A stretch of DNA of 64,000 bases from Sabellastarte sp. h YS-2021 (taxonomy: Eukaryota; Annelida; Polychaeta; Sabellida; Sabellidae), in contig OZ024936.1 in assembly GCA_964017235.1 (NCBI GenBank), forward strand, positions 35,548,040-35,612,039, written 5' to 3'. Positions 1-64,000 of the stretch are shown here, piece by piece. How positions within the stretch are numbered: position 1 is the first letter of the stretch; each line of letters opens with the position of its first letter. The notes under the pieces were generated by a model. That model saw nothing but the letters and a program-made list of their open reading frames with translations, was not told the DNA's origin and did no database searches. Position numbers and translations under genes: made by a program.

Positions 1-345
1 TGAGATACTAAGTTGTGGCAATGAGATACAAAGTCATGGGAATGAGATGCTAAGTCGTGGGCATGAGACACTAACTCATGGTAATAAGACTCTAACTTGT
101 GCGAACAAGATACTGAATGGTTACTACAAGATAGTAAATCCTAGTTTTCATTCATACCAACCCCTTATTAACTCATTCCCACCACCTATTAAGTCATTCC
201 CACCACTCACTAACTCGTTCCCACCACTTACAAACTCATTCCCACCACTTACTAACTCGTTCCCACCACTTACTATCTCCTTCCCCCCACTTAGTAACTC
301 CTTCCCAGCACTTAAATAACTTGTTCCCACCACCTATTAACTCAT
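1..345. repeat. 21-bp minisatellite, two inverted blocks
   Basis: Degenerate 21-bp units built around 'gag-ta-cta-a-ttgtgg-aat' run from the window edge to about 120. From about 150 to 345 the same unit appears in reverse complement (cccaccacttactaactc). The two blocks could fold on each other. The array runs off the left edge. Since 21 is a multiple of 3, both strands stay open and give spurious 7-residue-repeat frames. Confidence 0.8.
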
Positions 346-879
346 CCCCAGGAAAAATTAATATGCACACAGGGGTTAAAAATATTTATTATACATAACA
401 GTCATACCAGTGACTACTAACAGCTTGCCAGTATTATCAATTATTACTGAAACTAGTTAATAATATATAAAATTCATTTAAGATTTGTTACTAGACAAAA
501 GGCAGATAGAAAAATTATTTACAACATACATGAGCACATAATGGTATGGTTCCCCCTAAGGTGCACATTCGGCCACTATAACCCAGTTAGTAGTGAACTT
601 CTAAAAGAGAGTAATGCAATATACCTGTAATGATACCTGTAGGTGACCTGTGAAGGTCAATAGGTAGGTGACTAAGAAGAATAACCATCAAAATTGCTTC
701 AAATTATAACCATATTGGTATAAAAACTGGACATATAATGTAATAGGAAACATGCGACCTCTGATGTCACTAAAAGCCTACAGGCATAAGTAAACTTGAA
801 TGGTATGCTAGTAGATGGTTGGCCTCTATGTAAGTTAGGTATCATAGACAAAGAGATTGCTTGTACATTGGCATCAAAG
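346..879. other. AT-rich spacer, nothing recognised
   Basis: This is unique-looking sequence between two blocks of the 21-bp minisatellite. I see no coding pattern, terminal repeats or RNA gene in it. Confidence 0.5.
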
Positions 880-1222
880 CATGACTTAGTAACTCGTGGG
901 AATGACTTCATATCTTGAGGTAATGACTTGCTATCTTGTTGTTACGACTTGCTATCTTGTGGTAACGACTTGCTATATTGTGGGAACAACTTGCTAACTT
1001 GTGGGAATGATTGCTATCTTGTGGGAATGACGTGCTTACTTGATGGAATGACTTGCCATCTTGTGGGAAAGACATGCTAACTTGTGGGAACGATTTAGTA
1101 TCTTGTGGGAACGACTTGCTAACTTGTGGGGAAGACTTAGTATCACATGGTAATGAGTTATTAACTTGTGGTAATGAGTTGCTAACTTGTGCACATGCCT
1201 TCTTATCTTGTGGGAAACGGAT
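880..1222 (+). repeat. 21-bp minisatellite, second block
   Basis: About 16 degenerate units of 21 bp (gacttgctatcttgtgggaa) occur in the same orientation as the block at 1-120. They belong to the same family as the first block, separated from it by about 530 bp. Long frames on both strands here are products of the repeat. Confidence 0.8.
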
Positions 1223-2214
1223 AAAAAATGACAAGAAATCAGTTCTATGTCCCTTCCTGGTCTCCATATCAAATTATCAAATTATGCCCACAAACTGAAA
1301 ATGTTTCTACATACTTGCAAACTATGCTTTCATTTCATCAAAATACAAAATGTTTCTACGTACTTGCAACCTATGCTCTCATTTTATCAAAATCCTTGCT
1401 TTGTTGGGCCTCCTCCATAACTTCACCAAATTTCTCTCAACTTAAACCAGACTTAAAACTCCCTAAGATTAAACCAAACTTAAGAATCACTGTGAGGTCG
1501 CCTTTTATTTTTAATTCTTAGATTATGACTGCCTCTATTTATTTATCTTTCAGCTTGATCTAGGGTGGCCTGAATTCTAATGTAGAAAAATTCAACTATC
1601 TGCATATTGACTAGGGTAAAGTGCACAAAATTTACCTACACTAAAATTATCTTTGCATAGAGCTGCAAATTAAGTTATTTTACATGCGAGCACACAATGG
1701 AACCATGTGAATGAGGCATCACAAGAAAATAAAACAGATTTCTGACAGACCAAATACAGAAGCTTCTTCTTCAAGCCAGATGTCCGTTCATTTATCCTGC
1801 TCTTTTATCATTATTGAAGTGTGGTTTTATTCATCATTGCTTAGAGATCAAGTATGTAAAGAAACACTTGTGTTAAATTTAATCATATACAAATGTTATT
1901 CCATTTTTATTGCCATCCTGAATATGTGGTTTCACAGGGATAATTTGTTTAATTCAAGGCTTTTGAGAAACAGGGCCCATATTATAAAAGACTTTATGTC
2001 AGCTCTGTACATCACTTTATGCAACAATACCACACTTATGTTGGCACACTTGATTGTACAAATGAAAAGCTTCAGATATTTATAGATATGAAAATCAGAA
2101 TCCCCCAGTCTTTCATACCTTTTGTTTACTCATACAATAAATACTTGTACAGTTCTTTATTTCTTTATTTTATTGTTTTACATCATGTCCGTTACCTATG
2201 TTTGGGTTATATTG
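1223..2214. other. AT-rich spacer, nothing recognised
   Basis: Several short open frames occur, up to 124 codons at 1711-2085, but they lack repeated codon-usage bias, recognisable domains or splice context. I do not call genes here. Confidence 0.45.
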
Positions 2215-2335
2215 TGACGGGTAGTTAGAAGGATGGAGGAAACCAGTACATACAGTTGGTCTGCACTGTAAACTGTTTATTAATGGTAAGCAACTACCAT
2301 TTTTCCCACTTGAGGTCAGGACATGATTGGAACTC
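2215..2335 (-). repeat. Dispersed short repeat, SINE-like family (copy a)
   Basis: The segment 'gaggaaaccagtacatacag ... ctgcactgtaaactg ... ggtaagcaactacca' recurs at 8700-8870 and, in part, at 43690-43790. The 8.7 kb copy carries a tRNA-like B box on the minus strand, so I class all three as one tRNA-derived family. This copy is diverged in the promoter part. Confidence 0.45.
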
Positions 2336-3069
2336 CCATCTAGTCCATACAGGTTAGTACTTGTGCTATCTGTCAGTCACTTGGTTCTTATAAGTGTATT
2401 GGTGGGTATCAATGCGACTGCAATGGGCAGAACATATTGCCTCCGACCGAGTTCAAAATTGGCACGACATGTATTGCGTGGGAGATTCTGTTTTGCTTCT
2501 GCTGATATGACCTTATTATGAAGTAACATAAATTTATCCTTGGTGTATTTATCATGGAGATAGCTTGATGTTAATCTGAAAGGCTGTTGTTTTGAGAATA
2601 CGGTAACCATCTGGACTGGTAGTTTCTGGTTTAGCAGACAACCTGGTATGGCTTATGTTTACACGAAACATGGACTTCAGCTACCTCTAAGCACACATAT
2701 CCCAAGCATAACTGACACACTCATTAGTATCAAACTGATTTGAAATGATATGGGATGAAGTTATATAAAAAGTGCAGGCATTTGGTTATTATAAAATATA
2801 CAACCATAATAAAGAACCAGTTTAAAGCCATAAATAAAAGATGCATACTCTAAAGAATACAAGGGGTAATATTCCTCCTCAACTATTAGTCTTGGAACAC
2901 AAATAAGGTCCGAACGGAGAGCTTTATATTTAAAACACAAATATCTTTCTTAAAGGTACAGCTTTAAAAACTTATTTTATCAATCAAAATTTTAGGTGCA
3001 GGTGAATTCATATAATTTATTTGGGGAAAAGGAATGCTCTAATTTTGTCATGTTATACTTTTTGCAAAG
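2336..3069. other. AT-rich spacer, nothing recognised
   Basis: There is no supported gene. Frames at 2327-2521 and 2377-2610 overlap on opposite strands and look like chance. Confidence 0.45.
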
Positions 3070-3800
3070 AAAATTTATGGGTGTTGTATATGATAATGGA
3101 TGTTGTACACAGATAAACTCGATAGATTTTGTTTACAGTTGTTAAATTCTATGGATGATGTATACAGTTGTTAAATTCAATGGATATTGCATACTGTTGT
3201 TAAATTTTATGGATGTTGTATACAGTAAAACTTTATAGATAATTTGCAGCAGTTGTTTTATTGTATGGCTGTTGTATGCAGTTGTTTAAACTCTAATGCA
3301 TGATGTATACATTTGTTAAAGTCTATGGCTGCTGTATACATTTGTTAAAGTCTATGGCTGCTGTATACATTTGTTAAAGTCTATGGCTGCTGTATACATT
3401 TGTTAAAGTCTATGGCTGCTGTATACATTTGTTAAAGTCTATGGCTGCTGTATACAGTTCTTAAAGTCTATGGCTGCTGTATACATTTGTTAAAGTCTAT
3501 GGCTGATGTATACAGTTGTTAAAGTCTATGGCTGCTGTATACATTTGTTAAAGTCTATGGCTGCTGTATACATTTGTTAAGGTTTATGGCTGCTGTATAC
3601 ATTTGTTAAAGTCTATGGCTGCTGTATACATTTGTTAAAGTCTATGGCTGATGTATACATTTGTTAAAGTCTATGGCTGCTGTATACAGTTGTTAAAGTC
3701 TATGGCTGATGTATACAGTTGTTATATTTTATTGCTACTGTATATAGTTGCTAAATGCCATGGAAGCTGTATACAGTTGATAAATTCTATAAATCCTGTG
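3070..3800 (+). repeat. 29-bp minisatellite upstream of gene copy 1
   Basis: Units of 29 bp (tatggctgctgtatacattt plus gttaaagtc) are near-perfect from about 3300 to 3720 and more diverged on both sides. Variant units replace 'gctgct' by 'gctgat' and 'catttg' by 'cagttg'. The array ends about 60 bp before the first coding exon of secreted-protein gene copy 1, so it occupies that gene's presumed promoter-proximal region. Confidence 0.9.
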
Positions 3801-3861
3801 TAATCGTTTTGTTTATCAGGAAATATCCAGTGTGTCGAAGCAGATCAGGATTATTTGAATT

Positions 3862-3913
3862 ATGAGGATTTTAATTATTGTGGTGCTCATTGCTTCAGAA
3901 TATCTGACAGCAA
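3862..3913 (+). CDS. Copy 1 exon 1: signal peptide
   Basis: ATG at 3862 opens a frame with M-R then a hydrophobic core I-L-I-I-V-V-L-I-A and a small-residue end T-A, typical of a signal peptide of about 17 residues. The exon ends with one base of a split codon before GTAAGT at 3914, a strong donor. Phase 1 matches copy 2 exon 1. No clear TATA box is seen between the minisatellite and the ATG. Confidence 0.7.
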
Positions 3914-6900
3914 GTAAGTAGATCAAAACATGTTATTTATTCTCAGCATTATAACACTTGTAACAGGATTGAAGATGTATTCACGTCAAGTAAATATTTA
4001 ACAACAGTAAAAAATTTTAATGGTTTGCTGGAAAATATTATATAGACTCTCGTTTATTTATAGTGTGTGTCAATATTTCCCAGTTGAAGTCTGGGGTCCT
4101 TATTATTATTATTAAGTAAATATTATACACCCTGGCACTGGCAGTAAGTGATTTATATTCAAATTTTCAGTCGCAAAAGTTTATTTTCTTACCAGAAACC
4201 ACAGTGCAGGGCATTTTGTATTTCAATTTCAAGGGTGAAAGACACCTTTCCTCCTCCGTAAGGCGTTAACACCTTTTCGCAGGATATCTTTCATCACTTT
4301 CTTACAGGTTACCACTTTAACGCTACACTGCTTCAACCAGTCATATCTCCAAATAACAACAGTCATTACTGAAATTAACTTGATTGTGTGATGGGGCCTT
4401 TTTATGTTATAGTTTAATTACAATTACAATTTGCGTAGATTATGTTTTTGTGAAAAGAAAACCTCAAATGCCCATACATATAATTTATAAGTTTTAAATA
4501 TTTACTGTGTTTACATCAACTTAACCTTGTGTCCTATCTTACTCAATATAGAACTTAATCTCTTCAGCTAACCTAAAACCTAAATTAAATGCTTCATCAT
4601 TGTACTCAGTTTCACCTTATCTGACCTTGGGCCTCGACTGTATTCAAAACCTTGGGAAATAATGCTTCAGTCTGGATAATCTTGAGAATTTGATAGCCTG
4701 TAATACCACAGATCAGTAGAAAGTGCTGCGGAGAAAATAAAACAAAAATATGGAAATACTTGTCCTTAGAATCAAGATTTTACTTGTTTTAAACATAATA
4801 GTGTTTTACAATGATAACTTGATTCATAAAATGGAAATTTCATCCAATAATACCCACCTTGAAATGGCAGCTTAAGTTGGATTCAATTTGATTTATTTGC
4901 GTTTTGTCTTATTTATCTCATACTACATGGCTCATCACATCATCTAGTTGGGGTTAGAGGAAAGTAATTGTTACTGGTTGGTCAACACAACCAAGCATTG
5001 GCAGAAAATTTTGGAGCTCAGATCCATGATCGCTGTGTATGTGTGTATGTATGATACTTTAGGTGATGGGTTGGACTGCACAGTAAATACAAAGAAGAGG
5101 ATCCTCAACCACCACAAGCATCAGTCAGGGACATCTGGCTTCCTGGTGCAGTCTGATGTTGCCAATGTTGAAGACATGCTGAAGGGATCGAGAAAAACAC
5201 TGAAACTTACACAATCGTTTAGCTTCACTTTACAAGGTAAGAGGGAAGCCCGAGGGGTGCAGATAGCAATCTTATAAATGTCTTTGACATGTGTTGTACT
5301 TTGGCTGAGTAAGCTTAGTTGTTGCTGTAATTTCAGAAATATTTGGCTCTTATTGTGTTAAAGTAGGACCCATGAATGTCATCGATTCCACTGATTCCCA
5401 ACAAATACTGATATGCTATTAATCTTGTGAATAAAATTCACACAATCTACCAGAAAATAGTACTTCTTGAGACATATTCTCTTATCAATGCTTAACAACA
5501 TGTCCCCTGTAAAACTAAACTATTTAGTGACGCAAACAACTGAAAGGAGAATCTCAAGAAGAAACCAATTTAACAAAGGCTTTGAACATGCCTGGAAAAG
5601 CAACTGTATTGTTAACGACCAGGGGACAGCTTTTGTTGTAATAAGATTCTGTTGAAAAACTGAACAGTGATCATGTTAAAGCTCTGATCTGTTTCCACCA
5701 TATCCAGATAGATGTGTTCATAACAAAAAAAAAGGGATAAAGAAAGAGTGCTTGATTATAAATAACTTCATACTTTTTGCAGCTAACGGTACTCGTAAGA
5801 CTGAATACAAGGAGATACAGAAGGGATTCTGGCCAAAGCTCTTCTGTTTCACCTCCAGGTGTGTGGGCATGGTAACCCGTGACATCATTGGCAGGACTCC
5901 TGACCCCAGGAGCCAGCTGAATTCTGATGGGAGGGGGCACTGGATTCATTGGTGGGGTGAGAAGCATACACCTCAAATATTTGTTATTTTGCTGTCGTTT
6001 TGTTATACTATACTGTTGAAATGATCCTGTGTACAGAAATATAAATTTAAAAATATATAGGTTTATTATTCCACCAACAGACTCAGGAAGTCATGTTGGA
6101 CGCCAACCCAAGGGCAGGGGCCAACTGGAGTTGTGCCTTGCGCCAACTCACGGGAGTGAGTTGCCAATTTATTCCCCTAATGCCCAGTACTAGTCAGTGG
6201 CCACATGGCTTGTGATTGGTCAATTATTGACCCCAAATGTGGTTTCTATCTTAAGTTGTGACTGCACCATCTTGATCCTCTGATATAATTGGCTAATTAT
6301 TTAGCTGCAAGTAGTCAAGTATACAAGGTAACCTTTTAATTGTAATTTAGTTATTAAACATATTTTAATCTGTCAGTACCCGTAAACTGATGTTACAATG
6401 TGATTTTCATGATTTATCTGTACTGTTTATATATTTATATTTTTCACTTTAGTAACATAGAGATTTTTACTGTATACAACAATGTGTCATTTTATACAAG
6501 GCAAAATTGAAACAACACTGATTTCATTTACACTCACATTTTTCTACATAAAGATTTACTAATGACTAAGTTATTTAATGACAGATATGCTTTCCATAGA
6601 ATTTTTAATTCATATCAAACTGCTGTTATGGTGAACATATATATGTTTTAAATGTAAGTAAAGTATGGTAAAACGTGTATTTAATCATGTACAGTTCAAT
6701 TATTTTATACAATCTCACTACCTGATGACACAGGCTCATTTGCCTCCAAAAATATGAAAAAAATCATGTATTTTTGAAAAGATAGTTCCATGTAGAGGTT
6801 GCAGAGTATTCCAGGTTTATGTTTATATTGTATATGTAACAGGTTTCCTAATCATATGAAATTGTTGCTTAATGGTTGGCTCAGAGTTACACGTCACATA

Positions 6901-8391
6901 GAACATTGTAGCAAAGATTGAAAAGTTAACATTTTGTGAAATACTTTGATTGTTCTTTAAAATTGTTCGAAAATTTGTAAATATTTTAGGTTTATAGTCA
7001 TAATACAAAACATAAATATAACAGACGATACATAATTGGCTATAACAGTTTAACAATATACCAAGTATTAGAAAAAGAAAGCACAATATATTCCTAAAAT
7101 TATGTGCGCTAATATAAAAATGCACAAATAATTATAACCTAAAATGTAATCACTGGATCACTGGGTAATAACATATTGTTTGATCTTCCATGAATCACAA
7201 ATAAAATGTGCATGTTCCTTTTTTATGTGATTTCAGAATAACTTTCAATTTTTCTTCTTTGGACGTTTTTTTATTTTTTTTTAAATTTTTTTTTTTAATT
7301 TAGAGCATTTTTTTCAATAACGCTATGTCCAAACATTTACAGAGAAAATTGGTTTCATCTTTAACATATTCTTGTCTTACAACTTAAACAAGTCATTTTA
7401 TCTTTTCAAATTCATATACATATGTTGGGCGCGAAGTACCGATCTGCGCAATCTCAAGATTTCACTTGCGTGATCTCGTCATCAAAGTCATCAAAAGATC
7501 ACGCGCCCATCTCAAGATTGCTCAAGCAATCTTGAGATGGAGCTGCTCCAACTCACAATGATTTCTATCAGAGAATCTTGATGTGATTGGCTGTGTTTAT
7601 GTATTGTGTTGGTCAATGATTGGCAGATTTTTACAACACACTTTATTATGAGATTTAAGTAAGTATAAAACAGGTTTGTACATAAATGGATATTAAAACA
7701 GTAAATAAACATATTACAGGACATTAAACAAACATATTACATATTACAAACACATCATAAACATACATTAGTATATCTGATCAATTGAATTGAATGTGTC
7801 TTCTCCCTTTGCAATTAATTCACTTGATGGCCCCTGATTAACTCCCCTTATTGTAACAAGCTAATTGGATGACACATGGCTTCTCAATTTGCAATTGATT
7901 CACTGGATTGCATATCATACCTTAACTCCCCCATTCATTGTAACAATATAAATGAATTATATGTGGCCTTTCTATTCTAATCACTTAATGAAACAGAGAT
8001 AACCACCCATAATTGGTATATGTTGTTGAAAATAAAAATCATTGTGAGTTGGAGCAGCTACATCTCGAGATTGTTTGAACTATCTCAAGATGGGTGTGTG
8101 ATCTTTTGATGACGAGTTCTCGCAAGTGAAATCTCGAGATCGCGCAGATCGGTACCCAACAGGTATATTGCCTTCAACATCTTCTTATGTTTGAGTAAGT
8201 CATATCGGAAGATAGCGTCATTGTATTTTCTGTCCTTACAGAAGTTGCTGCCTTATCCAAAGAAGTTTAAACAACACTGCCTACCAGACACCGGCCCATT
8301 CGGGCGCGTGAAGTATAACTTTGCGCAGTCGCATGAGTGTAATACCATTGAAGTGAGAGGACTCTTCATGCGGGCATGTGTGGATAAATAA
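3862..8391 (+). CDS. Secreted six-cysteine protein, gene copy 1 (four exons; possibly broken)
   Basis: A predicted spliced gene with coding exons 3862-3913, 5063-5236, 5783-5956 and 8242-8391. Exon 1 is a signal peptide, so the product is probably secreted. Six cysteines align with gene copy 2 (19007-27233): one in exon 2, a C-F-x3-C pair in exon 3 and three in exon 4. Both copies share G-R-T-P-D-P-R in exon 3. Introns 1 and 2 are phase 1. The exon 3 donor (G then GTGAG) is phase 1, but exon 4 aligns with copy 2 only in phase 0. A simple join therefore shifts frame and stops early. This could be a pseudogene, a one-base sequence error, or use of a weak alternative acceptor near 8215. I do not recognise the family. 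Expected length is about 182 residues if the frame is kept. Confidence 0.7.
5063..5236 (+). CDS. Copy 1 exon 2
   Basis: The exon is 174 bp, flanked by 'actttag' and GTAAGAGG, phase 1 to phase 1. It encodes 58 residues starting near S-D-G-L-D-C; this cysteine aligns with G-S-C of copy 2. The end, S-F-S-F-T-L-Q-G, aligns with copy 2 S-T-S-F-T-L-K-G, placing the intron at the identical residue. Confidence 0.75.
5783..5956 (+). CDS. Copy 1 exon 3 with C-F-x3-C and G-R-T-P-D-P-R motifs
   Basis: The acceptor 'ctttttgcag' ends at 5782. The exon encodes A-N-G-T-R-K, then L-F-C-F-T-S-R-C and I-I-G-R-T-P-D-P-R, ending H-W-I-H-W-W-G before GTGAG. Copy 2 has the same motifs in the same order. The donor lies one base later than needed to match the phase-0 exon 4 (see findings). 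Confidence 0.75.
5957..7422. other. Copy 1 intron 3, first part: AT-rich, nothing recognised
   Basis: There is no supported coding sequence. A short G+C-richer stretch near 6080-6200 contains small palindromes (actcacgggagtgagt) and could be an eroded element end. The rest is A+T-rich with poly-T near 7260-7310. Confidence 0.45.
7423..8162. mobile_element. Long inverted-repeat element (MITE-like) in intron 3 of copy 1
   Basis: The left arm (about 7423-7560) and right arm (about 8036-8162) are reverse complements over about 125 bp with scattered changes. The ends are TGTTGGG and CCCAACA, and both arms contain 'accgatctgcgc' and 'gagttggagcagct' or its complement. No internal gene is seen. It ends about 80 bp before the exon 4 acceptor. 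A clear target duplication was not found. Confidence 0.75.
8242..8391 (+). CDS. Copy 1 exon 4 (terminal)
   Basis: The acceptor 'ctgtccttacag' with a good pyrimidine tract precedes an open frame of 49 codons and a TAA at 8389-8391. It contains Q-H-C-L-P, E-C-N-T-I-E-V and R-A-C-V-D-K, aligning with E-Q-C-I-P, R-C-G-E-I-L-V and T-G-C-I-D-E of copy 2 exon 4. This alignment holds only in phase 0. In phase 1 the exon stops after about nine codons. Confidence 0.7.
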   Translation, partial: KLLPYPKKFKQHCLPDTGPFGRVKYNFAQSHECNTIEVRGLFMRACVDK

Positions 8392-8461
8392 TGTGTGCTA
8401 AAAGCTCAGACTGCAGACTCAACCCAATTACAAAAGATATATGTTATCATAAGCATCGTAT

Positions 8462-8467
8462 AATAAA
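8462..8467 (+). promoter_or_regulatory. Polyadenylation signal AATAAA, copy 1
   Basis: A canonical AATAAA lies 71 bp after the copy 1 stop codon. It is the nearest such hexamer downstream and a plausible 3' end signal for the gene. Confidence 0.45.
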
Positions 8468-8699
8468 TTATCGATATCCAACTATGTTCTACTTCAGGAT
8501 CAACAAATCTATACAACACCAAAGAGTGAGCTATTTATACATAAACAATGAATTTTGTCTACCTTATTCATGAAAACTGATGTATCCCAGATCATCTTAG
8601 TACATCTGACCAGCCCAGTCTTTCTGCTTGAATACTAGGCATTTGGAATACTATTTAGGTTCAGTGTCAAGTTTAACACACTGCATAATAGTTTGTATC

Positions 8700-8870
8700 A
8701 CAATAGATAGCTTTAAGGGAGTGGAAACCATTACAGCAGATTCTGCATTGTAAACTGCCCGGAACCTGGTAAGCAACTACCAACTTTCACACACATGACC
8801 TGGGGTTTGAACCACTGACCTCAAAGGTGGAAGGCGAGTGTTACCCACTGCATTACCTAACCCCCTGAAT
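8700..8870 (-). repeat. tRNA-derived SINE-like repeat
   Basis: On the minus strand the segment reads 'acactcgccttccacctt' followed by 'ggtcagtggttcaaacccc', resembling a tRNA anticodon arm and a GTTCAAACC B box. The other part matches the dispersed family seen at 2215-2335 and 43690-43790. It is probably a Pol III-derived SINE fragment rather than a functional tRNA, since no full cloverleaf is evident. Confidence 0.5.
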
Positions 8871-9342
8871 ACTAGGTAGATTATAAATATATGTTGGATG
8901 CTCACAGTCACAAGAGTAGTACATACAAAATTTTAAAAGAGACCTTTATGTCTTCAAAGGCATTACTTTAAAAGAGTTGTATTTGATACTTATGTCATCA
9001 AGTCAAAATCCTTAAATTAACATTCAATGCATGGTTAATAATAATAGACAAAATCAATAAGATAAGGACCTATCAGGTGAAAGGTAATATTAAACCGCAT
9101 TTACTAGAAGCTCCAAAATTTACTGCATCAGTATTCAGTAATAAACTGAACATTCAAACCTCTCAACAGACTGTGCCTGAATATTTTCTTGTTGTTCAGT
9201 TCAGTACAGTCTTCTTTCAAAGGCAACAAATCTGATATTTTAGATTCTAATAAATTATAGAAAATGGCTCATATAAAATTTATAAATAAGAACACATGAG
9301 CACTTCAGTTTGTCGGTTTTTAAAACTTTAGTAACTGAACTT
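8871..9342. other. Spacer, nothing recognised
   Basis: AT-rich sequence between the SINE-like repeat and the left end of Harbinger element A. No gene or repeat structure was recognised. Confidence 0.45.
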
Positions 9343-9468
9343 TAAGCGGGTGTTCCACTGGAGCAGACCAGTCGGTAACTATGTCTTTTTGTGGAGTTGG
9401 GACCAATGTTTACATAGTTGCTTAGGGTCAGTTGTAGTTTCCAGGCTTGTCAGAAGAGTTGGTGAAAC

Positions 9469-9484
9469 ATCAAACATGTTTGAT
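9469..9484. promoter_or_regulatory. Subterminal palindrome ATCAAACATGTTTGAT
   Basis: A perfect 16-bp palindrome lies about 123 bp from the left end of Harbinger A. The same or nearly the same site lies at a similar distance from an end in Harbinger B and in three related TAA-flanked elements (see findings). It may be a transposase or accessory-protein binding site; this is inference. Confidence 0.55.
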
Positions 9485-9890
9485 ATTTCTGTGACCGTTG
9501 CCGACCCTTGTAACAGACCCTAATTTCATCCACCTAGCAACAGACCTGTCAGTTAACTTAACGGTCTGTTGGTTACACTTCCTGCCTTAATTGTTGGTTA
9601 ATGAAACAGGCCTGTCTCTATCAAGTATCCGGCTTGTACCAAACATGGTGTTCCAGACTGTATGTGATGACAAACAGACTGTGTGGGAAAACATACAGTA
9701 CAATAGGTAACTTCAGCCAGCTTGTCTGTAAATGTTCCCGACTGGCCTGGAAAAGTTACTTTTACCATCTGGGTCCTACAGTCAGGAATTTTTATAACCG
9801 ACAGGCAAGAAAGTTTAGCAGACAAGTTGTAAACAGTAGCTGAAAGGCCTGTTACAGTAACAGACAAGCCTTGAAAGTGACCGACAGCCA

Positions 9891-11382
9891 GGTGTAGCAT
9901 CAGATAATGTATCCCTCAAAAAGTGTTTGGGGATACCGAATATGACAAGTGGGGCTGTCAGATTCTGTATCCCCTGTTTATTTCTGTACCCCCTTGTCAT
10001 ATTTTGTATCCCCTGAGGTGGAGCTAGTCCTAGCGGCATTCGAATCACATGTGCATCTAGTTTGTTTTGCTTTGTGATTAACAAATACAATGTTTGTTGT
10101 GCCTATATGATGTATTAGTCTAGCATTCTTTTGAACTTGATTTGTTTAACCTCTGGTTGAGTGACCGGCTAACAGTAATAATGGGCATTGTTTTAAGACG
10201 CTTTAATGTGTTTTGGATGTGATATTTTACATGTTTATCTGTTTATAAATGAAAAGCTTAATTTAATCATAATTTTCACTTGTTTAAATGCTAAGTTCTT
10301 TAAAAGACAATAGACAATTACCCATCCGGGTTGGGTCTTGTACATTTGGACTCATATAACCTGATAGAAAAGTCCATTTTGATGTGCATATGGCAGAAAT
10401 TCATTAAATTAACTTGTTTGATTTATTATATTTTCATATTAATTAGTGTCATTTGAAGAGGAAATTTTATAATTCTTTGTTACATTTTATAAACAGGGTC
10501 ACCTATAAAATCATCCTACATAAAACTTAGTTTATTTAGCCCCATTATTTAGAATTAAGCCTCATTATATTTAGAGATTACTTTGATGTTGATTTGTTTC
10601 ACTTTATGATTTGGGGTATTCCCTATTGTGTACTTCACCCACCCCAACTGAAACAAATCAGCATAAATATAATGTTGTACAAATCTAATTCAGAAATCAT
10701 CCCAATGAATGACAAATCAACATCAAAGGGATATTTTAATGTTCAGGAAACACAATTCATTTTAGTTTGCTACAATTCAACACTATTGGTTGAGGCCAGA
10801 TTAAATATTTATATAAAATCAGAAAGAATGCACAAACTAAAACTTCTGTATAAAGGTCAGTTAAGTTGATCAATATTTATGTTTTTACAAAATGTCATGT
10901 AATTTTATTTTATTTGCACATGTTTGTTAATATTTTGATTGTATTTAGCATAAAAATCATTGTTGAATTTTATTAATTTAAATTGGCCTGATATGTTTTC
11001 ACACATCTTAAGATAGGTTGATTCCTAAGTTTGGCTCCAACATCAAAATGTCTTTTTATACAATGTGTTTTAACTTATTTGGGTCTTGTTGCATAAATAA
11101 AGCTTATACAATGTGTTATCAAAGTCTGTTTAACACCTTTTTTATAACAACCCAATGATTATATCTTGTTTTCATATAATTGGCCTTAATATAACTTGCC
11201 TTAATCTCCCTCCCCAAAGGCCACCTCAAAGGGATACAGGTTTTGATGGGATACAATATTTGATTGTCAAATTGTGCATCCCCTTAATTCCTCTATTGTT
11301 GAGGATACAAAATATTTTGTATCCCTAAAAGATCAAAGAGGGGATACATATTTGATGGGGATACATAATTTGGTGTTACACC
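9891..11382. mobile_element. Inverted-repeat element nested in Harbinger A, rich in GGGATACA motifs
   Basis: The left end GGTGTAGCATCAGATAATG matches the complement of the right end over about 25 bp with four or five mismatches. Both subterminal regions carry several copies of gtatccc or gggatac pointing toward the ends. No transposase gene is visible; frames at 9815-10090 and 10594-10869 have no recognisable domains. No target duplication was identified, so the superfamily is unknown. Confidence 0.65.
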
Positions 11383-11429
11383 GGCAATAATTTCTCATCT
11401 TACGGCCTGTCAGTTTCAAAATTTGTGGC

Positions 11430-11436
11430 TATAAAA
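11430..11436 (+). promoter_or_regulatory. TATA box of Harbinger A ORF1
   Basis: TATAAAA lies about 210 bp upstream of the ORF1 start codon. Equivalent TATA boxes precede the other three Harbinger genes in the window, which supports this one. Confidence 0.55.
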
Positions 11437-11645
11437 GGGTCAGTCGGCACACGTACTTCATTCATTTGGGGTTTGACTGTCAAGAGAGAAGAGGTGTGCA
11501 GGTTTTGAGTTTAAAGGGTTTTTTTCAGATTAGCTTAGGTTTTAAGTTAGGCTGGACTGGCTAGGAGTGAAACTTGTTCTCTGAGGTTTCACTGTTAAGT
11601 ATAAGTTTTTGTTTTTTGAAGAAGCTGTACATGTAATTTGACAAG

Positions 11646-12838
11646 ATGCCAAGGGGCAGAAGGAGAAAGATTGAAGTACCTACCGATTCTCAACCACAGT
11701 TTGAGTTAGGAGATACTGCTGCAGATATAGAGAAAAGAAGAAGAGAGAGAAGAGAGAGCAGAGAGGGAGAGACAAGAACAGGATCAGAGGGAGAGAGAGA
11801 GGTTGGAAAGAGAGAGGATGGAAGGGACCAAGCAGATTGAAGAGACTGAGGAAAGAACAAAAAGTGACCTCAAACAGACACAGATACTGATATAGAATCA
11901 ACTTAATCCAGGCAGATGAAGGACCAAATGAAGGTCCCAGGAATTTATCTGTAAAAACTGTCAAGAAGTAGTTTGAGACGCAACATACCAGATATGGCAA
12001 GCTCACTCAGACGAAGTCAGGACAAGCTGCAGTAAAGAGCACCGAAAGACAGACCTGGTTGAAGGACAGTTTCAGTTTTCTATGAGGTCACATCAGAAGG
12101 AAGGGAGTATCTAAGTCTTCTGCGTTCAAGTCACCACTGAGACCTTCAGCGGCCACAACCACGTCTTCAGTTCTGGATACTTCACAAGAGACTGAATCTA
12201 AGATGGAAATTAGCATGGCACCAGATGTTAGTAATCAGCCCTTGACCACAAGCCCTTCACACCGACCAGCTGCTGTTACCACCACCACTGCTGAAGATCC
12301 AGTTTTAGATCAGTTCCAGCAGATGAGGTCGATAATTTCCAGTTTTTGGGTGCATATCAGGACTCTTCTCCAAGTCCAAGACAGTCGTTCTGCAACTATC
12401 TCCACTATGAGATGGAACACCTGGAAAAGCAATTTTTTCACCTTCAGGAATGAGACAGTGAAACGTCTTAGTGGAATACAGTACAAGGCAGAAGAATGCA
12501 AGAGACAGGTCACAACAACTCAACAGGTCATAACATTTCAACTTTCAGAAGCAACACAGGCCACAGCAGGACGTGAATACATACTCACAATACTGGATAC
12601 TCAACTAGTCTCTGCACTAGTAGTGCAGCCAACTCCAACAGCAGCACCTCAACCTGCAACAGTGATTGCCAAAGTTCAGCAACCACAGAGGCCAGCATCA
12701 GTGACAGTACAACCTGCATCTTACCTAGCTGTGGATCACCAGCAGCCCGGGACTTCCAGACAACTGATGTTTACTTTGAGCCCAGCAAAGACATTTAACT
12801 CGCCATCCGTTGCCTCTGGACAACAGGAAGACAGTTAA
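11646..12838 (+). pseudogene. Harbinger A ORF1 (accessory DNA-binding-type protein), frameshifted
   Basis: The start M-P-R-G-R-R-R-K-I-E-V-P-T-D-S is homologous to element B ORF1 (M-G-P-K-K-G-R-R, then K-V-P-T-D-S). A charged R/E-rich coiled-coil-like segment follows and soon meets a stop. Homology resumes in another frame (12203-12838), where D-Q-F-Q-Q-M-R and F-x-T-F-R-N align with B. PIF/Harbinger elements normally encode a second, Myb-like protein that helps import the transposase and bind DNA. A Myb domain is not evident here. The gene is broken by at least one frameshift. Confidence 0.65.
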
Positions 12839-13981
12839 CGCAACACTTCAGTATTGTCAAGTCTCTTTAGAAGTATTCCAAGCATACTACAGTACCAGCA
12901 GATTGACACACCACAACCATTTTCACCCTCCCAACTTCAACCAGCACTGTCACCAGTGCCAACTACCACTCAGCAAAACAGTCAAGACCTCCCAGGCAGT
13001 CCAGCCAGCAGAGTCAGCCCAAATCAGCATATTAGCCTGCATTAAGTCACACCAATGAGCCCTTATTAGGGCAACCCGAATCTTCCCAAAACAATTATTC
13101 AGCTGCTTGTTTGTCAAAAACAAAATAAAGTGCACCATCCAACACTTACACTTCCCCCAAATACATAACAAAAATTGTGCGAATGAATGAGTGAATGTTT
13201 AACACACAAAAAATTTTAAAAATCGAAACACATTCAGAAAAGAAAAATTAAACCTAAAAAAATTCAAACACACACACAAAAACACACACACACACACCCA
13301 AAAAAAAAAACACGCACACCCAAAAAATATCTTTGTGATAAGTTAAAGTGGAATGAATGTGTGGATGGACTGATAGACAAACAGTGTTACAGACCAACAC
13401 TTCAAGTGACAAAAATATTCCACGACATGACTGACAATTTGGTGACTGACTGACTGACTTAAATGTTATTTGTTGATCACCACCTCATTGAGTATCATTC
13501 TGAATTTTCAAATTTCCAAATTTTAAATGGAATTTTGTTGTGTTTCTGGGTCCATATTATTCCAAAATACTATTATTATTATTTTGTTGGTTTTTTTTTT
13601 GGAACTGAGATAAAATAAAGAAAGTATAATACATGTGTGTGTAGGTTTTGAACTTTGACATTTTTAGGACTTAAGTTTAAATCTCTATGGGATTGTGATT
13701 AATTTTTGAAATGACATTCTTCAGAATGTTGGTTAAAAAGGGCTATTTTTTACATTTTGATTTGAATCACACTGGTTGGAAATTTGGTTTAATGTTTGTG
13801 TAACACTTTTGCAATAAAAGTTCTTGGATTATTTGGGTAGTCCTACAAAGGACTGGTAGAGGACAGCATGTTCTCCCCTCAGTATTCTTAAATTCTGTCC
13901 CCTTGTCTAGCCAGTGCCCCAAGGTTATTGAAATAGTCTTTCAGTAGGTGTTGTTGATGTTTGGCCTCCCACAATGGATTT
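12839..13981. other. Central part of Harbinger A; CA microsatellite, no further gene
   Basis: This is the region between the two convergent genes. It contains a degenerate CA/A-rich microsatellite at about 13262-13325 and 'gactgactgactgac' near 13440. The homologous centre of element B is equally non-coding. Confidence 0.5.
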
Positions 13982-15007
13982 CTAGAGTTCTCTCTTTTTT
14001 TGCTCCGCCTGGTCAGCTTGTGATGGTAGAATGCTGTCTGCCATGTGTGGGTGGCCTATCTGCTTCCCCTGATGGCTTCTCAGCATGTTATGTAGTACCA
14101 CACATGTTAACACAATGTCTCTCACAACTTTTGGCCTCTGCTCCATGGTAGTCAGCAGCACCCTGAACCTTCCCACTAATATTACCACCCTCCTGTCCCT
14201 GGATATCCTGTAGTTGGCTATTCTCTCTGCTCTGGTCAGTTGTCTTCTGCTGTAGGGCTTGACCAACCAAGGCATAAGGGCAAAAGCATCATCCCCCAAC
14301 AAAAAGTAGTATAGATCTGGCCCTCCAAGTCCCATTGTTTCTGGTAGTGGTAGCCTCAAGGTGCCATTTTCAATTATTCTTTTCAGTTTGCAACGGTTGA
14401 ATATCTGAGCATCAGATGAAGCACCACTGGCCCCCCACATTGACCCACAGAAACTTGTACTCAGCATCGACTAGGGTTAACAGTACCAGTGAGAAACAAT
14501 CCTTGTAGTTGAAATATTCACTGCCTGACTTCTTGGGCTTCTTCATAACAAAGCGTTTGTCATCTAGTGCACCTACAGCATGGGGACATTCCATTTGTTT
14601 TTAAATTTCTCCCCAATCTTTCTCCAGTCTTCAGACATGGGGGACAAATTAACAAATGGTAGTTCTTCCAACCCTCCAGTGGTACTGCAGTAAAATGTAG
14701 CTTTCTCCTATGGATAAATGTCTCAATGTAACTGCCAGTTTCAAACCAACTTCCAGTGGCTTCCTGAAATTGGTTGGTTACTACCTCAGACAGGGGTAAA
14801 TTGTTTCTTCAATTAAGTAAAAAAAGCAGGTAGTATCCTGATGAAATTACTGTAGCCTGGTATGTCAGTTGTGATTAGCTCGTCCAAGAATGTTCTGTAG
14901 CATCCTTTCTCCTCTCTTTGCAGTATCCAGGAAGTAACCCATGGATTCTGAGGCTTCCTCCTTCTACGTGGTGGGGGCTGTGGCTGTGGTGGTGCTGGCT
15001 GGTGCAT
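13982..15007 (-). pseudogene. Harbinger A transposase (DDE_Tnp_4 / HARBI1-like), inactivated
   Basis: The minus-strand frames give, in order, L-Q-R-E-E-K-G-C-Y-R-T-F, P-H-A-V-G-A-L-D-D-K-R (first catalytic Asp region), S-D-A-Q-I-F-N (second Asp), L-L-G-D-D-A-F and R-R-Q-L-T-R-A-E-R-I-A-N-Y. The third catalytic residue, in V-E-N-A-F-G-I-L of element B, is missing: R-R-V-V runs straight into I-L-V-G-R-F through a small deletion. Frames change several times. This is a cut-and-paste transposase that can no longer act. Confidence 0.85.
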
Positions 15008-15163
15008 GGTTCTGTTGTCTTCTGAGTCTTGAAATCATGATAAAAAATAACATATTCAACTCAACAAAAAACAAAAGACCCTCAACTTGTCAAACGGTTC
15101 ATCTTGATGTGTTGCTGTCATCTTTGCAGTGAGAAATGAGCGGCTCATCACAGGTGATGGAGG

Positions 15164-15171
15164 TTTATATA
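15164..15171 (-). promoter_or_regulatory. TATA box of Harbinger A transposase
   Basis: TATATAAA on the minus strand lies about 160 bp upstream of the transposase start. The same octamer precedes the transposase in element B at 19618-19625. Confidence 0.55.
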
Positions 15172-15544
15172 GTGTGATATGGATCCCGATTCTGGATCCC
15201 GACTATAGATACTGACCCACAAAATCAATCAGTCGTATAGGGATTGGTCTGGAACATGGTCCCGGCTTGTCTGTTTATCTAGACTAGAGTTGTCTGTCTG
15301 TGATGTGGCTTGTCTGTTAGGGATTTACGGCTTGTCATACTACTTCTACGACTGACCGTACAATAAACGTCCCTGACTGTATGTCTTGTCAGTGCAGTCA
15401 TCATGTCCTGTCTGTAAGTGTAGCATCTTGTCGGGATTTCCTCACTGACTCAGTATTTTTGCGCCCTTTTTCTATGACCTTACGACTTTCACAACTGACC
15501 CTTGGGTCGGTTGCAGGGTTGGCTCCAGTGGAACACCTGTATAA

Positions 15545-15992
15545 GATCAGGGGAAATCATTATCAATGAAAATGGCGTCAGTCAGGTAAAACCATGTGTT
15601 ACAGACTGTATTGTTATAAAATAACCATTCTAAAACACACGCCCACATATGAATATATAACATCATAATTATATTTCTATTGAAATAAGTTATGCAGAAG
15701 TCCGAATATAAGGTCAATACTAAATACATGATCACACAAACAGAAAAAGCTTTAATTGTTGATATGGCTGAATCTTTGTGTTTAGTCTTAGATGTTATAA
15801 ATTTGACAAAAAATGTGAATCGAGCTTTATGGAATGACACATATTCTAATCTAATCCAATAATAACTTTCATAGGACCTAGTCTCTATCATCTGACAGAC
15901 TTTCAGGCTCAACTCTATATAAACATACTGAATAAGAGTTAGTCTATTAAAGAATGACGTCATATCAGAGGAGATACAGGGGGTGAGGTGGC
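15545..15992. other. Spacer, nothing recognised
   Basis: The 151-codon minus-strand frame at 15547-16002 has no recognisable domain and runs into a transposon fragment, so I do not call it. Confidence 0.4.
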
Positions 15993-15995
15993 TAA

Positions 15996-16220
15996 TGCCC
16001 ATGTTCTACCACAAGATTTGGGTTTTGGGGATCAGGTTCAGAGTCCTGGACAGTCTGTTTTGAGTTTGTTTGGATCTGTTATGGTCGGTATAATTATCAA
16101 ACATGTTTGATATTTTTCATGACTGTAACCAATCCACTTTCGCCCCTACCCACAAATTCCCCAGTTTCAGGCTTCAGGCTTAAGCCCAGAACTCTTAGTC
16201 CCAGGAGGCCTGGACTTATT
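15996..16220. mobile_element. Truncated end of a Harbinger-like TIR element
   Basis: After TAA at 15993-15995 the sequence TGCCCATGTTCTACCAC matches the complement of the right end of the elements at 35190-36436. It then carries the palindrome ATCAAACATGTTTGAT at 16096-16111 and the 'gcccctacccacaaattccc' block. The other end is missing. Confidence 0.65.
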
Positions 16221-16309
16221 GGAGTTTTTATAGTTGCATTCATTTGATAAATATGGACTGCTTTTATTTATTATTAATGCAAAGTGGGTGATAAAAGTAA
16301 CATCAGATA

Positions 16310-16960
16310 TATACAACTAAAGTCTAATCCATCTGCAAAACAGAGGAAGTCAAGTGTACAACATAAGCATAAATTCTGATTATGCTGTCTGATTATGTTG
16401 TCTCAGCCATTTACAACACAAAGGAAACCACATGCACTGCATAAGAATAACATCTGACTTTGTCTCAACTACCGAAAGCCTGCACATCATAACAGCTTAA
16501 CCTCTGCCTTGCTTACTATCAGCGATCTACAACAAATGACGCCAAGTGAATGCATGAGTTATATAACATCTGACTTAGTCTCAGTCATCTACAAAACCGG
16601 ATATCAAGACATAAACATAACCTCTGTATGACGTAGCTATAACTATATACAAATAAAGGAAACCAAGGGTATCACACAGGCATAAAAATCTGTCTCTCTC
16701 AACCATCTACAAAACAAAGGAGGTCAAGTATATGACAAAAACATAACTCAATCTAGTTTAAATCCATTCTTTAACAAAATAAATGTAAAAAAGTGTCCCA
16801 CACAATAACAATATGTGACTTATTCTCGGCTGAGGAAACCACATATAACGTATTAGAAATCTACAAAAGGAAAGCCAGTTTTATGACATAAGCATAACTT
16901 TTCATTTAATTTTCATCATCTACATAAGAAAGGAAGCCTACCATATGACATAAACACAAC
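16310..16960 (+). repeat. Degenerate ~75-85 bp tandem repeat
   Basis: The pattern 'tctacaaaacaaaggaaacc', 'cataagcataac', 'tctgacttagtctca' recurs seven or eight times with strong divergence. The period varies and no coding potential is seen. Confidence 0.6.
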
Positions 16961-19000
16961 ATCTACGCTAGAGAAGACAATTCTCATCAATCCATTTTTA
17001 AGTGACAAAGAGATAGTTTCTAAAAACTATAGAGGTTTTGTAGATACAAACAATTAATTTCACTCGCAGATTCAGTGGATTAAATAACCAACCCCGAGTA
17101 ACAGAAACAGATTAAAAAGTTGAACATCTTGCACTGGATCCAGATTCATCCACAATTGCTATAATAGTGAATATGCTGTTTTACATCCTTCTATTATAAT
17201 CTAATGTTGCTGATGTCAAATCAGGCTTGAAACCTACTTAAATTTTCTGAAAACAAAAATTTATATGAAAATAGTCCTGAAGGTATGTAAAGCTAGAGTG
17301 CAGAAGGTGTGTAGCTAGACGATAATAGGACTAGTGTTATATTTAGAACATGTGAATCAACTCCTTTTTCAAAGCTGGATCCGCCTCTGCATTTGCTTTT
17401 AATATGGCACAGAAGGCCGTTTAACTGGCTTGGAGAACATAGTTACAATAATTGGAAGTAAAAATGAAAGAATTTTTCATCTTTACCTGTGTTTACCTGG
17501 CTCAATTTGGCCACAGGACTGGAGAAGCGCAGTTTCCATTCGTTCAATTTTGCTAGCTATCACATGATCATTGGCAAGTGCACAGAAATTACAAACAGAT
17601 GAAAAATGAAATTAGAGACATATTTTTCAATGAATACTGCATAGATTAACAGTGAGTTTGTGTTATATTTACAAAAAAATCACTGATCGATATTTTAAAC
17701 TGGTATGAAGTTCTAGACTTTTTATGGAAGCAACTGAGCGAAAGTAGGAATCATGTTTTGGCAAGTGCCTGTCGTTGTTTATTTTTCTGCAGTAAAAGTT
17801 GTGCTGGTCTTTCATTTTATAACTGCCCATTGGAAGATGGTCCCATGCCACTGTCGCCAGCCTGTAGGAGTTTATTTTGATCTATACTCCTAAATAATAT
17901 ACAAAAAGAACTTATGTAGTCATAGTGCAGATGATATACCCAGCTTATTTTGGTTTATTGACCATATAAATTATGAATAAAAATTTTTTTCTTTCACTGA
18001 TCATGACTGCAATATTTGAAAGACTTGTTTCATTCCAATATGTCATCTCAAGCAACTAAGACAGTATCTGACAGATTAAGCTGCTATCTTGGCAGCAAAT
18101 GCCTTGGTGAGTAGTCTTCACGACCATTGGAACTGTCGCTCATAATTTTTTCCAGTTTTAACATGAGCAAACAGCGGTGTATCCAAAATCACATTAGGAT
18201 TGTCACAAACTGTAATAGATACATACAGGCATCTCCCATTTTTTGAAAGACTGTCGCTGTGTCTTCAATATGGCCACTTCAGTTTCTTCACAGTGGACAT
18301 CCCAGCTATTTTGATTCTCTTTTATCTATTTGTAGTGGTAGATATGGGACAAGATAGAGCCGTCCGGGTAAAACGTTCTTGGAGGTTCCACAATTCTACC
18401 CATCTGAACAAAAATTTTTAAAAACTTTTGGCTTTTGGTGCTCCCACAGTTCGGATGATTTACCTGATGATGTTTACTCTGCCCCAACCCTTGCTTGTTT
18501 CAGGAAAAAATCTTATCTCTTAAATAAGAGTTTCCCACCTTAGCCTATAAACTACCTGGCATCTCCATGGTAGCAATCTGGCTATGTCAATGGAATAATG
18601 ATATATTGAATTGGTTTCTGGTGTTGTTCCTAGTCGATATGGCCAAAGATTAAGCACTATGAAAGTCTAGAAAAGAATAGAACCCTCAGTCCGTAATTTA
18701 AGCCATTCAAACAGATCCTTCTGCTACAATAGTATAAATAAAAATAAAATACCAGCATATGTGTATAGAATTATTTACACTGACATAACTTTGAAAACTA
18801 AAACTTCTTAATAACTCCTTTTCTAAACAACTTCTTTCAACCAAAGCAACTTTATTACAGACAGATGTTTCATCTCCCAGCCTTTGCAATAACATACAAT
18901 AACAACACAGCTCGGGTTATGGTTAATACGTCTTGAGAAGTACACATACAGAACTGTGGAATTCAATAAACAAGAAGCATTGGCTTACCCCTTAGATTTT
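16961..19000. other. Spacer upstream of gene copy 2, nothing recognised
   Basis: AT-rich sequence with short frames on both strands and no recognised domain. It presumably includes the promoter of gene copy 2. I could not identify a TATA box close to the ATG at 19007. Confidence 0.4.
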
Positions 19001-19006
19001 TTCACA

Positions 19007-19061
19007 ATGAAGGAATTATTTTGTGGGATTTACTTCGTCTTATTAATATTTTCAGTTGCAG
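19007..19061 (+). CDS. Copy 2 exon 1: signal peptide
   Basis: The ATG at 19007 opens M-K-E-L-F-C-G then a hydrophobic stretch I-Y-F-V-L-L-I-F-S-V-A, a typical signal peptide. The exon ends after one base of a Gly codon, before GTTGGTG at 19062. The donor is weaker than in copy 1. Confidence 0.65.
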
Positions 19062-22000
19062 GTTGGTGTGAGTTTTAGTAAAGTGTATTTTTGACATTGT
19101 CAAATTCAGCAAAATAACTTTTGTTAATGAAAAAACACCAATGTATGTTTTCTTTGTGAATTCTGAAATGTTCTTGTTTTAACCTATGGACTTGTATAAT
19201 ATACAGAAAGTGGAAAACCTGTACCCAGTACATAGTTCTGTCTAATGGGGCTGTTCCATTGGAACCAACCCTATAACCGACTCTTTGACTCTAGGGTCGG
19301 TTGTAAAAGAAGTGGAATCAGGGGACAAAAATCATTAAAAAGTGCATGAAAATGCTGGATCAGTTACATCTCTGCAACAAGACGTAGCACATACTGGCAT
19401 GTCTGGATCCAGATCCTGACCTGACTTGGGGTTGGGATCATTTTCTTCACAACAAGATGTGAAAGTACCGCAACAATTCATGAACCCCTAACAGACAAGC
19501 TGTACCAAGCCCCGACAAGCCGTACTGACAAACAGACAAGACTGGAACATTCCCCCCACCTCGACTGGACTGATTAAACCCTGCAGTCAGGATCCAGAAT
19601 CAGGATCGAAACAAAACTATATAAACTCAGCAGCACAGCAACAGCCCAGCCAACCCCCAGGAGAAGAAGAAAGACACCAAACCCTTGGGTCATGCCCTGA
19701 AACTTCAAAGACAAGAAAAAGGATGCTACAGCAACCTCCTGGTTGATTTAATACACACCGACATCCCAGGATACCAGAATTTTGTCAGGATGCCACTTGC
19801 CTTTTTCATCTCATCGAAGAACGCATACACGACCACATCAAGAAGTCAGTCACCAATTTCAGGAAGCCATTAGAAGTTGGACTGAAACTAGCAATAACAC
19901 TGAGACACCTGGCCACTTACAGGTCCTTGCAGTATCACTGGTTGGTTGGCCAAACCACCATCTGCACATTCGTCCCCCAGGTCTGCAGACTCATCCTTGG
20001 TGAATTCCAGGATGAATATTTGAACTTCCCTAATAGCCCTGATGAGTGGAAATGGGTGGAGAAGTTTAGAACCAGATGGAATGTCCCCCATGCTGTAGGG
20101 GCAATAGACGGGAAGCATATCACCATGAAGAAATCAAAGAAATCAGGCGGTGACTATTACAACTACAACAGCTTCTTTTCCCTGTGGGTCAAGTGGTTCT
20201 TGCTCAACCGTACAGATTTTCAACAGAAGCGTTTTGAGGGAGAAGATCAACGATTGTAGCTTGGGACTTCAGGCACCTGAACACTGGGGGAGGGACGGCC
20301 AGATTTGCATTAATTCTTGTTGGGTGACAACGCATTTACCTTGATGCCATGGATGGTGAAACCCTACAGCAGAAGACAACTCACAAGGGAAGAAAGAATA
20401 GCCAACTACAGGATCTCCAGAGGTAGGAGGGTGGTTGAAAATGCCTTTGGAATCTTAGTGAGCCACTTCAGGGTACTACTGGGCACCATGGAGCAAAGCC
20501 CAAGGAATGTCAGAGACATTGTGTTTACATGTTTGGTGTTGAACAACATGCTGAGGACACACCAGGGAGGAGCAGACAGGGCATCAACCCAGAAAATGAT
20601 GTAGTAGCCCTACAAAATAAACAGACGGTGTATGTGCCTAATGAGAACAATGGAAATCCTTCGAGGGAGGCCAAACATCAACAAGAACTATTGAAAGACT
20701 ACTTCAGTCATGTGAGGGCATTGGCTGGGCAGGAGGACAGTATCTGAGATGTGTCAACCAAACAACCCTGGGGGAGAGTCTGGCATCTATCAATCTTTTC
20801 AGGACTACTACCCAGTAAACGTTAGAAATGTTTTTAAATGGTTTAAACGTTTACAAAACGTTTTTAAAACCTAACTAAACCCTATCTTTGGTTTTCTAAA
20901 CGTTTCTAAGTAAACATTTATGCTGTAATGTTTAAAAAACGTTTTATAAACATTCTCTATACAAAAATTTTTACAGAAAATGTTTATTAAACGTTTATAA
21001 AATAACTCAAGAAGCTAGGTATGACTGGAAACGCTTTTAAAACATTTATAAAATAGCTGAAGAAATTAAGGTTTTGCTGGAAACACTCATCATGAAATCT
21101 TTGATAAACAGTTCACATAAAATGTTTAAACAACATTGATTGTCAAATGTTTTAAAAACATTCTATCAAAAACGTTTTTTAAACCTATAATTTTAAACCT
21201 TCAAACATGTCCAAACAAAGATGGCGGTGAGCAATAATAGGGGATTTTCCTGGACTTTGTCAAAAATTGCCCCACATGCAATCCCTAAAAGTAAGAACTG
21301 AAGGGGGGCACAGTTTCTAAGCCTCTATCTTACAATTTTAGACATAAAAATAATATTTTCAATAGTGAGCAACCATACAAAGATATTGAATTTGACCTCT
21401 GACCCCATTATTATTCAGACATTATTATGTTCATTTATAACATTTTTCTAACATTTATCGTTAAATGTTTAATAAACGGTTTTCATGAAACGTTTTAAAA
21501 ACATTCTATTACAAATGGTTTTTGTACCCATCATTTTTTAACCATTACCAAACGTTTCCTTTCAAATGTTTGCAAAACCCAAAAATGTTTACTGGGTATG
21601 AATCCTTTTCAGGACTACCCAATTATTCCAAGAACTTTTATTAAAGCTGGTGTTGCTGAAATTTTCAACTAATTTCCAAACAAAATCCAATTCATTTCCA
21701 ACAAGTTTCAAAACTTTTTCAAACCAAATCACAAGTCTCCTGTTTCAAAAAATGAACCCAAGTTATGTAAAAATGACCCCACCCCACCCCCCCACCCCCA
21801 TGTTAAAATTTATAATTTTAAAAAAAAAATTTCAAAATTATTTTTATAGATTTTTTAAAGTTCAAAACCAACCAATTCTTAAAAGTTTCTCAAAGAGTCA
21901 AAGTTCTCAAGGTCGAATCCAAAGGTCAAAATAATATTTCCCCCAAATGTCAGACCTTCTTTAAACTCTAAGAATTTTTTTTTAATTTTTATTTTTGGCT

Positions 22001-25000
22001 CGTGCCTTTGCCCCATTTTTTTGCCAAAGTTTTTAAGTTCTTTATCATTTTTTAAATTAATTTTTTTTTAATTTATTAAACAAAATAGTTTTTTTTTCTT
22101 AGTTCAAAATCGTTTAAGATGATTTTTTTTAAAAATTAAAGTTTTTTTTTCTTCAACTTTTTTTCTTCAACTTCAAATTTTTCTTCATTCACACACTCAT
22201 TCATTCAATTTTTTTGTGTTTTTGGGGCCAAAGTGTTTTGTGTGGGGCGGTGTAATGCTTAGTTTGGTACTTTTAAACAGCAGCTATTAATTGTTTTTGG
22301 AAGATTCGGGTGGTCCTGAAAAGGACCTTTAGATTGTTTACAGCAGTGGCTGTAGCTGTGTTTGCTGGGGCTGACGACTGTGTTCTTCTACCCTGCTTTG
22401 GATGCTGCTAAGGAGCTTCACAGACTTGTTTCTGAATGTCTGAAAGTCTTTCTCTTCTAATCCCTCCACCTCTGACGCCAGGTAGTTGCAGAAGACTGTA
22501 TGTGTTATGGTCTCCTTTTGCCTGGGGACTGATGACATCATGGTTCTCATCTGCAGTGTAAACTGATCTATGACCTGCTGGTCGACCGAAGAGCACCCTG
22601 AAGCTATGGTGGGGCTTGTGACTTGTTGAGGCTGTAATGTGGTGTCTGTTGACCGTATGCTGATCTCCATACTGTCCATGTTGGTTGAAGCTTTGAGGAT
22701 GTTGTGTTCTGAAACAGCTGAAGCACTGGCTCCTTGGGCCTGGGACTTGAAGCCTGATGATTTGCTGAGTACCTTGCATCTGATGTGCGACTTCAGGAAT
22801 CCAAATTTATCCTGTATCCATTTCTGACATTCCATCATCTCTTTCGGGACCTGTCAAGATTTTGATTGCGTCAGCTTGCTGTAACGTGTCCTTTGCGACT
22901 CAAACCAGGTCTTGCACACCTTGACAGACAGCAGTGACTGTTGGCGAATCTCTCCTAGAGACACTCCTTCCTTGATTTGTCCAGGAAATGTTCATTAGTC
23001 TTGTCATACAACTCTTTGTGATCCTTCACAAAGTCGACAAAAGCCTCCTCATCCAAATCTGTCAGGTATATGTTGGTCATGCTGCCCTTCTTGTATCTTG
23101 AGTGTGATGATTGTGATGTTCCTGCCTCTCCTCCAGTCTCTGTTTCAGTGTAGCTTCATCCCTTCTTGCTTCCTCCCTCCTGGACTTCCCCTCCCTTTTT
23201 TGTGCCTGTTCCTCCCTTTCTCTTTCCTCCCTCTCCTCCCTCATCCGCTGTATATCTGTCACTGTGTCACTCAGCTCAAATTCAGGAACACTGTCAGTGG
23301 GAACTTTTATCTTCCTCACTCTTCTGCCCTTCTTAGGACCCATTTGCCTTTGTTAAAGAAGCAGTGTTTTGTGAAAAACAAAATCCTAAAATATAAATTC
23401 AGCCAACTTCAACTCAACACTGCCCCAGCTTATTGTACAAAAAAGTATTCTTGGTACGCTGCCAGATGTAATCTGTCAGATGCTAGATTCCAAATGATAC
23501 ATTGTGCAAACCAACTCTCCTTATATAGACAGAGTTTTCATCTGCAGGCAAGCCGTGGGTCATAAAAATGAAGCCAGCTTGTCCTACACACTTCTCAGCT
23601 TGTCCATTGTGTAACACCTTGTCAGTTTCTGTTTATGGCTTGTCTGTTTCTGTTCCCGGCCTGTCCTGCTGAGATGTTACTGACTCTATGGTTGAAGACT
23701 GGGACACTTCCCATCTTGAGGTGAAGTGTCCAAGTCAGGTCAGTTATGTTTATGACAGGCCTGTTTGCTTTCAAGTACGGTCATTTTGTGTTCACTGCCT
23801 GTCTGGAGGTGGAGTCCTGGTACTTAACCAAGACAGGATGGCAGGTTTTTCAAGAAAAGACAGTAATAGTATAGGACAAGATGAGAAGTGTGACCAACAA
23901 GCCATAGATATCCACAACAGGATGGTTTCCAGATGGGTGGAGCCACAGTCCAGATATAGAGTTGTGGAGGGTCGGTGAAATATCAAACATGTATGATATT
24001 TTGCTGATTCACCATGACAAGTCGGGAAACTACAACCGATCCTAATCAACTCTGTAAACATTGTTCCCGACCTACAAAAAAAACCTAGTTACCGACAGTT
24101 TGGCTCCATTAGAACACCCCCATAACCTCATGATAGCCTTATGTGATGTTTTTTAATTTCCACTGTTTCAGGGGAAGACGGCAGTTGTGAGCCTGGCTTC
24201 AAGAGAACTCTCCTCAATGCTGAAGTAAGTAAGGACTTTACTGTGACGTCAGAGGGGCACGAGATTCAGGAATTGCTTCATGGCTCAGGCAGCAGCTTTA
24301 ATGGAGGTCATTCTACTTCCTTCACACTGAAAGGTGACATAACTTTATAATAACATATAACTTTAAAAGCTACTCGGATTGTAGATGATATGTTGAATCA
24401 CTGATATTTTACAAAATTATAATCTAGTAAAATGTCAATGTAAAACTACTAAATCCTTTGGAAAATAAATTCTGCGTTTATTACCTAGTCTTGGACAGCA
24501 AGAAGCTTCTATCGCTGTGTAGCTTTGTGCATAAGCCAGTATTCTCAGTCAGCAAAGTCCAAGTCAAATGACTGTAAGTCCAATGTCCAAAAGACAGTAT
24601 ATATGTTACAGGCAATCAGTCATTTCAGTCATTTCGCAAAATGCCTAACCAGTTAAGCTATTTTGCGAAATGCCTGGATATTTCATGTAATGACTGAAAC
24701 ATAAGGTTCGGTGTTACACAGATTGCCTAAACAAGTATTTGAGATTTCAGGCAATCTGTTTAATCATCTTTTTAAAGTATCTTTTTGATAGAATATGATT
24801 ATTTCTTGTTATAAGCAATTCATGACGTAGCTTTAACTATATGTCAATAAATGAAGAACCATTTTGATATATCTCATACAGTTTTGTATAAATGAGTAAA
24901 TAAACAGTTTTACTACATAGTCATTCACAATGATATATTCCATATGTATTCTTATTTTACTTGTAAGAAGAGCACTATGTTCAAAACATTTTTTCGTTGT

Positions 25001-27233
25001 TAGTATGGTCCCTGATGTTACTATGTGGCTTCTTTTATTATATCAAATACTTAGACTTTGGTTTGAAATTTCAAGCAGTCTGTGTGACTATCTTTTTTAA
25101 AATGTTACTTATAGGAAGTGTTATTTTTAGTGATAGAAGTAATACAAGTTATACTTTTAATTGTAGGACAAGTATTTAATGTATATTTTGATAACTCTCA
25201 TACTTTTGTGTAATTGAATAAATAAATCAGAGGTTTTGCAAATGTGATTGATAATAGTCATATATTCTGTACCTCTTTTAATTTACTTGTAAAAAGGGCA
25301 GAATGTCCAATTGTTTTGTTTTGTTTTAATTTTTCTTTTTTTTTTCCAAGAGAGTATGTTTTCTGGTCTTATTATGTGGGGGTCTTTAATAATTATATGA
25401 AACAAATACTGAAAACTTTGATATCAATCCTGTTTGATGAAACAAGCTTAATTGCAATTAGCACACTCCAGCATTTTTTCACATCAAATCACTCAGCCTG
25501 AGCTTGTTTGACATAAGTGAGTGTTCTGCACAAATGTCCCTCATTGAAAGGTAATTAGCAGGTGACAATGACAAGATATTTTATGTGAAATCAAAGGTGC
25601 AAGAACCTGAAGAAGGATTTTAATGATTTACAACTCACTTGTGAACAATCTTTTAGCTTTAAATAACTTATATAATAGTTTGACGAGACTGATTACTGAT
25701 ATTTTACTAAGTAAAACTTTTGAAGAGAAATTTAAAACTGAGCTATTCAAGAAACATTAAGCTGATAAGAAAGCTCTGATACCAAAGAACAGTTTACTAC
25801 AATGATTTAGGAGCTGATATTATTTGCTCCAAGTATAATGTGTAAACATGTAGACAGATTCTCTGTTTTGATATTTTAGTACAGTCATGTAAAGTTTCAC
25901 TGCAGACTTTGATCACAGAATGATATATATGTAATAACATTGACTCTGTTGATGAGAGCACAATATTTATAAACATGTCTTGGTCAATTATGTCACTTTT
26001 TCATAACATTACAGTTAACATTCTATAATATTTGTAATTATGTATTATTTTCTTTTCTGTATACTTTGTATGCATAGTGATAACAAAACAGTTTCCATAA
26101 TATTAGATATTTTTAATCATTATATAATTTTCATTAAAGTTGTTCATGGATGGACATAAAATATATTTTAAGTATACCACAAATATGGATAAAACTATAT
26201 GTCAAATAATTTATGAATAATTATCAAACATGATAAAAAAACCTATGTTCAGGCATTATAGATAATGCCTAGAGCTCATGTTCACACCTAACACAAAATA
26301 ACTAGGCATTTCGCAACATGCCTAAACTGTTTAGCCATTGGCTGAAATGTTCAGTCATTACACTAATGCCAGGTTACACAGATTGCCTGTAACATATAAA
26401 TTGAGCGCAACACAGAATACTAGTGAAACTCTTTGCCAACCCAAATACTTTGTATGCACACAAACTGGGTCTCTATTTTCAGCAACCGGTGAACGGAAAG
26501 GTCCTATGGGTCCTATGTCCAGAGGATACAAGGCACACAAGCTTTGTTTTCACACAAAATGTGCCAAGGACCTTTATGTTGTGTTTGTGGGAAGAACCCC
26601 TGACCCCAGGGTTGTGCGTGTGGATGGTGAGGTCATAGGCTGGTCTGGTACTGGAGGAGGGCTGTCAAGATGGCGGGTGAGAGCTGATACTCTGATACCA
26701 TTAATTTATTTCCGTAAAGAAATTGTGAGTAATATTTATCTTGTTACTGTTCTGTGGCATTGAATGATCAAGTATTCATCAAAATGTCTATTACCCCACC
26801 ACTAACCATCTACACACAGCTTTGCAATGGCCCTACCTTAGTTTTAATATATAAACTTAATACTTGATCTGATTTTTCAGTACATACACAATGACTGTTA
26901 TTCCAAAATACAAAATCTGGAATAAAACCTTCCAATCTCTGTGCTTTTAATGGTTTAATTTGTATTTTATCTTTTATATTATCCTTTCTGTGTACACAGC
27001 ATGAGATAGAGAACCCAGGAACGTTTTCAGAGCAGTGTATACCTGCTGGAGGGATGCATGAGAGAATCACATTCTATCTGACAGCCACTCCAAGAGAAAG
27101 AACTCGCTGTGGAGAGATCCTGGTTAAAGACTTACATCTCACAGGCTGCATTGATGAGGCGATACAACCAACAAACAACACACCTAAACACGATCACATT
27201 TCTGTTGTGATCAACACAGATGGGAAAAAGTAA
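19007..27233 (+). CDS. Secreted six-cysteine protein, gene copy 2 (four exons, intact)
   Basis: A predicted spliced gene with coding exons 19007-19061, 24172-24333, 26483-26676 and 27000-27233. Joined, they give 214 codons plus stop with no phase conflict: introns are phase 1, phase 1 and phase 0. Residues 1-18 form a signal peptide, followed by a secreted domain of about 196 residues. Six cysteines align with copy 1, as do G-R-T-P-D-P-R and the intron positions. The C-terminus extends about 27 residues beyond the last cysteine, farther than in copy 1. Intron 1 contains a whole Harbinger transposon and intron 2 a 1.8 kb inverted-repeat element, so transcription must cross both. Family and function are not recognised. 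Confidence 0.75.
19618..19625 (+). promoter_or_regulatory. TATA box of Harbinger B transposase
   Basis: TATATAAA lies about 65 bp upstream of the first transposase frame and is identical to the octamer in element A. Confidence 0.55.
19685..20747 (+). pseudogene. Harbinger B transposase (DDE_Tnp_4 / HARBI1-like), inactivated
   Basis: Frames show, in order, Q-E-K-G-C-Y, Q-Y-H-W-L-V-G, P-H-A-V-G-A-I-D-G-K-H (first Asp), then after a deletion G-S-C-S-T-V-Q-I-F-N, L-G-D-N-A-F-T-L-M-P-W, R-R-Q-L-T-R-E-E-R-I-A-N-Y and V-V-E-N-A-F-G-I-L with the catalytic Glu. It ends in D-Y-F-S-H-V-R-A-L-A-G-Q. Compared with element A, about 13 residues after F-F-S-L are deleted, and the second catalytic Asp (S-D-A-Q in A) is replaced by S-T-V-Q. 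At least three frame changes are present. Confidence 0.85.
20809..21598. mobile_element. AAACGTTT-rich TIR element (MITE) inserted in Harbinger B
   Basis: The ends are TACCCAGTAAACGTT and AATGTTTACTGGGTA. Both flanking regions are dense in aaacgttt-like motifs. A central block (about 21190-21420) with 'aaagatggcggtgagcaat' recurs in reverse complement at 30520-31012. A 14-bp direct repeat CTTTTCAGGACTAC lies at 20795-20808 and 21605-21618; the right copy stands 6 bp away from the element end. Confidence 0.75.
21650..22330. other. Central non-coding part of Harbinger B, T-rich
   Basis: A/T homopolymer-rich sequence corresponds to the region between the convergent genes in element A ('ggtcctgaaaaggacc' here, 'gtcctacaaaggac' there). 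The 94-codon frame at 21650 is low-complexity and not called. Confidence 0.45.
22338..23343 (-). pseudogene. Harbinger B ORF1 (accessory protein), frameshifted
   Basis: On the minus strand the start at 23343 gives M-G-P-K-K-G-R-R-V-R-K-I-K-V-P-T-D-S, then a long R/E-rich segment predicted as a coiled coil, stopping at 23077. Homology to element A ORF1 resumes in 22838-22338 with D-Q-F-T-L-Q-M-R, T-F-R-N-K-S-V-K-L-L and a Q-rich end. It is probably the second protein of a PIF/Harbinger transposon, broken by frameshifts and stops between 22840 and 23077. Confidence 0.7.
23521..23527 (-). promoter_or_regulatory. TATA box of Harbinger B ORF1
   Basis: TATATAA on the minus strand lies about 180 bp upstream of the ORF1 start, a position similar to the TATAAAA of element A ORF1. 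Confidence 0.5.
23982..23997. promoter_or_regulatory. Subterminal palindrome of Harbinger B
   Basis: ATCAAACATGTATGAT, one base away from the perfect palindrome in element A, lies about 125 bp from the right end. Confidence 0.5.
24172..24333 (+). CDS. Copy 2 exon 2
   Basis: The exon is 162 bp, between 'ctgtttcag' and GTGACA, phase 1 to phase 1. It encodes G-E-D-G-S-C-E-P-G-F and ends S-T-S-F-T-L-K-G. It carries the first conserved cysteine and matches copy 1 exon 2 in intron placement. Confidence 0.75.
24600..26398. mobile_element. Inverted-repeat element in intron 2 of copy 2
   Basis: The termini TATATGTTACAGGCAATC (24600-24617) and its exact complement (26381-26398) are perfect over 18 bp. 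Both subterminal regions carry the small palindrome GGCATTTCGCAAAATGCC or relics of it and 'cagtcatt' motifs. The inside is AT-rich with a weak internal duplication (about 24780-24920 and 25080-25230). The flanking TATA may be the target duplication. No transposase was found. Confidence 0.75.
26483..26676 (+). CDS. Copy 2 exon 3
   Basis: The acceptor 'ctctattttcag' leads into A-T-G-E-R-K-G, then K-L-C-F-H-T-K-C and F-V-G-R-T-P-D-P-R, ending S-R-W-R before GTGAGAG. The donor is in phase 0, unlike the phase-1 donor in copy 1. Confidence 0.8.
27000..27233 (+). CDS. Copy 2 exon 4 (terminal)
   Basis: The acceptor 'ctgtgtacacag' leads into H-E-I-E-N-P-G, E-Q-C-I-P, R-C-G-E-I-L-V and T-G-C-I-D-E, then a polar tail to TAA at 27231. 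It is 77 codons in phase 0, joining cleanly to exon 3. Confidence 0.8.
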   Translation, partial: HEIENPGTFSEQCIPAGGMHERITFYLTATPRERTRCGEILVKDLHLTGCIDEAIQPTNNTPKHDHISVVINTDGKK

Positions 27234-27245
27234 TCCATGCATCTA

Positions 27246-27251
27246 ATTAAA
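27246..27251 (+). promoter_or_regulatory. Possible polyadenylation signal ATTAAA, copy 2
   Basis: The variant hexamer ATTAAA begins 13 bp after the copy 2 stop codon. It is close but plausible; other weaker candidates lie further on. Confidence 0.3.
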
Positions 27252-28239
27252 ACTGTAGGTGAATACACAGTTCAGATGATGTCAACAGCCATTGTCTACA
27301 GTCATGAACAAAAAAATTTATTGATAATGTTTCTTTGCTATTGATTTGCATGCTTCAAATCAAATCTTATTAACTTTGATATCACTTTCTCTGTGTATTT
27401 ATGGAATCTACACGTGTTTTCACGTCAGGTCACTGTGTCGAAAACATAAGTCAAACAAATAATAAGGTAAACATAGGATCAAAATCAAGATTTATGTTCA
27501 AAAAAAAGTTTTGCCAGAATTTTCGCTCCATTTTGGCATAAGATTTTTATTCGCTGATTAAAGTGGTTTAAAGTTTTATCAAACTTAGTAGAATATTTTG
27601 TTTTGGATTAAAGAAATTAGCTTAACTGAAAACTGATCTGACCAAAAAATTAATCAGATGAATTTATTGTGGCTTTGTACATGTTACACTAAAACTGTGT
27701 AACAAGTAATTTCGCGAAATTCTACCTGCAAAATTTCTGATTTTGTTTGAAACAAATTAAATAATCGGAAATTTCATGAAATTAGTGAAACATAAATGTA
27801 ATATTAAAAAATATTGATTTATATTGCTGAGTTTTGAGATTAAATAGCTGAGAATACTTTTATCAAAATGTCCACTACAAATGTCACTTTATTTGCATCG
27901 ATCTATCAATATCAGGAAAACCACAATAAGAAATTGACGAGTATGTCAAAATTGTGCCCCATATCTAAATAGTCTTCACAAGATGAATCAACAACACTTT
28001 TCATACTTCAATTTAAAAATATCCTCTTTTAAAATATTATCTTTTTTTAATTGTGTTTGAGAGCATGTTGAAATTGTGTCCTTAATCTCCACATTGAAGA
28101 TGAATCTGAGGCACAACAATCATAAGCAGTGTAACAAAATTCATCAGTCAATGGACATAGCAATGGTCGCTACAACAAAGTAACCAGGTGAATAAGAAAC
28201 CATGGTGGAAATGCCTTGAAGAACCATTATGATTTGGCT
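27252..28239. other. Spacer, nothing recognised
   Basis: AT-rich sequence. A palindrome 'aatttcgcgaaatt' near 27711 recalls the 'tttcgcaaaat' motifs of the intron 2 element, but no ends were found. Confidence 0.4.
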
Positions 28240-28690
28240 TTTTTCCCGAAGGAGGCGTCAGGTATTATCTGATATGCCTGAGATCATTCAACTGAACAGA
28301 AGAATTCTTGCAAACATCAGACACATTCTCTGAAAAAGAGAAGTCTGCATCAAACAAGACAACCAGATTTCTCCCTTTCTCATCTGGATGTCAAAGACTA
28401 CCAGGTATACTAACTCGGGAATGAGTCCAACTGAAATGGATAACCGAAAACTAATAAACCTGGTTTGATCAAGGTTAAGTTTAATTCGCTAGAAGACATA
28501 TTTTCTAGAACATCATGAAGACAAGAGCCCATTTTATCAAACATTCAAGTGGCATTTTAGGTGTCATCTGCAGAAAAGTAAAATTTAATCCAATGTCATT
28601 CATTGACTTTGTTCAGAGGAGTGGTTTATAAAGAAAACAGGAGTGATCTGAGCACTGAGCTTTGGTGGCATAAGCTATGTGAGTTGTAGC
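28240..28690 (-). pseudogene. LINE reverse-transcriptase relic (CR1/L2-like)
   Basis: Minus-strand translation, with many stops, keeps the order S-V-L-x-x-L-L-F-S-L, I-K-F-Y-F-S-A-D-D-T (the RT Y-A-D-D box), L-H-D-V-L-E-N-M-S-S and L-L-V-F-G. It matches the LINE at 46630-47476. It is an old dead copy. Confidence 0.65.
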
Positions 28691-28699
28691 AATTTTAGA

Positions 28700-29810
28700 C
28701 TCATTGAGTAAATCAGTTTTAACTTGAATACTCTTGCATTTAGAGACTTTTGGAGAAATATGTTGTTCAGCTACATTCACCACAGCTTCCATATGTATCT
28801 CATATTGAGGTGTATCACAATAGCTATCTCAGTTATAGCTACCTTCTCTCTTTTTTGTGAGTAAATGTCTTATATCTTCAGAAGTAATGCAGCTACATAA
28901 GTTCTCTCAAACTTGTTGTTCACCCATTTTTTGTGAAAACTAATGCATTTTCAGCATTTTGACCAGAAACATTTTTCAGATAATTTATCCTTATATACAA
29001 CTTGATCAATTATGGTAATTTCAGTCGCAATAACTAAGTGAGTTATAGCCACTTTCACACTTTGAGCCGTTATTATAATGAGTAAATTACTTCTATCTTA
29101 AAAGGAAGTACAGTTACACTTTTTCTTATTAAAACACGTTCGTAAACCACAGTTTATGTCATGTCATAGTGCAAGCTGACTGGTTGCTCAATGAGTAACA
29201 ATAGCTAAGTATAGATACTTTCTTACTTTTCAGGGTTACCATAATGAGTAAATGACTTACATCTTTAGACGTAGTGCAGTTACATAATTTTTTCTCAAAG
29301 TTGTTGTTCACCTATTTATTTGTGAACTATAACAAAAATAAGTTTTAGACTGGCTGCTCAGTGTATAAGTGAGTAATAGCTCCTTTTTTATAAGTGAGTA
29401 CTTGTTAATTTCATAATCTCAAAGTTGAATTAATTGCAGAAATTAAAAATATCAATGCATTTTAGCATTTTCACAAAATTTATTCTCAGATATTTATTAT
29501 TAGCTGCAACTTCGGTAACTCCTGGGATGCCAGTTACAATATAACTGAATCAGTTATAGCTATAGCTATAGCTTTTCAGGAGGTAACATAATGAGCAAAT
29601 GGCTTCTATCTTAAAAAGAAGTACAGTTACACTTTTTATGTTAATGTGTTCTTAAACCACTGTTTGCACTCTATCATAATGAAAGTTCAGACTGGCTCCT
29701 CAATGTATAAGTGACTATCACAATAGCTAAGTGAGAAAGAGTTACTTTTTTCTACTCTTCATTGATTACAATAATGACTAAATGCCTTCTATCTTTATCT
29801 CAAAAGCTAT
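28700..29810 (+). repeat. Diverged tandem array related to the ~155-bp family
   Basis: The motifs 'gagtaaatcagttttaact', 'ttgcatttagaga', 'atgttgttcagctac' and 'caatagct..gagttatagc' recur at irregular 200-330 bp spacing. The same motifs form the regular array at 57080-58390. This looks like an old copy of that repeat-bearing element. Confidence 0.6.
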
Positions 29811-29960
29811 AAGAAATAGAGCGATTTGGGGCAAATTTTGGACCCCCAGGTACTAAGGACAAATCCTGTAAAACCTATGAAAAAAAATAGAACTTTACAA
29901 ATCTTGTCCATCTTGAATTTTCACAGAAATGGAAAATGTTGTTTATCTCGAATCCGTAAG
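29800..29960 (+). repeat. Degenerate single copy of the 169-bp satellite monomer
   Basis: 'ctataagaaatagagcgatt', 'ggcaaattttggacccccag', 'tcttgaattttcac' follow the order of the 169-bp monomer that fills 50190-54300, with many changes. Confidence 0.55.
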
Positions 29961-30143
29961 AGATAGACCAATTTCAGGCATTAATTAAGGCATTGACTTT
30001 CATTTGATAAAAATTGACTCTCTAGAAACAAACAATAAAAGCCTGACAACAAGAATTGTGCAAGTAAGTCTGTTATATCTTGTTCCCACAAGAGCACACA
30101 TGTGATCACAGCAATATCTGCCACTTAAAACGGGGCACAATGA

Positions 30144-30350
30144 AAAAATTATTGTTCTGAATCCCAGTTTCTGCATGACAACAGGCTGGGTACAGAATTA
30201 CTTGAAGTACTTAAAGGAAGAGCAAGAGATAAAGGTTATGTAAAATTTAAAGCTGAATTGTTCGAAGCAAAGAGTCCAACAAAAATTTATGTTTTATGGC
30301 TCCATGAGTTCTGCTATTCTAGTATGAGCAGAAAGAATCGTTCAATATGA
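30144..30350 (+). other. Unassigned open frame without ATG (possible exon or element relic)
   Basis: A 68-codon frame free of stops contains R-L-G-T-E-L-L-E-V-L-K, G-Y-V-K-F-K-A-E-L-F-E and Y-V-L-W-L-H-E-F-C, a composition that looks protein-like. It has no start codon. A possible acceptor 'gacaacag' lies at 30177-30184. I do not recognise the family; an exon of an unknown gene or a transposon remnant are both possible. Confidence 0.25.
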
Positions 30351-30519
30351 CGAATGGTGGCCATTTCAGTTTACATTTGGACACCAGGCTGTCTTGAAGT
30401 AGCAAATGATCAGGTTGGCAAATATGCTAGAGTATGTCAAACTTCCTATGTATAATGCAATTGAAACTATGTGTCAGTGGCCAACAGTTAAACAAGTTCA
30501 TAGAGAAGTTGTGAAAACT

Positions 30520-31012
30520 AACCAATAAACATTTTTGTGTTTTGCAAACGTTTGAAAGGAACCTTTTGGCGACGGTTAAAAATGATTGGTAAGAAAACCA
30601 TTTATAATAGTTGGTTTCACAAACATTTTATGTGTACTATTTATTGAACTTTTAAATAACAAATGTTAGAAAAATGTTACAAATGAACAAAAATTTTAAA
30701 ACAAAAATATTACTTTAGCACCACTTACTAAATTAACCTTAATTCGGGTCAGAGGTCAAATTCAATATGTTTTGGAGTTGATCACCAATAAAAAATATTA
30801 TTTTTATGTCTAAAATTGTAAGATAGTAGCTTAAAAATTGTGCCCCATTCAATATTTTTTTTAGGCATTGCATGCAGTTTTCTCTAAAATCCCCTGTTAT
30901 TGCTCACCGCCATCTTTGTTTGCAAATGTTTAAAAAGTTGACGCTTTGTAAACATTCTTGAAAATATGGGTTTAAAAACATTTGTGATAGAATGTTTCAA
31001 AACATTCGATAG
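30520..31012. mobile_element. Truncated copy of the AAACGTTT-type element, reverse orientation
   Basis: 'accaataaacatttttg' at the left resembles the right end of 20809-21598. The segment 'ctgttattgctcaccgcc' near 30895 and 'gtcagaggtcaaattcaat' near 30750 are the complements of its central block. It ends abruptly where the DIRS-like element begins. Confidence 0.7.
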
Positions 31013-31049
31013 AGTGTCTGCTTTATTATTATTTAAACCTGGGACATGT

Positions 31050-32826
31050 TCAAAAGTAAGAGTAATATCTTAACTAGCAGCAATAAGCCTTTCTGATCTT
31101 GCAATGGCTTGCATAAATTCGTTTTTAATTTTACCTCTCTGTAATGAGAATACTGCTGTCTTATTGTCTATATGTACACAAATACTCTTATGCTGCCATG
31201 CTGCAGCAAATAACCTCTATGCTATCAACACATTAAGCATCTCCAGCAGTGATATGCTGAGTTGGGCAGTGGCTGCCATGTGACGTGACGTTCCATCGAC
31301 ATTATTTTCCCAGATGGCTCCCACCTCCGTGAGGCTACCATCCACAAATAAATCATGGTGGGGTCTAGTTGGAGCAAACATAGCCTTACTATTAAACTTC
31401 AATGGGAATTCTATGAACCATGAAAGGTCCTTCTTGACGTCGCCACACACTTTGACGCGAATGGTAGCAATGCAAATTTATTTAGCAAGTGATTTACAAA
31501 CATCCTGGCTGGAATGACGAATCAATGAAGGTACAAAAGCTTGCCAAGCAATCCTTGAAGTTGTTTTTTAGTAATAAAGTGACTGTAGTGACGTCATAGG
31601 TTCAATATTTCCAGACATTTTTCTTGAGGGATGGACAGTTGACCAGCATCGACATCAACCACAATACCCATACAAGTTAACACTTTTGTTGGGGGTACAA
31701 CCTTCTTTGGGTTAATGGGGATGCCCAAGAACTTGAACAAAGAGTAAAGTAGTTCAAACTCAGATGACGCATTCTGACACTTGTGGAGGCATGTTACATC
31801 ATCTATATAATTGTACAACTTGACATTCTTACTCTTCATAATATGTCGAAAAATAAACGCTGGCAGAGCGCACTCCCAGTTCTCATCCCCATGGGAATAC
31901 TCATATCAAGATAAGATGAATCACGCCATGTTAATCCCAAAAGGTCAAAGTCATGGGGATCAACTTTCAAGTTGCGAAACATCCTACTTATGTCGATTTT
32001 CGAAAGAAGGACATCTGTGTTTAAGTGGTTGATTTCATCTACAGTATAGGTGGGTATTTAAGTTTAAAAGGTACATTTTCATACACATCATTTTCAATAC
32101 AGTCATTCACTGATGCCCCATAAGGTGAACTAAGATTTACAATAATTCTTCTAGAGTCATCTGGCTTCGGCCTTGAAAAAAGAGGGGCATAGTGTACAGG
32201 AAATGGAAAACTTGTGCATGGACCTACAATAGCTTGGTGTCAACATCACTGGGGTAATTGACAGCTGAAGAGTGATTGACATTGGTGCTGAATTGAAGGT
32301 CATTCTTGTTTAGACACAGAGGGAAGCCATACTCTAAATAGTCTAAAATCAATTGGTCATTATAATTACCACTCACTGACCTCCAATTGTTGATATTAAG
32401 TTCTGTGGGGACTCGAATCCTAGCACCCATATAACTCAACACATCACTTTCTTTAACAATAGAATGTGCATTACATGCCCAGTCACATAAGTTACTAGCC
32501 TCTAAATATATGGCAGGTCGAAATAATGGGGTGTACAACAATGCATCAGACATAAAACCAAAGTCATTCACAGTGCCCATCTGTGGGTCATTAGCCACTA
32601 AAACTCCATTGTGTACAAAACACCAATGCTTGCCATCTAAAGAACAAATACATAATTGTTTAATTAACTTGGACTCGCCCTGAGCCACATTAAGTACTTG
32701 ACATGCTTGATTTGATTCCACACCTCCATTACTGCCATATGAATCATTACAACCATGACAATTTGTGTCACTGTCCATTAACCCACTATATGCAGGAACA
32801 CTCGAGGCCTCATCAAGTGAGTACAA
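31050..32826 (-). pseudogene. DIRS-like pol: reverse transcriptase plus RNase H, broken
   Basis: Reading down the minus strand: G-F-P-L-C-L and N-H-S-S-A-V-N-Y-P, a TAG stop near 32231, then A-P-L-F-S-R-P-K-P-D-D-S-R-R and I-V-N-L-S-S-P-Y-G, I-S-R-M-F-R, Y-N-Y-I-D-D-V (catalytic Asp pair), L-G-I-P-I-N-P-K-K. The RNase H part follows with L-F-V-D-G-S-L-T-E-V-G-A and I-D-N-K-T-A-V. Several stops and frame changes break it. Confidence 0.65.
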
Positions 32827-33032
32827 ATTCTGACGCCTTGTGAAACATGTAGACTCACTAAAACCACAAAAACAAATGTACTGTCAATGGTAATGTCCTC
32901 AATCTCACACAAGGTAGCACGAATGTGACTTGAAGTGAAAAGGGGGTTCCTATCATCCGACACCGTAGAAATATTGTTTGACCTTCTGTAATTTGAACAA
33001 ATAAATCTATTACTGTTAATTTCAGTTAAAGT

Positions 33033-33857
33033 TCAGTTTTTCTCAGGTTCTTTGTTGCTTTCCGCTGCTTTCCGCCTCATACAGTCGTGAATCTTGTGGG
33101 AAAACCACCTTCCCACTTCCTGTTGACAGTAGGAGCAAGCATGTTTATGAATGACGCTGTCAACTACGTGATCCGAAGAATAATGACAGTTGTTGCTATT
33201 GTAATTTGGGCAGAGTTTGTCCTTGGTAGATTTAAAGCTTTTTGGTTGAGTTGATGCTGGTTTTTGAGCAATAACTCGGATCCGGATCTTTTGCACCAGA
33301 TCTGGAAAGTGCCAGGAACATTTTCCTCTCTCAATCTCTTCCAACAGTATTTCGGATCCGGATCTTTTCCACCAGATCTGGAGAGTGCCAGGAACATTTT
33401 CCTCTCTCAATCTCTTCCAACAGAACCATGTGTGCATGTTTTGCAGTTGCCCATTTAGTTTCCAGGGCATCCTGGAAAAGATGCCGCCCATATTCGATCA
33501 TATTAACTCGCTCAGTGTTACTGGATTCATCTTGTAAACACCCTAGAAATCCTATCATGAACTGCAATGGTGATAACTACTTATATTCAGGGAGCTGTCC
33601 CTTGGACTTGGAAAACAATAGTGATGTGGCCAAGATATAAGCTGTTTCACTGCATTATCCCCCTGCACGATGTAAACCTGATTTAATTGAATGTTTACCT
33701 TCAGTGTTATGACGCTGCTGTCCTTGTAGCTTCTGGAGCTGACGCTGATCTTCTCATTCGACTTGATAAAATCTACTGAGACCTGACTGTTTGAAGACCC
33801 TGACGCCCCAAGCTGGGAATGCTGGTCAAATGTATTACCCAACGAATTGCCATCCAT
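33033..33857 (-). pseudogene. DIRS-like gag-type protein with Cys/His motif, broken
   Basis: The minus-strand frames include a C-P-N-Y-N-S-N-N-C ... H-K-H-A-C-S-Y-C ... H-K-I-H-D-C segment, a zinc-finger-like pattern known from gag proteins of DIRS-type elements. Upstream frames (33857-33555) are polar and Ser-rich. A 76-bp tandem duplication (33276-33427) shifts the frame inside the gene. Confidence 0.5.
33276..33427 (+). repeat. 76-bp tandem duplication
   Basis: 'tcggatccggatctttt' starts at 33276 and again at 33352, with near-identical sequence through 'ctctctcaatctcttccaac'. As 76 is not a multiple of 3, the two copies are read in different frames by the surrounding open frame. Confidence 0.85.
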
Positions 33858-33900
33858 ATAATCATTAGATGTGTTTGTTAGGGCGGTGTTTGGTGCTCTT

Positions 33901-35188
33901 TGAGTCCTGCTTCTTTTGTGGTGGGTAGACGAGCACCCTGATGAGCACTTATGTGACCTCTTGGGTGAACTGTGTGTCAGTGAAGCTGCTGAGTTAATCC
34001 ATAGATGCTACTGACGTATTGGCTGCTCTTGTTTTTGGAGGTGTTGAAGTTCCAGCATGGCTGGGACCTGGAATGTTCTGGAATTCCACATGGAAACTAC
34101 TGTGATCTGAGTCTACCACTGGAGCACTACTGTTCAAATTCCTGTGACACCTCACACCAATGGGTCTCAGATGTCAGATACCACACTTTGTACAATTTGC
34201 CACACTCTGTGTTGAAGACATACTCCAGAATGTCACTTCAACTATTTTTTTAACTAAACTCCAGTGCTATATTTGTCAAGAAGTCATATAAAGAACTGTA
34301 AGTATCCACTATTCTAAAACACTAAAATTCCTGACTAAAACAGAGTTTAAAAGAAAGTACAAAGTCCTGAAGTAACATACAAGTAACATACAGTGATTAT
34401 CCTCAATGAAAACAAGAAATTAAAGCACAGATGCTGGTGCAAGGGTTTAAACAGCAAGAAATGGCAGGAGTTTAGACCTAAAATCATTCACTGCCAAACC
34501 CTTTTTGTTGACATGTTGTTTTATACTTTAAGTAACATTGACAAGCTACATGACCTAGTAACAGGATCCTGGGCACAACTGAGAAGTTGTGACAAGCAAC
34601 AACAAACAAATGATCAACATGATGAGTACATGATTACAAAGCATGCTTTTACTCACTGATATTCGGTTAGTTGCAGGTATTTTAATTACAGGCTTGTTCA
34701 ATGCAACAAATTAGCAAGTAAATTTGTGACTATTTTCGTGACCACATAAAAAGTGATAGATTTAAGGATAGGCTTTGAAACTTGAAGTTTCAGCTTTTGC
34801 AGTGCAATCTCTCTGGATGTTTTAAGAAATATTATAATGTAAGGTTTATGTTGGTGTGAAGGTTTCTGGTTATCTATATATAGTCACCCTGCCATGGTGA
34901 ATCCTGTTAATGTCACAGTGGTACAGTAACTTTTTTAAGTGAAAAGTCTTTTTTTTTCACATAATTACGATAGTTATTTCCAGAGTAATGCTTTTTATTG
35001 GATGTGAATGTTGTATTTATGATTTTAGTAATGCATTCACATATTTCGTTTCAGTGAGTCAAAAGATTTTCCTCTGACTCCAATTAAACAGGCAATTGGT
35101 GTAAGCACAAGAAGATTGTCTTACTGAAATCTATCATAGCAATGCATGCTTGTTTTAATTTGATGGCAACACATATCATGATCCATAT
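33901..35188. other. Spacer, nothing recognised
   Basis: It may include the 5' part of the DIRS-like element at its left. The remaining sequence is AT-rich with no supported features. Confidence 0.4.
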
Positions 35189-35189
35189 A

Positions 35190-36436
35190 CCCCTGTTCCA
35201 CCAAAGGATTAATCACTGATTGGTCCTGAGACCCTTAATCCTTGAGAGTCTGTGAAAAAAAATCTGAAAATTGGGCGGGAAAATGGAATCTTGATCCAGG
35301 TGTGGGATCAAGCACAGATCGTCCTCAGAAAGCTTTGGGAAGCCTCAGATGTCCTCAGAAAAGTCACGATCGTCCTCTGATATGAGACTGGTCTGAGGAT
35401 TCATCAGGCCTCCTGGGACTAATAACAGATTTCCTAAGACAGCAGGTCTGGGACTAAGTCCAGGCCTCCTGGGACTAAGAGTCCTGGCCTTAATGCTGCT
35501 GTTCCACCAAAGGATTAAGCCCCGATTGGTCCCGCAACCCTTAATCCTTGAGAGTCTGTGCAAAAAAACATGAATAATGGGTGGGGCAATGGAATCGGGA
35601 TCCAGTTCTGCAATTATTCTCAGGAAGCCTTAGACCTCCTCAGATAACTCACAATCATTCCCTGACTAAGAGGCGATTAAGCCATGATTGTGATATAATT
35701 CCACACCAATCTTGTCGGGGATACACTGAATGGGTCTCAGACCAGTCTGAAACCACCTCAGGCTTCCTGGGACTAATCACAAATTTCCTCAGACGACTAT
35801 ATGGCTGATTTTTATTTTTTATTTTCAATGGTGGGTCGGGGATAGATCTGGGATTAAGTCCAGACCTCCTTTGACTAAAACCAAGCCAACCTGGTATTAA
35901 CAATCCCAGGAAGTCTCAGACAACATAAGATTGTGTAAATTAGGGTCTGAGGAGGCCTCAGGAAGTCTGAGACTGGAATATTTGTGGGTAGGGGCGACAG
36001 TGGATTGGTTACAGTCGTAAAAAATATCAAACATGCTTGATTTTTATACTGACCTCAACAGATCCAAAAATACTCAAGCAGTCTGTCTAGGACTCTACAT
36101 TTTTAAGAAACCGATTCCCAAAATACCTTAATTGGGAGCCTTAGGCGTGTGGTGGAACAGGGGCATAAGAGTCACAGGACGAATCAGACAACTTAAGATT
36201 TTGTAAATTTGGGTCTGAGGAGGCCTCAGGAAGCCTGAGACTGGGGAATTTGTGGATAGGGGCGAAAGTGGATCAGTTACAGTCATGAAAAATATCAAAC
36301 ATGTTCCATATTTATTGTACATACCACAACGTTCCAAACAGACTCATACAGAACTCAAACAGTACTGTCCAAGACTTTGCATCCAATCCCCAAAAATCCG
36401 TACTTGGTAGCCTTAGTCTTGTGGTGGAACAGGAAC
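35190..36436. mobile_element. Harbinger-like TIR element, outer of a nested pair
   Basis: The left end CCCCTGTTCCACCAAAGG and the right end (complement TGTTCCTGTTCCACCAC) flank a non-coding body into which a sister element (35494-36165) is inserted. A palindrome relic ATCAAACATGTTCCAT lies at 36294-36309, about 127 bp from the right end. The target duplication is unclear. Confidence 0.65.
35494..36165. mobile_element. Harbinger-like non-autonomous element, inner, TAA target
   Basis: The ends TGCTGTTCCACCAAAGG and the complement TGCCCCTGTTCCACCAC are flanked by TAA at 35491-35493 and 36166-36168. It is 672 bp without a gene. The palindrome ATCAAACATGCTTGAT lies at 36026-36041, about 124 bp from the right end. 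Its left end is nearly identical to the left end of the host element, so it inserted into a relative. Confidence 0.75.
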
Positions 36437-36439
36437 AGT

Positions 36440-38546
36440 CATTTCAAGGGTATTTGAATGACTCATAGATAGCATGGTAAATTACTCTAATGTGGGAAAA
36501 TAACATGATAGCTACTTTTGGTAACAAGAAAATTCAGAGAGTTCAAATCTCCACCAAGATCCAACATCTCGAAATATTGCTTATAAGTACAATAAGAAGA
36601 CAATTCTTTAAGAAATTAGTGGATGTAGAGCCAGACCACCAACAAAGTTGAATCGTCTGTTCCTTTTGCCATTGTCGAGATTTCCTGATATTTTCATCAG
36701 TCTGTCCAAAACTCTTGAGTTATTTTGCAAACAAAAAGACATACAAATAGACATTTGCACATCACCAAAAGCATAGCCTCTTTGGCCGAGATAATAACAG
36801 GGTCCATATTTTTGCCTCTTACCCCCATCTATTGTATATAGTGCCTGGCTCCATTTCAGGAACAATTCACCTCAAATATTGATAATAGGAATAGTTTGAT
36901 GTCAAATTGCCTTGTCTTGATCTTTTTTTGGCTGTTGAGGATTGTTAAATTTGACCTTGCATATGTTTGACTAGCGTATGGAGTTGTGAAGAAGTAAATT
37001 TGTGTATGGTTTTGTTATAACAATAGTACTAAAATTAATAAAGTTAAAACTTGATTTGCTTTTAAAAATACTTTTGATTTGCTATTAGTTTAAATTGATA
37101 CATTCAGATATTTTGTCAATATTGGATTCATGACATTAGTGCCTGGTTATGGTTTTCTGGACCAGAATTTTTTATATCCTGATTACTAGCTTGAACTGTT
37201 CTTTGTGAATACAGCCACTGCACAAATTTGTAAATGCTGTTAAAACCTGTTTACTTAATTTCAAAGTGATATCTCTGTAATCTGTGAAGGTTTTAGTAAC
37301 ACATTGTATATGGATAAATATTGTATTAATCAACAACATCTGCATGCACACCAATTATAATATTATAATTATGTAACTTAGCAAATAACTTTTGATTGAA
37401 AAAAACAACAATGTTCTAAAACTTTCTTCGTTGATATTTAAATTAATTTGAACTCCAGCTGAACAATAGTTGAAATTTATAACTTATTAAATACATGTTG
37501 TAAAGCATGTAAGACTATCCTATGTATTAGTACTGTATAATTTTAAATGTGCATAAGTTACCATCAGGACATATTCCCATCAACAATGCAGTGTTGTAAT
37601 GTGATTACAGAATACTATATATAACTTTTTATTATGAAAAATTATGCTTGTATATTGCAATGCTGGGAAGTTAATCATATAATACGCCATTCAGTTATGA
37701 TCACAAAATGTATTTTTAACATTAAAAGTGGTAGTTTCTACATATCCTATCTCCTTTCTTAATTTTACAAACCAAGGTCCCATATATGCAAATTTGGCTT
37801 CTGGCTGGGCTTCACTTGGTTAAAATGCTTAACTTTGAAAATTTGCAATGGATTGAATTTTTCTAGATCTGAATTTGATTTGTAAAGATGCCAATCTGAC
37901 TATGAAAAAATGTTAAAAGAAACAGTGCATTGTGATGAATTGGTATAAGTCATATTCAACTGAGTGGTTTTTCCATTGGGATGGCATTACAGTGTGATGA
38001 TCAGTTACAAAGTAACACTTCGCAGCATTGCATGATCACTTTGGCAATGTTCAACATTACTTCTTTCACTTCAGATCACAAATTATATTCCATCCACATG
38101 TACTTAAGGTATCAAATTTAAACATCAAAAAATATTTATTTTCATTTTTATTGAAGATTTTGTTTTTAAAGGCTGATGCAAAAAAAAATATTTGCTCACA
38201 AAGAGCCTTTCTAATTTAGTGACACACTATTTGGGTCAGGGAGATATCCTTTGTGCATTTTGATCTTCTTGATGCAAGTCATTCAAATCACACCTATTGA
38301 AGAGCCCTAATGTTCTGGCACTAGCCTTCACCAGATATGGAAACGAGGCAACGTGAACTGTGGGCGATAATGTGTAAGATATAAACAACATTGGCCAGAA
38401 TGAGGAGACAGAAAAAGGTACTAGTATATTTAAAAAAAGAAAAAAAACAAAACAAGGCCCGACCTTGATTATTTATGTATATTTAGTACGGTCTTTCTTT
38501 AAAGCTATAATCGTATACATGTTTTAGAGTCATGGTTGTTTGTGCA
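36440..38546. other. AT-rich spacer, nothing recognised
   Basis: The 85-codon minus-strand frame at 36608-36865 has no recognisable domain or splice context. No repeats or RNA genes were identified. Confidence 0.4.
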
Positions 38547-38556
38547 GGGTGGAGTG

Positions 38557-40032
38557 TAGACCGAGTTTCTGTCCCGTCGCCAATTGTTATTGATATGTTG
38601 ATGGACACAATGGCGAGGGACAGAGTTCCCATGTACTAGTTTTCTGTGTAAATTCTGAACTGTGGGAAATTATTTCATTTACTTTAAAACGTAATTATTA
38701 TGTCCATGTAGCCGTATCTGGTTTACAGTACATATGCTGTTAAACTAAACTGCTTTTACAAGCCAGGAATTTCTTTTGTAGATAACTATGTAATGTTGAA
38801 GCAGTGTTCGCTCTGGTCAAAAATGAATGTGAGACAGACTGTCTCCCTTCACTTGAAAAGGCGAGACAACTGTGAAAAAATGTGAGACATGTTTTGCATC
38901 AAGATATTTTGAAATATTTAGTTCCAATTTGGGACTGCATAAAATCTTCTTTATTTAAATAATAAGAAATAGATGCTAAACTAAAAGTTCAGAAAATAAA
39001 ATATTTAATTCTGTTTTTATTTGTCTTTTATTTTTTTTTTAATTTCACTTCTAAACCACATCTTAATGGCCTAATGGCTGGGTGCTATTGTTTTTTTTAA
39101 AATTTTTTTTATAATACTGTTATCTGGATTCATCAAATAAATAAATAAATTGCATTTCTTCTCTTTTCTTTGAAGAAATATATATTTTGTCTCTTCCGAT
39201 AATAGACAAATTTCTTTGGTCAGTAGTTGTTTCGACTGTTTCGCCTGTGACACAGTATGCAGAAGGCGAGTTAAAAAATAGACATAAAGCATGGAAATCT
39301 CGTGAGAATACCCGAAATCTCGCGGGAATTACTGCTAGCTGGATGTATAAAATAAAATAAACTCACTTTCATGTCTTTCTCGCCTATTTCTATGAGAAAA
39401 TATGTACGTCGTCGCTTCCGATAATAGACGAATTTCTTTGGTCAGTAGTTGTTTCGACTGTTTCGCCTGTGACACTGTAAGCAGAAGACGAGTTTAAAAA
39501 TTAACAAAAAGCACGGAAATCTCGCGAGAATACCCGAATTCTCACGTGAATTACTGTTAGCTGGATATACAAAATAAAATAAACTGCTTTTCATGCTTTT
39601 CTCAAACATTTCTATGAGGAAATATGCACGTCGTCGCTTCTGATAATAGACGAATTTCTTCCGTCAGTTTTGAGTGTTTCGCCTGGTAGCGACAGCACAG
39701 ACGCGTTGGTGAGTTGGTTTTGCGACAACTCGCCCCAGAGTGTGTACAAACTCGCGAAATCGCGCTCGAGAGCGAACACTGTTGAAGGTTTGTTTATATT
39801 TTGAAACAGGTTAAAATACTTACACACCAGTTTAATTGGCATTAAATATTAGTGAACGGCACATATACATAAGTTAAAGAATTCAAATAACACTTTATAC
39901 TTATTGTAATATGTGTAGAAATATGCCGTTCAAAATTTACACTGAAAACAAGTACATGTGAGCTCTGTCCCTCGCCATTGTGTACCATTAACATATCAAT
40001 AGTGATTGGCGACGGGACAGAAGCTCAGTCTA
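38557..40032. mobile_element. MULE-like non-autonomous element with 9-bp target duplication
   Basis: Terminal inverted repeats of about 80 bp begin TAGACCGAGTTTCTGTCCC and its near-complement. The flanks are the perfect 9-bp direct repeat GGTGGAGTG (38548-38556, 40033-40041). Long TIRs plus a 9-bp duplication are the signature of Mutator-like elements. Without the element nested at 38802-39781 it is about 490 bp and non-coding. Confidence 0.8.
38802..39781 (+). mobile_element. CAGTGTTCGCTCT-type TIR element, copy 1, 6-bp target duplication
   Basis: The ends CAGTGTTCGCTCT and AGAGCGAACACTG are flanked by TTGAAG at 38796-38801 and 39782-39787. The inside holds a block with 'gggagacag'-like sequence and three tandem units of about 222 bp, each with 'cttccgataatagacgaatt' and 'tctcgcgagaataccc'. 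An inverted second copy is at 61092-62045. The termini recall hAT-type elements, but the 6-bp duplication is unusual for them. Confidence 0.8.
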
Positions 40033-40206
40033 GGTGGAGTGGTTTCACTGATATACGTACTGTATCGTTTACTTCTACGTACAGTAGTCACTTATGCTGC
40101 GTTCAGAAGTAGGCTGTGAGCCCGTGCACACCACTAGTTGGTACCTACCAGTGGAAAGTTTTGAACATTCTTCACAATTCACCGCCTGTGTGTTTATGTG
40201 TGGATG

Positions 40207-40533
40207 TAGTGGCTTTCTACCAGTGAACGCCCGTCCTTTAGATAATATTTAAAATTTACACTATATTAGTTTATTTAGGTTACATTCTTCTTAAACAAAA
40301 TCATCAAATGACATGCAGTACAATTAATGATTTGTTTATGTTGTTCAATATTTCTTTGAAAGTGTTGTATTTTGACAATATATCTCTATTATCGGCCGTT
40401 TTAACGGAAAACCGGAAATACCAGTGAACGCCCAGTTTGTTTGCAAATAGAAGCATTTGTCCTTGACCTCTAACAAAGATATATAAGGCGGGCGTTCACT
40501 GGTAGGCTGGCGTTCACAGGTAGAATGCCACTA
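40207..40533. mobile_element. Short TIR element (TAGTGGC ends), copy 1
   Basis: The ends TAGTGGCTTTCTACCAGTGA and the complement of 'cacaggtagaatgccacta' delimit 327 bp, with the motif 'gggcgttcactggta' repeated near the right end. A second copy is at 46135-46457. No target duplication is evident. Confidence 0.7.
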
Positions 40534-40740
40534 AACAAACAGAAAAAATGACAAAGAGAAAAAAATAAAAGAAATCCCAATATTTCGCTATCCACCATGC
40601 AAACTATGTATATTTGATTTGTTATACGTTTTCTGAGGTTATTTGTCAAATTCGGAGTACTGAAACACTTTATTTCACATGTTTTTTGCAACAAAAGCAC
40701 ATGTATTGTCCATCTTTGTTGTCATTACTGCTCAGGCTGG

Positions 40741-40982
40741 AAATACACCTGTCCTTAATCTCATCCGTACCTGCAACCGCGTCCGTGTCCGCACCTGTGA
40801 GACCCTAGATATTATGGTATAAAGCAGTGAACTGCCGTCCGCATCCGTAAAAAAAGGGTCAAGTTTCTTTTTTTGCGGGTGCGGACGTAAGTTCACTGTA
40901 TTATACCAAAATATCCAGGGTATCACAGATGCGGACAATTACGGGTGCGGATACAGAAACGTAAATAAGGACAGGTGTATTT
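40741..40982. mobile_element. Foldback element 1
   Basis: AAATACACCTGTCCTTA and its exact complement bound 242 bp whose two halves are inverted repeats of each other ('gtccgcacctgtga' against 'cacagatgcggac', 'tatggtataaagcagtgaac' against 'gttcactgtattatacc'). Almost the whole element can form one hairpin. Confidence 0.8.
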
Positions 40983-40993
40983 TGCGAGTAAGA

Positions 40994-41191
40994 CAGTGAA
41001 ATTTGTCACCCCAGTGAAGTTCGTCACCTGCGTTTTATGACAATATTAAGAGTTTTTGCTGCCCAGTTATGGCATATATGTATACCTTGCCGTTGAAAGA
41101 AGATATTCCATTTATTTAAATGTGAATATTGCCTGTCCTCGAGCGTTTTTACGGCAGGTGACGAACTTCACTGGGGTGACGAAATTCACTG
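40994..41191. mobile_element. Foldback element 2
   Basis: Arms at 40994-41031 and 41154-41191 are complementary with one change (CAGTGAAATTTGTCACCCC against ggggtgacgaaattcactg). The loop is about 120 bp of unique sequence. It begins 11 bp after foldback element 1. Confidence 0.75.
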
Positions 41192-41200
41192 GCCGACCAG

Positions 41201-41620
41201 TAGAGGTGAAGGTCACAAATTGGAAAGTTTCTGGAGGCACCCAACTCACCAATCGTAAATTCCATTTGTGACACCGTTCTTGACAAATTTACAGGCTGTG
41301 AGGTCGTGTTTACGGCCAGTAAGAACACTGCATTATGCAGTATTCTTACCGACCGTAAGCATGACTTCACATCCTGTAAATGCAGTGTTCTTACTAGTCG
41401 TAAACACGACCTCACAGCCTGTAAATTTGTCAAGAACGGTGTCAGAGGTTGTGTTTACGGCCAGTAAGAACACTGCGTTCTGCAACATTCTTACCGACTG
41501 TAAGCATGACTTCACATCCGGTAAATTTGTCAAGAACGGTGTCACAGGTCGTCGGGTCGTATTTACTACTCGTAAGTTGGGTGACTCCAGAAACTTTCCA
41601 ATTTGTGACACTCACCTCTA
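41201..41620. mobile_element. Foldback element 3 with internal inverted modules
   Basis: The ends TAGAGGTGAAGGTCACAAAT and its near-complement (41585-41620) enclose repeated hairpin modules: 'gacaaatttacaggctgtga', 'ggccagtaagaacactgc' and 'accgactgtaagcatgac' each occur two or more times in both orientations. Opposite-strand frames in this region are shadows of the repeats. Confidence 0.75.
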
Positions 41621-41869
41621 ATGACAACAAAGATGCAGAATGCATGTGCTTTCATTTCAAAAACCTGTGAAAGGAAGTTTTTTCATACTCTAGATTTTTG
41701 TAAATAATCTCAGAAAATGTACAAGAAATGAAATATACATATTTCACACGATGGCCAGTGAAATATTGTGATTACTTTTATTTCTTTGTCTTTATCATTT
41801 TTGTTTGTTTACTTCCAAATATAAACACACAGGTGGTGAATAACAGTGGGAAATTCATGGCAGACCAGT

Positions 41870-42215
41870 GACCCGAGGCCATCAAATACATTTGTATATG
41901 TACGGGTCGGGAAAATTTGTCTACGCTTGGACCTGGAGGCCTGTATCTTTTTCGGTAGCCAATCGAAACCGTCAAAACAACCATTGACCGAAGAAATTTG
42001 TCTATTATCGGAAGCGACGGAGTGAACATTTCCTCATAGGAATAGATAAAAAAGACACGAAAGTGAGCTTATTTTATTTGATGAATCCAGCTAACAGTAA
42101 CCATCGTGAGAATAGGATATTCTCGCGAGATCTCTGTCCTTTTTTGTCGAATTTTTAACTTGTCTTCTGCATATAGTTTCACAGAAAAAACAGTCAAAAC
42201 AACTATCTACCGAAG
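41870..42215. repeat. Fragment related to the CAGTGTTCGCTCT-type element core
   Basis: 'tctattatcggaagcgacgg', 'gatgaatccagctaacagta' and 'tattctcgcgagatctc' match the ~222-bp internal unit of 38802-39781, in reverse orientation, without recognisable ends. Confidence 0.6.
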
Positions 42216-42219
42216 AAAT

Positions 42220-43081
42220 TAGCCTCATTCTGAAAAAACAAGATGGCTGCTGCGGGCATTTCTTTGAAAATTATCTACATTTTTCTTCTGGCTGTTTCTC
42301 ATAGGTAGAAGGGTGAATGTCTTCATAGGTGATATGTATAACCGATATATATGTCCTCTACAACTTTGCAGTCATTTGACCTTGAAGCTCTTAATTCAAG
42401 ATCATCCACGGAGTGCCAAAGTAACCCACATACCGGACTTTAAAAGTGCTTATATCGCCCATATTATTGGTCCAAGAGGTTTGCAATGTGAAACCAACCT
42501 ATAGGAAATCATGTGCTGCGAATCTTTTGATGTGGTCAGATTTGACCTTCGACCCCTCCTTCAAGATCATACGAGGATAGCCAAACTTAAAAGTGCTTAT
42601 AACTCGCTTATTATTGGTCCAAGACTCTTGGACCAAGAGGTTTGGGATAGTAAACCAACTTATAGGAAATCATGGACTGGGAAACTTCTGGTGTGATCAG
42701 ATTTGACCTTGGACCCCTCATTCAAGGTCATACGAGGATAGCCAAACTTAAAAGTGCTTATAACTTGCTTATTATTGGTCCTAGAGGTTTGCATAGTGAA
42801 ACCACCTTATAGGAAATCACGGGCTGGGAATCTTTTGATGTTGTCAGATTTGACCTTGAGCCCCTCCTTCAAGGTCAAACGAGGACAGCCAAACTTAAAA
42901 GGGCTTATAACTCGTTTATTATTGATCCTAGAGGTTTGCAATGTGAAACCAACTTCCAGGATATTTTGGACTGGGAATCTTCTGATATCTCCTTCAAGGT
43001 CAAACGATGGTTCATTGGCTTTAGTGAGTTGTCTTACTGGTAGATACAGATTTGCATCGGTTCTCCGATGCATTAGTCTAG
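42220..43081 (+). mobile_element. Rolling-circle-type (pearl/HINE-like) element, copy C, 5'-truncated
   Basis: The left flank 'gcctcattctgaaaaa', 'caagatggctgctgcggg' and 'taggtgatatgtataacc' matches copy A at 48165-48300. It is followed by about four units of the ~147-bp array. The 3' end has the hairpin GCATCGG-TTCT-CCGATGC (43054-43071) and CTAG at 43078-43081, followed by T. Confidence 0.75.
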
Positions 43082-43689
43082 TTTTATTTGATGTACTAGC
43101 AAGTAGATGGTCTGTTTGTCCAGAAACATTCAAAATAAGATATATTCCCATATATTTCCCTTGTTTTCAACATATTTTAGAGGATTTACATCAGTAGCCA
43201 TAGTGCAATCAGTACTGTCATTGCTTTTCGTATCTCTCTTCTGATTCATCGAGTCCATCTACCATTGACCAATCAGAAACTAGCTTTAAAAATGTAACAC
43301 TCAAACAAGAGCAGAATTGTAACTATTGTTTTAATGTCTTGGTTATTATCATGGATAATATTGTTCTGTATGTGTGCATTATGCACTTAAACCCTGTAAT
43401 ATATTCAGACAGTAGTAACCATAATTTAGGAAAAAAACCTGAAATAATTAATTTTTCTGAAACAATAAATCAAAGAAATGGGTATTTTGCTACCTGAACA
43501 AACAATTTATTGAGCTTAAGATGAATTAATGATTTCTGCAATTTTTATTATAAACTTGCTAACCATGACATAGCTATAACCTCCTGTTTACAATTTTTTT
43601 GTGTGACAAGATTTGTGAGTTTTATGTATATTTTTTTTGTTTGTTTATTTGGGACTTTATGTCACTTTTAACACTCTACAGGTCAATTC
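43082..43689. other. Spacer, nothing recognised
   Basis: AT-rich sequence with no repeat or coding signal recognised. Confidence 0.4.
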
Positions 43690-43790
43690 ACGACGGGTAG
43701 TTGGAAGGTCAGAGGAAACCAGTACATACAGACACGGTCAAGGTTCTGTACTGTAAACTTTTCTTCACACTGCTGACGTTGTCAAAAACC
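43690..43790. repeat. Dispersed SINE-like repeat, partial copy
   Basis: 'cgacgggtagttggaaggt', 'gaggaaaccagtacatacag' and 'tctgtactgtaaac' match 2215-2290. Confidence 0.5.
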
Positions 43791-44248
43791 CAGCTATGTG
43801 GTTTGATGCTGACTTTTTGTTCTTAGAACACATGTTGAAGACTTGTAAAGCCTGCTTCCTCCAGTTGCATGACCTTGGTCAAATTAGATAGTATCTTACT
43901 CATGAAGTGGCTGTCTTTGCTGCAAATGCCTTTGTTAGTAGTAGGGCTGCGAACGAGTACTCGAGCCTCGGTGTACAAGGCGGTCTTGGCTTGTACTCGA
44001 GTCCATTTTAAAAACTCAGTTACTCGCGAGGTATTGTATTATCGCCCACGTAATCAAACGCTTGTGTAAAATATGCTATATTTCAGCATTTCCGTCACAT
44101 AATATCAATTAAAGTTGTTATTTTCGCTTGAAAACATACAATTTACTCCATATTCTATAGTATATGGTCAAATAGAAGACGTTTTTCTTCAAAAGTTTCG
44201 TTTCCGGAACCAACTATTTGTTTACAGAAGACTTCTAATGGTAGATAC

Positions 44249-45120
44249 TAGGGATGGGTCGGTATCAAAAATGTGTACATCGGGAGGTCGCCAATGCAAA
44301 ACCGTACCGATTCCGGGACTCCGCGTTTTAGTACACCCCAATCAAACATGGACGTTTCCTCTTAACAACATCGCAATTAAAGTCCCCAAATAGACAAAAT
44401 ATGAGAGAAACCTGTATAATTTCTTCAGATTTCTTGTTTTTTCACAATATTTTAAGTTTTCCTTCCATCTTATGTGTTGTCAAGCGAAATTTAGGTTATA
44501 AATTCTCGTAACCAAAACATGGCAGTTCTGCTCAACGTGTATAAAAGTCTGCAAATGGACGAAAATATGGGGATAAAAGCTTATAATTTCTTCAGATTTT
44601 GGGTATGTTTCTAATATTTTAACTATTCCTTCCATTATATATGTTGGTAGGGACGTCATCATTGGGAAGTTTGCTGTCTCGATACCGTGAACAAAACAGT
44701 GGGCGATATCGCGGTATTTATCGCTAAGTTAATATCTACATTTCAACTTCATATTTTTAATTCAAAACATTATAAACCCTGTCAATTCTCCGAAATAACA
44801 AAGATTTTTTACTTTATTAAGGGTAAAATCCAAGAATCTTCGTTTTAAAATAAACTGAAAGCCATTTCCAGTTACGAGTTCTGGCTCATGTACACCCACG
44901 TATATACTTTTCATTAATGTAGTAACTAAACCCCGGAAATCGGGCTATGAAAACAAAGCTCGATATCGTGTGCGGACTTGAAACATCGGCGATATGATAT
45001 CACGATACACGATGACGTCCCTATATGTTGGCAAGCGAAGTGGCGGTTGTAAAATCTCATCACGGTATTTCAGTAAAATGCTCTCGATACCGAGATACCG
45101 GACCTACCGACCCATCCCTA
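44249..45120. mobile_element. hAT-type element, middle of three
   Basis: The TIRs TAGGGATGGGTCGGTA and TACCGACCCATCCCTA (with one extra base between motifs on the right) are flanked by GTAGATAC at 44241-44248 and 45121-45128, a perfect 8-bp duplication. Confidence 0.85.
44648..45023. mobile_element. hAT-type element, innermost of three
   Basis: The TIRs TAGGGACGTCATC and GATGACGTCCCTA are flanked by TATGTTGG at 44640-44647 and 45024-45031. It is 376 bp, non-coding, with 'cgatatcg'-like subterminal motifs. Confidence 0.85.
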
Positions 45121-45820
45121 GTAGATACTAAATCTCGCGGTTACTCGAATTCGGGCCGGTTGTCAGAGGGCCAGTACTCGATGCCGTTTTTCAGCACCCG
45201 TCACAGCCCTAGTTAGTAGTCATCTGGACTATTGTATCTTTCTGTTTAGAAGTTAGTCAAGCTTCAATCAGCACAAGCTGCAGAGTATTCAGAATACTCT
45301 TGCACATACTGTCACAATTCATAGAACATATGCTCATGTCACACCCATCCTGCCTGTCTGTCATTTAATGCTGCATGTTCAAAATCACAACACAGGTTTA
45401 TAAACTTTTACACAGTGGTTCTCCTTGCTATTTTGGACCACCCTTGACTTTGAGCAGATGCTCCTACAGTACCAGGCATAGTTATCTTGATTGTCAATAC
45501 CTGACAGCTCCCCCTTTCCACTCCTCACTCTACAAGTCAGTCAAACACTTTGGCCATAGTTTTCCCTTTGATGCTCCTAAGTTTTGAAGTGATTTTTCTG
45601 ATAGTGTGCACAGGTCAGAATCTGGTACCTCCTTCAAGAAAAAGCTCCAATTTTACCTGTTTGCAAAATGTCTCCACCAATAGCCTTCCCATCATCCCTG
45701 TGTCTTCATTGATATGACCTGCCTATGTTATTGGACTTTAGATTATTTACCTGTTTATGTTCAGTTGCGCTTGATGTACATTAAGTGCTATAAAAGTCCA
45801 CATTAGATTAGATTACTTCA

Positions 45821-46134
45821 AAACATTACTTCAAACAAGTACCAAGCTATCAGTTTGTCAGACCAGCAACTTTTCTCATGGACCAGTAACTTTTTGATGT
45901 TTTTTTTAAGTTGAAAATAGAAAGAAAAATGTAAAATTGTTCAAATTAACTGCAGTACCTGCATCTTTCAAGCCAGCCTGCAACTTTTTGGTGTAGCAGG
46001 TCCTGTGGGCCTGCAGTAATTTTCAACGAATTTCCTACACTGGTGAATAACCTAAGAACCGTCAAAGCTTCCCACTGGTATATACGCACACCGCTCGTGA
46101 ATTTCCGCCTGAATGCAGCATTATTGCAGTACAG
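45821..46134. other. Spacer, nothing recognised
   Basis: The segment near 46040-46130 is similar in type to sequence left of the sister element at 40207, but no boundaries can be set. Confidence 0.35.
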
Positions 46135-46457
46135 TAGTGGCATTCTACCAGTAAACGCCCATGTGGAAATTAATATATTGAATATAAATTATATTAACAG
46201 CTTTATATTTATTCTTCGACCACCAGATTGTCAAATGATATACACTACAATTCAATAATTGAGGTGCATGTTACATTTGTTTCAAAGCTTTATATTTTTA
46301 TAATTTAACTGTATTATTGTCCGTTTTACCACATAATGGAAATATCAGTGAATTCCCTTTTTGCAGATAAATAGAAGTATTTGTCCTTTACCTCTAACAA
46401 AGAAATATAAGGTGGGTCTTCACTGGTAAGCGGGCATCTACTGGTAGAAAGCCACTA
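46135..46457. mobile_element. Short TIR element (TAGTGGC ends), copy 2
   Basis: TAGTGGCATTCTACCAGTAA and the complement of 'ctggtagaaagccacta' bound 323 bp similar in layout to 40207-40533, including 'tttgtccttgacctctaac' or a close variant before the right end. Confidence 0.7.
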
Positions 46458-46629
46458 CAAATACACCTTTCCGAACCTGTGCTAAGTGGAACTACATCTG
46501 CCCATGTCTGTGTCAGTAAATTCAAAACATGCCGGTGACTACACCCGTCCTTACTTCTATCAATTTTTGTGTCAATGTTTTTTAGCAATATTCACAGAAT
46601 ATGTATTAACACTTAGTTGTATATTGGTA

Positions 46630-47480
46630 TATAATCATCCTGGTATTAGTTTCCAGTTCTACGCTGATGACACACAATTGTATGTGCATCTCACACATAA
46701 AAATGTTGCCTCGGCCCTTGATAAGCTGTCACACTGCCTGGAAGACGTTAAGAGATGGCTCTCTACAAATAAGCTCAAGCTAAATCCTGATAAGACCGAA
46801 TTCATTGTGTTTGGCTCAAAGTCTCAGCATGAAAAACTTATCACTCGTTCCCAGTCAACATACTTGGTAATCTTATATCACCAACAGATGCAGTAGGAAC
46901 CTTGGTGTCTGGTTTGATTCAGATTTCTCATTCTCTTGCCATGTTATGAAGGTCTGCAAGGCTTGTTTTGCTCATGTCCGGGATCTTAAGCGACTCCGAG
47001 GACATCTGACATATGAAGCTGCTCTTATGGCTGCCAATGCTCTGGTCGGAAGTTGTCTTGATTACTGTAACTCTCTGTTCAGAGGTCTCTCAGCTCTGGA
47101 TCTGCGCAAAGTTCAGTGTGTTCAGAACAGTCTTGCCAGAATTGTGGCCAACACTACCAAGTATTCACACATCACTCCAGTTAGAAAAGCATTACATTGG
47201 TTGCCGATTAGGTACCATTCTATCTTTAAGACTGCCATGCTTCCTGATGAGGTCTGCTCAGCAAACTCACTTGCCTCTTTCAGGTCAAAGTTGAAGTCAT
47301 ACCTCTTTGGAAAAGCATACCCACCCTAAATTTCCAATCTCCTGCTTTCCCCGCGGTGCTGACCCCTGCAATGTCTCTGGTTTATGAATATTGAACAATG
47401 TTTTTGGTGTGATGCGCCTTAGAGTCTGTGTTTTGACAGAGATTAAGCGCTATAAAAGTGCTATTAGAATTAGAATTGGT
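46630..47480 (+). pseudogene. LINE reverse-transcriptase C-terminal fragment (CR1/L2-like)
   Basis: F-Q-F-Y-A-D-D-T-Q-L-Y carries the catalytic Asp pair, followed by L-K-L-N-P-D-K-T-E-F. A one-base shift near 46860-46895 leads to N-L-G-V-W-F-D-S-D-F-S-F and then L-D-Y-C-N-S-L, H-I-T-P-V-R-K-A-L-H-W-L-P and a stop at 47327. The 3' end 'taagcgctataaaagtgcta' with an attaga microsatellite is typical of this group. It is 5'-truncated, as is usual for LINE copies. Confidence 0.8.
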
Positions 47481-47995
47481 AACTCAGTGGTTAAACCTTG
47501 GGACACCCCGATATGTATTATATCAGCTAAATGTCAGGAAATATTATCATTGGTTGAATTTTCACATTCAGGAGCTCATAAATTTCTATATTGGGAAAAG
47601 TCCAATGATTTTACTCTAATGCATATGTGAAAAAAACGGCATATTTAATGTATATTTGTACATTTACAATGACATTTAGACTTGACATGTATTGTGCAGA
47701 TACTATCATTGTCAGGTGGACAGAACACTTCTTCAAAGAATGTCCCTGTATTTTAGCAGGCCTTCCTGGGATATAAAGGACTTCCTGAAAGTATATTTCC
47801 TGCGATTTAGCGCTTCCCGAGGTTTAACCCAAACAATACATATCAGCATGTCCCGGTACACATCTTGCTGTATTGGTAAACGTGGATGTTATCACAGATC
47901 TGGTGACCAAACACAACAAGCTTCTGTCACATTGTATATGCATGCATGCACCTGCTAGTGCACAAAGATGGCTAACAGATGGGAAAAACTTTTAA
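47481..47995. other. Spacer, nothing recognised
   Basis: Frames at 47391-47630 and 47692-47958 lack recognisable domains. A small 'tgcatgcatgca' run is near 47940. Confidence 0.4.
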
Positions 47996-48339
47996 TTGTA
48001 TCCACCGGAAACATCCGGTGGATACTTTGGTTTAGCGTCCGCTACGCCGCCGCCGCACTTAGAGAGATTTTAGGCGTTAACGCTCTAAGAGGAAAACAAC
48101 AGCAGCTAGGTTCACCAAATTTGGAGAATATCTTCATTGGGGGGTAAGCTTCTCTGGGAAGGAAAATAGCCTCATTCTGAAAAACAAGATGGCCGCCACG
48201 GGCATTTCTTTGAAAATAATCTACATTTTTCTACTGGCTGTTCCTCATAGGTAGAAGGTTGAATCTCTTCATAGGTGATATGTATGACACATGTACATGT
48301 CCTCTACAACCTTGCACACATTTGACCTTGAAGCTCCTA

Positions 48340-49732
48340 ATTCAAGGTCATCCACGGAGTGCCGAAGTAACCCACATAGCGGACTTTAAAACTGCCTATA
48401 TCTCCCTTATTATTGGTCCTAGAGGTTTGCAATGTGAAGCCAACCTATAGGAAATCATGTGCTGCAAATCTTCTGATGTGGTCAGATTTGACCTTAGACC
48501 CCTCCTTCAAGGTCAAACGAGGATAGCAGAACTTAAAAGTGCTTATAACTCGCTTATTATCGATCCTAGAGGTTTGGGATGGTAAACCAACATATAGGAA
48601 ATCATGGGCTGGGAATCTTCTGGCGTGGTCAGATTTGACCTTGGGCCCCTCCTTCAAGGTCAAACGAGAACAGCCAAACTTAAAAGTGCTTATAACTTGC
48701 TTATTGTTGGTCCTAGAGGTTTGAGATGGTAAACCAGCATATAGGAAATCATTGGCTGAGAATCTTGTGGTGTGGTCGGATTTGACCTTGGGCCCCTCCT
48801 TCAAGGTCAAACAAAGATAGCCAAAGGTAAAAGTGCCTATAACTCTCTTATTATTGGTCCTAGAGGTTTGGGATGGTAAACCAACATATAGGAAATCATG
48901 GGCTGGGAATCTTCTGGTGAGGTCGGATTTGACCTTGGGCCCCTCATTCAAGGTCAAATGAGGACAGCCAAACTTAAAAGTGCTTATAACTCGCTTATTA
49001 TTGGTCCTAGAGGTTTAGGATGGTAAACCAGCATATAGGAAATCATGGGCTGGGAATCTTCTGGTGTGGTCGGATTTGACCTTGGGCCCCTCCTTCAAGG
49101 TCAAACGAGGATAGCCAAAGGTAAAAGTGCCTATAACTCGCTTATTATTGGTCCTAGAGGTTTGGGATGGTAAACCAACCTATAGGAAATCATGGACTGG
49201 GAATCTTCTGGCGTGGTCGGATTTGACCTTGGGCCCCTCCTTCAAGGTCAAATGAGGACAGCCAAACTTAAAAGTGCTTATAACTCGCTTATTATTGGTC
49301 CTAGAGGTTTGGGATGGTACACCAGCATATAGGAAATCATGGGCTGGGAATCTTCTGGTGTGGTCGGATTTGACCTTGGGCCCCTCCTTCAAGGTCAAAC
49401 GAGGATAGCCAAAGGTAAAAGTGCCTATAACTCGCTTATTATTGGTCCTAGAGGTTTGGGATGGTAAACCAACCTATAGGAAATCATGGGCTGGGAATCT
49501 TTGGGCGTGGTCGGATTTGACCTTGGGCCCCTCCTTCAAGGTCAAATGAGGACAGCCAAACTTAAAAGTGCTTATAACTCGCTTATTATTGGTCCTAGAG
49601 GTTTGGGATGGTAAACCAACCTATAGGAAATCATGGGCTGGGAATCTTCTGGCGTGGTCGGATTTGACCTTGGGCCCCTCCTTCAAGGTCAAATGAGGAT
49701 AGCCAAAGGTTAAAGTGCCTATAACTCGCTTA
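48340..49732 (+). repeat. ~147-bp tandem array of element A, first part
   Basis: Each unit reads 'aaaagtgcttataactcgct', 'attggtcctagaggtttggg', 'taggaaatcatgggctggga', 'cggatttgaccttgggcccc', 'ttcaaggtcaaa'. About nine units occur here, four more after element B (54512-55118), and further copies at 42400-43000 and 58730-59600. Frames crossing units are artefacts. Confidence 0.85.
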
Positions 49733-49779
49733 TTATGTCCACCCCCCTGGGGGGTGGATATATTATTTTTGCTTTTTTC

Positions 49780-49850
49780 GCCGTCCGATGTCCGATGTCC
49801 GATGTCCGATGTCCGGCGTCCGGCGTCCGGCGTCCGATGTCCGGCGTCAC
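49780..49850 (+). repeat. GTCCGATGTCCGGC microsatellite near the 5' end of element B
   Basis: About eight tandem 7-bp units alternate between gtccgat and gtccggc. A microsatellite beside the left flank is a known feature of pearl/HINE-type elements. Confidence 0.75.
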
Positions 49851-50189
49851 GCATGGTTTCCGCTCATTTAAAGGAAAAGTATTAGAGCTATTGTCACCAA
49901 ATTTGGTATGCAGGCTTATTGGGTCAGTAGCTTGCTTGGGATTGCTTTTGGCTGTTGTACCTCTTTTGCTTACTGAGTAATACTTAAGTACAGCTATTTT
50001 CAGTACCCATTGGTTTCCGTGCATTTAAGCCAAAATAATTAAAGATATTTTACTACAATTTTGAATACAAGATTGTTATGTCCATAGCTCGCTTGGTATT
50101 GCATTTGGGACTGATAGCTTTGTCAGTACATGAGTAATAGCCATTTAGGTACTTCATTGTGTATTTTCAGTACTACTTTTGAGTAATTT

Positions 50190-53100
50190 GCTTCTATCTC
50201 CTTAACCGTGCGAGATAGAGCGATTTCGGCAAAATTTTCGACCCGCAGGGTATCTGAGGAGTGTACTCTTTGCAATTTTCAAAAAATTTTCCCCTCCCCA
50301 AAAATGGCGGCCATTTTGAATTTTCGAATTTTTGCCAAAAATGGCAAAACACAAATTTGCTTCTATCTCCTTAACCGTGCGAGATAGAGCAATTTCGTCG
50401 AAATTTTCGACCCACAGGGTATCTAAGGAATGTAATATTTGCAATTTTCAAAAAAATTTCCCCTCCCCAAAAATGGCGGCCATTTTGAATTTTCGAATTT
50501 TTGCCAAAAATGGCAAAACACAAATTTGCTTCTATCTCCTTAACCGTGCGAGATAGAGCGATTTCGGCAAAATTTTCGACCCACAGGGGATCTAAGGAAT
50601 GCAATCTTTGCAATTTTCCAAAAATTTTCCCCTCCCCAAAAATGGCGGCCATTTTGAATTTTCGAATTTTTGCCAAAAATGGCAAAACACTAATTTGCTT
50701 CTATCTCCTTAACCGTGCGAGATAGAGCGATTTCGGCAAAATTTTCGACCCACAGGGTATCTAAGCAATGCAATCTTTGCAATTTTCAAAATATTTTCCC
50801 CTCCCCAAAAATGGCGGCCATTTTGAATTTTCGAATTTTTGCCAAAAATGGCAAAACACAAATTTGCTTCTATCTCCTTAACCGTGCGAGATAGAGCGAT
50901 TTCGTCGAAATTTTCGACCCACAGGGTATCTAAGGAATGTAATATTTGCAATTTTCAAAAAATTTTCCCCTCCCCAAAAATGGCGGCCATTTTGAATTTT
51001 CGAATTTTTGCCAAAAATGGCAAAACACAAATTTGCTTCTATCTCCTTAACCGTGCGAGATAGAGCGATTTCGTCGAAATTTTCGACCCACAGGGTATCT
51101 AAGGAATGCAATCTTTGCAATTTTCCCAAAATTTTCCCCTCCCCAAAAATGGCGGCCATTTTGAATTTTCGAATTTTTGCCAAAAATGGCAAAACACAAA
51201 TTTGCTTCTATCTCCTTAACCGTGCGAGATAGAGCGATTTCGTCGAAATTTTCGACCCACAGGGTATCTAAGGAATGTAATATTTGCAATTTTCAAAAAA
51301 ATTTCCCCTCCCCAAAAATGGCGGCCATTTTGAATTTTCGAATTTTTGCCAAAAATGGCAAAACACAAATTTGCTTCTATCTCCTTAACCGTGCGAGATA
51401 GAGCGATTTCGGCAAAATTTTCGACCCACAGGGGATCTAAGGAATGCAATCTTTGCAATTTTCAAAAAATTTTCCCCTCCCCAAAAATGGCGGCCATTTT
51501 GAATTTTCGAATTTTTGCCAAAAATGGCAAAACACTAATTTGCTTCTATCTCCTTAACTGTGCGAGATAGAGCGATTTCGGCAAAATTTTCGACGCACAG
51601 GGTATCTAAGCAATGCAATCTTTGCAATTTTCAAAATATTTTCCCCTCCCCAAAAATGGCGGCCATTTTGAATTTTCGAATTTTTGCCAAAAATGGCAAA
51701 ACACAAATTTGCTTCTATCTCCTTAACCGTGCGAGATAGAGCGATTTCGTCGAAATTTTCGACCCACAGGGTATCTAAGGAATGTAATATTTGCAATTTT
51801 CCAAAAATTTTCCCCTCCCCAAAAATGGCGGCCATTTTGAATTTTCGAATTTTTGCCAAAAATGGCAAAACACAAATTTGCTTCTATCTCCTTAACCGTG
51901 CGAGATAGAGCGATTTCGTCGAAATTTTCGACCCACAGGGTATCTAAGGAATGTAATATTTGCAATTTTCCAAAAATTTTCCCCTCCCCAAAAATGGCGG
52001 CCATTTTGAATTTTCGAATTTTTGCCAAAAATGGCAAAACACAAATTTGCTTCTATCTCCTTAACCGTGCGAGATAGAGCGATTTCGTCGAAATTTTCGA
52101 CCCACAGGGTATCTAAGGAATGTAATATTTGCAATTTTCAAAAAAATTTCCCCTCCCCAAAAATGGCGGCCATTTTGAATTTTTGAATTTTTGCCAAAAA
52201 TGGCAAAACACAAATTTGCTTCTATCTCCTTAACCGTGCGAGATAGAGCGATTTCGGCAAAATTTTCGACCCACAGGGGATCTAAGGAATGCAATCTTTG
52301 CAATTTTCCAAAAATTTTCCCCTCCCCAAAAATGGCGGCCATTTTGAATTTTCGAATTTTTGCCAAAAATGGCAAAACACTAATTTGCTTCTATCTCCTT
52401 AACCGTGCGAGATAGAGCGATTTCGGCAAAATTTTCGACACACAGGGTATCTAAGCAATGCAATCTTTGCAATTTTCAAAATATTTTCCCCTCCCCAAAA
52501 ATGGCGGCCATTTTGAATTTTCGAATTTTTGCCAAAAATGGCAAAACACAAATTTGCTTCTATCTCCTTAACCGTGCGAGATAGAGCGATTTCGTCGAAA
52601 TTTTCGACCCACAGGGTATCTAAGGAATGTAATATTTGCAATTTTCAAAAAATTTTCCCCTCCCCAAAAATGGCGGCCATTTTGAATTTTCGAATTTTTG
52701 CCAAAAATGGCAAAACACAAATTTGCTTCTATCTCCTTAACCGTGCGAGATAGAGCGATTTCGTCGAAATTTTCGACCCACAGGGTATCTAAGGAATGCA
52801 ATCTTTGCAATTTTCCAAAAATTTTCCCCTCCCCAAAAATGGCGGCCATTTTGAATTTTCGAATTTTTGCCAAAAATGGCAAAACACAAATTTGCTTCTA
52901 TCTCCTTAACCGTGCGAGATAGAGCGATTTCGTCGAAATTTTCGACCCACAGGGTATCTAAGGAATGTAATATTTGCAATTTTCAAAAAAATTTTCCCCT
53001 CCCCAAAAATGGCGGCCATTTTGAATTTTCGAATTTTTGCCAAAAATGGCAAAACACAAATTTGCTTCTATCTCCTTAACCGTGCGAGATAGAGCGATTT

Positions 53101-54300
53101 CGTCGAAATTTTCGACCCACAGGGTATCTAAGGAATGTAATATTTGCAATTTTCCAAAAATTTTCCCCTCCCCAAAAATGGCGGCCATTTTGAATTTTCG
53201 AATTTTTGCCAAAAATGGCAAAACACAAATTTGCTTCTATCTCCTTAACCGTGCGAGATAGAGCGATTTCGTCGAAATTTTCGACCCACAGGGTATCTAA
53301 GGAATGTAATATTTGCAATTTTCAAAAAAATTTCCCCTCCCCAAAAATGGCGGCCATTTTGAATTTTCGAATTTTTGCCAAAAATGGCAAAACACAAATT
53401 TGCTTCTATCTCCTTAACCGTGCGAGATAGAGCGATTTCGTCGAAATTTTCGACCCACAGGGTATCTAAGGAATGCAATCTTTGCAATTTTCAAAAAATT
53501 TTCCCCTCCCCAAAAATGGCGACCATTTTGAATTTTCGAATTTTTGCCCAAAATGGCAAAACACAAATTTGCTTCTATCTCCTTAACCGTGCGAGATAGA
53601 GCGATTTCGTCGAAATTTTCGACCCACAGGGTATCTAAGGAATGCAATCTTTGCAATTTTCCAAAAATTTTCCCCTCCCCAAAAATGGCGGCCATTTTGA
53701 ATTTTCGAATTTTTGCCAAAAATGGCAAAACACAAATTTGCTTCTATCTCCTTAACCGTGCGAGATAGAGCGATTTCGTCGAAATTTTCGACCCACAGGG
53801 TATCTAAGGAATGCAATCTTTGCAATTTTCCAAAAATTTTCCCCTCCCCAAAAATGGCGGCCATTTTGAATTTTCGAATTTTTGCAAAAAATGGCAAAAC
53901 ACAAATTTGCTTCTATCTCCTTAACCGTGCCAGATAGAGCGATTTCGTCGAAATTTTCGACCCACAGGGTATCTAAGGAATGTAATATTTGCAATTTTCA
54001 AAAAATTTTCCCCTCCCCAAAAATGGCAGCCCTTTTGAATTTTCGAATTTTTGCCCAACATGGAAAAACACAAACTGGCCTTAACCGTGCAAAATAGAGT
54101 TATTTTGTTGAAATTTTCGACCCATAGGGTATCTAAGAAATGTACTCTTGGCAATTTTCAAAAAAATTTCCTTTTCCCAATAATGGCGGCCATTTTGAAT
54201 TTTCAAATTTTTGCCAAAAATAGAAAAACAGGAATTGGCTTCTATCTTCTTAACCGTGCAAGATAGAGTGATTTCGTCAAAATTTTCAACCCAACCAATG
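50190..54300 (+). repeat. 169-bp satellite array with 5-monomer higher-order repeat
   Basis: About 24 monomers start with 'gcttctatctccttaaccgt' and run through 'gatagagcgatttcgtcg', 'acccacagggtatctaagga', 'ttttcccctccccaaaaatg', 'gcggccattttgaattttcg'. The period is 169 bp (one unit is 170). From 50528 to 53063 diagnostic variants recur every 845 bp. The last two or three units (after 54050) are diverged and shortened. The array is the core of rolling-circle-type element B. Confidence 0.95.
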
Positions 54301-55180
54301 CAAAAAGGCATGAAGCGGAAATAAATTACATCTACACTATCAAATATTTAAGCATCATTGATATATTTTACAAATGAAACAGGGTCTTGTAAGACTACTG
54401 TACAATTTGGGCAAAAGGTTCATGGGTGGACATTACACATGATAATGTGTGTTCTTCTATGCTATCCTGTTTCTATTCGCATCTACTATCAACAGGGCGG
54501 CCTATTTCTAGTTATTGGTCCAAGAGGTTTGGGATGGTAAACCAACCTATAGGAAATCATGGGCTGGGATTCTTCTGGTGTGGTCGGATTTGACCTTGGG
54601 CCCCTCATTCAAGGTCCAACGAGGACAACCAAACTTAAAAGTGCTTATAACTCGCTTATTATTGGTCCTAGAGGTTTGGGATGGTAAACCAACATATAGG
54701 AAATCATGGGCGGGGAATGTTCTGTCATGGTCGGATTTGATCTTGGGCCCCTCCTTCAAGGTCAAATGAGGATAGCCAAACTTAAAAGTGCTTATAACTC
54801 GCTTATTATTGATCCTAGTGGTTTGGGATGGTAAACCAACATACAGGAAATCATGGGCGGGGAATCTTCTGTCATGGTCGGATTTGACCTTGGGCCCCTC
54901 CTTCAAGGTCAAGTGTGAGGACAGCCAAACTAAAAAGTGCTTATAACTTGCTTATTATTGGTCCTAGATTTTTGGGATAGTAAACCAACATATAGGAAAT
55001 CATGTTCTGGGAATCTTCTGGTGTGGTCGGATTTGACCGTGGGCCCCTCCTTGAAGGTCAAATGAGGACAGCCAAACTTAAAAGTGCTTATAACTCGCTA
55101 ATTATTGGTCCTAGAGGTTTTGGTGCATTGTCTTTACGGTGGATACAATTTGCATCGGTTCTCCGATGCGCTAGGTCTAG

Positions 55181-55900
55181 TTTCTTCTTGTTGCAACCTA
55201 ATTGAAATTGGCCTGCATGAAGAAATGGTGCTATAAAGACAATAATTTTCATATTGGTTTTAATATCCTTTGCTTGCTGTTTCAAAACATAAAAATCATA
55301 TTTTAGTAGTGTTGGGACTCAGCTGCAACTTTTAGGGTCAATTATTCATCCATTTTTCTGACCAATGATCGACAACCAATCATTATTTTACTCTATTGTT
55401 GGCCATTAATTAAGAAACACTTTCCAGGAAAAAGTATAGGTCAATCCGGTAAGAATAACGGTGTTCCGACATTTAGAATCTACCAAAGGTACCCACTTCC
55501 TGTAAATATGGCGGTAGATATAAACAATGTCAAATTTCATGACAAATCTGTCAACTTATTAAGCAATAATGGCTGAAATATTTTTAAAAATACGCGGATA
55601 TTCAAAAAAATAAAGAAAGGTAAGATTTAAGCTGAATAATCGATCATTAGAAAATGTTTGTGACAGATTGCAATTGTGCACTGTCACCGACGATTAATAA
55701 GCCTTATTGGAGTTCCAAGTGCGCATGTGCGGCAACACTGTTTACTGTCGAAATTTGGAAAAACAAAGGACATGTGTGAACAAGAACAATCACTAATTCG
55801 TAGGTTGAATTACAAGAAAATATATTTTATTGCTTTATTTCAGTACATTATATATCAATTCTTTGAAACACATTTAAATTAATTCTCCGTAGTAATTTAT
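55181..55900. other. Spacer after element A, nothing recognised
   Basis: AT-rich unique sequence. A 68-codon frame at 55676 is not convincing. Confidence 0.4.
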
Positions 55901-55904
55901 GCTA

Positions 55905-57060
55905 TTGGTCAGAAACCATAAGGTGTAGGAAGTTGATACTTGGTAGGGACATTGGTTAGGGGGTGTAGGTGTGCAACATCATGGTCTAACCTTGATTTGA
56001 CCTTGCCACAGAGACCTTGAGTTTGAAAATCATGTCTGGGCTATATCTCAGCAACCGTAATGTGAAGGAAGTTGATACTTGGCAGGGACATTAGTTAGGG
56101 GTTGTTGGTGTGCAATGTCATAGTGTGACCTGGGTTTGACCTTGCCGTAGTGATCTTGACCTTTAAAATCTTGTCCGGGCTGTATCTCGGAAACCATAAG
56201 GTTTAGGAAGTTGCTACTTGGTAGGGACTTTGGTCAGGGGGTGTAGGTGTGCAACGTCATGGTGTGACCTTGATTTGACCTTGCTGTAGTGACCTTAACT
56301 TATAAAATCTTGTCTGGGTTATATCTCGGAGACTGTAAGGCGTAGGAAGTTGTTACTTGGTTGGGACATTAGTCGGGGTTTGTAAGTGTGCTACGTCATG
56401 GTGTGACCTTGATGTGAACTTTTACCTTGCTGTAGTGACCTTGATCATTAAATCTTGTCCGTTCTATATCTCAGAAACTCTAAGGTGTAGGAAGCTGTTA
56501 CTTGGTAGGACATTGGTTGGGGGTTGTAGGTGCGCATTGTCATGGTTAGTGGTGTAACTATTTGCCGAGAACTCAATTTCCAAAGTCGAGTCTGCGTTTT
56601 AGCATCTATATCGATCGATTGATTTGACCTTTGACCTTGCCGTACAGAGTAGGAAGTTGATACTTCGTAGGGACATTGATTGGGTGTTGTAGGTGTGCAA
56701 CGTAATGGTGTGACCTTGATTTGACCTTTGACCTTGCTATAGTGACCTTGACCTATAAAAACTTGTCCGGGCTATATCTCGGAAACCATAAGGTTTAGGA
56801 AGTTGATATTTGGTAGGGACATTGGTTGGGGTTTGTAAGTGTGCTACGTCATGGTATGACCTTGATGTGAACTTTTACCTTGCTGTAGTGACCTTGATCT
56901 ATCTATATCTCAGAAACTCTAAGGTGTAGGAAGTTGTTACTTGGTAGGGACATTGGTTGGGGGTTGTAGGTGTGCATCGTCATGGTTAGTGGTGTAACGA
57001 TTTGCCTAGAACTCAATTTCCAAACTCGAGTCTGCATTTTAGCATCTACATCGATCCCAT
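55905..57060 (+). repeat. ~135-bp tandem array ('gtaggaagttgatacttggt')
   Basis: Units contain 'tatctcggaaaccataaggt', 'gtaggaagttgatacttggt', 'agggacattggttggggg', 'gtgtgcaacgtcatggtgtg', 'accttgatttgaccttgc'. About eight units are present. A block with 'gttagtggtgtaac' and 'gaactcaatttccaaa' occurs twice (near 56545 and 56975), so a segment of about 430 bp is duplicated. The family recurs at 62745-63202 and at the right window edge. Confidence 0.85.
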
Positions 57061-57079
57061 TGGAAATGTTGGCTACTTT

Positions 57080-58390
57080 GAGGTTATCACTGTTGAGTAA
57101 ATCACTTATAACTTGAAAACAATTGCATTTACAGAAATTTGTGTAAATATGTTATTCAGCTACTTTTGGGTCAGCTATAACATAGTGAAATTACAGACCT
57201 GTAGCTCATGGCACAACTGAGCAATAGCTATATTCAGGTACTGTATGTTGAGTAAATCAGTTGTAACTTGAAAAATATTGCATTTGGAGTATTTTGTTAA
57301 AATATGTTGTTCACCTACTTTTTTGTCAGCTATAACATAGTGAAATTACAGACCTATAGCTCATGGCATAGCTGAGCAATAGCTATTTTCAGGTTCTCAC
57401 TACTGAGTAAATCAGTTGTAACTTGAAAACTAATATTGCATTTACAGTATTTTGCTTAAATATGTGGTTCACCTACTTTTGGGTCAGCTATAACATAGTA
57501 AAATTTCAGACATGTAGCTCATGGCATAGCTGAGTAATAGCTACTTTGAGGTTATCACTGTTGAGTAAATCACTTATAACTTGAAATCTATTGCATTTAG
57601 AGCATTTTGTTTCAATAAGTTATTCACCTATTTTGGGGTCAGCTATAACATAGTAAAATTTCAGACCTGTAGCTCATGGCATAGCTGAGTAATAGCTACT
57701 TTGAGGTTATCACTGTTGAATAAATCACTTATAACTTGAAAACAATTGCATTTACAGAAATTTGTGTAGATACGTTATTCAGCTACTTTTGGGTTAGGTA
57801 TAACATAGTGAAATTACAGACCTGTAGCTCATGGCACAACTGAGCAATAGCTATTTTCAGGTACTGTATGTTGAGTAAATCAGTTGTAACTTGAAAAATA
57901 TTGCATTTGGAGTATTTTGTTAAAATATGTTGTTCACCTACTTTTGGGTCAGCTATAACATAGTGAAATTACAGACCTATAGCTCATGGCATAGCTGAGT
58001 AATAGCTACTTTGAGGTTATCACTGTTAAGTAAATCACTTATAACTTGAAAACAATTGCATTTACAGAAATTTGTGTAGATACGTTATTCAGCTACTTTT
58101 GGGTCAGCTATAACATAGTGAAATTACAGACCTGTAGCTCATGGCACAACTGAGCAATAGCTATTTTCAGGTACTGACTGTTGAGTAAATCAATTGTAAC
58201 TTGAAAAATATTGCATTTGGAGTATTTTGTTAAAAACAGTTGTAACTTGAAAACTATTACATTTAGAGTATTTTGTTTAATATGTTATTCACATAATTTT
58301 TGGTCAGTTATATCATAGTGAAATTGCAGACCTCTATGTCCTGCTATAGCTGAGCAATAGCTACTTTCAAGTTTTCACTATTGAGTAAAT
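57080..58390 (+). repeat. ~155-bp tandem array ('gagtaaatcacttataactt')
   Basis: About eight units with starts near 57096, 57248, 57402, 57562, 57718, 57872, 58027 and 58184 carry 'aacttgaaaacaattgcatt', 'ctacttttgggtcagctata' and 'agctcatggcatagctgag'. Two sub-types alternate ('cacttataactt' and 'cagttgtaactt') in a partly regular manner. Confidence 0.85.
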
Positions 58391-58392
58391 CA

Positions 58393-59605
58393 TTGTATCC
58401 ACTGGATAGCCGCAGTGTGTAGAGAGATTTCACCATTACTGCTCTAATGAAAAAAATATTATAGTTAGCCTTCTCAAGTTTGCAGAATATATTAATAACC
58501 ATAAAATGTTGCCTGGGAATATTTTTGAAAAACAAGATGGCCGCCAGGGACATTTATTCGACTTTAAACAAAGACTTTTGTTGGCCCTCTAGAGGAAAGG
58601 GTATTATAGGTAGAGATCTCAAATTCGCAGGATATGTTCCTCATTATAAAATCTTGACTGGGAATATTTTTGGCCTCATTTTGAAAAACAAGATGGCGGC
58701 CACAGGTGCTTCTTTGTCAGTCATGAAAAGTGCTTATATCTCCCTTATTATTGGTCCTAGAGGTTTGGGATGGTAAACCAACCTGTAGGAAATCATGTGC
58801 TGGGAATCTTTTGGTGTGGTCAGATTTGACCTTTGACCCCTCCTTCAGGGTCAAATGAGGATAGCCAAACTTAAAAGTGCTTATAACTCACTTATTATTG
58901 GTCCTAGAGGTTTGGGATGGTAAACAGACATATAGGAAATCATGGGCTGGGAATCTGTTGATGTGGTCCGATTTCACCGTGGACCTCTTCTTCAAGGTCA
59001 AACGAGGACAGCCAAACTTAAAAGTGCTTATAATTCGCTTATTATTGGTCTTAGAGGTTTGGGATGGTAAAACAACATATAGGAAATCATGGGCTGGGAT
59101 TCTTTTGGTGTGGTCAGATTTGACCTTGGACCCCTCCTTCAAGGTCAGTTGAAGATGGCCAAACTTAAAATTGCTTATAACTCGCTTGTTATTGGTCCTA
59201 CAGGTTTGGGATGGTAAACCAACCTATAGGAAATCATGGGCTGGGAATCATTTGGTGTGGTCAGATTTGACCTTGGACCCCTCCTTCAAGGTCAAACAAA
59301 GATAGCCAAACTTAAAAGTGCCTATAAATCGCTTGTCATTGGTTCTAGAGGTTTGGGATGGTAAACCATCCTATAGGAAATCATGGGCTGGGAAACTTTT
59401 GGTCTGGTCAGATTTGACCTTTGGACCCCTCCTTCAAGGTCAAATAAGGACAGCCAAACTTTAAAGTGCTTATAACTCGCTTATTATTGGTCCTAGAGGT
59501 TTGGGATGGTAAACCAACCTATAGGAAATCATGGGCTGGGAACGTTTTTGTGTGGTTGGATTTGACCGTGGACCCCTTCTTCAAGGTCGTACGAGGATAC
59601 TGCAT
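58393..59605 (+). mobile_element. Rolling-circle-type element D (family of A), 3'-truncated
   Basis: It starts TTGTATCCACTGGATA like element A, followed by 'aaaaacaagatggccgcc' flank modules (twice), then about six units of the ~147-bp array. The array stops at 'aaggtcgtacgaggata' and continues directly into a remnant of the ~155-bp repeat, without hairpin or CTAG end. Confidence 0.65.
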
Positions 59606-59889
59606 TTGCAGTATTTCTTTAAATATGTTTTAACCTACTCTTTACACTTAAACAGTTACCTTGTTACTTTCCTTCATAATACCATTTGCAAGGCAAAACT
59701 TTTTTGTCCTTTTCTTCTGTCAGGTTCAGAATTTCTTTTGAACATGCTGTTCAATTACCATTTACTGTACTTCTGTACAGCACTTTCCCTGATAATTATG
59801 CTTTCCTCTCATTATTACCTTCATAAATCAAAAACACTCAGTCAGCTGACACAGTGCCCGTTCACGGGCACTCTCCTCTTGTTTTGAAG
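59606..59889. other. Spacer, nothing recognised
   Basis: It begins with a short remnant of the ~155-bp repeat ('gcatttgcagtatttcttta'). The rest is unassigned. Confidence 0.4.
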
Positions 59890-60400
59890 TACACACAGAA
59901 TGTATTAAGAGGTATTGGGAAAGCAAATGCGGAGAATCTAAATAGCCGGTCAGTTTTATCCCCCGACCCCCCCTTATGGGTCAAACTGGGGTTATAAAAT
60001 AGTTGCTTTGGACTTTTGCCTTGTATCTCCTTTATTGTTGCTTTTATACCTTCAGAATATATTAAGAGGTATTGGGAAAGCATATGTGAAGAGTCTAAAT
60101 AGCCGGTCAGTTTTATCCCCCGACCCCCCCTTATGGGTCAAACTGGGGTCATAAAATAGTTGCTTTGGAGTTTTTGCCTTGTATCTCCTTTATTCTTGCT
60201 TTTATACCTTCAGAATGTATTAAGAGGTATTGGGAAAGCATATGTGGAGAGTCTAAATAGCTGGTCAGTTTTACCCCCTGATCCCCCCTTATGGGCCAAA
60301 CTGGGGTCATAAATAGCTGCTTTGGAGTTTTTGCCTTATATCTCCTTTATCGTTGCTTTTATAGCTTCAGAATGTATTAAGAGGGATTGGGAAAGCATAG
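59890..60400 (+). repeat. ~157-bp tandem array
   Basis: Slightly more than three units contain 'gtattaagaggtattgggaa', 'ctaaatagccggtcagtttt', 'cccttatgggtcaaactggg' and 'gccttgtatctcctttattg', repeating at about 157 bp. No relation to a coding sequence is seen. Confidence 0.85.
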
Positions 60401-60905
60401 GAGCAGCTTTGTGCATTCTTAGCTTTACAGCATGCTTATTAAAACCACAAAGCATCTTAAACTTTCAGGGATGCTTCGCTTTTGTTAGCAAAAGCATTCC
60501 TCTAGTATTAATGAGCAAATATGCAAGGTCACATAATTCCCAATATAAGACTGTTCGGTATGATTTTTATCAGTTTTTATCAGGTCCATGAACAAGTAGG
60601 ACACTGGCAATTGCAGCCATCAGCGGGATGTAACCAAAGTGGTTATAAATGAGCCATAATCGGGGAAATATGTGATTGCAGTACTTCATTTTTATGTTTA
60701 ATATATGTTTAAGTAGCCACAACTTCCTTATTTCATGTTATTTCAACACATTTGTCACTATTTAGAAGTTTACTTGTTAATTATCTACGACACTTAACTG
60801 CAAGTTGTGAAACTTCTTGCCAATAAAGGGACAGAACTTACGTCCGTTTTAATAATTATTTTCTGATCGGAAATGAATTAAAGATAACATAGAACCACAG
60901 TACAA
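60401..60905. other. Spacer, nothing recognised
   Basis: The 89-codon frame at 60322-60591 begins inside the tandem array and is not convincing. Confidence 0.4.
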
Positions 60906-61091
60906 CATATTTATGTCCACCCCATTGGGGGGTGGACATATTATTTTTGCTTTTTCCACCGTCCGCACGCTTGGTTTCCACTCATTTGAAGGAAAAGTAT
61001 TTATCCCATCTTTACCAAATTTGGTATGGGTGTTTATTGGGTTAATAGCTTGCATGGGATTGCTTTTGGTGAAGATAGCTCTATAGCTAAC

Positions 61092-62045
61092 CAGTGTTCG
61101 CTCTCGAGCGCAATTTCACGAGTTTGTACACACTCTGGGGCGAGTTGTCGCAAAACCAACTCACCAACGTGTCTGTCCTGTCGCTACCAGGCGAAACACT
61201 CAAAACTGACAGAAGAAATCCGTCTATTATCGGAAGCGACGACGTACATATTTCCTCATAGAAAATTAGAAATGTTTGAGAAAAGCATGAAAAGCAGTTT
61301 ATTTTATTTTATATATCCAGCTAACAGTAATTCACGTGAGAATTCGGGTATTCTCACCAGATTTCCGTGCTTTTTGTTGATTTTTAAACTCGTCTTCTGC
61401 TAATAATGTCACAGGCGAAACAGTCGCAACAACTACTGACCAAAGAAATTCGTCTATTATCGGAAGCGACAACGTACATATTTCCTCATAGAAATAGGTG
61501 AGAAAGACGTGAAAGTGAGTTTATTTTATTTGATACATCCAGCTAACAGTAATTCACGTGAGATTTTGGGTATTCTCACGAGATTTCCTTGCTTTATGTC
61601 TATTTTTTAAACTCGTCTTCTGCATATTGTGTCACAGGCGAAACAGTCGAAACAGCTACTGACCAAAGAAATTTGTCTATTATCGGAAGATACAAAATAT
61701 ATATTTCTTCAAGGAAAAGAGAAGAAATGCAATTTATTTATTTATTTGATGAATCCCAGTAGCACCCAGCCATTAGGCCATTAAGATGTGGTTTAGAAGT
61801 GAAATTTTAAAAAAATAAAAGACAAATAAAAACAAAATTAAATATTTTATTTATTTGAATTTTTAGTTTAGCATCTATTTCTTATTATTTAAATAAAGAA
61901 GATTTTATGCAGTCCCAAATTGGAACTAAATATTTCAAAATATCTTGACGCAAAACATGTCTCACATTTTTTCACAGTTGTCTCGCCTTTTGAAGTGAAG
62001 GGAGACAGTCTGTCTCGCATTCATTTTTGATGAGAGCGAACACTG
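61092..62045 (-). mobile_element. CAGTGTTCGCTCT-type TIR element, copy 2 (inverted), 6-bp target duplication
   Basis: CAGTGTTCGCTCT-type ends are flanked by GCTAAC at 61086-61091 and 62046-62051. The three internal units of about 222-230 bp run in the opposite orientation to copy 1 at 38802-39781. The flanking repeat is continuous when the insert is removed ('atagctaactgagtaatagc'). Confidence 0.85.
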
Positions 62046-62231
62046 GCTAACTGAGTAATAGCTACTTAGCTACTTTTGTGTACTTCTTTTGTTTCCTGGC
62101 ATTTTAAGGAAAATTATTTGACATATCTTTGCCAAATTTAGTATGAGCATTACTTAGGTCAATAGCTTGCTTGGGATTGCTTTTATTGATAATAGCTATA
62201 TAACTGACTGAGTAATGGCTACTTTGCCAAA

Positions 62232-62405
62232 ACGGAAAAACACAAATTTCCTTCTATCTCCTTAACCGTACGAGATAGAGTGATTTCGTCGAAATTTTCG
62301 TCCCCAAGGGTATCTGAGAAATGTACTCTTGGCAATTTTCAAAAAATTTCCCCTCCACAAAAATGGCGGCCATTTTGTATTTTCGAATTTTTGCCAAAAA
62401 TGTAC
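62232..62405 (+). repeat. Isolated 169-bp satellite monomer
   Basis: One monomer, with 'ccttctatctccttaaccgt', 'cgatttcgtcgaaattttcg'-like text and 'aaaaatggcggccattttg', diverged from the array at 50190-54300 ('tccccaagggtatctgagaa'). Confidence 0.85.
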
Positions 62406-62561
62406 TGTGAAGCCAGAGTAATGTAATGGTTGTGGTCTGTTAAAACCTTGAAATTACTTAGGGATTGTAAAATAAGTCAGAGGTTCTTTAACCACAGTGT
62501 AGATTGTTGATTTGTCAAATGAATATTGTTATGAGGGATGCCATTGTTTTTTATTTTGCAG

Positions 62562-62641
62562 TATGAAAGTGGAGCTGCAACAGCCTACATTTCTAGAAAT
62601 CAGGCTATGAAGAAGCTGCAGCTAACACTGCCAGATTTCAG
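62562..62641 (+). CDS. PES1: Isolated exon of Pescadillo homologue (ribosome biogenesis), N-terminal region
   Basis: After the acceptor 'ttattttgcag' the frame begins [13 protein letters not shown], then [10 protein letters not shown], matching the conserved start of Pescadillo (Y-E-R-G-S-A-T-x-Y-I-T-R-N ... K-K-L-Q-L-S-L-P-D-F-R). Pescadillo is a nucleolar protein of the PeBoW complex needed for 60S ribosome maturation. The exon would end after two bases of the Arg codon at 'ttcag|gcaaaa', a GC rather than GT donor; otherwise the frame runs on without homology. The first exon and the next exon (R-L-C-I-L-K-G in the family) were not found in the window. It may be a true exon or an isolated relic. 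Confidence 0.65.
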
Positions 62642-62744
62642 GCAAAAAGCTTGTATTTCTTTTACCCCCCAGTCTTTAAGGGTTATGCGGGTATTGTTTT
62701 CACCCATGGTATCCTGATGGGTGGGCAGACGGCGGGAAAAAGAT

Positions 62745-63202
62745 TGTCGGGGTTGTATCTCAGAAACGATAGGGTGTAGGAAGTTGAAAGTTGGTCAGGA
62801 CATGGTTGGAGGTGTAGATGTGCAACATATAAATATGACCTTGATATAATGTGTGAGCCTGCTGTAATGACGTAGGCCCATAAAACCCCGTGGATATCTC
62901 AGAAACTGTAAGGCGTAGAAACTTGATATTGGGTATGGACATTGGTTAGGGGGCGTAGATGTGCAACATCTTGGTGAGACCTTGATTTGACCTTGCTGTA
63001 GTGACCTTGACCTACACAAAGATCTTTTCCGGGCTATACCGTGGAAACTGTAAGGTGTAGGAAGTTGCTACTTGGTAGAGACATTGGTCGGGGGTTGTAG
63101 TTGTGCAGTGTTAGGGTGTGACCTTGATTTGACCTTTGACCTTGCCGTAGTGACTTTGCCCTATAAAATTTTGTCTGGGTTATATCTCAGATACTGTAAT
63201 GT
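62745..63202 (+). repeat. ~135-bp tandem array, second locus
   Basis: Three to four units of the family seen at 55905-57060 ('gtaggaagttgaaagttggt', 'gaccttgatttgaccttgc'), interrupted at 63210 by a hAT-type element. The array resumes at 63985 and runs off the window. Confidence 0.85.
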
Positions 63203-63210
63203 GTAGGAAG

Positions 63211-63984
63211 TAGTGTTCTCAATGTATCCCTTTTGGTGGGACCGGGTAGGTAATGATTTCAGCGGGCGGGTACCCGGGTACTCGCGCCGATGGGCGATAA
63301 TAGGTGATTCTACAAAAATCTCCACATTTACAAACTTAAAACTTACACAAATAATGGGATCCAACCATTTGCTTTATTTCTCATCGGCCACCCTTTTTGC
63401 ATTCAAAACAGTACCACACAGAAGAAATGTTAACCAAGAAAAGATTTCTGTACATTCAAAACACATAAAAGTAGAAGTCACATGACCTATCAGTAAAAGC
63501 ATTTACTGTTACTCGAATGTAGTTTTGGAATTGAAACTTTATTTTTTTTACAGGCAGGTAAATGAACTTTATTGATTCTAAATTATGAAATACTGTTTGA
63601 AAATAGAAAATATCCTTCTTTTAATTTATTTAAGGTGTGCATATCACTATATAGGCAATATATACAACGTTTCATGTACTCGGAATTACATAACTGAGTT
63701 AATATACTGACGATTTTCAAAGGGTATCAGCATTTAATACCCAAAATAAAAGACAAATTAAATATTTTAAATGGTGTAGAAGGGTGAGAAAACATTACTG
63801 TCGTGCATTTTAATTGAATAAATTCATTTTTAGGTGAATTTATGAAGTCCAGATATATGTGTACTCGTCAGCCAAAGTGGGCGATATTGACAGTAGTTTC
63901 GGGTACTCGGGTATGTGATTTCAGATTCGGGTAAATATTCAGGGTTCGGGTACCCGGATATCCGGATACCCGTTGAGATCACTA
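63211..63984. mobile_element. hAT-type non-autonomous element, 8-bp target duplication
   Basis: The ends TAGTGTTCTCAA and TTGAGATCACTA are flanked by the perfect 8-bp repeat GTAGGAAG (63203-63210, 63985-63992). Subterminal 'gggtacccgggtactcg' and 'gttcgggtacccggatatcc' are inverted relatives. The 90-codon frame inside has no known domain. Confidence 0.85.
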
Positions 63985-64000
63985 GTAGGAAGTTGTTGCT

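Follow-up and report, generated by a model that had tools for sequence, protein, structure and literature searches.

A putative orphan family of small secreted cysteine-containing proteins in Sabellastarte sp.

Two neighbouring genes in a 64,000-nucleotide stretch of the Sabellastarte genome (C14:35548040-35612039, hereafter the window) probably represent an orphan, diverged family of small secreted, disulfide-stabilised and probably beta-rich binding proteins; we put the probability of this reading at about 0.6. As far as can be judged from sequence, the genes look real, and a third family member on another contig, C8, supports their structure. After the leader, the mature chains of the two products would be about 165 and 196 residues long, probably with three disulfides.

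Two neighbouring genes and their conservation

The sequence-only reading described two four-exon gene models on the same strand, and matching exons are indeed found in copy 1 (3862-8391) and copy 2 (19007-27233):

3862-3913, + strand: copy 1 exon 1, with the start codon, a hydrophobic leader (MRILIIVVLIASEYLTA) and the donor gtaagt in phase 1
5063-5236, + strand: copy 1 exon 2, with the first conserved cysteine and the donor gtaaga in phase 1
5783-5955, + strand: copy 1 exon 3, with CFTSRC and GRTPDPR; the GT donor lies at 5957-5958
8242-8391, + strand: copy 1 exon 4, with the acceptor ccttacag, three cysteines and the stop codon TAA; in frame only with an exon 3 end at 5955
19007-19061, + strand: copy 2 exon 1, with a hydrophobic leader (MKELFCGIYFVLLIFSVA), phase 1
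24172-24333, + strand: copy 2 exon 2, phase 1 at both ends
26483-26676, + strand: copy 2 exon 3, with CFHTKC and GRTPDPR and a donor in phase 0
27000-27233, + strand: copy 2 exon 4, with three cysteines and the stop codon TAA

Copy 2 looks intact. Its four exons splice to 214 codons plus the stop, with GT-AG borders at all three introns and phases 1, 1 and 0.

The two copies are about 28-30% identical at the protein level. In a two-sequence BLASTP comparison of the spliced products, using a 191-residue reading of copy 1, the identity was 28% with an E value of 2e-20. The relationship extends over three of the exons when each is compared with 2000 shuffles: exon 3 scored 74 (shuffle maximum 45), exon 4 scored 57 (maximum 46) and exon 2 scored 51, narrowly above its maximum of 49. 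Among window ORF segments of at least 20 residues, the top non-self match of copy 1 exons 2, 3 and 4 was in each case the corresponding exon of copy 2. The six cysteines of the mature protein and the GRTPDPR motif align between the copies, as had been proposed from the letters. The leader exons gave no alignment beyond chance (688 of 2000 shuffles scored as high), and the earlier idea of a shared signal-peptide exon is thus not borne out.

Different synonymous codons are used at 32 of the 51 identical residues of the two copies (M and W left out), implying that selection acted on the protein. Over 174 aligned codons, the first, second and third positions differ at 98, 79 and 122 sites, respectively. 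These patterns point to conservation at the protein level after duplication. The rapid divergence that had also been suggested cannot be inferred without orthologues.

A third member on contig C8 and the last donor of copy 1

The genome (1,785,957,881 bases, 1.79 Gb, in 647 contigs) was searched with both products. At E values up to 10, copy 2 gave six matches, five of which come from the two window genes and one from C8 (E 0.8, residues 1-72, a leader-plus-exon-2 piece); all five matches of copy 1 come from the two window genes. Each search scored 8 candidates, and of copy 1 the copy 2 query recovered a single exon, which shows that diverged members are missed in this way. Against copy 2 exon 2 the score of the C8 piece was 66, with a maximum of 50 among 5000 shuffles, and against copy 1 its score was equalled by 12 of 5000 shuffles. 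Profiles of exons 3 and 4 were then compared with 7284 ORFs, translated in six frames from 264 kb of C14 and 40 kb of C8. Apart from copies 1 and 2 themselves, the best ORF for each profile was on the minus strand of C8, with an E value of 0.046 for exon 3 (next ORF, 1.4) and of 0.16 for exon 4, where the lead was narrow (next ORF, 0.3). Both matches are situated downstream of the C8 leader exon and in the right order, and the chance of the two positions together is about 0.002 by ORF counts. Canonical splice sites give this member the following exons, with inner phases of 1 and 0 that agree with those of copy 2:

C8:17713604-17713379, minus strand: leader and exon 2, which form a single exon
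C8:17707560-17707358, minus strand: exon 3
C8:17700228-17700066, minus strand: exon 4

For exon 3 of this member, the score with copy 2 was reached by 0 of 3000 shuffles and that with copy 1 by 266 of 3000. For exon 4 the corresponding counts were 60 of 3000 with copy 2 and 18 of 3000 with copy 1, and an earlier shuffle test of the exon 4 piece was weak (33 of 5000 and 349 of 5000); the exon was accepted because of the collinear profile matches and the splice phases. Exon 4 reads to a phase-1 donor without a stop codon, which suggests that the C8 gene may continue, and no further C8 exon was recognised by eye among the ORFs. Within 100 kb on either side of the window, tblastn at E values up to 5 and the profiles revealed no further copy of the family.

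Copies 1 and 2 have leaders that are hydrophobic by eye and then the six cysteines, four of which (Cys24, Cys99, Cys174 and Cys187) are invariant in the three-way alignment. Cys94, Cys150 and GRTPDPR are not kept in the C8 protein, which has further cysteines besides the aligned ones, and the cysteine frame that the sequence-only reading called fixed is not so in this third member. Its proposal of phase-1 introns holds for introns 1 and 2. Intron 3 departs from it, being in phase 0 in copy 2, as it is after exon 3 of the C8 member, while copy 1 shares phase 1 after exon 2 and has its last donor one base off.

The displacement arises where copy 1 exon 3 ends: a run of four G (5954-5957) stands in place of the three in copy 2, and the extra G shifts the GT donor one base beyond the position that the phase-0 join of copy 2 and the C8 member requires. 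When this donor is joined to the good acceptor that precedes 8242, the frame is lost and a stop follows nine codons into exon 4. A canonical join that stays in frame would start exon 4 at 8216, but it translates an apparent polypyrimidine tract. The same picture would be expected of an assembly error, an allele or a pseudogene. Either the G run at the last donor contains an assembly error and copy 1 is functional, or copy 1 is decaying. That copy 1 is a decaying pseudogene, with copy 2 and perhaps the C8 member as the only functional genes, appears somewhat improbable to us. The misplaced donor, the early end of the canonical product and the phase 0 after exon 3 in both other members argue for decay. 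Against this, the four exons of copy 1 are open apart from the extra G and the stop codon is in place. The lesion is a single G added to a run, and one extra base in a G run is a common kind of assembly error. The many identical residues with synonymous changes also speak of long selection, although this selection could predate a decay of copy 1.

Transposons and histone-type stem-loops around the genes

The surroundings of the two genes contain the following repeats and elements:

3130-3790: 29-base tandem repeat of 22.8 copies, ending 71 bases before the copy 1 start codon
about 9346-15541: Harbinger-type element between the genes, related to the next, with inverted ends and TAA on both sides (by eye)
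19246-24122, strand not assigned: PIF/Harbinger-type element in copy 2 intron 1, with inverted ends, TAA at 19243-19245 and 24123-24125 (by eye) and a DDE_Tnp_4 match within 20314-20601
50185-54293: large tandem array of a 169-base unit, 24.4 copies with 95% matches, flanked on each side by 147-base arrays

Intron 1 of copy 2 is 5110 bases long, and all but 230 of these belong to the Harbinger-type element with its flanking TAA. The open frames of the two window elements match only the last part of DDE_Tnp_4 (positions 48-158 and 78-158 of 158). With regard to the proposal that copies 1 and 2 are the only multi-exon genes of the window, ten other ORFs were compared with Pfam; three matched transposase or reverse transcriptase and seven gave nothing at E 0.01. 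Other transposons are present nearby by the look of their ORFs. A tRNA search found none.

In the window and 100 kb on each side (264 kb), three Rfam matches reached the gathering scores, and every one is to the histone 3' stem-loop (RF00032). A fourth hairpin of five pairs was obtained by aligning the two window elements and then folding. The four are:

window 22286-22332, - strand: histone 3' stem-loop, 36.6 bits, in the Harbinger-type element of copy 2 intron 1
L019:5670-5715, + strand: histone 3' stem-loop, 35.2 bits
L025:6491-6536, - strand: histone 3' stem-loop, 34.3 bits (gathering score 34)
window 13058-13104, + strand: fourth hairpin, below threshold

The stem-loop in intron 1 lies 8 bases past the last sense codon of an ORF at 22341-22853 (- strand). 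In L019 the stem-loop follows, at a distance of about 30 bases, an ORF of 440 residues with a MADF DNA-binding domain, and in L025 it follows the longest ORF upstream at about 330 bases. The fourth hairpin was missed both by a permissive Rfam scan of 12800-13900 and by a pattern scan. The stems vary in sequence with pairing kept, and a similar AATCTTYC-A-rich stretch lies downstream. A transposase match was obtained only for the two window elements and a MADF match only for L019; the accessory ORFs of the window elements have no Pfam match, and their resemblance to the MADF ORF of L019 is by eye only. Together, these features suggest that these Harbinger-like elements may use replication-dependent histone mRNA 3'-end processing. 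A search of the literature by title gave nothing relevant joining the histone stem-loop or SLBP with a transposon or Harbinger.

Family placement, fold and possible role

The earlier description of the products as secreted-looking and cysteine-framed, with no recognisable family, agrees with every search that was run. Pfam gave no family at E values up to 10 for the spliced readings of copy 1, copy 2 and the C8 member (its filters drop most matches above about 0.1), and the single match of the C8 leader piece by itself spans eight residues, with a score far under the cut-off. Sequence and profile searches of the PDB stayed at chance level, with best E values of 0.95 for copy 2, 1 for a two-sequence profile and 1.2 for a three-sequence profile. 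NCBIfam, PADLOC and PHROGs gave nothing for copy 2. Among 5.8 billion predicted proteins, copy 2, the exon 3 profile and the two-copy profile (213, 13 and 741 candidates scored, respectively) found only the exon 3 ORF of the window itself (P0001); these libraries are apparently mainly microbial or unspliced, and absence from them is weak evidence about animals. Viral contigs, and GTDB contigs scanned with two peptide patterns, yielded pattern matches and no relative. When phage sequences were searched with the DNA of exon 3, 19 records gave short matches at E values of 2 to 8, which were taken as chance.

A beta-rich fold is suggested by a weak prediction and by the look of the sequence. AlphaFold models of single exons were poor, with mean pLDDT of 48.0 and 39.8. 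Cys94 and Cys150 of copy 2 are both without an aligned cysteine in the C8 protein, a hint that the two may pair with each other; the C8 protein has other cysteines. In the mechanism that we propose, the hydrophobic leader would direct secretion and the mature chain would fold into one disulfide-stabilised, mostly beta-strand extracellular domain, which may attach to a matrix or glycan surface or bind a ligand. What is bound would have come to differ between the copies, on a scaffold that was in large part retained. The products may act as effectors, ligands or matrix proteins.

Alternatively, the family might be one already known from animals, such as a MAM-like or other jelly-roll extracellular domain, diverged beyond the reach of profile searches, and we place this only a little short of even odds. 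The C-terminal half resembles, by eye, the strand pattern of beta-sandwich domains. Phase-1-bounded modules are common in animal extracellular proteins, and the phase-1 donor at the end of C8 exon 4 would be in keeping with such a module. The present proteins are like the MAM domain in being (putatively) extracellular and cysteine-stabilised, in a length of about 160-170 residues and in ending in a strand followed by a conserved cysteine, but they appear to lack its N-terminal signature. MAM was sought through Pfam alone, which gave no match to it at E values up to 10 for any of the three members; the empty Pfam result for all families, within the limits of its filters, and PDB profile matches only at E 1 or worse weigh against a known family in general. 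An origin of the exons from a transposon or repeat, the possibility that the sequence-only reading had set against its own, is very improbable. The surroundings do hold transposons, and copy 2 intron 1 is mostly a Harbinger-type element. Yet the searches of the 1.79 Gb, each with 8 candidates scored, gave 6 and 5 matches at E values up to 10; ten of the eleven are exons of copies 1 and 2, and the other is the third member. Nor is there a Pfam match, to a transposon domain or to any other, at E values up to 10.

The orphan secreted family remains the reading that we prefer. It is rather unlikely, in our estimate, that the members define a new animal extracellular domain family, in which three exons with inner phases 1 and 0 would form a unit that stands alone, as a small secreted protein, on C14 and that possibly opens a longer protein on C8 as its first domain.

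The closest comparison in kind is with lineage-restricted secreted animal proteins that have a cysteine frame, which include shell matrix, immune and reproductive proteins. The present proteins are like these in their putative leader, short chain and conserved cysteines on a diverged background, and in forming a small family with a neighbouring pair; the resemblance is one of kind and not of homology, with no named sequence relative. Lineage-restricted secreted families often have a role in immunity, in reproduction or in the shell matrix. There is nothing unusual in itself about finding an orphan secreted family in a large genome. If animal protein databases give no relative, the genes would represent a lineage-restricted secreted family that can be tested through its exon frame, its cysteines and its three members.
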